Assembly (NCBI GenBank): GCA_002104935.1
Contig: MCGT01000040.1
Location: 1 to 64,000, forward strand
Direction: 5' to 3'
Length of the DNA: 64,000 nucleotides
From: Hesseltinella vesiculosa
Taxonomy: Eukaryota > Mucoromycota > Mucoromycetes > Mucorales > Cunninghamellaceae
Shown here: positions 1-64,000 of the stretch, in pieces
How the letters are laid out: the number at the start of each line of letters is the position of its first letter
Numbering within the stretch: position 1 is the stretch's first letter
Program-made: the position numbers and the translations under genes
The notes under the pieces: generated by a model
What the model saw: the letters and a program-made list of their open reading frames with translations, nothing else
What the model was told of the DNA's origin: nothing
The model's database searches: none

Positions 1-735
1 TCTTCCAAGTTTGGACCATGTGGCTATTGGCTTGTCGCATGGGTGGCTCTTGGCTCTCTCCAGAGTAGCCTTCCGGTGGAGGGTGGGTGGTGGGATTGAG
101 GTAAGCTAAAAAAAAAAAAAAAAACTAACTCTTCCAAGTTTGGACCATGTGGCTATTGGCTTGTCGCATGGGTGGCTCTTGGCTCTCTCCAGAGTAGCCT
201 TCCGGTGAGGGTGGGCGGTGGGATTGAGGTAAGAAACAAAAAAAAAAAAACTAATTCTTCCAAGCTTGGACCATGTGGCTATTGGCTTGTCGCATGGGTG
301 GCTCTTGGCTCTCTCCAGAGTAGCCTTCCGGTGAGGGTGGGTGGTGGGATTGAGGTAAGCTAACAAAAAAAAATAAAAACTAATTCCTCCAAGTTTGGAC
401 CATGTGGCTATTGGCTTGTCGCGTGGGTGGCTCTTGGCTCTCTCCAGAGTAGCCTTCCGGTGAGGGTGGGTGGTGGGATTGAGGTAAGAAAAAAAAAAAA
501 TAAAAACTAACTCTTCCAAGTTTGGACCATGCGGCTATTGGCTTGTCGCATGGGTGGCTCTTGGCTCTCTCCAGAGTAGCCTTCCGGTGAGGGTGGGCGG
601 TGGGATTAAGGTAAGCTAAAAAAAAAAATAAAAACTAATTCTTCCAAGCTTGGACCATGTGGCTATTGGCTTGTCCTGGTGGCTCCCAGGGTAGCCTTTT
701 GGTGAGGGATGGGCGGCGGGAAAGGTGGGTATGGT
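1..735. repeat. ~128-bp tandem repeat array, about six units
   Basis: Near-identical units start at about 1, 130, 256, 385, 512 and 640, a spacing of 126-129 bp. Each begins with a TCTTCCAAG-like block, contains TGGCTATTGGCTTGTCGC, and ends with a G-rich stretch and GGTAAG followed by a poly-A run. The array enters from beyond the left edge, so its true copy number is unknown. The sixth unit is degenerate after about position 676. Open reading frames cross the array on both strands, but they repeat with the unit and look like no known protein, so I treat the array as non-coding. Confidence 0.93.
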
Positions 736-920
736 AAGCATTTGAAAAATAAAAACGAACTAATCTACTGATGAGCAGCAACTCCTTCTCTGGCAACTCT
801 CCTCGCTTTGGTCTATCCTGCTTGGCTTTCAGGGTAGCCATTTGGTGAGGGCGGGCGGCGGGCAAGGTGGGTATGGTAAGCAATTGAAAAAAAAACGAGA
901 TAATCTACTGAAGGGCATTG
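686..920. repeat. Two degenerate sub-repeats at the array edge
   Basis: Positions about 686-775 and 827-915 are related to each other and to the last part of the 128-bp unit. Each runs from AGGGTAGCC through a GGTGAGGG-type G-rich block to GGTATGGTAAGCA, an A-rich run and AATCTACTGA. They look like an older, decayed edge of the same array. Confidence 0.75.
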
Positions 921-1161
921 GTATCAATGTGCAATTAGCGAAGTACCATTGGAAAAGGAGAGATGATTTTGTAGACCTTCCACTTAAGCATTTTTTTTTT
1001 AAAAAACAGCACGATATGCCAGGACTCAACTGGCATCCTTTCTTGGATTGTTCCAATTCATTTTCATGACCTCCAATTGGACGGCAGTAGAAAGCTGCCC
1101 ATTTTTGGGTTGACAAGAGCAAGTGCGCATCCGTCTTTTTTTTTTCATCCACATTTTCAAC
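920..1161. other. Upstream region of the Asterix gene
   Basis: Non-coding stretch between the repeat array and the first gene. It contains T-runs near 990 and 1136 and no feature I can name. It presumably holds the promoter and 5' UTR of the gene starting at 1162. Confidence 0.4.
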
Positions 1162-1721
1162 ATGGTTGATCTTCGTCGAACTGATAAAATTGTTCCTTAC
1201 CATCTACCGCCATTGACTGAAGACCTGTCTGATTGGCATAACAACTTTGCCATGTACCTTGGTATGTCATCTCTCAGAAAAAAAAAAAAAAAGAAACTAC
1301 CAAGCTCATGAAAATAGGAGCCAGATGCTAACTCTCTGATCTATTTATTCCATAGCCATGACTGGTATCTTTTTAAGAGTAGGCGGATGTCTTCTTTAGA
1401 AGGAGAGAGGATGATAAGCTCGTCTCTGGCAGCAAACTGATCTGATGTCTTTCAATAGAATCAATTCACAGTTATTCCATGGTTGGCTGTCTTTTTTGGC
1501 CTTGCGTCGTATCTGAACGGTCGAAAATCGGTCAAATCAAAAGATGCGGTTGGTAGCAACAATGGGATCATGTAAGCTAATGCATGTAGAGTTGATGTGC
1601 TTCGATACTCACCTCTCACCCTAATAGGATTGCTGTTGTGTCCCTGGTTACCTTTTATATCAACTTTTTCTTGATGCACCGTCGCGCCATGGCTCAGTCG
1701 GACACCCAAGAAGGGTTCTAG
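1162..1721 (+). CDS. Asterix / PAT-complex subunit (WDR83OS, UPF0139 family)
   Basis: Four exons join in phase: 1162-1261, 1356-1378, 1459-1571 and 1628-1721, giving 109 aa. The second exon is only 23 nt. The N-terminus has the family signature (RRTDKIVPYHLPP). It is followed by MTGIFLRNQF, a membrane segment (VIPWLAVFFGLASYLNGR), and a last hydrophobic helix (IAVVSLVTFYINFFLM). Length and order match the ~105-aa Asterix proteins. In animals these act in the ER as part of the PAT intramembrane chaperone complex for multi-pass membrane proteins; that role is known for the family and inferred here. All introns are GT-AG. The start is the ATG directly before the conserved N-terminal motif; an upstream in-frame ATG at 1123 would add a non-conserved extension. 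Confidence 0.85.
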
Positions 1722-2504
1722 ACATATCTCTTTACAGCTTTTTAATTTGTGTATAAGAAAGGGGAAGAGTCATACATTTAAATCAGAAATAAATGTCGAA
1801 GGGCAGGGTTTCTATCATCATTTGTGCGAGCAAAGTTTATTTTTGAGCCGTGAATGAATTTTATAGCAAGCAAACCAATCGGACAAACCGCCAAAGTAAA
1901 TTGAAGTACGCGAGAAAATAAAATCGTGTGCACGAAATCATGTTTAGTGCTCCCCTTCCACCTAAAGATCATTTCTTTATTCAAATGCAGATCAAGAAGC
2001 GTACAGAACGGCAGATCCAGCCATATATCGTGCGACATTCATGCTGTTTCATTAAATCAGGTTGAAGCCTGAGGCTTTGGACCTTTGGATTGCATGCGGC
2101 CTTTACCATGCTGGTTATCTCTTACTTCGATGTCGCGCCTGGTTCAATATCACTCTCCTCAGCTTGGCTTGACAAATGCAGCCCAAAAATGTCAGTCTTG
2201 GAAATGGCGCCCCCTCCAGTTCACTCTTATGACTTACACACACAAGAAAAGGTCTCGTGTACACTTGATTTAACTTTCTAGCACACTTGATATTACTTTC
2301 GCGCACTTCAAAATAATTTGGTGGTTCGCCCGATTGGTTTGCCTGCGAAAAAAAAAAATGTACAAAGAAACATCAGCTTGCACGCTGTTCACTGATTGGG
2401 CCGCCAGGTTGTCGGCCTTGCCCAGCTAGAAAGAGTGCGGAGGCTTGTTTTTTTTTCCTTCTCTTCACTTTTTTTTTTTTTTACTTTCCATTTCCCTTTG
2501 CTAC
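1722..2504. other. Intergenic, holds a small foldback repeat
   Basis: No convincing gene. Positions 1878-1950 and about 2255-2345 are inverted copies of one segment (CCAATCGGACAAACCGC and its complement) with unrelated DNA between them. The last ~100 bp before Nop14 are T-rich, as is usual just upstream of starts in this window. Confidence 0.6.
1878..2345. repeat. Foldback/MITE-like element, ~470 bp
   Basis: The left arm (CCAATCGGACAAACCGC, about 1878-1950, plus strand) recurs inverted at about 2255-2345, where GATTGGTTTGCC marks its outer end. The arms are around 75-90 bp and diverged. The same segment appears at 12721, 58377 and, inverted, near 60160, so this is one member of a dispersed family. 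Confidence 0.7.
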
Positions 2505-5500
2505 ATGGCTATCACCCCCAACAAAAAGACAAGTGGTGGATCAGCCTTGAAACGATTGAGATCATCGTTGAATGCTGCTGGCATCTTGGGTCAGCAGTCT
2601 AAAGCGAGCCGATCGAAAAAGGATCGCAAAAAGGGCCGCCCTAGTGAAGTAGGCAAGAACGATCATGGTGCCAAGTTGAAGTTGATCCGAGACGAATTCA
2701 ATCCTTACGAAATCAAGACTACTCACACCAAGTTCGATATCATTGGACGCAAAGTCAAAGGCATCGGTGGTAAGCCATCCATGTCAAAGCAGATCGGCGA
2801 AGAAAACGTAAGTTCTGGACGATCAAGCTGAATCAAGAAAAGATCGGTTCCTTGTTGCATGCTCACCTTTGCTCTTTCATCGTTCATTGATCACAGCGAA
2901 AGAAGACATTGCTTGTGGAAATGAGAAACAAGAACCGATCAGGTGGGATCATTGACAAACGATTTGGTGAAAACAATCCCAATCTGTCCCTTGAAGAAAA
3001 AATGCAAGAACGTTTCACTCGCGAACGTCAGGTAGAGCAACAAGCCCCCCCCTTCACTCTTACGGTTACTGACCCAACTCTTTTAGCGGTCAGCTCGGTC
3101 CACCACCTCGCTCTTCAACTTGGACGACGAAGACGACTTCAACTTGACACATTACGGCCAATCGTTGGGAGATATGGACGATTTCGACGATACTGGTCTG
3201 GCACTCAGTGACGACGAAGATGGCGGCCAACTGGATAAAACCATCGTCGACAAAATGCACTTTGGTGGCTTTGGTGATGAAGAGCAGCCTGAAGACTCGG
3301 ATCGTCCAAAGACCAAGAATGAAATCATGAAGGAACTGATTGCCAAGAGCAAAATGCACAAGGTAAAAAAAAAAGCTCCAAATGCAAATGAGCCAGTCGC
3401 TCACTCATGTTTCTATGCTACAATAGTATGAACGTCAGTTGGCCAAGCAAGAAGACGACGAGCTTCGTGAACAGCTCGACGACGAACTTGGCGATCTACA
3501 TGCCCTGTTGAAACGCAAACCTCTGCCGTCTCAATCTAGTATGTTTGCTCGTGCTGAGGCCGAAAAAGCCGACGGTGATGAAGAGCCGCTTGTCCAAAAG
3601 AAAGACGACGACTATGAAGACTACGATAAAGCTTTGCGTGACCTGGCGACTGACCGACGTGCTCGCGCCGGTGACCGCACCAAGACCGAAGAAGAGTTGG
3701 CCATGGATGAAAAGGAAAAACTCGAAAAGGCTGAACGCGCTCGCAAGCGTCGTATGGAAGGTCTGGACTCCGAATCTGAAGATGACGACGCCAAGCCCTA
3801 CAAGCGAAAGAAGAAGACCAAGGGCCCTGAGGCAGATGATCTGGAAGACGACGACTACTTTGATGAAATGGAAACCCAGCAACAACTGGGCGGTGGTCTG
3901 ACCTTGGAAGATATTCAAAACGGCGCATACGACTATGACAACGACATGGCCGGTTCTGACGATGAAGGTAGCGCCTCCGATGGAGAAGACATCGGCAGCG
4001 ATGATGGTGATGATGATGATGACGAAGAAGAACTTGAAGACGATCTGGTCGGTCCTCAATTCGACGCCATGGACGACGACGATGATGACATGAACGAATT
4101 CGGCGCTCAAGGCAAGATCAAAGCAGTAAAGTCTTCGAAAAAGGTCGCTGAAATTGCCTCCACTACCTCGGCTGAGATCCCATTCACCTTTGACTGTCCT
4201 GAATCCCACGACCAATTCCTCGGCTACCTCAAGGGCCTGAGTACCGAGGATGTGCTGGTGGTCATCAAACGTATCCGTGTCTTGTACCACATCAAACTGC
4301 ACCCTGAAAACAAGAAGAAAATGGCCACATTCCTTAGCGTGTTGTTGGACCACCTTGCCTATGTTGCCTCAACAGTGTCACCTTTGCCTACCAAAGTCTT
4401 GGAAGCCATCAGCATGCATATTTATGAAATCAGCCAGCTTGTGCCTGAACCTGCTGCCGCCACTTTCCAAGCCAAGGTCAAGCAAATGCACACCGACATG
4501 CTGCAGAAGATGCGTCACGACACCTCGTCGTCACTGCCCAACGTCGAAGACATCGTTGTCTTGCGCTCCCTTGGGCAAGTCTTCTCCACCTCGGATTTGA
4601 CCCACCAGGTGGCCACCCCTGCTGCTCTATTGATGACCCAGGCCCTTGCTCAAAGTAATCTTCGCACCCAAGTGGATCTAGGCCGCGGTCTCTTTGTGTC
4701 TCAATTGTTTTTGGAAGTAAGAACCAACGAGAAAAGAAAACAGACAGTGTCACTCACCCACTGTTTCTCTCATTCAACCAGTACCAACGAGTGTCGCATC
4801 GCTTTATCCCAGAAGTACTGAATTTCTTGAACCGATGCTTTGTCATGTTATCCCCTGCCAACCTGTTCAACGTGGCCTCGTTACCAGGCTCCTTCCCTAT
4901 ACCTCAAGGCTCCAAGTCTGTTGATTTGCATTTGGATGGCACCTCGGGCTCGGACCCAATTCCTTCTCTTAACCTAGATGCTCTGGTGTTGGAAGACCAA
5001 GAATCCAGCGACGAAATGGGCATGACCCTGTTGCAAGCTGCCCTTCGCCTGTTTGAACAATACTTGCAGCTGTACGCCTCCACCTCGGCCTTGGTCGAAG
5101 TGTTTGAGCCTTCGTTGCAGCTTCTCAACAAGATGCTCACGGTCTCATGGCACGACGATTTACAGGTAAACATCCGAAAAAAAAAACCAGCAGCACCCTG
5201 ACGTGTTCATTTTTAATCCAGACCTTGATGACCTCGGTGCATGACCGAATCAAACGTCAAATCAAATTCTCTCGAGACAAGCGTGTCAAGACGCCTCTGC
5301 GCATGCAAGCCCATCGTCCTATTCCTATTGCTCAACATATGCCCAAGTTCGAAATGGGCTACTCCATGGACCGCCACTACGACCCCGACCACGAGCGCAA
5401 TGCTCAACAGAAGCTACGTGCCCAGTACAAGAAAGAAACCAAGGCTGCTGCTCGCGAGCTTCGCAAGGACAATATGTTTATGGCTCGCGAAAAGGCCAAG

Positions 5501-5617
5501 GTGAAGAAACAGAAGGACGAAGACTACAACAAGATGATCAAGGGCGTCATGAATATCTTGGAAGGCGATCAAGCCGAAAAGAACCGCATGGACCGCGAAA
5601 AGAAGAAATTGCGCTAG
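2505..5617 (+). CDS. NOP14: Nucleolar protein Nop14 (U3 snoRNP / 40S biogenesis)
   Basis: Six exons join in phase: 2505-2807, 2897-3031, 3087-3362, 3427-4716, 4782-5165 and 5222-5617, giving 927 aa, slightly longer than the 810-860 aa typical of the family. The lysine-rich N-terminus contains [20 protein letters not shown] and [13 protein letters not shown], then [15 protein letters not shown], all characteristic Nop14 blocks. The middle is highly acidic with long D/E runs. The C-terminal half is helical and ends in a basic tail rich in [14 protein letters not shown] sequence. In yeast and humans Nop14 is part of the small-subunit processome needed for 18S rRNA maturation and nuclear export of pre-40S; this is known for the family. 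The start ATG at 2505 follows a T-rich leader; the in-frame upstream codon at 2445 would add an unlikely F-rich extension. Confidence 0.95.
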
Positions 5618-6535
5618 ACACTCTTTCCTCCATTCTCTCTCCCTCTTTGAACCATTTGTACATAACATCTAATTTGATAGATTTTCCACGCACTCCTTTA
5701 CTGCTCCACTATTTTAACCTTTCCACATCATATTCATTAAATTCTTTTGTGCATTCCATTTCATCGCTTGGTGAATTCACCCCGCAAAAGTTATAATGGC
5801 CCCCTGATCGCGTTAAGCAGTAAGGAGCTGACTACATTGTCCTGGCTGGACCATTGTCACTTGGCGCATCTCTGGCTGTCAAAAAAGATGACAGGCGCCT
5901 TGCTGCCTGGGAACCCAAAAGAGTTGGTGATTTGGTAACACGAAATTAAACGTTTATGAGGGCACTATGGAAAATTTGAGAAGAAAAAACAGCGCAACCA
6001 ATCAAATAGCCAGCTGCATATGCGCTACTAAGCGCACTAACATGATCCGCTTGCAGAAAAGAATTTGTCGCATCTTTCTGCAAAGCATGTTATTTTTACC
6101 ACCTTGGATTTATAGACCAAGCATGGTAAGGCATAGGGAGAGGCATGCGTGAAATAGACAGAATGATATGGATAGTCGCAACTTCTCCAATCTGGAGCAT
6201 TTTTGTTTAACTGAGGATGACTCTGGGGCCTGAATTTTTTTTTTTCGTGGTTTGGTTTGCCAGGCAGTGTTAAGTTTTTATTTAAGAAGCACAGTAAAAT
6301 GAGCAATAGAGATAGGCAAAGAGTGCTACCTTTATCATTGATGGTACGCTACTTCATTTTATATTTCAAAAGAAAGGTACGTAGTAAAAAAAGGGCTAAG
6401 GATGTGATTGGCGGTCATGCTCACTGGCATTGGCATTGGTTTGATCTTCCGCAACACGCGATTCTTTTTGTTTGTTTGTTTATCTAGGCTCTTCTATCTT
6501 TTTCTTTATTTCTGCTCATTTTCTATCTTTCCCTG
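5618..6535. other. Intergenic between Nop14 and Fanzor-like A
   Basis: About 0.9 kb with only short, non-conserved reading frames. The first ~150 bp are pyrimidine-rich and probably hold the Nop14 3' UTR. The last ~80 bp before 6536 are strongly T-rich. I see no repeat-family copy or RNA gene here. Confidence 0.4.
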
Positions 6536-9500
6536 ATGCAATCGCTTCTTCAATCCGTCTACGTAACTCTGTGCCACATCCCTGAAGAAGATTTCCGCCG
6601 GGCGTTGCCTGATCAGTTGGGCCAAGCTTGGATGACCACCGAACAATTCTACACTGTTTGGTCACAAGCAAAAGTCTATCGTCAAAGTAAGTCATCCATC
6701 ACTTCCATCATGTCTTTTTCTTTACCCATCTTCGTAGGACGGGAAACTGGGCCCACGCCACAACGACGTGCCCAACAACAGGAACAAAACGATCGCGCCG
6801 AGGGGAGACGGCTGCGCCAAGAAGATGAGCGAAATCCTGATGCTGTGGGACCGTGTGCCACATGCGGCCAAATGGGACACTGTTCGTCTGCCAGCCGCCT
6901 CTGTCCTTACCATCGCATGAACAAGAAGGATTACATCAACGAAATGATGCCAGGTGGTGAGCGCTACACGATAAAAAAAAGCTTTGAAGATGCCGTCCGG
7001 CAACCGTTCAAGCTCGCTTTGAAGCGCAACATAGAATCGACCAGCGCCTGCAACAAGAACATCCTTTTCCGCCTCCAATTGTTTATCAACCATTTCGCTC
7101 TCACCTCACCCGTCTGACTTTAAAAGCATCATGATCAGCCAGAACGGTCTCCTGTCCATCTCGCAGCTCATCTATCCCCGCAACCCGCGGCGACCGGGAT
7201 CACCAACGCTCACATCCTGCGAAGCCTTCCTCCCACCTTTCTGCCTCACTGGAACCAGTTTGTCCGCGACCACCCAAACATCGTGTACAACCCCAACGAC
7301 CACCACGGCATGGATCCGCTCGACAATGCAGCCCTACTCATTCCTGCTGATGACCGCAGCCTTCACTTCCATCACCCGCATAAATTCTATGGAGGTACTT
7401 TTGGGCCATGTTTGTCAACGCTTGCCACCGCTTACTCCAATTGCTTGGTGATCGACTTTGAGAAAAAGGTCAAGAAGTTTATTCGATTCTCCTTTGCCAT
7501 CACGGATGTCCAAGTAAGTTTTTTAAAAGGGCGGTACCAAAAAAGGGAATGTGTTCTGACTTTTTTTTGTCTCTTTCAGATCCCTCATATTGACCAGCAG
7601 GTGGATGACATCTACACAAACTTCGCAGAAAGACCCTCCCACCCTCAATCAGGGGTCACATCTGGATCGGCCACAAACAGTGTCCCTGGCGTGTCTGCCG
7701 AAGAAGCGGCGATTGCCGATGTGAAGGCGAAAACACTGGCCTTGAAACCCCACTACGTTGGTAAATTGACATCAACAACTCTGTCCCGAAATCCTAGCAG
7801 TGCCTTGCTTGTCTACACCAACATCAACAAGCAATACGAGCAGTACAAGTCCCAGCCCAATGCCAACCCCAAAAAATGCCCAAAGCTTACCATCCTTCCT
7901 GAGCCTCACTTTGGACGCCGATTCATCCCCATCTTACCCGACACGATCAAATATCTAGCCGAATGCGATGCTCCTGGTCACGTGGCTACCATTGACATTG
8001 AAACAAACAACGACAACTCTGGTGTACCCGACGCCGCATTCATCCGTGCCTTGCCCATGTTTTTCAAGGTGTTCCACATGGAGAAGTTCGACTTTGGCAG
8101 GCCTGGGTACGGGAGGTAAGTTTCGCAGACACCAAAAAAAAAAAGAACAACTTCCAACTTTTTTCTTCTTCTTCTCACCTAGTGTCCAGGACATGCTTGA
8201 GGGTATACTATACAACCGTCCACTGTTTGCTTGCCACATTTGGTGTGATGGTGTTTCGTGCTGCTTTGAATTTGTTCGCTTGCCAACCACGCATCGCCCA
8301 ACGATGAAGCTGCCAAGCCTGGATCACTGGGATACCGAACTGGTAGAACGCTTCGACATGGTCGCCGTCGATCCAGGCCGCCGTGCCATCGTCACCGGAA
8401 GCTATGGCACACCTTATCCACTTTCTATGCTCCCTGAAACCCGGGATGACGAAGACTCTGCAGGTGAAGGTGAACCCGATAACGATAATGACGAAGAACA
8501 AATGGCTATCGACATCCCATGTCCTATTCGTACTGCTCAGCCTGCACATCAACATCAGGACTTTGACAACGCCACTGGCAGCACTGATATGGAACAAGGA
8601 AATCTCTCTATGCCTATGATTGACGATGCCGATCCTACCACCCCGATCCCCCAGTCTCACCATCTGCCTTACCGAGTCATCAAAGTTTCTGCAAAGGAAT
8701 ACCGCTCGCAATGTGGAACGCAGCGACGAATTCAACAATTGGAACGACGCAAGGTTTCCACGACATACTCTTTCCGAGGTCAGCAATTACCGTTCCATCA
8801 GCTGGAGGCTGCCATCCCTTCCCACCGAAGCACCAGCGCCTCCGAATATGCCATCCGAATCCAATACCTGCTCGATCGTCTCCCGCTCTTCTTCGACTTT
8901 TACGGCCTTCAGCATTCCATCGACCGCTTCAATGCTTACAGAGGGCGCCAGCGGGGTGTTGCATACGTTGCCAGTGTTCTTGCTGGACTGTCCAAGAAGT
9001 ATGTCAAGTCCCAGCGCAATGTGCGTGGCCACCGCAAACGTACCCACCGCAATCGGCGCAAGCGTCAGAAGAAAGCTCGGAAGAAAAAGGCCTTCAAGAT
9101 CAGCAAGGCCAAGAAGGCGATGGTGGAACACCTTGCCGCGCTGGATGTTTCTATCGTGAAGACCGAAAATCTGTTAAAATGCTCTGCTGGCTCGATGCTA
9201 CCTGGGACGATGGATATATGGGAAGCAACATTACATACCATGCGCACCCAACGCGACCTCGACCGTGACCACCGCATTGATCTGATCAATGAAATGGAAG
9301 AAAAGAGGCAAGTTGTCGTAGTATTCAGGAGGTCCAGGTGGGCTTATTTTTCCATTGTAGACCTGCACCGCAAATGAAGCCAAACACACGCATTTGTCAC
9401 GGTGTGACAAAGTTTCCCAGCGAAAGAGTTCCATTAATACTCTTTGGTGATGGCCTCAAGGGCCGGAAGGTCGCTGCCCCGCTCAAAAAGCAACTTCCTG

Positions 9501-9870
9501 GCTCGTCTTCCCTGGTGTTTGACCAATTGGAAAACCGACAACGACAGGGCAAGCTTGCTGTTATCTCACTGAATGAGTTCAAAACAAGCAAGGTGGGTAA
9601 AAAAAAAAAAAACATGTCAGCAACGAGGTGGCTCATTCTTTTTCTTCAATGCAGCTCTGCTCTATCTGCCATGGCCCAACCAAAAACCCAGTCGTGAATG
9701 GTGGCAAGATTTATGGACTTCTGCGCTGCAGCTCCTGTGCGGTCATCTTTGACCGGGATACCATGGCGGCCTGCAATATGGTGTCCATTGGTCAACACTT
9801 TTTCCAACACAAGCAACGCCCCCTGGCCTTTTGCCCACGCCGACGCCCTCCAACCTCTCCTACCGCTTAG
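6536..9870 (+). pseudogene. Fanzor-like RNA-guided nuclease A (eukaryotic TnpB homologue), disrupted
   Basis: Six coding segments: 6536-6686, 6738-~7512, ~7581-8115, 8183-~9340, ~9364-9592 and 9655-9870, about 1,060 aa if repaired. In order it shows a zinc-knuckle-like motif (CATCGQMGHCSSASRLCP), a basic helical region, RuvC-I (AVDPGRRA), a very basic K/R segment, FGDGLKGRK, the EFKTSK motif, a zinc ribbon (CSIC...CSSC) and RuvC-III (DRDTMAACNM). These are the hallmarks of TnpB/Fanzor nucleases, which cut DNA guided by an RNA encoded at the 3' end of their own element. Two compensating frameshifts, near 7112 and 7195, bring stops (TGA at 7115) into a ~30-codon stretch that is otherwise homologous to locus B. 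The splice junction near 9310-9363 is also unclear. The catalytic residues survive, so decay looks recent; sequencing error is possible. Confidence 0.8.
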
Positions 9871-9890
9871 TTTTCATATTTATTCACCAA

Positions 9891-9947
9891 AGCAACCCTG
9901 CAAAAGGGGTTACCGTCTGCTCTGGCAAGAACGTGTTTAATGCTTTT
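9891..9947 (+). ncRNA. Candidate guide-RNA scaffold (omega-RNA/fRNA) of Fanzor-like A
   Basis: This 57-nt block begins 21 nt after the stop codon and is strongly similar to a 58-nt block at the same place behind locus B. It starts AGCAACC, forms a stem from AACCC (9894-9898) and GGGTT (9907-9911), then reads CCGTCTG and CAAGAACG and ends TTTAATGCTTTT. Similarity stops right after that T-run. The stem differs from B but stays paired, which favours a structured RNA. By analogy with TnpB and Fanzor, the scaffold would overlap or follow the ORF end and the guide would begin where conservation stops. This is inference from sequence only. Confidence 0.5.
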
Positions 9948-10113
9948 ATCCGGTAACTGGTGCTTTTAGCCAACACTTAACACACGTTCTGATTGGTAAC
10001 GGAGTTTTCTTTTTTTCCATAGTGGAGAACCAAGTCACAACCTCCTTTTTGTTTCTCCTCTCATTTTTTCTTTCCTCTCCATACCTTTTTTTTTTCTTCA
10101 TTGCTGATACGTC

Positions 10114-11856
10114 ATGAGTGGACAAAACTACATTGGCTCCAAGATCTCGGTAAGCCATACGTCAGTAAAGGGTCAATGATATTAGAGTAAAATTGGAAGA
10201 GAAAGAAGAGCGTGAGGATGTTGTTTGTGGTGGAGAAGAGGAGGTTTATTCTCCCAATTGTGTGTTGCATGGCAGCGGTTTATCAAACACTCCAACAGCC
10301 CATCATCTCGACTTATTCTCTTTTTTAAATTCGGCTATAGTTGATCAGTCTTAGCGACATTCGTTATGTGGGTATTCTCCATAGCATCAACACCAATGAT
10401 TCCACAGTGTCTTTGGAAAATGGTATGATAAAATGCTGACGTAGTTCAGTCTGAATGAATCACTCCAGCTCACTGATTAATGCTGCCGTTCTGAATAGTG
10501 TGCTCGTTTGGTACGGAAGGTCGCCGAGGAAAGCCTGAAGATGAAGTGCCAGGGTCTGACACTGTGTTTGATTTTGTTGTGTTCCGTGGCTCGGACATCA
10601 AGGATTTGCAAGTGTTCGAAGCTCCTGCCAAGCCTGCTCCTCAACCTCCTCAACCTCAGCTGAATGACCCTGCTATTCAAGTACGGTTTTTTTTTTTAAA
10701 AAAAAATGAGCAGTATCTGTTAACTTTTTTTTTTTTTTTTTTTTTAGAATTCGTCCGTGAAAGGCTACCCTCCACCACCTATGAACCCTTACATGATGCC
10801 TCCCTATCCTCCTCAGGCTCACCAAGCCATGTATTGGCAAACTCCAATGTATCCTGGCCAACGACCTCCCCACATGGGCCAACCTCCTATGCATCCACAG
10901 CACCCTCATCCCCAGCACCCTTCGAACATGCCTATGCCTCCCAGCGGCAACAATGCGCCCCTCCCTCCCAATGCCGTGAATGACTCGCCTAGCCAAGAGC
11001 GGTCTACTTCACAGTCATCAGCCTCTGTCCCTCCCCCAGCTCCAGCTGTCGATGTGCGAGAGACCGATCAGACACAAGAAATCGATGGTGCTGCTGTTGA
11101 ACATCTTGCCAAGCAAGTCAGTGAATTGGATATTGATACCAATGACGATGAAGTCATTCGTCCTACACATGCCCACCAACAACGCCAACCCACCAATGCT
11201 CCCGTCCCCGCCTCCAACAATAACAACAACAACAGCAACAACAACAACAACACGAACAACCGCAACAATCAACGTCATAGCAACTACCGCCAGCCCAACA
11301 ACAACGGCCGCCAGCAATACAACAACAACCGACAACAGCAACGTGTTGAGATCCCCGAATCCGATTTTGACTTTGAATCATCCAATGCAAAGTTCAGCAA
11401 GAACGATTTGCTCAAGGAATTGATGGGTGGTTCCAGCAGTGCCAATGAACTGGATGTCGACGACATTGTGCCTGTCGTGCAAGAAGATGTGATGATTCCT
11501 CCTCCCCAAGAAGACTTTTACGACCGATCCAAGAGCTTCTTTGACAATATCTCGTGTGAATCCAAAGAACGCCAGCAACAACAGGATGTTGACCGTCGCG
11601 GCAAGTACCACCAAGAACGTCGTTTGAACATGGAAACCTTTGGTCAAGCCACCGTTGACCAATCTCGTTATCGTAGCCATCGTGGCCGTGGCTACCGTGG
11701 TGGCAACCGCGGCGGCGGTCGTGGTGGCTATTACCGAAACAACAGCGGCAACAGCAACCGAGGCTATGGCTATAGAGTAAGTTTAAAGAAAAGTCGTGTA
11801 TGAACCCGGTCCTGATTCTTTTTCTTCTCCAGTCGCAACAAGTGGAATCGCAGTAG
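10114..11856 (+). CDS. SCD6: Scd6/LSM14-family mRNA decapping and translation regulator
   Basis: Five exons join in phase: 10114-10149, 10341-10422, 10499-10680, 10748-11776 and 11833-11856, giving 450 aa. The N-terminal Sm-like domain starts [12 protein letters not shown], continues [19 protein letters not shown] and ends [16 protein letters not shown], the exact LSM14 pattern. A proline/glutamine-rich linker and an N-rich run follow. The second half carries the FDF box ([12 protein letters not shown]), an FFD box ([12 protein letters not shown]), a TFG box (MMETFG-type, [12 protein letters not shown]) and an RGG-rich tail. In yeast and animals Scd6/LSM14 binds eIF4G and Dhh1/DDX6, represses translation and promotes decapping in P-bodies; this is family knowledge. 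The gene begins only 243 bp after Fanzor-like A on the same strand, so its promoter must lie in or near that element's 3' end. Confidence 0.93.
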
Positions 11857-12554
11857 TGGATTGCCTTTCCTTTTTTCTTTGTATACAGGCGCACATCCGT
11901 TTTAAATATTTCCCCGAGCCACCCACTTTTGATCCCATTTGTACATTCGTGTTTATGATCATCCAAGCTTTTTTTTCCGTTTTCCCCTCTTTGCCTCGAT
12001 TTTTTTTTTTTTTTAGCTTTTCCTTATCATGCATTCTTCTCGATGCCTCTCCCCCTGATTAAAGATGTGAACCTCATTTTATTTTTATTTTTTTTCGGTA
12101 ATGCTTTGGGACATGCGTTTCTATGAACCCTTTTTTGTGTTAGTGCAGGATTTTCAGAGTTATGCCAAAAATAATGTTGATTCAAGCAAACCATGTTGGA
12201 TTGTGCACGCAAGCTTTTTTTTTTTTTTTTTTTTTAAAAAAAAGTACCGCTTGATCTCCCCTCCTACCAGATTTTGGCTGGGGTGGTATGTTCTTATACA
12301 AGTGAGATCGTCAGGGAGTAGCAGCAGTAGAGGCTTGGGAGCCTAATCATGAACAATGGTGATCACATACACCTGCAATGGAAATTTTGGAGAGAATCGG
12401 CAAAGCTGAATTTTGGCCCATATTGACTCCCCCCTGTTTTCGATCAAAAATGGCCTAGGAACCGTCAGGGATTTTGAAAAACCGAAAAAGCATTGTAGAT
12501 CACTTTTGACCTGATGGATCCAATTCATTTTTTGTTTGGATACGGACACTGACA

Positions 12555-13150
12555 AAAGCTAATGATGGTGAAAAAATCACATCGATCGAACAAAGTTGCC
12601 CAGCCAAAGGGTTGCAAATCATGGTTTACAATCTCCGATCCCCAGCGAAAAAAAAACGTCAAAACCGACAAAAAGGCGGCTGACAGCTTTGAGATGTGAA
12701 AAAATAGTTTTGACTAGGGACCCAATCGGACAAACCGCTGAAATTTTCAAGTGCGCGAGCAAGCAAAATCAAGTGTGTGCGAAGTCATTTTGAGTGCATG
12801 TTTTGTAATAGCGTGGAAAATTTGGGGTGAATTCATTTAGATCAATTCTGCGCCGCGACTTTTGAGCAGATGGCCTGGGGGTTCCCTGATGAAAATGGCC
12901 GATTTTTTCAGTTCTTTAGCTGATGCATCGGAGATGTCAAAACGAAAGTGAACAAAAGCTGGCTGAACGATCTTCTTCAATCGACGTGTTTTTTTCAGGA
13001 TCATCATCATTCATTGGTTTGGGTATTTTTGCGTAATTGCACATGGATCTGATCACCCAAAAGTGCTGCGCAGTGTTTGCTTTTTTTTTTTTTTTTTACG
13101 ACAAAGGGGAAACCATATTCAACATCCGCGCAGTTGCTTTCTGTTTTCTT
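12555..13150. repeat. Dispersed repeat copy with internal inversion
   Basis: Positions 12721-12800 carry the family segment CCAATCGGACAAACCGC, and 12810-13150 continue colinearly with 58535-58880 (for example AAAAGTGCTGC and a long T-run, then CATCCGCGCAGTTGC). Positions 12555-12650 are an inverted copy of the middle segment (GGCTGGGCAAC in complement). So the copy is itself an inverted pair. Confidence 0.75.
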
Positions 13151-13959
13151 TTTTGTCTTTTCCCATGGGCTCTTTCATTTCAAAAACATAAAATGCATTT
13201 TATTGGGCGATTTCAAGCCCTGTGTCATGTTCATATCGTGAATTTTCTGAATCTCCTCGTTCATTTAAAAACCAAGCCAGAATCGGCGTCCACCGATTGG
13301 CTTCAAGCTTGGTATGCAGATAGTACATGTTGAGGGATGACCATGGTAAAAATCCTGGCCTTGATAGATGATTTGATGGCGATCTAGAGTTGACCAATTG
13401 GTGGAGTAGTATCTCCGGGAATCGAACACAGTGGAATGGCTTCCCTAAGAATCGAATGCAGAATGATCGCCGACTAGTAGGAATGGAGCAAAAGTAATCG
13501 GTGCTTGTAGCTTATAAGTGTTTCATTGGTTTGGAGGAGGGGGGGAGAGGTTTATCACTTTCGCGACATCTCTCTGGGAAGCGTTTATGCTCCGTAGCCG
13601 AAAAAAAGGTTAATGTGACCAAGATAAAAAAAAAGGTATCCCCAAGTCGAACGATGCCAACCGCTCAAAAGTGACAAATTAAAAAGGACAAATCGAGTGG
13701 TGAGAATTGCTTTGCGTGTAATGAGGTTTATTTTGCTTGCTGAAATTCTTTATCGTGGTGCCAGTGGCGCCGTCAGTCAGGGATGTAGCCATACCTCGAC
13801 CAGGTGATTATGCGCTGACCCCTCAGGAATAGGCGCCACTGCTGTGTTATCAATATTCTCAACTTCCTCTCGTTCAATTTTGAGATGGCAGTCTCATAAT
13901 GTTCAATGACCGTTTTCAGAGCTTGTATTCTTCCATTTTTTTAGGCAGCCTTGCGTAAC

Positions 13960-14199
13960 CTAGAGGACGCGCCAATCGTTGCTGAAAATCCTGCGTATTA
14001 ACTTGGTACCACCAACTGCAGAAGATTCGTAGGTGATAGTCACGGTAGATTGATTAGTGCCAAGAGGGTTGGGATCGTTGCATTTATTGGCACGGCCACC
14101 AGGAGGTCGATTTTGGTTGACAGCAGCGCAGAGAACACTGTGAATGCAGTTGCATAGTGGCTGCCCTGAGACAATAAGTCTTGGTAGCACCAGGGACAT
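13960..14199 (-). CDS. Possible small hypothetical protein
   Basis: An open frame of 79 codons with several cysteines (CNCIHSVLCAAVNQN) and a basic end. I recognise no domain, no conserved neighbour supports it, and a splice acceptor-like TTAG lies just upstream, so it could be part of a spliced gene or chance. It is listed because it is the only sizeable frame in a 3-kb gap. Confidence 0.15.
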   Translation of the reverse strand: MSLVLPRLIVSGQPLCNCIHSVLCAAVNQNRPPGGRANKCNDPNPLGTNQSTVTITYESSAVGGTKLIRRIFSNDWRVL

Positions 14200-15058
14200 G
14201 TTCTAAACAAGTGCACTGATATATCTGCGTGTCGTTTCCTTACGGGTCGTTGTCTTACCTGCCATTGAGACCTGGACTAACACGTACGCTTCGAAACCTG
14301 GGGCAAGTGCATTTTATTTAAATGCAGTAAACATGACAAAATGTTGCAGCATCAGCTTCAGGTTCGAAATGAATGTGAGCAAATCTAATGTTAAAAAGTG
14401 TTGCTTAAAATAACTAAAAACTTACTTTTCGCCAGGGATCGGGTTTACTACAACTCATTGAAGTAACTCGGTTTTCGCTTGTTCAATGGTGAGATCCTTC
14501 AGGTAATCACCATACATCTGAACATGGCAGAATCGATGATTGTAGATGATTTTGGTTGTGATATAAACACAGCGCGTCAATTAGAATCCAAGATTAGAAA
14601 AGAAACCCAAAAAAAAAAAAAGAAAAAAATAGCATTTGGCTGGGTTACATTTTACTTTGAGTTGCCCAATTCTTTGACAACTCTCACATATGATTTCCCC
14701 TCTCTTTCAAGCAGGCTGGCTAAACCCCATGTTCAAAAATAAAAGTATGAATATATTTAAAAAAAAGTACTTTCTGCAATGACTGACATCCCACTGGGGT
14801 CTTCATTTCCAACATTGGAACACAAGGCATTTGCGGTGGTTACACATTGCTTTGAAATTTGAGCTTCCGCACTGCTCTTGGTAGGGTCCAACGTAAAAAA
14901 GCTTTCATCGTTTCCTTTCACCGTGGCCAATCAAGGGCGGGATTTCCGCGATAGAAATTGAGAAGGGTACAAGGATCGATTCGTTTCTTTCTTTTCCTGC
15001 TTAATTTTATTTATTTATTTTTCTGCCTGAAATAATTATTAATACTGAACAAAAGAAC

Positions 15059-17488
15059 ATGGCTGATTTAACGATTAAAAACGATAAAGGAGAGCGTCTT
15101 GTGGGCATCCTAGAAAAGCCGGACCTCAAGGGCCGAGGTCTCATTCTAATTTTACATGGCTTCCTGAGTAAGCTCCCATCTAATTTGACTGAAAAAAAAT
15201 GCGTCCACATCAACCTGACCTCCTTTGCACGTTGATTCATGTGTGAACCTATCCTCTTAAGCTCACAAGGATAGTTTGTGGCAGAAAAAGCTGGCCCTTA
15301 GCCTTCCTTACCCAAGCTATCGGTTTGATTCTTATGGTCATGGCGACAGTGATGGTGTTTATCGATACCCAAACATCGTGGTAAAATCCGAAAAAAAAGC
15401 GTGGTTCTGTCATTGACTCATTCTTATTGATCTTGGTGTTGGATAGAAAGGAGCCGAGAACTTGAGAACGGTGGCAAGTTATTTTGACAGCCAGGGCTGG
15501 AAGATCTTTGGTGTTGTTGGCTATTCAGGTGGTAAGCCATAAAAAAGAAAATTGAAATTCTGCAAGCAACTGCCCCTTTTTTCTGATTTTTTTTTTTTTT
15601 ATCAGGGGCATTTGCTGTGCATGATTTTGTGCTCAACTGGCACTATCAAATTAAGCACGTTGTGAGTATTTGCTGTCGGTTCGAATTCGCCAGTGCTAAG
15701 CCAGCAGATGTCAGTCCTATTTGGCATAAGCAGATGAGTGAAAAGGTAAGCTTTTCTAATGTCACGTGAATCGTTGCGCTAATTTTTCTACTTTTGAAAG
15801 GGCTACTTTCTTTGGGGAGCTGTCTACAAAGGTGAAAAGCGAGTGGCTAAAATCACGCGGGAGCAAGTCAACGGCTCACACTCTTTGTATAACACGCACT
15901 GTAAGCAAAAACAGAGACAAAAAAAAAAAAAAAAAAGAGGAACTGGGCTGACAACGGCTTTTTTGAAAAAAGGCAAAAACTATCCTGCTTCCACCCGTGT
16001 GCTGATTGTGCAAGGCACTCACGACATTGTAAAATGCATGACAAGAAAAAAGCGGTGAAAAAGGAAAGGGCTGTTGTGGACTGAATTTTTTTTTTTTTTT
16101 TTTTCGTCAAAGATTGCCCCGGTTGATCAAGGCATCCAAATCCACGAGCTGATTCCGAATTCTGACATGCTGATTATTCCCAAGGCTGATCACCAGCTGA
16201 CGGGCTTCCATGATGTGGTGGTGGATGAGGTGATGGCTTTCCTTCCCTTTCCCATGCCCGACACAGCCGTTAGCGAGGTGACACCGGGTCAAGTCCGTGC
16301 AACCACGCCCTGGGAGCGCACCCGCATTTTTGGCATAGAGCGCTGGCCAGCTGTCCAGAATGTCAACAATTTCAGGGACTTGGGAGGTTATATGTTACAC
16401 AATCACCTTGGTTACGTCCGTGGCGGTGCAATCTTTCGCTCTGCAACGTAAGACATGCTCAACAAAAAAAAAAAAATGAAAACGAGCTCACGTTTTTTTA
16501 TTTGCCCTGTTAGCTTGAAAAATATCACAGCTGCCAACTGGCGATCTCTTGAAGCAATGCAGGTGCACACCATCTTTGATTTGGACGCTGTTAATGAAAA
16601 CCCTCAACCGAGTTTGGCTGCAGATGCGTAAGAAAAAAAAAAGAGAGTCACAAGGACGTTAACTCATGCTGGGTTTCACCCCTCAATAGCAACCGCCGAG
16701 GCGTCACTTATATCGCCATGCCTATCTATCAAAAGCTTGATCTTGAGCGCAAGGACAAAATCAAACGATGGAGGCAATACATGCAAGGAGCAGCTGGGTT
16801 TGTAAACGGTAAGCAGCACACAACCACCGATCACACCGCCAGCTTGTCCTCCATTACTGACTGTTTCTGGCGTCTTTTTTTTTGAAGTGTACATGGAATT
16901 CCTTCATACGGGTGCTCATGCCTATGGCTATATCCTTCGATATTTGCTGCAGCCTCAGGTATACAGCGTGTTGGCGAAGGGCAAAGGAAGCATTGTTGTG
17001 AGCAGTAAATGGGGTCGTGACCGTGTGGGATTGTTCTCCATGATCTTGCTCGGTTTATGCAAGGTAGAAGACGCCTTGATTGCCAAGGACTATGAATTAT
17101 CAGCTCAGGGAATGCCAGGTAGCGTTAAAAAAAAAGTCGAGAATCGGGGTCTGATATTTGTATGTCTGTAGGCGATCCCGAGCTCAGTGTTTTGGCCAAG
17201 TCTATGCAGTGCACTCTCGATGATGTCCGCCGAGCTTCTGCATCTCCGTAAGCATGTCTTTTTGTAAGAAAATACTGCGGCTCATCAAGTATTTTGGAAA
17301 TTAGGTACATGGCCATGATCAAGACGCTTGAGGTGGTGAGGAGTACTTATGGCTCGATGGATGGCTATGTGCAGCAAATGTGTGGTCTCTCGGGCCAAGA
17401 TTGTGACCTGATCCGCTCGCTCATGCAAAAACATGTTTTGAAAGTGAAGCCCCCAAGTATGCCCAAAGCCCCCACAGCCCACCTTTGA
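15059..17488 (+). CDS. Alpha/beta-hydrolase fused to a tyrosine-phosphatase-like domain (pseudophosphatase)
   Basis: Twelve exons join in phase: 15059-15167, 15262-15380, 15447-15531, 15606-15745, 15801-15900, 15973-16028, 16113-16447, 16514-16627, 16690-16808, 16888-17118, 17172-17247 and 17305-17488, giving 555 aa. Residues ~1-245 are an alpha/beta-hydrolase with oxyanion motif HGF, nucleophile elbow GYSGGA, and a plausible acid (GTHD) and base histidine (ADHQ). Residues ~270-540 resemble the fungal/bacterial Tyr-phosphatase-3 family (NFRDLGGY, GGAIFRSAT, TIFDLDA). The P-loop, normally HC-x2-GKDRTG, reads SSKWGRDRVG here: the catalytic cysteine is replaced by serine, so phosphatase activity is unlikely. 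The hydrolase part looks active. Substrates are unknown. The domain fusion is directly visible because one continuous frame crosses the border inside the exon 16113-16447. Confidence 0.82.
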
Positions 17489-18432
17489 ATCTGAGGCTGA
17501 AGGGACCTGTTCATGCAATGGAATAAATCTTACTTGCAGACAAACTGACACGAAATTGTTGCGAAGCCATGCTTACTGGATCGAAGAGGTGAAACTCCAG
17601 GATTTCCAAAACGAAAAGAAAAAAAAACGAGGGCGTTTTTTTTTTTTGGAGGTCTGACCATGCTCCAATAATTAGAGTTGTGCAACTGCCAGATCAAAGG
17701 CGTGGTAGGAAAGTGACACAGAAGCCTTTTTCAAAAAAAAAAAAAAGTTGTTGTGAGGTTGGTAAGTGAACGACATTGGAAAAACATTGTTTGGCCACGC
17801 CTCCTCCGAAAGGAGAGCAAAGTGAAGAGAAACTTGCAGCAGACGTGCATTTTTTTTTTTTTAAAAAGTGGTCACTGGGAAGCCACCGGTAAATCCTGTC
17901 GATCCTATGATTTTTTTTTTTTGAGAAGCTGCCCATCAAAGAGAAAACAAACACTGTGATGCTTTGCCTGGAAACTGTTCACGTGATCAAAAGGACTTGA
18001 TAAAAAAGAACATCGAAGAATTAAAAAAATTTGACGCGTGTTTACTTTATCGAGGCAACCTAAAAATATCGAGGTCGCAAACCCATGTAGGAGCATGAGA
18101 ACAAAAAAAAAAAAAGGGACGAGAAAAAAAAGGAGATTCGCTTGAAAAGCGTATGAGGGTGTGGGAGAATGGAGCATGGCAGTTTTGACCAGGCGCCCAT
18201 TGGACGGTGAAATTGAGAAACCAAAAGCATTAGACGTGGGTCAACTCATTGGTTCAAAAGTGTTTGGCAACAACAGCCATTGGTTTATTTCCTTTTTTAT
18301 GCAGAGCGGAAAGTAAATGTCTCCCCCAAAAGTCTTTTTTTTTTTGTTTTTCTTGTATATTTTTTCTTTTTCTTTCAACACAATATAAACTACTTTCTCT
18401 TTTTTATTAATATTATTAAAAAATTATACATT
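17489..18432. other. Intergenic, homopolymer-rich
   Basis: About 0.9 kb with several A- or T-runs of 10-14 nt (17637, 17735, 17850, 17910, 18100) and no reading frame with recognisable content. The last ~130 bp before 18433 are T-rich and precede the next gene's start. Confidence 0.4.
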
Positions 18433-20339
18433 ATGGAAGATATCGCTATGAATGGCCGAGCCTCGTCACCAAGTCTGGACAAGGAAAAGCAAGTCAAACG
18501 GCAGCGGCGCAATTCGGTGTCTACTCAGACCGCTCCTTCGCCACCCAAGACACCTCCTCATCAAGATAAAGAAATCACGCCAAGGCTCGTCAGCCAAGGG
18601 GAGTTTGAGTCTGACTGTCACTTTTATCCTCGTGTGTTGAATGCTCAAATCCATCCATTGGTGCAGTCCTTCTTAACCCTGGGCAACGACCGCATTATTG
18701 CCCGATACACCCACTTGAATCCAAGAGTCAATCCTGATCACTTGAAAGAAATTCTTTCTTATCAACCCAAGCATTTCCAATGGGCAGGTAAGAAAAAAAA
18801 AAAAGGAAGACGTGTGGTTAAAAAAAGGAGGGTAAGCTCGAAGTTTTTTTTTTAAACCTCTCTTCATTAGGTTCGGATCTGTTTAATGTGACGACAGCCA
18901 CTGGTCAACGGCAAATGATTGTTATTGAAACAAATTCCTGCCCTTCGGGGCAAAAATCCATGCCACTGCTGTCTGAAACAGATGAACACAATGAGCAAGG
19001 TGGTTACCGTGTGGTCATTCAATCTGCCTTCCAAGAGCAACTCTCCAAAGCTGACCAATCTCTTGGTGGCCTTGCTGTGATTTTTGACAAAAATCCCATG
19101 GAGTCCTCCGGCTATGCTGCGGTGTTGGCAGATGTTGCTAAAGAAAACGTGTGGTTGGTCGAATGGAAAGCTACAGACCCAGACCCCAGCGTCAAATGGG
19201 TGGACCGTGTTCTCCATGTGCGTGACATGGACATGAACTGGCACCCCATCCGTGCTTGTTTCCGATATCTCACCCAGAAGCCATGGAACCGCTTCCCTCT
19301 CAACAGCCGAACCATTATCATGAATCAAATTGTAAGCTGTCTTGCTGGTGGCCGCAACAAGATGATGGCTGCCCGTGCCTACGATTTTTACAACTCAGAG
19401 CTTGCCGACATTGGCCTGCATATCCGAACCCCTGAAACTATCAACAATGTCACTCGAGGTGAAATTCCACTCTGGCTCCAATCCATGGGTGGTCACGCTG
19501 TACTCAAAGTGCCATACAGCAATGCCGGTAAGTCACTAGGAGAAAAAGGAAAATAGGGTGCTGATGCTTTTCTCTCATCCAGGCCAAGGCGTGTATACCA
19601 TCACCAATCAGGATGAATTGGATGACTTTATGCAACAGGATCACCACTATGACAAGGTATATTTGCCAACTGGAAACTGTGGTGATGAAACTAACTTATT
19701 TTTTTTTTGGCCCAGTTCATTGTCCAATCGCTGGTCGGCAATGCCTCCTGGTCAAGTGTGACACGATCTGGCAAATTCTATCATGTGGGCACTATTCCTA
19801 ATAAGAAGAACAATACATATGTCAGCGATTTGCGAATGATGGTGACAGGTAAAGCATAAGGAGTGAACTACAAAGAAAGCCGATTGACTCTTCCCCCCAG
19901 GAAACTCAAATGGTTTCCGACCAATCTGCATTTATGGACGAAAAGCAAGGCTTCCTTTAACAGCCAAATTGGACCCTCATGGTAAGAAAAAAAAAAGATC
20001 GAGACCCAGTGGCGGATTTGACTGATGCGTTTCATGTTTAAAACAGCCAACACGTGGGACATGCTTGGCACAAATCTGTCCATCAAACTTCCAGATGGCA
20101 ACTGGACAACAGACTCGTCACGATTAATATTGATGGACCGCAAAGACTTCAACCAACTGGGCCTCGGAATTGACGATCTGATCGACGCCTACATTCAAAC
20201 CGTCCTGGCCGTCATTGCTATCGATAAAATGTCTTCCCGACTCGTGGAAAGCGGTCAGTTTGACTACTCTCTTTTCCAAAGTTTGAACCCTGACGACGCC
20301 CTGCTGGAAGAAATCCAGCAAGCCAATCAAGACATGTAA
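18433..20339 (+). CDS. Uncharacterised ATP-grasp-like protein
   Basis: Six exons join in phase: 18433-18787, 18871-19527, 19583-19656, 19716-19848, 19901-19981 and 20047-20339, giving 530 aa. The first ~75 residues are polar and disordered. The core includes [19 protein letters not shown] and [16 protein letters not shown]; the latter resembles the glycine-rich ATP-binding loop of ATP-grasp enzymes. It is followed by [12 protein letters not shown] and a basic GRKARLPL stretch. I do not recognise the family by name and cannot state a substrate. No signal peptide or membrane helix is visible, so it is probably cytosolic. Exon joins are unambiguous. A glutathione-synthetase-like or carboxylate-amine ligase activity is possible, but this is only inferred from the loop. 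Confidence 0.75.
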
Positions 20340-20563
20340 ATTGCCATTTCCCCCTATTTTTTTTTTTTTTTTTGCAGCTTTTATACATTTTTTTCAAAAA
20401 AAGAATCATGCATCGGTGTTTGAAATAAAGAGATTCTGGACAAAACCACCTTCACCAGACACAAAAAGGGAGTGGTCAACTGCACCTCTCCTCTCTTTAT
20501 CTCACCATTTTTTTCTTTCTTGTTTTCTTCGGCATCTTTTATCGAAAAGCATATATCAAACGG

Positions 20564-22510
20564 ATGGAAGAGAAAAGTGATCTACAGCTATCACAGGGCC
20601 ATCGGTCATCCCCAGTGAAAGCCATATTAGCCACCTGCCTCGATTTTTTTCCTCGTTATTCCTTGCACTCGGGCCAAGGTATTAGTGAATGAAAGTGTCA
20701 TCTCTTCCAGCTAATCCCGATATTTTTTCTTTTTTCCACGGGCAAACACAAGGTCCGGTTAAAATTGATGAACGTCCCAGCGTGTTAAAGTGCATCGTGT
20801 TCGGATTGCAGCATGTTTTGGCCATGTTCAGTGGAACAGTGTTTATTCGTAAAAAAGAGAAGAAAAAAAAAATTGGGGCATTTGATTCTCAGCAACCTCT
20901 TTTTTTTTTTTTTTTTTTGTCGCGGCCCATCCAGCCATGCAACTGGGGTTTGATATAAACAGTAGGTAGCCAACCACCGTCGATGTAATGGTGTTGATTT
21001 TTATTTTATTCGAGAACAGCTGCCATTTTTTTCTCGGGGGTTAGCACGCTTTTGTTTTTTGTGGTGAATCGAGGTAGAGTGCCTGCATATTTAGGCTGTT
21101 CAGGGTCAGCGGTGGCGGCTATCATGAGTATCTCTGGCTACAAGTATCAGCCTGGTGTGCCTAATGACAATATCGCCGCTGTGCAAGGGGCGCTGATTGT
21201 GCTGGGTATTGTCTATGCAGCGATTTCCTTGATCGTTCATGCCTTTGGCCACAAATGGGTTGAAGCCATTATGCCACCAGGTACGACGCCCCGGCCAAAA
21301 CACGAGGAGATTCATGTTTTTCTTTTCTTTTTTGTCAGTGGTGACTGGTGCCATTATTTGTGGCATTGGTCTTCATTTGATGACATCCTCGTTCCAACAA
21401 GCCACCAGCTCCTTTTTTGATGGTGTGATGGCTTTTGTCACTGTCGTGGTCATTATGTTCTTTTCTGTCTATGCACCTTCTCCGTTTTTACGCCGCCTGT
21501 AAAAATAAGCTTTCTCTCTCCGGCAGCTTCCGTCCTCCTTTTTCAAGATCATGATACTGACCAGTTTTTTTTAGATGTATTTTATTAGGAACCATTGTGA
21601 GCTACGTGATCTATTTAATTTGTGGTTTGGTCAATGCTGGGCCACGCATTGACTTCAGCAATATCGTAGCTCAGCCATGGGTCCGGCCGCCCATTGTGCA
21701 CTGGCCTGTGGTCTTCCAGGGCCAAGCTATCAGCACCATGATTCCATTGGTCATTGTTTTTTTGGCTGAAAATATGGGGTAAAAAAAAAAAAATAGATGA
21801 GCCGGGCGGCGAGTTGGTTGCTGACATCCTCTTGCCTCAGACATTTAAAAGCACTGAGTGCCATCACTGAGACATCGCTTGAAAAATACCTGGGCAATGC
21901 CTATATGGGAGATGCGCTGTCGATCATACTCTGTGGTTCTGTAGGATCGCCGGTAACAAAAAAAAATAGTTTGTATTAATCTCAAGCAGTCGCTCACTGG
22001 GATAATTTTATTTCTTCTTGTAGCCTTTGACGACATATGCTGAGAATATGATTGTGTTGTCAGTGACACGCATTTATTCACCTCTTGTTATTGTGAGCGC
22101 GGCGTTTATAGCCATCGTACTGGGCTTCTTTTCAAAATTCGGCGCAGTTGTCAGCAGCATTCCGGCAGGTGTGTTTGGCGGGCTCACGATTGTCCTGTAT
22201 ACCATTATTGCCATCACAGGTGTCCGGATTTGGATGGACAACAAGGTCGATTTCTCAGGTACACTGAAAAAAAAGCCCGTTTGCAGGACAATTCATGCTT
22301 TTGATAGACCAACGAAATATGTTTGTGGGTGGCATCCCTGTGGCCATTGCCAGTGTGATGCAGACCCAGTTGAAAATCAACCACTTTGAACTGGATGGCA
22401 TTGGCGTATCCACTTTTTTAGCTCTCTTTCTATATCAGCTTCTCTTTGCAGGTGAGCACATCAAAACCTGGCTACGCCAGCGTAGGCAGCTGTCCGACAC
22501 TCTACCATAA
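20564..22510 (+). CDS. Nucleobase:cation symporter-2 family permease (uracil/xanthine type)
   Basis: Nine exons join in phase: 20564-20678, 20711-20848, 20935-20961, 21020-21280, 21339-21498, 21575-21778, 21841-21952, 22024-22258 and 22308-22510, giving 484 aa. The third exon is only 27 nt. Family blocks are clear: GLQHVLAMFSGTVFIPMQLGFDIN at the first helix (quoted in two parts: GLQHVLAMFSGTV, then PMQLGFDIN), IFFSGVSTLLFF, VVTGAIICGIGL, FLAENMGHLKALS (substrate-helix signature) and SPPLTTYAENMIVLSVTRIY. About 12-14 membrane helices are expected. TTYAEN resembles bacterial UraA/RutG proteins more than fungal UapA, which suggests uracil or another pyrimidine as substrate, but this is inference. 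It lies tail to tail with the next gene, 168 bp apart. Confidence 0.9.
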
Positions 22511-22677
22511 AGGGGAACTCCTTGCCACAACCATTACCCTAATATAAAGTTATAGCATCTACCATCGCCTCGCTCTGATACCATGCTCTCGAAGGAGAAA
22601 AAAAAAAGATCAGGAATGGGCCAACGCATTTTTCTACTTTATATATCCAGCGCTGTTCTAACAAAAGGGGTGAGGTA

Positions 22678-23916
22678 TTACAGTGGTCGGGCACCAAAGG
22701 GACATATGATGTCGAGGTATGGGTCAAAAGTGGTGGGGTAAAAGGGAATGCTTGCTTCGAGGTGCAGGCCGATACGCAGGTACGGATCGACAAAGAGCGG
22801 CGCCGTAACAACAACCCAGAGGACCGTCAGCGGGGTTGCTAACCAGCCGGGGATCTTGCTACCAAACCGCGTGGCCAAGGAACTGCCTGGAAACGTCAGG
22901 ATCGTGCTAAGGCCTTGCAAAAGGAAGAACAGCACTTGCTGGCCAAGTATGCTTTTGTAAAATTGCTGATAAGCTAACCGCGAAGGTCCAACCATACTCA
23001 CCAAGACGTATTCGTGCATCAAGCCCGACGCCAGGAAGACCGCCATGGCAGCCAAGAATCGGCCCAGGGCTGCGTATTTTTTGCTGCGAAACAGTGAGCG
23101 CACAGGCTGGTAGGCCAATTTCATGAACCCTCCACGAAACATTTGGTGCCATCGCTTGCTCCAGAGCTCATAGGGGGAGTGGGCCAGCCACGGACGATCA
23201 AAGATTGGCGGTTGTTCCAGGAATCGCTTCGTCACGCGGTAAACAGAGCCCATCAGCCCGTTGGTGGTTGGGTGGTTGATGAGCACAAGGAGCCAGAGGA
23301 CGGTGGTGGCGCCCACTCGATAGAACAATTCAACCGTCCAGATATGCAGGTGCACAATAAACCCGGCTACGAAATAATAGATCAAGGAGGAAGAGCTCAG
23401 GGGAAGACGTTGCCAAAGAGCCGTGGTGATCGAGCCAGGAGGCGTCTGGCACACACGTAAGAAGCCATCTGCGATCGACATGGTAGGGATCGACAAGACC
23501 AAAAGGAAAACGGACAGGAAGAACCAGGATCGGGTTTCTTGTTTGAGAGCTGGGCGTGGAGGCAGGGCGGCCGGCTGCCTTTTCTCGTCTTGGCTGGCGT
23601 CAGACTGCTGGGGACGCTCTTGCTTTTCATTCCACTGCATCAGTACTGAATAAAATGGAGGGGGATTGTCCATGTGCCGGTTTTGAATAAAGGAGGACAT
23701 GCCTACGCACATCACCAAGGCCATCACGGCAAAGCAAGCGCCATCGATCATGGTGCCAGCCCCATTGATGAGCCATGGTACACACCATTGCACAGCCACA
23801 ATCAGCCAAAGGACAGCATCGTTTGCCGGGTAGACGGTCGAACATACGAAAAACACAAGCGTTGGGATACTAAAGCCTCCATACAACACAACTTTCGACA
23901 ATAGGGCGCTGTTCAT
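22678..23916 (-). CDS. Wax-synthase-like membrane-bound O-acyltransferase
   Basis: Intronless, 412 aa, with about eight hydrophobic segments. The conserved motifs are SKRWHQMFR and SGLMHEY, the latter holding the histidine typical of the fungal and plant wax-synthase/MBOAT-like family. The hydrophilic part around residues 90-130 (Q/K/P-rich) forms a loop. Members transfer acyl groups to alcohols in the ER; in fungi several act in secondary metabolism or sterol and wax ester formation. The substrate cannot be told from sequence. It is unusual here in having no intron. Confidence 0.8.
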   Translation of the reverse strand: MNSALLSKVVLYGGFSIPTLVFFVCSTVYPANDAVLWLIVAVQWCVPWLINGAGTMIDGACFAVMALVMCVGMSSFIQNRHMDNPPPFYSVLMQWNEKQERPQQSDASQDEKRQPAALPPRPALKQETRSWFFLSVFLLVLSIPTMSIADGFLRVCQTPPGSITTALWQRLPLSSSSLIYYFVAGFIVHLHIWTVELFYRVGATTVLWLLVLINHPTTNGLMGSVYRVTKRFLEQPPIFDRPWLAHSPYELWSKRWHQMFRGGFMKLAYQPVRSLFRSKKYAALGRFLAAMAVFLASGLMHEYVLVSMVGPSRLAYQQFYKSILGQQVLFFLLQGLSTILTFPGSSLATRFGSKIPGWLATPLTVLWVVVTAPLFVDPYLRIGLHLEASIPFYPTTFDPYLDIICPFGARPL

Positions 23917-25331
23917 TCAAAAAAAGAAAAGTGCATGGAAGAGATGGAAAAAAGGGAATGGATCAGACCAAAAAAGAAAAAAAAAACGTCGGTGTTACAA
24001 ACTTAGCATTTTTGGCACAGACTGCCGTTTTTTGTAATCGATGCCAGGTTGGCAGAACAGGCATTGTCAATCTAATCTGGTTATTTCAAAATGAATGTAT
24101 TTTGGGAGTTATAAAGCCCATGCAAATTTTCACATCTATCCATTTAGTCGTAAGCGCTCTGAAACGGTCGTTTTTCAATAAGCAAAAGTGAGGTGGCTCT
24201 CATTCAACAACTTGGTCTCCGCCAATTCACCTCATCCTTTGCAACTGGCAAACGATGAAAGAAGGCGGTAAGTAAAGAATCAAGCTTTGTATGGTAGCTG
24301 GTGCCAAGTTACAAGCACCACAAGGTATGTCAGCTCAGGCATGTTGCCCAGACGAACCGCCTTTGCTGGAAGTTCCAATTCCGTGCCACCCGACCTAAGA
24401 GCATTGTGCTATTATTCATCGTCCCTTCTCATCATGTTTGTTAAATACAGCCGTTAGCATCAGTCAGGTTCCCTCTAATCCTTCCTCACCAGAGTGAGAG
24501 CAACCTCTGAGTCTCTTAGGCGGAGATTCGAATGCTGGCTGGCAATTTTTTTTTCTCTGGCGTCGTTTTTCATCACTCTTTTAGCTGGGGGATCGGCGTT
24601 GTCAAACTAAACATGCAACAGGTTGGCTGGGCAGCCTTTACCAATCCACTTGATATTTAAATTTTCCACTTATTCCATGAAAGCCTGCTTTCTGCAAAAA
24701 CCACAAAATAATTTAAAACTCATCTGACAAGATCCTCCTGGACAAGACAGTAGGTACTGGACTAGAAGCATGCTAGGACACTCTCCAAGCCTTCGTAGTT
24801 TGATGCCGTTCAGATTAGGTCAGATTTTTGGTTTGCAGCCAAGCCAGCAAGAGAATGTTGGCGACACTGCCTTTGCCCTATTATTTTTCACCAGCTGCTC
24901 AAGCACACATTGGGAAAGGTTGCCCTCCACTCTAGTTCTACACCACGCTATCCAAGGGATATGCTGCTTTCAGTCATGGTCATTACTCATGTTTGCATTC
25001 GACGCCTAAGCAGTTTGGAGTCAATCAAGTTTATTACAGGATGGGTAAATTCGGACGGCATAGTTGACTGCCACATTTTTGCCTGGCGTCGTCATCGTCT
25101 TGAAATCAAGGTCGCTTCCAATGCCATATGCATAGACTTCTCCCAGTTACTTGGACGCGTCGAGAGCCATGTCTTGCACCAGATGCTGAAGCAAGAGGGG
25201 TGCCATGAAATCGGTCTATTGGTATATCCCAAGATGTCATCGATTTCAGAGTCCAAGGAGCCAGACCACGGTGATCCCTGATGTATGCGCGTAGAGGTTT
25301 TCAAACAAGGGGCCATTGGTGCAGTCCATTT
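23917..25331. other. Intergenic with repeat remnants
   Basis: No gene supported. A diverged copy of the dispersed repeat (TTAGCTGGGGGATCGG and GGTTGGCTGGGCAGCC) sits at about 24560-24680. Positions 24895-25040 share a ~145-bp segment with 29565-29720 (TATCCAAGG, GGATATGCTGCTTTCAGTCAT, GCCTAAGCAGTTTGGAGTC). Short frames at 24770-25281 have no recognisable content. Confidence 0.5.
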
Positions 25332-27335
25332 CATCCAGATCGGTCACAGTCAGCATTATTGACAGCCTTGCAAGTTGGCACTATTGATTGAAAGGGAAAA
25401 AAACGTGAGCCAGTAATACAAAACGTTCAGCACTAGGTGCATGTGCATTTTCGCCGAGTCAAGTTCTGTGTCACTTTTGCTTCACGAGGATGATGACGTG
25501 AGAGAAAGGTGCTCTTCCATATTCTGGAGGTAGGATGTCCTCAATTGGCCGGATATTCAACAGCCAATGTCAACCGCCAATCCGTCAAGGCAGTTGACCG
25601 AGGCACTGATACACAACGAGTAGCTCCATCAAGCAGCCCAGCACTAGTCCAGAGGCATTCACATGATGGCCGACCTTTCAATCACCAGCAACGGTTCTTG
25701 AATTGTCCCCCCTCCAACCGGCAACGCTACACACTACGGCGTGTTCAACGGTTGGATTCTGGGTTCACGGTTCGCAATACCTACTCCTTTCATCAATCAT
25801 CCAGCAAAGCCATAGAGCAACACAAAAACAGAGACTGGCATGGCAATGGCACATGCACCGGAGGACTTCCCTTGATCAAACGGTAGCAGCTTGCTGAAAT
25901 AAAGAAAAAGCAATAAAAAAATGAGCCTTTGCAATTGTTGTTATAGCATTTTTAGTTTCTTACAGTAACGATCCAGCCCAAAGGTCCAGCTTGCTTCGCA
26001 AGGATGATGACGTGAGAGAAAGGTGCTCTTCCATATTCTGGAGGTAGGATGTCCTCAATTGGCCGGGAGATTCAACAGCCAATGTCAACCGTCAATCCGT
26101 CAAGGCAGTTGACCGAGGCACTGATACACAACGAGTAGCTCCATCAAGCAGCCCAGCACTAGTCCAGAGGCATTCACATGATGGCCGACCTTTCAATCAC
26201 CAGCAACGGTTCTTGAATTGTCCCCCCTCCAACCGGCAACGCTACACACTACGGCGTGTTCAACGGTTGGATTCTGGGTTCACGGTTCGCAATACCTACT
26301 CCTTTCATCAATCATCCAGCAAAGCCATAGAGCAACACCAGATCGGCCGCAGTCAACATTATTGACAGCCTTGCAAGTTGGCACTATTGATTGAAAGGGA
26401 AAAAAACGTGAGCCAGTAATACAAAACGTTCAGCACTAGGTGCATGTGCATTTTCGCCGAGTCAAGTTCTGTGTCACTTTTGCTTCACGAGGATGATGAC
26501 GTGAGAGAAAGGTGCTCTTCCATTTTCTGGAATGTAGGATGTCCTCAATTGGCCGGATATTCAACAGCCAATTATCAACCGCCAATCCGTCAAGGCAGTT
26601 GACCGAGGCACTGATACACAACGAGTAGCTCCATCAAGCAGCCCACTACTAGTCCAGAGGCACGTGAGAGATGGCCGACCTTTCAGTCACCAGCAACGGT
26701 TCTTGAATTGTCCCCCCTCCAACCGGCAACGCTTCACACTACGGCGTGTTCAACGGTTGAACTCTGGGTTCACGGTTCAATTGGCGATAGCTACTCCTTT
26801 CATCAATCATCCAGCAAAGCAATAGAGCAACACAAAAACAGAGACTGGCATGACAATGGCACATGCACCGGAGGACTTCCCTTGATCAAACGGCAGCAGC
26901 TTGCTGAAATAAAGAAAAAGTAATAAAAAAATGAGCCTTTGCAATTGTTGTTATAGCATTTTTAGTTTCTTACAGTAACGATCCAGCCCAAAGGTCCAGC
27001 TTGCTTCGCAAGGATGATGACGTGAGAGAAAGGTGCTCTTCCATTTTCTGGAATGTAGGATGTCCTCAATTGGCCGGATATTCAACAGCCAATTGTCAAC
27101 CGCCAATCCGTCAAGGCAGTTGACCGAGGCACTGATACACAACGAGTAGCTCCATCAAGCAGCCCACTACTAGTCCAGAGGCACGTGAGAGATGGCCGAC
27201 CTTTCAGTCACCAGCAACGGTTCTTGAATTGTCCCCCCTCCAACCGGCAACGCTTCACACTACGGCGTGTTCAACGGCTGAACTCTGGGTTCACGGTTCA
27301 ATTGGCGATAGCTACTCCTTTCATCAATCATCCAT
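25332..27335. repeat. 1-kb higher-order tandem array (two X-R-Y-R units)
   Basis: A ~350-bp block R (starting near GGATGATGACGTGAGAG, ending near TTTCATCAATCATCCA) occurs four times, at about 25487, 26005, 26490 and 27011. The spacers alternate: X (GATCGG, CAGTC, CTTGCAAGTTGGC; 25343 and 26341) and Y (CAGAGACTGGCATG, TTGTTGTTATAGC; 25827 and 26840). The full period is about 1,000 bp, present twice. Copies differ by scattered substitutions (for example TCACATGATGG versus CGTGAGAGATGG), and copies 1-2 and 3-4 share different variants. Confidence 0.9.
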
Positions 27336-27494
27336 CTAGGAAGAACAAGATGAAAAAAAAAACAAGATGGAAGTTTTTTTTTTGTGCTGCTAAAAATGCC
27401 AGCCGCAGCTTCAACGTGACCGAAAAAGCGGGTCGACCAAAAAAAAAAAAAAAAGGGTGCTTGTTTTCCTTGATCACTCGTCTCTGCTATCAAC

Positions 27495-29343
27495 ATGGAG
27501 TACTTACTTAGTGTGAAGCCATCGACTTGGAGATTGCAAGAAACTTATGAAGCAGTAGCAAAAGAATCATCCTCGTTTGAAGCTACTAAAGAAAATCTGC
27601 ATGACTTGTTTACCAAAATGGCCACCTATCCCTGCACAGCCCAGTCAACAAAGAACAAAGCAAAGAACATCCTCAAAAGCTGGTCGAAATTATGCCAAGA
27701 GCTAATCCCCATCCCAGCTCATGCCTCTGATGATTCGCAGGCGGCGGGCATCAGCAATATGCACGATCCTCATCATGAAACCACCCAGCGCCCACAACTA
27801 ACTGAGGTTCACTTCAATAACGTTGAAAACATCGAGAACATTGAAAACATCAATTCCATCACAGTCCCAGCTACCCCACAACCTCAAGCTTCGCAACGTG
27901 ATGATGATTCTGGCTCAGACTGGAATGATGATCCTCCTCTGCACACCACTTTTGACTTTTTTGATACCAACACCGAGGACAATGTCAACGATATGACTGA
28001 ACAGGCTGCCAACAACTTCACCGAAGAATCCTTTGAGACCATTGATCACCATCCCGACCGCTCCTTTGTCTACACGGTCCATGCCATTGAAGAATGGGTG
28101 GAGGACCCCTCTGAAGAAGTAAAATGGTTGCAGAATTGATTTTTGTTTTTACGTTGAAGCCTTGGCCCATCTCACACTGTCTATCTTATTTTTTATTCTT
28201 CTAGTGGTGCGCCTTGTCTTTGGACGTCCTTCAAGAAGCCAAAGATTTTCGGTCAGCCTCCGTGCATCTCGCTGCCAAAGGAAACCTGCCAGACTGCCGT
28301 GACCTCTCCTTGGACTTCATTTTCACGATGTTTGTCTCAAGCCCCGACTGCTTCACCGGCTACTTGTCCCAAGCCAACCGATCGTTGCTTGAAGAATCCA
28401 TCAAGCCTTTGAAGGATGAACACTGGCCTGACATGTCCCAGTCGAGCCTGGCAGCTTGGTGCAACAAAGTAACAGACGTCCGATACCCCACCTTCAAGAA
28501 CATCCTGTCGTTGTGCACCAGCTTCATTCAAGAAGCTCTGCAATCTGGTAATGATGATGATCTTGTTGCAAGCCATATCATGACATCTCTGTAAGTCCCC
28601 GATCCAGACCTTAGGCAAAGCTGACTTTTTTTTTTTTTTTTTTTGCGCAGTTCCCCTCGCCTGCTTCGCCAAACTGACAGCTCGTTGGAAGACACCTTTG
28701 CGCACGTCTACATTGACCCCATTGTAGATTCTCTTTTTTCGAACCCAATCTTCCGTCAGCGCTGGTAAGAAATCAAAGTGAACTTCGATGCGCGTGCAAA
28801 AATCTGACTTCCTGACAACCTTTGTTTTTAAGGGCAAACCAAAAGCTGAACGCATCATCATCCCTCAAGCCAGACTGGGTATTGTATATCAAGCCTCGCC
28901 ATACTACCCATGAAGTTGTGACAATGGAGATCAAAAGCCCAGGAAAACAAAACCCCGCGCCTCCATCCGATTTCGTCAAGATGGCCTTGGAAATGAAATC
29001 GATGCTGCTGTCGATGACCAACTTGAAGGAAATGGCTCGCACATTCGGCATCCTGGTCGAAGGTCAGACACTTCGAACCTTCGTCATGGACAACCCCTCC
29101 CGGCACGTGTTCCGGTTGACGGAGCTTGGCTCTTCTTCGTTGATCACCACTTTGAATCAGTTTGGCGGCTTTCCTCTTCTGATCAAGCAACTGATCCAAA
29201 TACGTGACATGGCCCTGGACACCGCCAAGCAACTGGAAGCACACGATCTTGCTTATGCAAAAGGGATTGGCAAGCGACCCTTGGTGTCTGATGATGAAGT
29301 CAACTCGCGAAGATACACCCGACAGAAGCGACGTTCTGACTAG
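27495..29343 (+). CDS. Uncharacterised protein with a PD-(D/E)XK-nuclease-like core
   Basis: Four exons join in phase: 27495-28118, 28205-28590, 28651-28764 and 28833-29343, giving 544 aa. The N-terminal 70 residues are helical, followed by a long acidic, disordered linker (asparagine/glutamate repeats such as NVENIENIENIN). The second half contains DTFAHVYIDPIVDSLF, then LKPDWVLYI and VVTMEIKSPGK: the spaced acidic residue, D and ExK fit the PD-(D/E)XK nuclease pattern, followed by FGILVEGQTLRTFVMD. The end is basic (RRYTRQKRRSD), possibly a nuclear signal. I do not know a named family. A decayed, rearranged second copy lies directly downstream, which suggests local duplication of an accessory gene. 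Nuclease activity is inference from the motif alone. Confidence 0.7.
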
Positions 29344-29564
29344 TTTACCCAATTTCCCTCCATACCATACCTTTCCTGCCGTCTGTGCAGCTTTCTTTTC
29401 TCCCCCATGCCTTTTGTACGTATTTCTTTTGTTCCCCCTCCCCCATATTGTTCATGCTTTTTGGCACTTCTGTAAATAAAATCTGTTGCCTCACCTTTCA
29501 CCGTTATCAGGAAGCATCACTGGCGAGAGGAAATGCACATCATAGACAAGCTTGGTCAAATGGT

Positions 29565-29720
29565 TGGCATTCGCCCAAGCACAAACTGGGAAGGTTGTCC
29601 TCCACTCTAGCTCTACGCCACGCTATCCAAGGATATGCTGCTTTCAGTCATGACCATTACTCATGTTTGGATTCGACGCCTAAGCAGTTTGGAGTCGATT
29701 CAGTTTATTACAAGAGGAAA
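29565..29720. repeat. Direct repeat shared with 24895-25040
   Basis: The segment with TATCCAAGGATATGCTGC and GCCTAAGCAGTTTGGAGTC is repeated in the same orientation 4.7 kb to the left, on the other side of the tandem array and the PD-(D/E)XK-like gene. The two copies bracket that gene block. Confidence 0.8.
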
Positions 29721-29849
29721 AGAAAAAAATCAAGATTATAAAACGCCAGCCGTAGCTTTATTGTGATTAATAAAGCGGGCTGACCAAAAAAATAAAAGCG
29801 TGCTTGTTTTCCTTGATCGCCCGTCTTCTTTTCCTGTTTTTACTATCAA

Positions 29850-31150
29850 CATGGGGTACTTACTTAGTGTGGAACCATCGGCATGAAGTTTGCAAGATGG
29901 CTACGAAGCACCGGCAAAAGACTCATCCTCCTTTAAAGCTGCTAAAGATAAGCTGGGAGATTTGTTTATCGATATGACCACCAACGCCTGTTTGTCCCGA
30001 TCAGTAAAGAGCAAAGCTAAAGTCTTCGTCAAACGCTGGTCGAAATTATGCCAAGAGCTCATCCCCATCCCAGCTCATGCCTCTGACGATTCGCAGGCGG
30101 CCGGCAACAGCAACATGCACGATCCTCGTCAAGAATCCACCCGGCGTCCATATCCAACCGAAGTGCACTGCAAAAACTTTGAGAACGTTGAAGACTCCAA
30201 GAACATTGAAAGCATTGACAGGGACAATTTCGTTCCACTGCCGCCCTAGCTGCAACCCCAAAGTTGTCACGACATGATAAAATTCTGGTGGCTCTTTGTT
30301 TTGTTTTATACTGACACCGAGCACGAGGTCAACAATCCTTTGCAAGGCTGGTAACAGCTTGGAGTTGATAAAATGGTTGCAGAAATGATTTATTCTGGGA
30401 TGGGGATGAGCTCTTGGCATAATTTCGACCAGCGTTTGACGAAGACTTTAGCTTTGCTCTTTGCTGATCGGGACAAACAGGCGGTGGTCATATCGATAAA
30501 AAATCTCCCAGCTTATCTTTAGCAGCTTCAAAGGAGGATGAGGTCCTCACCATCTATTTTTATATTTTATTGATAAAGTGGTGTGCCTCGCCTTTAATGA
30601 GAGGTCACAGCAGTCTGGCAGGTTTCCTTTGGATCGAGAGTCTTTTGCTTCTTGAAACACCAATGTCCAACCCACCTGACTAGCTCTGGCTCCCGCTAAT
30701 TTCGGCCCTAATACGCCTTGCAAATGTCACCAAGTGAATAGATAGGTCATGGATATCAGATCTTGGATATCCGGATTTCATATTCACGTTGTTTGCCTCA
30801 AGCCCTGACTGCTTCACCGGCTACTTGTCCCAAGGCAACCGATCCCTGCTTGAAGAACTCATCAAGCCTCTAAAGGATGAACCCTGGTCTGACAGGTCGC
30901 AATCGAACCTGGCAGCTTGGTGCAACAAAATCACAGACGTCTGATACATTTCCGTGACACAACTATCCAGATGCTCTATCGCCTTGCTCAGGAATTGGAT
31001 GAACGTGGCGTGCTTGGACAAGAACCTACAACAGCCTGTCTCCTGGGTGCCATGACGAGGCCAATTCACACTTCCAACATGCCCTCTTTTTGTTACTACA
31101 ACAGGGTCGAACTCCCGAAGGTTCGCCCGACAGAAGCGATACCTCTCATC
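29850..31150 (+). pseudogene. Rearranged copy of the PD-(D/E)XK-like gene
   Basis: The region repeats the neighbour gene from its leader (GGGTACTTACTTAGTGTGGA) through the N-terminal helix, the AHASDDSQAAG stretch and part of the linker, but the frame is broken: the initiator region is ATGGGG followed by an early TGA near 29885. From about 30392 to 30545 part of the N-terminal exon appears inverted, and 30600-30660 holds another inverted fragment of the second exon. Positions 30780-30945 resume in direct orientation (SPDCFTGYLSQ-like). The ExK core is missing. The 3' flank (31160-31260) matches the flank of the intact gene (29450-29550). This is a duplicated, then scrambled copy. Confidence 0.85.
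29921..30545. repeat. ~150-bp near-perfect inverted repeat
   Basis: Positions about 29921-30080 and 30394-30545 are reverse complements with only a few differences (for example CAACGCC versus GGCGG, a 3-nt deletion). The ~310-bp spacer holds the linker of the broken gene copy. The arms are much better conserved than the rest of the copy. Confidence 0.85.
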
Positions 31151-31264
31151 CTTCCATGCGTATTGTTCATGCTTTTTGGCACTTTTGTAAATAAAATCTG
31201 TTGTCTCCCCTCTCACCGTTATCAGGAAGCATCACTGGCGAGCGGAAAATGCGCATCATAGACA

Positions 31265-31886
31265 AATTTAGTTCCGGGTAGGTTTTTTTTTTTTTTTTCC
31301 TTCACCCACCAGCATTTGCGCGCTTCAACGCTGCCGAGAATTGGAGTCCAAAAAACTGAAACGATGGGCTAGCTAGTCGACATCCGTTTGATTTTCAGCG
31401 TCCATCCTGAAGAGGAGCTTCGTATCCAAGAGTGCCATGGAGCCACTGACGGATCTGAGCTAAAATTGACGGTCAGCTAGGGTGGCATGTGGAGTAACCC
31501 GGGGTTTTGTAGCAGGATCTCAGTCGGGTCAGTCAAGAGAGAAACGGTATGATGAAGCAGGTTGATGGTAATGGCACCAGCGACGGTGTGGAGTGAAAGG
31601 GAGGGGGGCAGACATGTTACACACGGGCGGGCTGTTCATGCTTGTTCGAGGAGCGGCAAAATGGCAAGCCAGCCAAAAGCAACGGAGGTCCGCGCCCCTC
31701 ACTTCTTTGGCTTATTTTCCATCGTTTTCTTTTTTATTTTCCATCATCCAAAAAAGCTGTTAAAGTCCACCTCCCTTTAATTACTTGGATTGTTCCTTGC
31801 TGATACCTGTTTTTATCCCTTGCACGTACGTCTCTTCGTCTTGCCTTTTTTATTTTTTTTTATCGAAAGCCATCCACATTTCCGCC
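31265..31886. other. Intergenic, upstream of the NDR kinase
   Basis: No gene supported. A T-run lies at 31282-31298. The last 150 bp are pyrimidine-rich, like most gene leaders in this window. There is no recognisable repeat. Confidence 0.4.
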
Positions 31887-33782
<1,896 letters not shown>

Positions 33783-33959
33783 TCCTGTCCTTTATCTCCA
33801 TACCAGAAATAAAGATAACATGACTGATTAGATCCACTCTTTTATTCCTGACCGCCATTGTTTAATTGTGAAAAGAATGAAAGAAGGAAAAGGCAGGGAG
33901 TTGGGAGAGGTGGAGAGTTCAAGGGTATAGGAAAAAAAAATAAAACTTCTGGTAACTTG

Positions 33960-36366
33960 TTATACACTGTCTTCGACCATGGTCATGGAAGTGTAGGTGA
34001 TCCGGCCATTAGGAAGGTCATAGAGGGAATAATACAATGTTGAAGCCGGCGACCAAAATGTGGCACAGTTGTTCCAGCATCCTTGGTCAAACCTGTTGCT
34101 TCGGATTTTACCACGCAAGCACAGGCTGTCGTCTTTGTCATCTTCTTGCTGGCCAGCATCGGTCCAACCTTGCCGGGCCATACTGATAGGTTTTCGTGGG
34201 ATCCTTGTCTGAAGGTACTCGTACCGTCGCGCGTTGACATTCTCGTTGGTGGTGACGGCGACCATGATTTGATACAGCTGCACCACCAGCAGCAGGCTTA
34301 CCCAGATCAGCTGCAGCGCAGCCCATATCGCCAAGGAAAATGTGAACGAGTCATAGGCAAAGTAGCTACAGAGTGTGGCACCGAGCTTGCACGGGTCCTC
34401 TGGGCCCAGATCTTCGGTTGGCGTGGCGTTGACAGTCAGATCTAAGAAAAATTCACGATGAAAGAATGCGGTGAGCGTCATCGGGGTGCTTGGTCCCAGC
34501 TTTTTTTTTTCTATCCTTACATTGATAGCATAGATAGTCGTAGGTCAGAATACAGATCACCAGGTGGAGTAGAAAGAGAATAAAGTGCCGATGGTTTTCC
34601 AGACCAACGCAGTTGAAAATCCATGGACAGTGGCTACGGAATGGGCGTGAGTTAGGGTGCTGTATAAACCGCAGTATGGTGTTCGATCGGTGACTTACTG
34701 GTCAAACTTGGCCACGCAACGCTGGCATCGTTTGCAGTGTTTGGATCTCAGCGGCTTGCGGATCTGCGAAAAAAAAAAAAGTGCATAGGTATCATTGCGG
34801 GGTGGGGGGTTTCCTTCCTTACCATGCAAGTAATGCAAAAGTGTCTCTGGTCCAATTTTCCATCCGTGACCAAGTCCAGCATGACAGCTTGCTGTTCGTC
34901 TAGGGTGCTGTCGCTGATAATAAATCCAGGGTTGGCAAGCAAGGCCTTGTAAAAAAACATCATGGAAACGACAAACGTAAGAACAAACAAAGCGTTCCAG
35001 CTGAGCAGGTGCGATGTTCCTATGATATACGTATTAGAAAGGGTGAGTAGTGAGTTGGGAGGGTTCTCTCTGTTACCTTTAGCCACCGTCCAAAGCCAAT
35101 TGAGCAATACCCAATAGGCAGATGCTTGAAAGATGCCGCTGAAATACGGCGATCGTGTTAATTCTTCGGGTACAGGCGCTGGCAGCAGTACATAAACCAC
35201 AATCAAATGCATGACCACGGCTTCAAGAGGTACCAGTACAAGGGAGGCAAACCATGAGTACCGGTTGAAAGTGGCAAGGATGAAAGGGAGACAAACGAAC
35301 GGAAGCAGTAAGATCAGCATGTTGCGGCGTTTCTAAAAAAAAAGTAGTGGTGTCAGTGTCATAGTACACTGGTCGAATGAGTATATGAACCAACGGACCT
35401 GCTCAGCCGGGTGGATGGATGTTTGAGCTTGATGGATAGCTTGGCGCCATTTCTTTTTCATTTTCATGTCGTCAACGAGGTCCAGTACAGTGCGGCCGTG
35501 TTCGTCGACATAGTCGACGCGAGCGCCGCGTTCCAGTAAGAGTCGCATGCAGCCCACATTGCCCTTGGCGACGGCCCAATGGAGACTTGTTAGACGAGCT
35601 GCATCAATGGCATGAATGTCAGCCCCGTGTTTCAGGAGCATGTCGACACAGACATCGTTTCCATTGTAGGCGGCCCACATCAAAGCTGTGTGTTGCTCTC
35701 GGTCACGTGCATCCACGTCGACTTTGCTATCGCACATCAATAGGTACATCACTAGCAGTGCATTGCCAGAATGGACTGCCAGGTGCAGCGCATTGTAGCC
35801 ATTTTCGTCCGTCAGTAATGGGTCGGCTCCTTCCTTGATCAGCCAGTGTGTCGCATCCAAGCAGCCAGACCTTGTCCCAAAAAAAAAAAAAAATAGCATC
35901 AGTGAGTCTCACTTTTTCACTGCCATGGAGTTATCGATAATCAAACCTTGTTGCCCAATGTAATGCTGTAGCAGCCACTTGGCCCCCAACAAAGTCAACG
36001 GTAGCTCCACGGTCAATCAAGTACTTGACACAAGCAGCATGATTCCCAAGAGCCGCATAGTGTAGAGCGGTCACCCCACTGGCATCCGTGTCGTGAACAA
36101 ATGCCTTTTGGCCGTCCAATATATCTTGCAGCAGCACAAACGATCCTTGATGGGCAGCTTCAAACAAAGAGATGCCTGTTAAAGCAGAAGGGAATGGGGC
36201 GTCAGCATCAAAAAATGGTAAAAAGGGAGAGCTGTGTGTCTTTTTCTATATCTTTACCAGGTTCATTTTTTGGCTTGCCAATGGGTTCTAAGCTACTCGA
36301 CATGGATCTAGTATCGTCCATCTCATCAAGTAGCAGCGGTTGGGTAACCTCCTCATCCATAGGCAT
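33960..36366 (-). CDS. AKR1: Ankyrin-repeat DHHC palmitoyltransferase (Akr1/ZDHHC17-like)
   Basis: Eight exons, from the start: 36258-36366, 35947-36175, 35399-35870, 35077-35332, 34823-35019, 34699-34763, 34521-34633 and 33960-34441, giving 640 aa. The N-terminal half has about five or six ankyrin repeats ([60 protein letters not shown]). Membrane helices follow, then the catalytic cysteine-rich domain with [19 protein letters not shown]; the DHHC motif is created across the 34699/34633 splice junction. Akr1 proteins sit in the Golgi and attach palmitate to membrane-associated proteins such as casein kinase Yck2; this is known for yeast. Both ankyrin and DHHC parts appear intact. Confidence 0.94.
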
Positions 36367-36856
36367 GACCAATTAAACAACAAAACAAAATGTATCACAA
36401 TGGAAAAGTAAAAAAAAAAAAAAGGGGGTGGGACCCAAATTTAGCCAGCTTTTTTTTTTTTTTTTTAACACTTGTGCGCTGCCATTAACCCCACCTGCTT
36501 GAGCTACATTAGCTGGTACGATAGAACATGAATGAGTGATGTTTGATCCTGAGAATGGTCTATACAAATCTTTTATTTATTATTTTATTAATTTAATTTT
36601 TCGTTTACGGCCCACCGGCCAGCGATTCCTGTCAGCTTGTGTGCAAAAGCTGGCGTGAATCGGCGGAGTTGGAATGTACGACCTGGTTTCTTGCACTAGG
36701 GGAAAAAAGAAAAATCAGCATCCAATCAAATTGCCCCTTCCCCGTACCCTAACCAAACAATTTTTTTACCTGCAAAAGCATTAAACCGTTCTTGTCAAGG
36801 GACAGACGATAACCTTTTCTAAAAGGTTGCTCTATCTAAAAAAAAATAAAACATGC
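36367..36856. other. Intergenic between AKR1 start and Fanzor-like B end
   Basis: About 490 bp. The right part holds the candidate guide-RNA scaffold of locus B (36774-36831). A/T runs lie at 36410 and 36450, and an AT-rich stretch at 36560-36600. The AKR1 promoter must be here. Confidence 0.5.
36774..36831 (-). ncRNA. Candidate guide-RNA scaffold (omega-RNA/fRNA) of Fanzor-like B
   Basis: Read on the minus strand, the block begins AGCAACC 25 nt after the stop codon and forms a perfect stem AACCTTTT / AAAAGGTT (36811-36828). It continues ATCGTCTG and CAAGAACG and ends TTTAATGCTTTT. It aligns end to end with 9891-9947 of locus A with about one gap, although the stem bases differ in paired fashion. 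The sequences diverge abruptly after the final T-run, which would be the guide start (positions below 36774). The functional assignment is inference by analogy to TnpB/Fanzor systems. Confidence 0.52.
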
Positions 36857-39800
36857 CTAAAACTCGGGGGATGGAGGGCGAGGGAGGGGACAAAAGGCAA
36901 GGAGTCGATGGCGGTGATCAAAGTAGTGACGAGCAATGGCAAACATGTTGGACGCAGCGGATGTGTCACGATCCAGCACCACTCGGCACAAGTCGCAGCG
37001 CAAGAGGCCGTATATTTTGCTGCCATCAATGTAAAAAGGCTTGGGCTTGTCATGGCAAATACAGCAACGCTTTATGGATCGATAAAAAAAATTGAGTCAG
37101 TGACCAAGTCTTCACTTCTCTCCACTGCACATGTTCAGCACCTTGCTGGTGTTGAATTCCCATATGGATACCACCAACAAGCGTCCTTGGCTTTGCCGTT
37201 CCTCGAGATTGTTGAAGACCAAATTGGATGGCCCAGGTAACTGCTTCTTCAAGGGGGTTGCCACTTTTTTGCCTTTAAGGCCGTCGCCAAACACAATCAT
37301 CGGCACACGATCGGGGGAGGCTACGTGTTTGGTGACTCCGTGGCTCAGTCGCGTAGTTGCCTTCATTGCTGGAGCAGATCTATAAAAAATAAGGCATTCA
37401 GAGGTCTGTTGCCGGTCTGAAAGTTGATTTGTTTTTTTTTTTTTTTTTTTACCGTCGTTCCGTCATTTCAAGGTGAATGCTGTTGAGCTGACCTTGGACA
37501 AACATGCGTTCTTCCTTAAGGTCATTCAAGGATGCTTCAAGACGAGCAAGTTTTTGATCGAGCTGGTACACAGTGGTAGGTAATGCTGGTCCAGATGCCG
37601 ACTTCATGGCCTTTTTATAGGACATGATTCGCATATTCGTGTCTTGTATGGTGCGTTCCAAGATCGTAAGATTCTGGCGTAAGGCTTGCGTCGTTTCGTG
37701 AAGCTTGAGGGCACGCTTGTGTCTGGCACGCTTGCGTCGTTTTCTCCGATTGCGCTTCGTTTTGGTACGCTTTTCTTTCACATACTTGCGCGAGATGCCA
37801 GCAAGGACATTTGACACATAGGCTACACCGCGCTGCCTGCCACGATACGCGTTAAACTTGGCGACCGAGTGTTGGTGCCCATAAAAGGTGAAGAAAATAC
37901 CGAGGCGGTCCAGGATGTAGCGACAGCGCTTTTCGTATTCGTGGGGAGATGGATGACGAGGTGGGATGACGGATTCAATTTGCTGGTAGCTGAGGGAACG
38001 GCCATTGTGTGGGTCCAAAAACATTGTTGTCTTCTTTCGTTGTTCCAACTCTTGCATTCGTTTCTGCGTTCCACATTGTGCGCGATACTCCCGAGCAGAG
38101 ACGTTGTAAACAGGAAATGGTTCCCGAGGGGATGCTTCTGGGAGTGGGTCGTTGCTAGCGGTTGAGACGAGAGACACAGTGGCTGGGACATCCAGTGACA
38201 TGAGGCTGGCTTCGTCATCATCATCATTATAGAACAAATTGTCTTTTTCCACAAACATAGCACTGTCCACGTCAGGAGTACCAGATGCACCTGTTTCCAG
38301 TGTTAATGCACCAGTGTCACGCGTAAGTTCTTGCAGCATGCTAAGTGGCTGTCCAGCAGCACCATCACCGTCGTCGTCGCTTTCATAGGCGCCTTCATCA
38401 TAACTGTTGCTGCCATCACCAGCACCATCCTCAGCCTGGATTTGACGGGGGAATGGAGTTCCACAAGCCGCTGTGATAATGGCCCGTCGGCCTGGGTCCA
38501 CGGCTGTCAATCGGAAGTGGTCCATGAAGTCGGGTGGCACGTCGTCCATGTGGGGTAACTTGATGGTTGGCCGATTGATCCGGGGACGGCGGTGGAAATG
38601 GAGCGAACATGACACGCCGTCCGACCAAACGAATGCACCAAAAAAGTGCGGGTTGAGCATGATCGACTCCAACATTTCATCTGAGCTAATTAGAAAAAAA
38701 AAAAAAAAAAAGAGTAGGGAAAATAGATGAGATTCGACTACACCTTGCCACCCCACCTCTGCCTTTTACCTTGAAAATCCAAACATGTCCATTTTAAACA
38801 CCTCGAAAAAAATGGGGAGCGATCCCAAGAAGCTAGCCTGATTGTTGTCAGAGGTAGCAGTCGTAGGGGTGGTGGCTGGCCGGGAAGGGCCAGCAACTTG
38901 TCGGTCGGCTGCGAACTCTTGACTGGTGTGCGTGTACGACGTGTATTCCGTCAGGCGAGTGATCGTCTTCGCAGTGATTGGGATTGCTCGGCGATCCAGA
39001 CCTGGCTCTGGGAGGATGGTGAAGTGAGGTACCTTGACAGGGTTTTCATTTTCTTGGTCCTTGTAATCTTGATAAGCAGACGCAATTTGAATCAAGATTT
39101 TCAGAGTCATGGTTGGATCTTCTTGCAGCTTTCCTTCGTCAATCAAGCCCATGCCAGGCGGCTTCATAGCCAGGACTTGTTGTGTGATTATGGCAATGGC
39201 TTCATCGGCAGGCGTGTTCGTGCTTTGCGATTCACCCGTAGAGATGTCATGTGGATGGCTCGGCGAGGGATGGGTGAGGGATGGTGATGGTGGATGTGGG
39301 ACATCCAGCGAGGGTGAGTTGTTTTCAGCGGTGGTGGTGGTATGTTCAGCAAAGAGCTGGTAAAGATCGTCAACGACATTGTTCAACCGTGGCACCTATT
39401 TTAAAATGCGAAAAAAAAAGTGAGTTTCCCCCCTTTCCGTTTTACGCTCAGTTGCCAGCTTACCTCTTGTCCTTGGACAGCAAAGAGGAATTTGATGTAC
39501 CGCTTCACCTTGCGATCAAACTTTTCGGCCAAGCAATTGGTGTAGGCCGTTTCCAATGCATCAAGACAAGGAGTCAGGGTATCGGCGATAAATTTGTGCC
39601 CATGGAAGTGGGCTGGGTCATAGCGGATGCCAGGGTGGTCGCGAGCAAAGGCCATCCAATGGGAAAGAAGGCAAGGGGGCAGGCGTGCGCGGGTATTTTC
39701 ACTGGTAATGGGGTTGGCAGGATCATTTCGTGAGGCTGGGCTGCGAGGGTACACCAGCTGGGTAAGAGAATAAAGGCCATTGGTGCAGATGAGGTAATTG

Positions 39801-40425
39801 TTGAATTCATCAGGGAATGACAGAGCAAAATGATTCAAGAAGATCTGCACACGCACCAAAATATTCTTCACGCACTTGCTGGTGGCTTCAATATTTCTTT
39901 TAAGAGGCAAAGCGTACGGCAAGTTGACAACCGCGTCGAAGCCAACCTTTCGAGCAAAGGTGACATGGCCTGGCATCCATTCCCGAAGAAAGTTGGCCTT
40001 GTTGACTTTGTGCATGGGACAAGCATGGCTGGCAGCAGTCATGTGACCCATGTTGCCACAGGCCTTGCATGGCCCAATGGCATTGGGGTTGCGCTGGTCT
40101 TGTTTCTTTTTGCGGCGACCAGCCTGGCGCGCCTCTTGGCGACGGCGTTCTGCTTGGGCACGAGGATCAGCAGACCCAGTGCCTGAAGCATAAAGTGGTG
40201 AGGACAACAATCACTGGTTTCAACGTGTGACTTACGTTCACGGTATATTTTGGCTTGTGTCCAAATAGCAAGGACTTGCTCTTCGGTAAGTTCCCACTCA
40301 CCACGTCCGTGCTGAAGAGGGGCCAGATGAAGCCATTCATCTCGTGCACGCGTGAACGATGCGTCGTTCATAAAGCATAAAGCCTCGTAAAAAGCTTGAA
40401 GGTGATCTTTGGGAAAATATTGCAT
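36857..40425 (-). CDS. Fanzor-like RNA-guided nuclease B (eukaryotic TnpB homologue), intact
   Basis: Six exons, from the start: 40236-40425, 39464-40182, 38770-39395, 37453-38685, 37142-37379 and 36857-37069, giving 1,072 aa with no stop or frameshift. In order: zinc-knuckle-like CKACGNMGHMTAASHACP; a helical recognition region; RuvC-I TAVDPGRRAI; an acidic low-complexity insert; a strongly basic segment around residues 830-880; FGDGLKGKK; the EFNTSK motif; a zinc ribbon (CCIC...CDLC); and RuvC-III DRDTSAASNM. It is a close paralogue of locus A (7 kb from the left end) and shares its intron positions. Fanzor proteins are RNA-guided DNA endonucleases of transposon origin in eukaryotes; activity here is inferred from intact catalytic residues. 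At over 1,000 aa it is on the long side for the family, mainly because of the insert. Confidence 0.87.
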
Positions 40426-40535
40426 TTTGCTGAACAAGAAAAAAAAATACAGAAAAGAGAAGGAAAAAAAAAGGGCAAGACGAGAAAATGAGGTTCTCCA
40501 CTGCTCACGCTCACACACGCCCTGCTCATTTCTAT

Positions 40536-40553
40536 TATATTAGCACTAATATA
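40536..40553. promoter_or_regulatory. 18-bp perfect palindrome upstream of Fanzor-like B
   Basis: TATATTAG-CA-CTAATATA is perfectly symmetric and lies 111 bp upstream of the ATG of locus B. It could be a binding site for a dimeric protein, part of a core promoter, or an element end. No second copy was noticed near loci A or C. Confidence 0.3.
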
Positions 40554-41044
40554 TTTTTTTTAAAAAATGTGTGAACAGATCAACTTCTTGTCCAGCTGAT
40601 GACCAAGCTTACGAATATCATGCCATCATTCAATCTGTGGGTCAAGGCACTCATAAACATGAAAGCAAACTTCGCTTCAAACTTCTTCAAATTGGCACTG
40701 TCCTTGCTCCTGATTTTGTGGATTACTCAGTGAATTGAGCGATGGTAGTGGGTTTAGTGACAAATTCACGCTCTTCTTTCTGACTGGCTGCGCTATTTTT
40801 TTTCGCAACATTTTTCCCGTAGTGTTGGCTGACGAGTTTTTTTTTTTTTCACCTCTTTCAATACGACTTGTCCTCGACACTTGTCCTCGACACTATCATT
40901 GACATCATTTGGTCAGCTCACTGGCGCCACGTGTAGGATAAAGTCCCTTTGACCGTCGCCAATGACAACAAGTCCGCTGCCTTTGTGATGAAGTGCTGCC
41001 TCCTACCTCCCTCAGCTTCCTAATCCTTCCCTATGCTTTGACCA

Positions 41045-41335
41045 CTTGCTCAGCTTCGTCACTGCCATAGCTTTGGTTCAATTTACCACCACGATCACCC
41101 CTGGGGTGGCCGCGACCATTGGATCTGACATCAACAACATTATATCGCACATTGGTCGCTCATCGCCTGCCTTGCCCATGGTCTTGGTGCTCTTCCTGCG
41201 GACTAGGCTGGCGTTCCCCTGACGACATCGATTCACTGGGCAGACCAGCTCTCCTTGACCCAATTCGCTTACAATAACGTAGAGTTGACGATACTCAAAT
41301 ATGCAAACCTCTCCGTGTTCTGTAGAGTATTGCCC
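41045..41335 (+). pseudogene. Possible cyclin-like gene remnant
   Basis: One frame reads FTTTITPGVAATIGSD then SSPALPMVLVLFLRTRLAFP before a stop at about 41220. A second frame continues HWADQLSLTQFAYNNVELTI and LKYANLSVF. Together this loosely recalls a fungal Pcl-type cyclin box (adjacent helices, then a W-containing helix and LKxxxYxL), split by a frameshift. The match is weak, and an alternative reading as a retroelement integrase fragment is equally hard to prove. Confidence 0.2.
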
Positions 41336-41627
41336 TCGCGTAAGCATCGGGCCTACATCCGAACACGAGAGATCTACCAAGTTCATCGCTCTGTAAATGG
41401 TGTATTTACATTAGCAAATGCAGTAGAAAACCCACAAAATACGTATGATTTATCCACCCCTATGTCCTATGCCTCTTCATCTATGTCCGATGAAATTACC
41501 CATCTCTTGACAATTGCCTCACGTGCGCTTCATGTAGGCCATGCTTTTTGCTACCCTTTCTCTCTCCAACTCCATAATTACAACATTAAAATTAAAAAAA
41601 AAATCTATTAAAAAAGCAGTGTTTATT

Positions 41628-42353
41628 CTAGGCAGTCCAGATCCGCTGAATGGCTTCGGTCATGCCCACGTCGTTGGTATTGAATTCGTAGCAGCCCCAC
41701 AGCGTCAAGCCAAAGGAGATTTTCAATGCCCACATGGCGGCCTTGTAACCACGAGGATACACACGTTTGGGAATATAATCAGTGATGCAAGAGTCAAAGC
41801 CCATGTAAATGTGGTAGGGCAGCACCACCCCCAACAGGCCGTCGACGACCGGGTGAGCGCCATACACAAACTGGGTGCTGATTAATGGCACCAAGGCCAC
41901 AGCTGAGGCTCGTTCCAAGTTCCAGTGGTTGGCCCCAAACGCATAGCCTCTTTCTTCTCGCTTCATACGCTTTTCTCGTTCCTCATAGGATTCTATCGCA
42001 TGGAAATAAGCGTCATCCATTGGGCCAGCTTCTGTGAGCAAGCTTCACTTACCTCCTTGGGGTTTTTCCTCTGGCTTGTTTTCTTCGGTGGTTGCCATTT
42101 TATCTGTGGCATCGGGTTGTTCTGATTTATTGGAGGTGTTTGTGATGGATGTGTTGGAAGGAGTAGGATGAGTGCTGGTGGAGGCTAGGGTCAATGAAAA
42201 ATGCGCTGTCAGCTTGTCTGATCTAGTGATCAAGCCAAAAGTTCTTTTTCATGTCCATGGACATTCACACTTACCAGCATAGGCTCGTCGAATACACAGT
42301 AATGATGAAGGCCGAGTGGCTGATAGTCGTGCAGCCTGTTTCAATGGTAACAT
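41628..42353 (-). CDS. SDH4: Succinate dehydrogenase membrane anchor subunit (CybS)
   Basis: Three exons, from the start: 42275-42353, 42053-42184 and 41628-42031, giving 204 aa. The first exon encodes a typical mitochondrial presequence (MLPLKQAARLSATRPSS, arginine- and serine-rich, no acids). The mature part has GANHWNLERASAVALVPL, GAHPVVDGLLGVVLPYH, GFDSCITDYIPKR and YEFNTNDVGMTEAIQRIW, the diagnostic SDH4/SdhD pattern with three membrane helices. It anchors complex II in the inner membrane and helps bind heme and ubiquinone; this is family knowledge. A serine/threonine/asparagine-rich linker follows the presequence. Confidence 0.95.
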
Positions 42354-42480
42354 GGTGCCAATGTCAATTCACAAAAAAAAAAAAAAATAGAGGAAAGGGA
42401 GTGACAAGCCAAGTCCGAAATTTTTTTTCTTTTTCTTACCTTTTTGCCTTTTTCTTCTTTCTTTCCTTAATTGATTTGAA

Positions 42481-43516
42481 ATGTCAAAGTGCATGATGGA
42501 TGGCAAACGAGGTCGCTCACCTTCTCCAATTCAATCCAGCTTGTCTGATCTCAAGATCAGCGATGATGCAGTGCTTCATCAAGCCCAAGACCGTACGCTT
42601 TGCACCCATTGCGACAAGACAGTAAAATATTTTTGCTACCGATGCTTCCAAGTTTTGGGATGTGATCGAGAAAAGATCCCTACCGTCAAGCTTCCAGTAC
42701 CCTTGGATGTGTAAGTTTATATTAGCCATGACTAAACTAGATCAGGCAACGAGAGCTTCAGGTATGGAGTGAAAGTGTGCCTGACCTTTTTTTTTTTTTT
42801 TTTTGTGCGCCTGCGGTGCGTAGGATCAAGCATGAACGAGAGCTGGACGGCAAATCCACAGCGGTGCATGCACGTATCATTGCCCCAGACGATGTCCATC
42901 TCTATGGCTACAATGATATCCCTGAATATGAACATCCGGAACGTACCTTGCTATTGTTTCCAGGTCCTGTAAGTGCTGACATTTTCATAAAAGACGGCCT
43001 GATCGAAGCACCCTTTGTTCACCCTCTCTCTTTCAGGACGCAAAGACCTTGAAGGAGATCCCTCGCGACTCATTTGACCGAATTGTTGTATTGGATGGGA
43101 CGTGGAAGCAAGCCAACCGTATGGCCAGAGAAGCGCCACAGCTACAAAAGTTGCAGAAAATCACCATCGAGCCTCGCAATACCCTGTTCTGGCGTTTCCA
43201 GCACATGAGCGAAAACTACCTAGCCACCATCGAAGCCATCTATTATACCTACCGCGAATTTGCCGATGCCTATGAACCCGAGGACTATCGAGGCCAGTAT
43301 GACAACCTGTTGTTCTACTACCGCTTTTTTTACAACCTAATCCAGACCAAATACAAGGCCAACAAGCGACTCAAATTTAACCATCGACATGCCAACAAGA
43401 ACTATATCAAGTATGAAGGGAAAGATGCTGCCGAGGACCACAGCGAAAAGGATGCTCAAACCCGAGAACACGACGCTACCTCCAATAATGAAACCAGCGC
43501 CCAGGACGCCAAATAG
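42481..43516 (+). CDS. DTW-domain protein (DTWD1-like tRNA-uridine aminocarboxypropyltransferase)
   Basis: Three exons join in phase: 42481-42710, 42824-42968 and 43037-43516, giving 284 aa. A cysteine cluster (CTHCDKTVKYFCYRC) near residue 40 is typical of the family. The signature is present as VVLDGTWKQANRM, followed by NTLFWRFQ and STIEAIYY-like sequence (ATIEAIYYTYREF). DTWD1 proteins install acp3U in tRNA variable or D loops in humans; this activity is known for DTWD1/2 and inferred here. The C-terminal 40 residues are polar and probably disordered. Its start is only 127 bp from the SDH4 start on the other strand, so they share a bidirectional promoter region. Confidence 0.9.
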
Positions 43517-43705
43517 GCGTAGTTTTTTTAATTATTTTTGCGACTTTGACTTTATGTATATAGACTAGACAAGAGCATCCCCTTCAATAACAAATAAATA
43601 AATAAAGACACAGAAGAAAGGCTCGGCGCGTCTTAATGAAGGCGTCTTTGGCATTGGATCAGGTGTTTTATTGCTGTAAAAAAAAAGGATTAAAAATTAA
43701 GGTGT

Positions 43706-45546
43706 TTATGCGGGGGTGTAGTTGGGAGGTTCATTGAGATCGCAAGAACCAGGGTACACTATTGTAAAAAAAAAAAAAAAAACCAGATGTCAGACGGTTT
43801 GTTTCTCATAGAAAGCGTTGGTGACTTACTAGTACAGAAGCGAGGTTGGATTGGCACAGCACCGATGCCACGAGCTTGGATATGATATACCCAGTCTTGG
43901 AATCGAGCTTGGACATCTCCCAGAGTACGACGTTCGTTTTGTTTGGTGTAAGCACCAGACCAGGCAATTTCGGCCGAGGCGGCAGCACGAGGCCACAACT
44001 TCATATCCAGAGAGGTGGGTCCATTTTGTTCCGACCAGAGACACACTTCCGTACCAAGCACACGACCCTTGTCACCCTTGCTGACGCTGTAATCAGGGTC
44101 ATACGTGTAAATGCGTTGCCAGGTCTAAAAAAAAAAAAACGGAGGTCAAAAAAAAGGGAGGATTCTATTTTTAAAAAATGCTTTTACCTTGTAGGGAGCG
44201 CACCATGAGCCACCAATGCCACCATAATTGAAAGTGTCATCAGGAGTTTGCTGCTGCGTGGGGCTGATGTAGCGCGTGTCATTTCCAACCCAGCCACCAT
44301 TGCCACAGTCCAAGTAAAAGTAATCCCATTGACTGGCGACGACATCGTAGCCCTTGGAGGTGAAGTTGCCAGGGGGGTTGTTCCAGGATTGGATGATGGT
44401 GTTCTTGGGATAGTCCCCACCGCCAATGACACCGTCTTCCCAGAGCATGGGTCGCTTCTTGGTGGTCTTGACCACATCCAGGAGCTTGTTGGTAAAGTCG
44501 GCCCAGAGCTCATTGGTGGTCATGTTGTGGGCAGTCAGGTACGAGGCGATCTCTTTGTTGGTTTCCCAACACTTGCCGTTGATTTCGTCACCACCGACAT
44601 GGAGCACGCTGTCGGGGAAGATGGAGGAGGCTTCGTTGATGAGATCGCTCAGCAATTTGAAGGCATCGGCGTTGAGAGGGTTGATCTGACCAGCAGGAGG
44701 CTCGGCAGCGATGGGGCCCCACCAGTCAAAGAGACAGGCCATGTAGTCGGGGTGAGAGAAGCCAATGGTGGCGGTGTGGGCAGGGTTGTCGATTTCCAAG
44801 ATCACACGGATACCGCGCGAGTGCGCATAGCGGATGATGTTCTGGACGTCCTGGGGATGGTAGACCTCGGCTGGAGTGTAGGCGCCGTTCTGACTGAGTT
44901 CAGGATGCGACTTGTAATACAGGGGCCAAGATTGGGAGTCCGTGGCGTGCCAGTGGAAGACGTTCATCTTGTTGTAGGACATCGCATCCAGCGTGCGGTA
45001 GATGTCTTGGACAGGGAACCAGTTGCGGGAGGTGTCCAGCATCACCCCACGATGTTCATAGGTAGGAGCGTCCGTGATGTTGGCAGTGTGGACAACGAGA
45101 CCTCCTTTTTTGCCGGTGGACGTGACCAGTTGCGAGAAGGTTTCCAGACCGCGCAACGCACCAACCCAAGTCGCTGCAGCCAGAGATGCTTGACCACCAT
45201 TGGATGGCACATTGAGGGCATACGATTCATCCACACCAGCATCCAACGTAGCAGCGTTGTCCTTGACATTGAGGCTCAGGCCCGTCAAGGCTTGGGTGGT
45301 GGTGATGTTGACCTTTTTAGCCACGGGTGAAACAGGGCTCCATTGTTCCTTGTGGATCAAGCGAAGGTAGCGGTTGGCAGCATCTTGAACGTTAGCGTTG
45401 CTAGCTCCAGTGATTTTAAAATTAGAAGCCAGAGGTGCTCCATGACCAGTCCAGTCAACTTGCTGAGGAATTGGGAACAGCAACGTTTCGGCGCTCACGG
45501 CGCAAGCCATGGAGGCAATGGATGCAATAGCAAAGGAGATCTTCAT
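43706..45546 (-). CDS. Secreted beta-N-acetylhexosaminidase (GH20)
   Basis: Three exons, from the start: 44188-45546, 43830-44124 and 43706-43758, giving 568 aa. Residues 1-19 are a signal peptide (MKISFAIASIASMACAVSA). The N-terminal GH20b-like domain is followed by the catalytic barrel with RGVMLDTSRNWFP, KMNVFHWHATDSQSWP, and the catalytic D-E pair in VLHVGGDE. Later blocks are RPMLWEDG, WCAPYK and LGTEVCLWSEQ. Several N-glycosylation sites are visible. The enzyme removes terminal GlcNAc from chitobiose or glycans, acting outside the cell or in the vacuole, likely in chitin turnover. It lies tail to tail with the DTW gene, with a 189-bp gap. The last exon, 17 codons, is short but gives a plausible C-terminus (CDLNEPPNYTPA). 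Confidence 0.95.
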
Positions 45547-46919
45547 TGCTTGAATAGAAAAAAGGAGAGGCTAAGCAATCAGAAAAAAAAATGGAGTGGA
45601 GAGAAAGAGAAGAAAAAAAATAATGCATAATTTTTTTTTATAAGAAAAAATAGAAAAAAAATGGGGCACGCATAGTCTACTTTTGGAACAACGTTCGCTT
45701 TTGTGCGAGGGTAAAAAAAAAATGGAAGAAAAAAGACAACAGACCCTGCCAAAACCTTAATGACCCAGGAGTGAAAGGGCCTAACGTACTTTTTTTTCGT
45801 TATGGAGCAGGTCTTGGCTACTTTTTTTCTTTTTGTGATTTCCTTTTGAAAAATAAAAGATGGGCTGTTGCATCCCTGATAAATGGGAAAAATAGGAGCA
45901 CTTCTAATGGACGCGCAGTCTTTTTTTTCAATGGCCGACAGGGGACTCCAGCAAGACAACCTCTTCAACTCTTCCAAGGGTGCTCGTTACACATTATTTA
46001 TTAGTCGTTTTATTAACTTTCTCCTGCCAATGACTTGATCTCCATCTTGACAATTGAGCCATTGAATCAAAAGATCAGAGTGTGCATTCCAAACAGCCGA
46101 ACATCGACGCTGGACAAGCATGGAAAAAAAAAGTAGGGAATGACTCGGCATGGGACAAGGGTAAAAAAAAAAAAAAAAACGGAGGGATACGCAACCCTTT
46201 GGCTAACGTAATCCGTGGGCAAAAAAGATAAATGGATCAAAACTGGACATTAGGCAGGTGTGTTGGCCTGATTTGGTCATTCAGGAATGTCAAAAAAACC
46301 AATGGAAACCTGATCGCGTGAGCAAACATCCACACCTTTTCAAGGCTATCCATACCATTTTAAAGTTTGCGGTTCTTTTTCACCCCCCACAAAGTGTACC
46401 AATGAACCCTTTCAAATGAACCCTGATTTCCCTGACTCATCAGCCAATCTTTTAGATGGGTTGCTAGCGTTTTGGCTCAAGGAGGACTAAAAAATAAAAA
46501 GATGGAAGATCGCAACCAGGTGCGGCATAGACATAAAAACGGACGATGCCATTCCTTCTCTTATCGAAATGGCGAGACTCAACCGATCGGTTGATTAGTT
46601 AAGCAAAAGCGTATTGGAAAGGCCTTGCGCCTCGAACTCCAAATCCGGTCCACTCATGTTCTTCCAGGGCTTCTTTTTTTCTCTTTCCAAGAAAGTGAGG
46701 CGTAGCTCTATTTCTATAACAAAAATGAAATAAATAAAAATCTGGTTTCTATGCATCTTTTGTAGCCTTCACGGTGGAGGTCGCACTCCAGCGCCTGGCA
46801 GTGTCTGGGTTTGAAAGGGTGTGACTCGACATTTCTCGAGCCGCGACAAAAAAAAGTTTCGCGATTCAATTTTTTTTTTTTGTTTTTTTGCTTTCATCCC
46901 TCCTCTTTTTCATATAGTC
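45547..46919. other. Divergent promoter region of hexosaminidase and MCM3
   Basis: A 1.37-kb gap between two genes read away from each other. It is AT-rich with A- or T-runs (45610, 45655, 45710, 46160, 46870) and no recognisable coding or repeat-family content. I looked for ACGCGT-type cell-cycle boxes near MCM3 and saw none clearly. Confidence 0.5.
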
Positions 46920-49900
<2,981 letters not shown>

Positions 49901-51577
49901 TCTTTTTTTTTTTTTTTTTTTTTCATTTCATGCATCCATTGACACCCCATTTTCTTTTATTCTTATATTTTGTATGTTCAATAAAACTGTTCTCATTTCT
50001 ATCACGTTCAGAATCCATTGGAGATAGGAGGTGATCTCCCACCAAAAAAAAAAAATGACGATGACTCGACGAAGCTAAAACTGGAGACAACTTGTTTTAA
50101 GAGCTAGTTCCTTGAAAATACACATTATTGATTTCAGTAACGTTTTTTGTGATTGTCCCATTCAAAGCACCAGACTCCCAATCTTCACATTGTTTCTGGC
50201 TCATATATAGTGGACATACTGCAAGTTTAGTAGTATTAACAACTGATATAAATATAAGAGATATGAGGTGCTTCCAATTCATCGTTGTTTACAAATTAGA
50301 TCAAATCATATAGTCGAGTGACTCAAACAATTAGAGTTTGAAAAAGATGCGAAATTTAAAATTACTTGGTTCGCTACACTAAAATTTCACAGAGATTTGA
50401 GAAAGTCGTCGTCCGTCTTTAAAAACAGACACATAGTTAACTACCCTCCCTCTCCCACACACCCAGGTTCCCGGCAGTGAGGACAGGAATCAAATGTTGC
50501 CCAGCTTCAAAGTTTGGAACTGACCAGGGCCATCAAATACTTGGTGCATAGGTGATGTCGCGTGTCATCACCGAGAATGTCAATGAGTCCGGATCGCCTC
50601 AAGGCGATGTGTCCAGCCCAGCTGAGATTTAAAAAACTGCAACACTCCATGGATTGGACTAATTAGGGGCAATAGATCTGGGCGGTTCTAAATGAACCGG
50701 TTTACAGTGTTTCCACTTTCAAAATGTCACATGTTTCAGGATAAATGTGTCGTCTGGCGAAATGAATGCCAAGAGGTGAGGATAGAAAGTCAACGGAGAC
50801 ATAGCCAATAGACCACATTCAAGCTTTTTCACCCTGCATTTTTTCAGAACCTGAGCTTTCCTTGATTGACTAAAGGGAAAGAGATTTGGTACTTGGAAGA
50901 ATATCACTGTACCTCCCTCCATTTGCTGAAGGACAAACGCTTTCCGTCCTTGATTTCCAAAAACATTTCATTCCGTTCCCACTCTCAAACCCTCGTTTTC
51001 ACGTCGATTCAAACTCATCACTTCATCCCTGTTCTTTTTTCTGTTTTTCGCGTTTTTTTTCCTTTGTACTTTCGTCCTGATGGGTAAGCGTCGTGCTCAG
51101 CAATTATAGGATCAAAAACCTCTGCTAAGCATTAACGATGAAACGGAGGCCAAGGAGGCCCCCATTCTTGAAATCCAACGGCACATTAAGGCGAAACTGT
51201 AGAATGCCAAGGACCACAGCAAGACCAAGACGGAGCTGGACAATGTTTTACGGCTACCATAGCTCGATGGCTAATATCCAAACGAGGGGTTCCATGGGGA
51301 AATTTTCAATCAACAACCGTAATACAAAACGTTGTTGTTTGATAGGAAGATGGTGAAGGTTGTCAAGCATATCTCTGACGTGTTCTGCACCTGCAGAAAT
51401 ACCAGGAAGAGGTGGCCGAACAGATGGGTAGTTGGTTTGTAACATCAAGCAAAGTTGTTTGAAGGAGAAAAAAAAATAAAGCAGGACCAGCGGAAGGAAA
51501 GGCGTCGCGCTTTTTTTTTTCTCTCTTTTTTCGTTTTTCTTTTATTTCTTCATTGCTGCCTTCTTATTATTGTATTC
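49901..51577. other. 1.7-kb gap between MCM3 and Fanzor-like C
   Basis: The MCM3 3' flank has an 18-nt T-run and AATAAA near 49980. Positions 50090-50420 are clearly more AT-rich than the surroundings. The rest shows no gene I can support. The last ~100 bp before 51578 are T-rich, resembling the leaders of loci A and B. Confidence 0.45.
50097..50282 (-). CDS. Possible small secreted peptide
   Basis: A 61-codon frame with a hydrophobic N-terminus (MNWKHLISLIFISVVNTTK), two cysteines and several N-x-S/T sites. It sits in an AT-rich island where chance frames are less likely to be long. There is no homologue I recognise. It could be a real small secreted protein, the end of a spliced gene, or chance. 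Confidence 0.18.
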   Translation of the reverse strand: MNWKHLISLIFISVVNTTKLAVCPLYMSQKQCEDWESGALNGTITKNVTEINNVYFQGTSS

Positions 51578-54500
51578 ATGGAACAACAACATCCACCGTT
51601 AGGAGCCAACAAAAAGATCATGCAATGCTGGTTTTTGATCCTTATCAATGTACCGACAGCAACGCTGAATGACTTGACACGTGATGAAGACCGCTTCGCT
51701 ACAACTCATCTACTGACACGCCAGCAAGCCATGATCCTGCTAACGTGGGTGCGTAAGCACCGTGGTGGTAATATGCAATGAGAGCACAACGTTGGCATTG
51801 GCATTGACTTGGTTTTTATAACTAGGATTACGCGTGTGCGAGGCTTGTGGCTCCCCGCATCATCAAACAAGCCGATCTCGACAATGTCCATTTTACATCC
51901 CTCCATCACATCGTAAGTGCATCTTCTTTTCAGCTTTTGCATGGCTATTTAACTTTTATTTTTGATAGCGATCGTTGCCACAACAAGCTCTGATAGTGAC
52001 ATGATGAACGAGATCAACGTTCTCCAGCGTCTTGGCGATGAGCAGTTGCGGGAGGCAGCACAAAATCAACACCCGCCTGAAACATGCCCAACCTGCGGCC
52101 TTCCTGGCCACTCACGATCATCCAACCCTGCCTGCCCATTCAGAGCGCTAAGCAAGAAGCAATTCATGTCATCACGACTGCCTGCCTCTGAAGATTACAC
52201 TCGCGTCCGTAGTTTTGATTCCATTGTCCGACCAACCTATCGCAACGTCCTGATCACCAACATCAAGGCCAAGTCCGATTATCTGCGTAGGACATTAAAA
52301 CGGCTGCAGCTTTTCCTGCTGGATTATGCCACCCATCACTCCGATCAAGTCCCGCCTTTTTTGTTTACACAGAACGGCCTTTACTTGATGACTCAATTGA
52401 CACGTGGTCACTTGAATGCATTCCTGGAACGGTCCGATGAACGTGTGCCGGGCACTGTGCTAACTCACTGGCATGAATTCAACCAAGATTTGCTGAACGT
52501 CGCTACATATGACACCCCTGGTCATACCGCCGAGCTGTCCATGGCCTGTAAGCTTCAGGCTACTGCAAACCGTAATCACATTACGGAGAACTTTGAAGGC
52601 CGAATCAAGAAGTTTGTGAAATTTCGCTTTGCTGTTGACGGTGAGGTAGGAAACAGACAAAAAAAAAACGACTCCCAAACTTGGCTGACCTCCATACTCT
52701 TTTTTTCATTTCTTTGTAGGCACCTCCTTCCAGAATCCTTGGTATCATCAAGGATTACGTCTACCAAACCTTTGCCATAATTACCCGAAATATGGAGCCC
52801 CTACCTGTGGAAATACCAGAACGACATAGATCTCTTACGGTGCTGGTTTTGAACGAACTATGGGCGATGAAACCTCCACAGTTACCAACGATTACCCAAG
52901 AGACACTGCGTGCTGACCCAGGTCGGCATCTACCAATTTTACGAGCAATACTCGACGTGTATGATCATTACCGTGCAACAATTGGTGATGAAAATGATAT
53001 CGAAGTGCCCTCATTCACTCTCTTGCCGCTTCCTTCGTCCAAACTTCGGTTCGTGGACATCACACCTGAAAACATCACACAACTCACAGGCTCTCGGCAA
53101 TCACCAAACGACCAAGTGACAAGATTGCCACCATTTTTGCGCAAGCTACACATCTTTTGGCAAGTGTTTGCTTTTGAAAAGCTTGGATACCCCAGGTAAA
53201 TGGATAGATGCAGGAGGGAAAATGTGGAAAATAAAACGAGCAAGAGGTCTAACCTTTTTTTTTTTTTTTTTTTTTAGCTTTGAATCACTCCGCCGGGCAT
53301 GGATTCGTGGTCATTTTTTTTCTGGTGTGATGCGAACGGATGGAGTGCAACTGCACGTTGTCTTTTCCCGCCTACCCCATGGCCCTGATCCACCTGTCAT
53401 TCACACACCCGACCTGGCCAACCAAGACGTTGCTGGCTTCACTCTTTGTGGTATTGATCCAGGTCGGCGCGCAGTTTTGACCACCTCCTTTGGGCGAGGC
53501 CATGAACCTCATGCGGTACGCCGAATGTCCATGAAAGAGTATTGCACCACCAGCAAGGAGTCGCATATTCAACGAGATATGAATCGTCGCAAGATCCAGC
53601 CCCTGCCATCGGTGCCTGAGCAAGTGCATGCCTACGAGACTATGGCGGACATTGAGGCGAATACGCCCATGACCAAAACCGCCGATCCCGTTGCCATTCG
53701 CCAGACCGTCCGACACAAACTCATATGCTCCGAGTCAACCTTTGCCTTTTACAACACAGATCATGCGATCTCCAACTTCGAATTAGTCAAAGGCAAGCAA
53801 CGAGCAATTGCCACTGCTGCGAACTTCATCACCACTGGATCTCGCAAGTACACCCGACGCTGTCGAGACAAGCGAAAGACAAGGAAAAATCGGAAGCAAC
53901 GAAAGCGACAGGCACAACGAAGAAGGCATGCTCGGTTGCTGCAAATCAAGGACGAGTACAGCAACACGAAGTCTCGAATGGATAATCTGGGGCGCTTGCG
54001 CGAACAACATGATGAGCTGATGGACCAAATGATGCGCATAACCTTGGACCAGCCACTTGGTGTGCACCCTGAAACTCGATCCGAAGAAGACCAGCACCGA
54101 TTTGCTCGACAAATGAACCATGCACTAGATCAATATGGTACAGCGCATGACCTTGCTACAGCTGCCATAAACAGCGAAATTGAAGCATTGGAGCAACATC
54201 TTCTGACACTCCAACAAAAATACCTCGACCCCCCTCAGCAACCAACGTAATACAAAAAATGGCCTATTTGCGTTATCTCATGTTCCTTTTCTATGTATAA
54301 TCTAGCCGCATACGAGCCAGCAAGTTACCGTATCACGGCTCCCAAGAGACAGGGGATGGCCTGCCACTGATCTCATTCGGTGATGCCATGGTTGGTCGAG
54401 ATGCCCAACATTTTCGTGGGCACGCAGTGGGCAGAACGAACAACGTCAGACAGCACTTGATCGAACGACAGCACCGAGCGTTGTGCATGGTTGCCCACAC

Positions 54501-54879
54501 CAACGAGTTCTGGACCAGCCAGGTAAGAACGTCAAAAAATGAGCGTGGTGGGCATTTCTAATTTGCTGATCCAAACTAGAACTGCAGCACCTGTGGTGAC
54601 CAACTGTCTCCTGTGCGCACGCAAGATCAGTCGTCTATCTTTGCTTTGAAGTTCTGCACCACTTGCCAAACGGTGTGGGATCGAGACGTGTCCGCCTCTG
54701 CCAACATGTTCTGGATCCTCGACGAAACCATCAGCAACGGCGCTCAGCCGCTTGCGTTGACCCGCCCTCCTGAACACCACCAACCTCGCCCCACTCTCCC
54801 CGCCATTACCCTCTGGTGTTCATGTAAGTGCTTGGGGCGTATAATATCTGAGCATCTCTCATACTTTTTTATATTGTAG
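51578..54879 (+). CDS. Fanzor-like RNA-guided nuclease C (divergent eukaryotic TnpB homologue)
   Basis: Seven exons join in phase: 51578-51767, 51826-51912, 51969-52645, 52720-53195, 53278-54246, 54306-54522 and 54580-54879, giving 971 aa. Two zinc-knuckle-like motifs stand in tandem near the N-terminus (CEACGSPHHQTSRSRQCP and CPTCGLPGHSRSSNPACP); loci A and B have one. Then come a helical region, RuvC-I GIDPGRRAVL, a basic K/R segment, FGDAMVGRD, NEFWTSQ, the zinc ribbon (CSTC...CTTC) and RuvC-III DRDVSASANM. No stop or frameshift was found. The end is uncertain: a good GTAAGT...TTGTAG intron at 54835-54879 would end the protein at LWCS instead. The first exon could also end at 51752 in the same phase. 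It is clearly related to A and B but much diverged, and is shorter because the acidic insert after RuvC-I is missing. Confidence 0.84.
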
Positions 54880-55252
54880 GAAAACGAAAAAAAAAACTAC
54901 CATCAATAGATGGCAACGTCAGCGTTTTTTTTGTTGATGTTTGAAGTATATTTACAGGTAAGATTGCAAAAAAAAAAAAAAGTCATATTCTCACCATTTT
55001 CCTCAATTTCTCATGTCTTTGCGACATTTGCAATCGTTTGGCATCTTCCCAATTTATCTTTATTGGTAAGTTGAATTTCCATTCGCCATCGCATGCTAAA
55101 CTTACCCTTCACATTTCCATGTTTAATAGCTCTTTTTGCGACATTTCCTTTCCTATTACTGCGACATTTTTTTGTAAATAAAGTGTAATAGGTGATTGGC
55201 AATATGGCAATATAAACCGAAAAAAAAAATAAGAGAGAGGGGGAAGTTGGAT
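54880..55252. other. Intergenic after Fanzor-like C
   Basis: About 370 bp between locus C and the end of the Ede1-like gene on the other strand. It holds the candidate scaffold hairpin of locus C at its left end and A-runs near 54970 and 55220. It otherwise looks like AT-rich 3' flank. Confidence 0.45.
54896..54960 (+). ncRNA. Candidate guide-RNA scaffold of Fanzor-like C
   Basis: About 20 nt after the unspliced stop codon of locus C a hairpin CCATC-AATA-GATGG (54900-54913) is followed by CAACGTCAG. At the same place loci A and B have a hairpin followed by CCGTCTG and TCGTCTG. Further on, GTTGATG and ACAGGTAA vaguely recall GTTTAATG and GCAGGTAA of locus B. Primary sequence is otherwise different, as expected for a diverged protein with its own RNA. 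This is clearly weaker than the A/B pair. Confidence 0.3.
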
Positions 55253-58124
55253 CTAGGAGAAAAAGACATCAGAGAAGCTGGGCTTGACGGCGTCATCCTT
55301 GGCGTCATTAGTAGGAGATTGGGTATTGGAGGCAGGTGTGGAGGAGCTATTATTGTACAGAGAAGACAGGTCGTCGCGGATAGAGTTGATGGAGGGGCCA
55401 GCACTGCCGCCGACAGGTGGGCTTGGCGATTCAAAGTCATGAAGGTCAAAGCCATATTTGGAGGGTTTGACAGCGGGTTCTTTTTCGGGAACGGGGGCCG
55501 AGGCAATTGTGGGGGAAGCGAGGGACCGAGAGGAAGATGGTGATGGGGCATTGGCAGGGAGCTTGGAAGAAGAAACGGAGGGTGAGATGGAGGGTGCTGG
55601 GTGTGGGCGAGTGTCAAAGGTGTGCTCCATGGTGCTCAGATCCGGGAACTTGGCTTCGATATCGGCTGTCAGATCGTCATCAAGTGAAAGGGAAGGGGAC
55701 GCAATGGTAACAGCCTTTTTCTTCTTAAGAGAGTTCATAGGTGGTGGCGAGGCAGGTGAACGAGAAGAGGGGGATTGGATAATGGCAAAAGGATCAGAGG
55801 CTTTTTTGTTGTGGAAGGCAGTAGTGGCAGGTTCGGCCGCAGGGGAAAAGACGTCCTGCTGCATGGACGGCGTTGAGGCAAGCGCAAACACGTCTCCCTT
55901 GTCATCCACGGCAGCGATGTCGTCGTCCGAAGAGGTGTCTTCCTGCACATGCTGGCTCGCATAATCGCCTTGAAGTCGGTGAATGTCCATGTCCACTTGG
56001 GCGAGGTCATCCTTGGCTGCGTCCACGCGGTGTTTGTAGTGCTTGGTTTCCTGTCGTTTCATCTTCAGCTGCTTTTGCAGCTCGTCGCGCTTCTTGGTGC
56101 GAGCTTCAACGCGCCGTTCCAGTTCCTCAGCCGTGCCCTTGAGTTTCATCAGGTGCTTTTGTTCCCTGTCGAGCTCGGCCTTTAAAGACTCGATCGAGTC
56201 GTCTAGAACTTGTTCCTGAGACCGCAGCGAATCAATCAGTTTGTTTTCTGTTGCGACTTGCTCATGGGTAGATGCATTCTCAAACATGACTGTTTGATGG
56301 GATGGTTGCTGCTGATCAAAGATGGGCTTTTGCGGAGTGTGGTGTTGTTGAGTAGCGGGCACAGGCGTGTGCGCCGGGAAGAGTGACGAGGGAGTAGATT
56401 GTTGTTGAACGAAGGAGGTAGTATGATGGGCTGAGAACGTATCCGAAAAGGGCGACATTGCCCGCTGCGGCTGTACCGGCGTGTCTAGGAAAAAGGTAAA
56501 AAAAAAAGAATCGCCGTAAGAGACATGCCTTCTCTCTTTCACTTGTTTCAATACCTAAACCAAAAGCGTCGGCAAAGGCAGTCGAGGGTGGATTGGAGGA
56601 AGGCTGCTTTGACACGAGGTCAGCAGGGGGTGCAGGCAGGACAGTGGGGATTTGCGCACCGGTCATACGGAGCCGCACCAAGTGCATGGCTACCACAAAT
56701 TCGTTTTCATTCAGTTCGCCTGCCGATCGTGTATCACACAAGTCCCAGATAGCGGCCAAATCTGCCTCGGGTAATTTGGAAGGACGGAAAAAATGCACAG
56801 CGTCCATGCCTTCAGCAAAGAGAAGGTCAGGTAAGATGTCCATGTATTCGTCCCCTCTATTTTTCCTTTCCGCTTTACCTGACACACAGCCAGTTTCATT
56901 AGGTACTAATTGTTGGAACATGCCCTTGTATTTGATATAGTCGTCTTGAGAGATGTGCAGGTCTTGCTGGGGCTGGGGTGCAAAGGCTGGGGTTTGCAGT
57001 GAATGGGCGGTGCCCGCAGTATATGTCATGGATCGGCTAAGGTCAGTCGCGGGGCGAGGGCCAAGGCTGGGGGAAGGACCGGTTAGGTGCTGCTGGACGG
57101 GGGAGCGCACGGCAGTGGTGCGTTGGCGGTTGAGAGCCATTGTCAGACGACCAGTGGCAGCGGCGTAAATGTCGGCAGGTAACGTGGTAGGCAGCTGTGA
57201 CAATGTATTGTTGACAAGGGCTGAGGTATAGTGCATACCAATGATGAATTCGGTCTGGTTCAAGGTACCTGATTTACGTGTGTCGGCCAGGTTCCAGACT
57301 TGCTGAAGTGTTGACTGGGGCAGGTTGGATCGACGAAAAATAGTACTAGCTTGGACGGCTTTACGTATACAACAACAACAACAAAAAAAAAGAACCTGCA
57401 TGAGCCTAATCTTCTCGCCTTTTTTTTTTTTTTTTTTTCAGGCACTACGGACCTGAGAGAATGCCATTGACAGGATTGGAGGATTGAAAAAGTTGAATAT
57501 AGCTGTTACGCTCGTCTTGGCTGATGGTATCCACAGCAGGGCGTGAAGGTGGGCGGGATTGAGGTAAAGGCGGTTTTGATGTGGAGATACCTTCAAATTG
57601 AGGAAGCGGCACTAACCGAACAATGCCAAGACCACAAAAGAAAAAAGCGTGAGCTTGGCACGCCTTCTTTTGTCATTACGCATGCACGTCTTCTGATTTA
57701 CCTGATGTCTTCAAGATGGGTGACGCAGTTAGTTTGCCATGTTGCGCACAGGCAATCAGTTTTAAAGCAATGGAAAACTCTTCTTTCGTTAAGAAACCTT
57801 TGCTGTCCTTGTCAGCTGCTGACCAAATCTAATCATGTGGAAGCAGAAGATAGTGTGTTAGCAGTCCATTAGTAAAAGGGAGTTGCTTTTTTTTGACATG
57901 AATACCTCAGTTAATATGTTGTTTGGGATGGATGCCTTTTGGAAAAACGCCGTGGCTTCATCTTTGAGCACGATACTTTTGTTGTCCGTGTCGACCTTGG
58001 CGAACAATTCGCTGTACACCTGGAATTCATGAGCATCTAATTGGCTCTGCCAGTTTTCTACAAGGCAATTGTGCCCGTGAGTACGTTCATTTCACACTAC
58101 ATTGGATGAATTACCTAGAGACAT
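55253..58124 (-). CDS. EDE1: Eps15/Ede1-like EH-domain endocytic scaffold
   Basis: Seven exons, from the start: 58115-58124, 57906-58057, 57702-57828, 57453-57611, 56879-57358, 56555-56809 and 55253-56484, giving 804 aa. The first coding exon is only 10 nt (ATG TCT CTA G). Three EH domains are visible: residues ~15-100 (FQVYSELFAKVDTDN, IWSAADKDSKGFLTKEEF), ~130-220 (YIQLFQSSNPVNG, VWNLADTRKSGTLNQTEF) and ~290-380 (VSGMDAVHFFRPSKLPEADL, IWDLCDTRSAGELNENEF). A coiled coil follows (IDSLRSQEQVLDDSIESLKAE onwards), then a serine/proline-rich tail with KKASDPFAII. EH domains bind NPF motifs; Ede1/Eps15 scaffolds early clathrin-coated sites. It lacks the C-terminal UBA domain of yeast Ede1, so it may be closer to a shorter Eps15-type protein. 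Confidence 0.9.
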
Positions 58125-58373
58125 AACGGGCAAAGCTAAAAAAAAAAAAAAAAAGAGAAGAAAAAAGAAAGGAAGGAAAAGACCAGGAAAAAAGGCAATT
58201 GACTATTTTTTTTCACACTCCTCTGAAGTCTTGGCCGTGGACCTGGGTGTGCAAAATAAAGAGAGGAAGCTCTTCCTTTTCCATATGCTTTATTAATAAT
58301 GTGTGCCGGATTTCATCATTTGGTGGCTGCCAGGTATATATTTGAGTGATGAATAAATAATTTTGGCGTATAA
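58125..58373. other. Upstream region of the Ede1-like gene
   Basis: A-rich run near 58138-58190, otherwise no recognisable content. It separates the endocytic gene from the large foldback element. Confidence 0.35.
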
Positions 58374-60163
58374 ACCAATTGGACGAACTGCTAAATCATC
58401 TTCAAGTGCGCAACAAAGGAAAGTCAAATGCAAGCGTACTCATTTTTCGTGTCTGATTGTTGCCTCCTGGCTCGCCCCTGCACTGTATGAGAGAGTTGCA
58501 ATTTTAGTCAATGTCACTTCTCACCATCCTGGGCTGGTAGGCAAAGTTTGGGGTGAATTTATTCAGAGCAACCTTGCACTGTGATTTTTGATCAGATGGG
58601 CCTGGGGATCCCATGGGGAAAATAGCTGATTTTTCATTTTTTTTAGCTGGAGGATCGGAGGAGCTAAAACGAAACGGATCAAAAGTTGGCTGGGCAACCT
58701 TCATCAAACGACCTGATTTTTTCAGAATCACCATTATTCATGAATTTGCGCATCCACTCATAGCCTTACAAGGATCGAATCACTCAAAAGTGCTGCACTG
58801 CGTTTGCTTTTTTTTTTTTTTCGAAACGAAGAAAATTGGACTGGTATATTCAGCCTCCGCACGGTGCCAAGGGGTTGCTTTACTTTCATGCAAGAAAATC
58901 GAGCAACAGTGTGGATAGCCGTCGTAAAATGCGATATAATGAAGGCACTGGCGGCACTTTTTCATCAAACGAGAACTTCGGATATTTGAACTGCTTTGGA
59001 GAGTTGGACATATCAATTTTGGCTCTGCCCAACTTGTACCGGCCAGGAATCACCAGACACTGTGCGGAGACTGAATACGGTAATCCAATTTTCTTTGTTT
59101 CGAAAAAAAAAACAGTGATTCGATGCTTCTTCTCTTCCAGCTGACTCTGTTCCTGGTCCCAACTACTTGTGCAGTATTCCTGAGCAATATATTGACCATG
59201 ATGTAAACATTAATTTTAATGTCACTGCGTAGTCAATGCAATGGTATACTTGTACAATGGATGCCTTTGAAAATTTCGGGAATCTCGGTGACAAGCGGCT
59301 TGTAAAGGTAAGTCATTGACAATTTTTACATGGAAGCTTGGTCAAAGCTTCCACAATCAGTTTTTGGCTCACTGACGGACCAAAGAACAAGTCAGTTTGG
59401 CATGAATGTCTTCATGGACAAGGTCTTGTTTGATAAAGTTTTTGTAAGGAATGAATATGATAATATGATATAATTTAAATATGCTGGTATGTAACATACA
59501 ATAATATTATATATTATAGAGAAAAATCAATGCTGTGGTTATAAAAAACCATGTTCATCTTAGCCATCAACTTGACAAATTGATCTTTGTGGACCCCCAA
59601 GAATTGGCGAAAGATGATGATCTTTCGCCTTACTTGGCAAACTATTCTGCGCATATGATGTCTAATGGAACAAGACGAGCTTACTTGGTGATGATGAAGG
59701 CTTATGTTGATGCAGGAAGAACTGAAGAAGCATCAACATTCCACAAGAATATTCTACAATATGTTGACAAGAACCTTTTCTGTCTGCCAGCGATGTCTCC
59801 TTGTAAGGCTATGAGTGGATGCGCAAATTCATGAATAATGGTGATTCTGAAAAAATCAGGTCGATTGATGAAGGTTGCCGGTTTCGTTTTGGTTCCTCCG
59901 ATCCTTCAGCTAAAAAAGATGAAAAATCAGCCATTTTCCCCATGGGACCCCCCGGCCCATCTGATCAAAAATCACAGTGCAAGGTTGCTCTGAATAAATT
60001 CACCCCCAAACTTTGCCTACCAGTCCAGGATGGTGAGAAATGACATTGACTAAAATTGCAACTCTCTCATACAGCGCAGGGGCGAGCCAGGAGGCAACAA
60101 TCAGACACGAGAAATGAAAAGCGCTTGCACTTGAAAATGATTCAGGCAGTTCGTCTGATTGGC
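58374..60163. mobile_element. ~1.8-kb foldback element with ~400-bp inverted arms
   Basis: The left arm, 58374-58775, and the right arm, about 59800-60163, are reverse complements for nearly their full length, clearly over 85% identical by eye. Outer ends read CCAATTGGACGAACTGC and its complement; inner ends are CATAGCCTTACAAGGA. Between them lie 1.0 kb of DNA that includes a nested inverted pair (about 58829-58880 and 59055-59105, CGAAACGAAGAAAATTGGA) and a ~100-codon ORF. Parts of the arms occur at 1878, 2255, 12555-13150 and 24560, so the arms belong to a dispersed family. No transposase is visible. It fits a non-autonomous foldback/MITE-type transposon that has picked up extra DNA, but target-site duplications could not be fixed. 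Confidence 0.75.
59236..59834 (+). CDS. Small ORF carried between the foldback arms
   Basis: A possible two-exon gene: MDAFENFGNLGDKRLVK (from the ATG near 59258) ends at a GTAAGT near 59309, and a second frame (to 59834) reads VDPQELAKDDDLSPYLANYS and AYLVMMKAYVDAGRTEEAST before running into the right arm. The repeat-like helix pattern loosely recalls pentatricopeptide proteins but is too short to call. It may be a captured gene fragment. The stop lies inside the arm, so the original end is lost or replaced. Confidence 0.25.
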
Positions 60164-61464
60164 TCGTCCGCCAGAAATATTTGTTCACCGCTCAAAGAAA
60201 TACCCGGCTGCCCGCCCGCAGAACAGTAGGAGCAAACAGGAAAGCGTCTTGCCCTCTTTATTTTGCATATCCGGGTTAGGGTGGCGTTGGATAAGACTTA
60301 CAACAAAAACAGAAAATTCATTTCTTTGGACGATTTCCCCTGCAGAAAATTTAAAAAAAAAAAGATGAAAAACATGGCCTTCCATTGGGCTCTAACTAAT
60401 CACACAAAACGCCAGCGCTCCCATGCACGAAGCATATGGTGAAAATCTATTTTAGTTACAGGTGCTGTAAAGGCATATCATCCACTGTTTACTTGATGCC
60501 TGACTACATGTCTGTGTTTGCCTACCACCTGCCACGTTTGGTGCAATGCCCAGTTAAACTCTCCTGGTAGACGCCTGAGCGTCTCTCCTCAGCAAACTGT
60601 ACACGTGTATAGGGTGTAGCCATGCACATGCTTCGAAGCACGTGTATCTTGACTACGTTTACTGCAAACAGAATGGAAACTTGTCGTCTACCGAAATTGT
60701 CAGCTTGATCGAAATGTAAAAAAAGAAGCATTAGCAGCCAGGGGTGGGAGGGAAATAAACGACGGCAGAGAAAAGGGAGAGTTTGCAAGACGTCACCTCT
60801 ATTAACCCTCACCTTACGCTATCGTTTCATGCAAATTTTGGAGTGGTCTGGCGAATAGAGGGTTTACGACGATCTATTGAGGCGAAGAAAAAAAAAAAGC
60901 ACATTTAAATACAAGGAGGGAGGAAGTCTTGGATTTTCAAAAGTTTCAACAAGGGCTTTTAGTTGATCGGCCAAAATCCCAGCCAAAATGTACTAACTTG
61001 AAATAAAAGGGAGGACCAGGGCATTGTCATCTGGCCACTCTTACAGTCCTAGCTCAGCCCGGGGAAAGTTTATCCAGAGTGATGCGCATCTTTTTTTCCC
61101 CCGCCTTTCCTAGTCCTTCACGAGAGTACCAATGCTTGATGGGACGGTGGGTGGCTAGCATATTTTAAGTCTTTTGCCCAAAATGCATATACAGGGTATG
61201 AATGGTGCGTGGTGATAGATACGCCCCGTGCTGAGCATGACTCTTGTGAAAGCTGGGCCGTCTGCGGAGTGTACGTCAAGACGAACGATTTAGCCGGCAT
61301 GTTTACAAAAGCTGCTTAGAGAACGTTTCCAGTAAACCAATGGCTCGTCTCTCTCTCTCACACACTTCCACAGTCCAGCTAGAAATAAACAAAACAAAGG
61401 CCACGACGTTTTTTAATTTTAAAACCAAAGGAGAGTGTGGAAAGAGCAAAAAGAGAGGGGATAT
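60164..61464. other. Intergenic, no gene recognised
   Basis: 1.3 kb with only short non-conserved frames. There is an A-run at 60888-60898 and a pyrimidine-rich stretch at 61090-61110. I see no repeat copy of the dispersed family here and no RNA gene. Confidence 0.4.
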
Positions 61465-61863
61465 CTAAGCATAGTCCATAACTTTCTTGACATAGTAAGC
61501 GCCAGCAGCAACCGATGTAACGGCTAAGAGGGCAGGTACAGGCTTCTTGGTGCGAATGGCACGGGGAATGGAGGCACCAGCAAGAATCAATGAGGCGCCC
61601 ACAGCGGTTTCGTGACCATAATCGGCGTTCTCCTTGATCAAGTAGCCGGCAACGCCATAAAGACTTCCCACGAGTAAGCCAGCAGCGAGAGAAGGCTTGG
61701 AGCGCGTGCGAGCAAACCCAGCAATGCCACTAACACCAATGGTCAAAGAATTAAATTAAGAAAAACATTGAGTCATCCAAGAATCCTGCTGTCAGCCTTC
61801 CATCTAAGAAACATACCCGACGATGCAGAGGCCAGACATAGTGAAAGCAGGATGGTGCGACAT
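61465..61863 (-). CDS. TMEM14-family small membrane protein
   Basis: Two exons, from the start: 61817-61863 and 61465-61729, giving 103 aa. The joined sequence reads MSHHPAFTMSGLCIVGGIAG, then FARTRSKPSLAAGLLVGSLY, the TMEM14/UPF0136 signature, followed by three further hydrophobic segments and a VPALLAVTSVAAG end. Family members are mitochondrial or ER membrane proteins; human TMEM14C is involved in porphyrin transport. The function of the fungal protein is uncertain. Note that the unspliced frame begins in the intron; the conserved first helix needs the upstream exon. Confidence 0.88.
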
Positions 61864-62457
61864 GATTTTAATGAGATTCTTTTAATCAAAAGAGAAAAAG
61901 ACCGAGAAAAGCCAGGAAGCGAAAAGAAAAAACAGGAGCTGCTATTTCAAACCAATATTTATCGGTGTTTGAATTCATCGATGTTTGAACAACGCAACGG
62001 GTGAAATCACTGTGCGGGAATTCGTCCTAGAATTGGAACATCTTTTTTTTTTTTCAACGTTAGGAAATCACGCCTTGGTTCATTGGGATCTCATGCGACT
62101 GGCAATCTTTGACACGAATGCGAAACTGATTAAAAGCTGGCTGGGCATCCTCCACCAATTGACAGGTTTTTTCAGCATGGCCTGGCATCGAAGGCAGTGT
62201 GCGGAGGCAGAATATGCAATCCAGCCTTTTTCTTCGTTTCGCCTGAGGTGAGAGGAAGGCCATTTATTGATGAATTTTCGCTCGCTCACAAATAAAAAGT
62301 GCTGCGCAGCGTTTTCTTTTTTTTTGAAAAAAGGGCTCCAAAAGTAAGCTGCATCCTCTGACCCGCCTTGCGAGAGTGGCGGTCATTCAAAGAGAGCTGG
62401 AGCCAAGGCTGACTAGACCTTTTTTTTTTTTCTTTTTAACTTTTTTTTTTTGGCAGC
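61864..62457. other. Divergent intergenic region with repeat-family fragment
   Basis: Positions about 62100-62325 contain a diverged piece of the dispersed repeat (AAAAGCTGGCTGGGCATCC, GTGTGCGGAGGCAGAATATG, AAAAAGTGCTGCGCAGCG). T-runs lie at 62043, 62420 and 62441. It separates two genes that are read away from each other. Confidence 0.55.
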
Positions 62458-64000
62458 ATGGAGCTTACGATTGTCAAGCAGAAACGCAAGATAAGCTGCC
62501 TTGTGTGTCGATCGAAAAAGATAAAATGTGATGGGAGCCAGCCTTGTCAGGTTTGTGTGAAGCGCCATTGTCCAGATGCTTGCCAGTATCCGGAACGCCG
62601 GCCTCTTGGCAGACCAGCAAAGAACTCGGTTATGAACAAACTTCTACGACATCGGCAGCATTCGTCGCAACCGTCGCTGGTCAAGGAATTTATTTTTGAA
62701 AATCTCATGTACACCATCCCGACGGCCACGGCTCGCTTCCTCATGAATGACAAATCGCTGAATATGCACCAGCTGATCGATAATGAATTCAGTGAAACTT
62801 ACTGTGCAGCCATCACCAATCTGTCCATCGCTCGCCTCAGTCTGTCGCCTAATCCGTTTGTGCCGGATGTCAAGATGTTTGACTTGCTCGACACGTTTTC
62901 CTGGACCATGACAGAAGTCGTCAATATCTTTACCAGCAAAATCACAAGCCTTCCGTTGTTTAACGCGGAAGAGTACAATTTTATCGCTGCGGCGGTCTAT
63001 CAAGACATGTGCTTAAAGTTCCTGGGCGAACCGATCTTGCAGCCCCTGGACAATCCCTTGTCTGCGATCTCTACCGACGAGGCGGTGCGCCTGATTGAAT
63101 GCTTCTTTTCTGTGGACCCACAATCCATCCTGCTGAACAAGACCTTTGTGCTGCAAGCCTTCTGGTCCGACCAGGCCGACCCGATTTTGCTGTCGGTGAT
63201 CTATGGCACGACCCAGTATTTCAAGAAATTACTGGAGGGCAAGCCTGTGCGTCTATGGGAAGCGTCTGACCCAGCCACACGTAACCCGTTCCTCGACTAT
63301 GCCTATTTCTTGCTGCTCCAGTCGTCGTCCGAGGTTACCTTTGTCAAATACCAAGCCGTCATTATTTTGGGCCTGTTTGAAAATATCTATGGTTATCCCA
63401 AACGAGGCATGGCTCTCCTGTCCCTCGCACATATGATGGGTGAAAAGCTTGGTCTTCATGACGGTTCACTCTTTGCCTCGGAAATCAGCGGCGTCGAGGC
63501 CGAGCTGGCCTGTGTCTGCTATTGGGCTTGCATTCGCAACACAGTCCGTGGTTCTGTTGATGGTAAAGAACTGAAAAAAAAAATGGAGACAGTGAGGCTG
63601 ACCCAGTTTTATGAATGGATCAAGTCGGTCAAGTGGCCTATTACATTGACTTGGAAAAGGTACCGCTGCCTCCAGTGAATATTGACCAGTCGCTTTCTTA
63701 TCAAATGGAGAAATCCAGTGGAAATCTGCGTCTGATCAAGTCCTACTATTATCTGGTCGAGTCTTATTATGCGTGTATGGTGGTGTCCAAGTACACGTAT
63801 GTCCTGATGCAAGAATTTCCCGACGTCAAATACAACATCATGTACCCTGGCAAGCAGCAGCCTCGACATTTCGAAAAAAGCGTCGACGGCCTGCTGCCTC
63901 GTCTCGCAAAGGCTCTGCAGTCGTTTTCCACGTTTATCAAAGCCCATAAGCACACCTGGTCTCCTTTTCAAAAATACTGCATTGAGACTGCCTATCACCT
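62458..64000 (+). CDS. Zn2Cys6 fungal transcription factor (3' end beyond window)
   Basis: Two exons are visible: 62458-63562 and 63625 to the window end; the gene is cut at 64000. The N-terminus has the binuclear cluster CLVCRSKKIKCDG and PCQVCVKRHCPDACQYPERR, followed by a basic linker. The rest is the helical fungal regulatory (MHR) domain, with AHMMGEKLGLHDG and, after the intron, YYIDLEKVPLPPVNID. I place the acceptor at 63624 because this restores the frame; reading through the intron gives an early stop. The protein binds DNA as part of a fungal regulator of unknown targets. A GAL4-type cluster with a middle homology region is common for metabolic regulators. Confidence 0.9.

Follow-up and report, generated by a model that had tools for sequence, protein, structure and literature searches.

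A candidate Fanzor guide-RNA scaffold followed by a predicted terminal intron in Hesseltinella vesiculosa

Fanzor genes and elements of the locus

The stretch of H. vesiculosa DNA analysed here (the window; 64,000 nucleotides of contig MCGT01000040.1) carries three Fanzor genes, two of them within transposable elements with defined ends. Transposon A (5963 to 10024, plus strand) is bounded by the inverted ends CACTATGGAAAA and TTTTCCATAGTG; its edges were placed where similarity is lost among 23 near-full copies, and the left edge differs between copies. The intron-containing gene A (6536 to 9870, plus strand) matched PF07282 in its spliced C-terminal part (E=2e-8); compared with B, its reading frame in the window copy is broken near position 7117. 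Transposon B (36694 to 40824, minus strand) ends in CACTACGGG on the left, as read from the window copy and checked against one further copy, and in CCCCTAGTG on the right, as defined from copies. Gene B (36857 to 40425, minus strand) is open throughout its six exons and encodes 1072 amino acids; its PF07282 match (E=1e-5) scored 26.0 bits, just below the cut-off of 26.3. The two proteins share 49% identity over the spliced C-terminal part of A. Gene C (51578 to 54823, plus strand), supported by its PF07282 match and by protein alignment, has seven coding exons, and its TGA stop codon is split between the last of them and the exon that follows.

The three proteins have the RuvC motif and TNB zinc ribbon of Fanzor nucleases. 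All of them matched PF07282, the best match being that of A, above the cut-off, and their alignment revealed the common motifs DPGRR, C-x2-C...C-x2-C and DRD, which we take to be the catalytic ones. In a profile search of the PDB their best matches were TnpB-type nucleases (E 0.003-0.008), and the last exon of A gave just a weak match to IS607 TnpB in NCBIfam (E=0.0048). Single exons used as protein queries matched no family, the full B protein matched no sensible PDB chain, and two proteome-scale searches with B returned zero matches. For the comparisons below, the 3' regions of 60 of the 131 Fanzor protein matches were examined, together with the A-type and B-type copies.

A conserved structured block downstream of the stop codons

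A block downstream of gene A (9891-9947, plus strand) resembles one downstream of gene B (36774-36831, minus strand) far above chance: from the stop codon to the end of the putative scaffold, the local alignment score was 35, whereas none of 2000 dinucleotide-shuffled controls scored above 17. The blocks begin 20 nt after the stop codon in A (9868-9870) and 25 nt after it in B (36859-36857, minus strand). A preliminary description had placed both blocks correctly and had rightly noted the exchange of the stem AACCC/GGGTT in A for AACCTTTT/AAAAGGTT in B; the pairing is also kept in further families (AACAC/GTGTT, ATCCC/GGGAT, ATCCA/TGGAT and AACCATTC/GAATGGTT). Its statement that the flanks show no further alignment proved wrong, as about 38 nt at the right ends of the transposons (9987-10024 in A; 36731-36694, minus strand, in B) align with a score of 21, reached by none of 2000 shuffles. 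The stretch between block and right end does not align (score 4).

The predicted fold is a three-way junction, found in A, B, L075, L074 and L102. In scaffold A (9889 to 9952, plus strand), supported like that of B by RNAfold, covariation and conservation, it comprises an enclosing stem P1 (9889-9893/9942-9946), the stem-loops SL1 (9894-9899/9906-9911) and SL2 (9912-9920/9925-9936), and a linker to the predicted splice donor (9947-9952). Scaffold B (36770 to 36833, minus strand) has the same parts: P1 (36833-36829/36779-36775), SL1 (36828-36822/36817-36811), SL2 (36810-36801/36796-36785) and linker (36774-36770). In C the scaffold is a separate untranslated exon (54880 to 54957, plus strand), recognised by fold and copies, which has its own SL1 and SL2 and ends CAG|GTAAGA. 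Untranslated regions of other families likewise contain apparent introns.

SL1 and SL2 pairing is maintained across families. Because MAFFT shifts SL1 and SL2 out of register when distant families are aligned, pairs were counted on a hand-made alignment of 26 sequences, in which bulges were skipped by hand. In this alignment 119 of the 130 SL1 cells are paired, a value equalled by none of 2000 column shuffles, while the pairing of P1 is not significant (equalled by 135 of 2000). Double changes occur in three of the five SL1 pairs, a count also reached by 245 of 2000 shuffles (245-315 across the stems). Variation among the 23 A copies amounts to 3.2% for the scaffold; three coding introns gave 8.4-11.9%, and two coding exons 6.8-7.8%. 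Folding energies did not strongly single it out, as the z-scores of the 65 nt upstream of the donor ranged from +0.2 to -3.6 (n=16) and were mostly unremarkable (A, -0.5; B, -1.2), and the whole window gave no Rfam match at gathering thresholds.

The block accompanies the nuclease. Genome-wide we found at least 30 A-type and at least 12 B-type places, and Fanzor sequence lay directly upstream or within the same element in 29 of 30 and 9 of 12, that is, in 38 of 42; for the three B-type copies without a Fanzor match the upstream sequence covered only about 400 nt. The preliminary description had regarded copies lacking a nuclease, or with an unpaired stem, as evidence against a guide-RNA scaffold. 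The four of 42 copies without detectable Fanzor sequence speak weakly in that direction; Fz-less "ghost" copies with a working omega-RNA are described for Spizellomyces in PMC10432273. Copies with a broken stem were also found (e.g. L036, L045 and L049), mostly in degraded elements.

Taken together, the position between open reading frame and right end, the covarying three-way junction, the low variation among copies and an SL1 and SL2 layout like that of characterised Fanzor RNAs make it very probable that the block serves as scaffold in a Fanzor omega-RNA (fRNA), the reading already proposed in the preliminary description and supported here at the level of sequence. We give very little credence to the idea that the block is a subterminal site for the transposase acting at the DNA level, or mere residual homology of related elements. 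Its distance of about 77-133 nt from the right end of A would suit such a site, A and B are of common ancestry, and the 435-nt 5' leader of A is as invariant as the scaffold (3.4%); however, the aligned A copies have one block per element, and pairing is kept across families. Moreover, with proteins at 49% identity and an intron interior that no longer aligns, unconstrained sequence would not be expected to align.

Splice signals between the scaffold and the transposon right end

An omega-RNA is a conserved structured RNA between the open reading frame and the right end, as predicted here, in which the scaffold is contiguous with a guide from the flanking DNA. In the DNA of A and B a gap of 72 and 76 nt, respectively, separates the two, so that contiguity would be attained only after splicing. 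The scaffold reading of the preliminary description stands, but it had missed an intron predicted between the scaffold and the guide position. In both elements the scaffold is followed by a predicted 5' splice site, an intron-sized stretch and a right end that coincides with a predicted 3' splice site. The predicted intron of A (9953 to 10022, plus strand; 70 nt) reads GTAACT ... CTGAT ... T-rich ... CATAG, and that of B (36696 to 36769, minus strand; 74 nt) reads GTAAAA ... CTGAT ... T-rich ... CCTAG. The last element bases are TG, followed in A by GA (10023 to 10026, plus strand; 22 of 23 near-full copies) and in B by CA (36692 to 36695, minus strand; the window copy and L039-L044), and the guide is predicted to start about here, where the A copies diverge. 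Conservation between A and B is a mosaic of block, donor, non-aligning interior and right end, although within A the intron interior varies little more than the scaffold (4.8%).

Donor, branch-like motif, pyrimidine tract, acceptor and host-like length are all present in the two predicted terminal introns, whose signals are comparable to those of the 12 introns (53-84 nt) that interrupt the coding sequences of B and C. CTRAY occurs in just five of these 12, so the host does not strictly require it. One coding donor of B has exactly the sequence of its terminal donor, GTAAAAAA, and neither terminal donor has a G at +5. The donors of the 23 near-full A copies are weak (GTAACT in nine, GTAATT in 12, decayed in two), and older A-type copies have GTAAGT (L032, L033 and L035) or GTAAGC (L034). 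As read by eye, 12 of 26 other Fanzor clusters, C included, contain at least one member with a GTAAG donor after the scaffold hairpin, with up to seven members per cluster among the copies listed. An automated count over 28 representatives found 19 GTAAG on the sense strand (in 11 representatives) and three on the antisense strand, against a mean of 3.65 and a maximum of 10 in 300 shuffles. Five singletons (L054, L055, L057, L058 and L078) have recognisable stems and no usable donor.

At the other side of the predicted intron, most listed copies of the L059 family end TACTAAC...TTTTTTTCTGTAG|TG (or CTGCAG), and L101 ends CTAAC...CCTCTAG|TG, so that the predicted acceptor of A, B, L059 and L101 falls on the element's final bases. 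These signals partly coincide with the inverted repeat, and the left ends, read outward, are partly acceptor-like. In the listed members of four families (C, L084, L102 and L106) the best 3' splice site is found within the element, tens of nucleotides short of its right end. A genome search for a spliced copy of the A junction found none. Excision of the whole element A as an intron was rejected, as GT is absent from the first 20 bases of its left end.

On these signals, splicing probably joins the scaffold to a guide drawn from the flanking DNA. The scaffold would lie in the 3' untranslated part of a Fanzor transcript continuing beyond the right end; the spliceosome would excise the 70-74 nt bearing the inverted-repeat end and join the scaffold, via TG alone, to the flanking sequence, giving a mature RNA of about 66-68 nt of scaffold plus guide. 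Each insertion would thereby produce a guide directed at its own empty site, in an RNA without the inverted repeat. That the entire Fanzor radiation of this genome works in this manner, with scaffold exons of diverse sequence and common fold, the transposon end as acceptor and guides reprogrammed by insertion, seems marginally probable.

An unspliced omega-RNA of the kind reported for insect-virus Fanzor1s, with the block as its first part, the right-end inverted repeat as a further part of the scaffold and the splice-like signals incidental, is in our judgement rather unlikely. It would account for the strong conservation of the right end between A and B, and unspliced A is predicted to pair its scaffold with the right-end region; yet the unspliced fold of B differs and lacks this pairing, the stretch between block and right end is not conserved, and the excess of sense-strand GTAAG is left unexplained. 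Folding the predicted spliced RNA with its flank kept the three-way junction in A and lost it in B. Less likely still is a real terminal intron that serves the Fanzor mRNA alone, in 3' end formation, control of nonsense-mediated decay or splicing into host exons, with the guide coming from another transcript. A splice site 3' of a stop codon could indeed influence mRNA decay, and other families have additional introns in untranslated regions; but in those 12 of 26 clusters the donor comes directly after a scaffold hairpin, and an acceptor in the final bases of the element, as in A, B, L059 and L101, is what a guide junction requires.

Proposed spliced guides among programmable transposon nucleases

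For PpFz1 of Parasitella parasitica and SpuFz1 of Spizellomyces punctatus, small omega-RNAs of 75 nt in all and 90 nt, respectively, have been published (Xu et al. 2024, PMC11423790; Saito et al. 2023, PMC10432273), both with an SL1 and SL2 layout as described by Xu et al. The scaffold predicted here is of similar size, lies 3' of the Fanzor open reading frame near the right end as in SpuFz1, and has an SL1 of six (A) or seven (B) base pairs, against seven there, and a short SL2. In those RNAs the guide is described as following the scaffold directly; here, 70-74 nt bearing splice signals lie in between, and both stems are enclosed by P1, PpFz1 being compared by its description. In the main texts of these two papers "intron" does not occur, and "splic" is found just in references and a cyclophilin remark.

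For the Fanzor1 reRNAs of insect viruses, such as that of SfAV, the main text of PMC10711439 (NAR 2023), in which "intron" and "splic" are both absent, predicts the inverted repeat and the target duplication within the scaffold. These systems share with ours a predicted three-stem shape, a non-autonomous element with Fanzor as the only encoded protein, and an RNA that extends past the element, by about 15 nt there and by prediction here; in our elements, splicing would instead remove the repeat. Our literature search, in the open-access subset, found no report of a spliced omega-RNA.

Bacterial IStrons carry a TnpB-type nuclease, use their right end as the 3' splice site and face a guide-RNA conflict. 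The elements described here likewise combine a transposon with an intron, but in the IStrons surveyed in PMC4227781 removal of the element is the work of a self-splicing group I intron, whereas here a small spliceosomal intron would lie inside the right end. At gathering thresholds Rfam detected no group I ribozyme in the window, which speaks against membership of the IStrons.

A Fanzor element faces a dilemma, in that its guide comes from flanking DNA and yet its end must stay recognisable to the transposase. The solution reported for published Fanzor1s is to build the repeat into the RNA. If our reading holds, removal of the repeat by splicing would resolve the dilemma in another way, in which the transposon end is no longer tied to the fold of the guide RNA and a genome-cutting guide is tied to the host spliceosome. 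Searches that assume contiguity of scaffold and guide could then miss or misdefine guide RNAs in intron-rich genomes.

Two Fanzor elements and the copies of their hairpin block

In the window, two Fanzor-encoding DNA transposons, A (5963-10024, +) and B (36694-40824, minus), enclose the conserved hairpin blocks found 3' of their Fanzor stop codons, at 9891-9947 (+) and 36774-36831 (-), respectively; the ORF lists showed no conspicuous further gene. B ends in CACTACGGG and CCCCTAGTG, and the similarity among 23 near-full copies of A ends at CACTATGGAAAA on the left, where the exact position differs from copy to copy, and at TTTTCCATAGTG on the right. GA follows the right end of A (10025) in 22 of these 23 copies. 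The left ends (5963 here; other copies, L009-L038) are often a few bases short and joined at short homologies, and the duplications beside the copies, judged by eye, span about 4-12 bases, with none in some copies. This pattern of GA preference, shortened left ends and variable duplications differs from that of a standard cut-and-paste transposon.

The six exons of B encode a 1072-aa protein that is read through and that matched the Cas12f1-like TNB zinc ribbon PF07282 (E=1e-5, 0.3 bits below the curated cut-off). The spliced C-terminal part of A matched it above the cut-off (E=2e-8). With the product of gene C, the third Fanzor gene of the window (51578-54823), all three proteins matched PF07282. 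Over the C-terminal part of A, identity was 49% between A and B and 25% between C and A. The best four PDB matches of an A+B+C profile were TnpB-type nucleases (E 0.003-0.008), followed by coiled-coil chance matches, and proteome searches found no relatives of the B protein. The window copy of A has a reading-frame break with respect to B at 7110-7120 and may be non-functional. One coding intron of A, at 9308-9360, is apparently GC-AG (GAG/GCAAGT...TTGTAG; slashes mark splice boundaries).

The surrounding genome (27 Mb, 85 contigs, eukaryotic, probably fungal, and intron-rich) contains 131 matches to one Fanzor exon, and the blocks of A and B occur in at least 30 and at least 12 places, respectively. 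The expectation of the preliminary description that copies of the block accompany a Fanzor gene held for 29 of 30 A-type and 9 of 12 B-type places and failed for 4 of the 42, which lack detected Fanzor sequence; at the A-type place among them (L035), other parts of element A still matched at the DNA level. Since Fz-less "ghost" elements with a working omega-RNA, the Fanzor guide RNA, are described in Spizellomyces (PMC10432273), these four copies do not refute the reading of the block as an omega-RNA scaffold.

Fold and conservation of the probable scaffold

Blocks A and B aligned with a score of 35 (maximum of 2000 shuffles, 17), and RNAfold gave both the same three-way junction, consisting of an enclosing stem, P1 (AAAGC with GCTTT in A, AGAGC with GCTTT in B), and the hairpins SL1 and SL2. 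L075, L074 and L102, three families of divergent sequence, gave a like-shaped fold; at minimum free energy, several further variants of the A and B types adopt different folds, and folding z-scores were modest. In a hand-made structural alignment of 26 sequences, assessed by 2000 column shuffles, pairing was kept in 119 of 130 cells of SL1 (reached by 0/2000 shuffles), 76 of 80 of SL2 (14/2000) and 103 of 120 of P1 (135/2000, not significant). The hairpin block had initially been described as co-varying: the pairing of SL1 and SL2 is indeed kept, but of the 2000 shuffles, 245 gave as many double-change pairs as SL1 (three) and 312 as many as SL2 (two). As such counts are common in shuffles, the weight rests on the pairing itself.

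Among the 23 A copies the mean difference was 3.2% in the scaffold, 8.4-11.9% in three coding introns and 6.8-7.8% in two coding exons. Low variation is not peculiar to the scaffold: the copies differ by 2.2% in the right end, 3.4% in the 5' leader, 4.4% in the left end and 4.8% inside the predicted terminal intron. Seven scaffold sites vary: 9898 (wobble-tolerant) and 9899 and 9906 (the innermost pair) in SL1, 9904 in a loop, 9934 in a bulge, and 9951 and 9952 in the linker to the donor.

When the predicted spliced RNA of B is folded together with the flank found in the window, its minimum-free-energy structure has no three-way junction. In unspliced A RNA the scaffold is able to pair with the right-end region, a pairing not found in B. 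In the youngest A copies, scaffold AGAACGTGTTTAA (9928-9940) is nearly complementary to right-end TTAACACACGTTCT (9977-9990). The GTAATT subfamily shows this complementarity more weakly and B not at all; in unspliced RNA, such pairing could form at the expense of the junction fold.

A predicted terminal intron

The stretch between scaffold and element end, overlooked in the preliminary description, looks like an intron, predicted at 9953-10022 (+, 70 nt) in A and 36769-36696 (minus, 74 nt) in B, with scaffold/donor boundaries CCG/GTAACT and CAG/GTAAAA. The interiors do not align between A and B (score 4), and alignment resumes at the right ends (score 21). A branch-like CTGAT precedes CATAG/TG in A by about 31 nt and CCTAG/TG in B by about 20 nt; the coding introns of B and C, 12 in number and 53-84 nt long, include five with a motif of this kind. 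Judged by their sequence, the A and B donors are weak; that of B, GTAAAAAA, is identical to one B coding donor. The 23 near-full A copies carry GTAACT (9), GTAATT (12) or decayed donors (2), and the donor of older A-type copies is GTAAGT in L032, L033 and L035, GTAAGC in L034 and GTAAAT in L038, and is no longer present in L036 and L037.

The predicted acceptor coincides with the last element bases in A, in B, in L101 (CTAAC...CCTCTAG/TG) and, in the L059 cluster of 13 members, in most of the copies displayed (TACTAAC...TTTTTTTCTGTAG/TG or CTGCAG/TG). A 61-base L059 right-end probe matched 15 right ends and no left ends, so within search sensitivity the L059 acceptor lies outside any long inverted repeat. 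Read outward, the left ends of A and B are likewise T-rich with YAG, CTRAY being absent in A and further away in B; acceptor and inverted repeat are therefore not fully separable there. C, L084, L102 and L106 have a good acceptor internal to the right end, so that a further step would be required to place a junction at the element's last bases. Gene C with its 3' part (51578-55187, +) has a different right end, AATAAAGTGTA.

Donors in other Fanzor clusters and a proposed joining of scaffold to guide

The 3' regions of 60 of the 131 protein matches and of C (61 in all) formed 26 clusters, A and B not counted. Inspection by eye showed a GTAAG donor directly after SL1 and/or SL2 in one or more members of 12 clusters (L059, L084, C, L080, L097, L076, L101, L102, L106, L075, L096 and L104), the folds being least clear in L101, L080 and L104; members L074, L081 and L098 are without an intact GTAAG. 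Each of the remaining 14 clusters has a single member: L051 and L053 retain GTAAGC/GTAAGT despite damaged stems, L079 has a B-type donor, L054, L055, L057, L058 and L078 keep the stems without a usable donor, and L050, L052, L056, L077, L099 and L108 are decayed or without recognisable scaffold. A mechanical count over 28 sequences (one per cluster, plus A and B) found 19 sense GTAAG, in 11 representatives, and 3 antisense (300 shuffles: mean 3.65, maximum 10). A donor after the scaffold thus appears to be general among Fanzor clusters. The C scaffold forms its own untranslated exon of 78 nt (54880-54957, +), and the stop codon spans the junction of this exon with the one before it. A possible 5-nt micro-exon, AAACG, lies between two post-scaffold introns (CAG or TAG/AAACG/GTAAG) in L080, L085, L105 and L101.

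A guide-RNA conflict is known from IStrons; a spliced omega-RNA was not found reported among the matches listed in the open-access literature. Fold, constraint, splice signals and element edges can be read from the DNA; transcription, splicing, loading and targeting are inferred steps of the mechanism proposed here. The predicted spliced A or B RNA would comprise about 64 nt of scaffold and TG, then the flank; in the unspliced RNA, scaffold and flank would be over 70 nt apart, with poorly conserved sequence between them. Because SL1 and SL2 precede the guide in published Fz1 structures, with omega-RNAs of 75 nt (PpFz1) and 90 nt (SpuFz1) (PMC11423790), and because so much RNA would otherwise intervene, we propose that the spliceosome joins the scaffold to the guide, the DNA flanking the element. 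Points that weigh against this proposal are the weak A and B donors, the modest z-scores, the manual basis of the structural alignment, the low variation elsewhere in the element, the loss of the junction in the B fold with flank and the scaffold/right-end pairing possible in unspliced A. In the Fanzors described in PMC10711439, the repeat and the target duplication are reported to belong to the scaffold; in A and B, in contrast, the guide would be joined by splicing.
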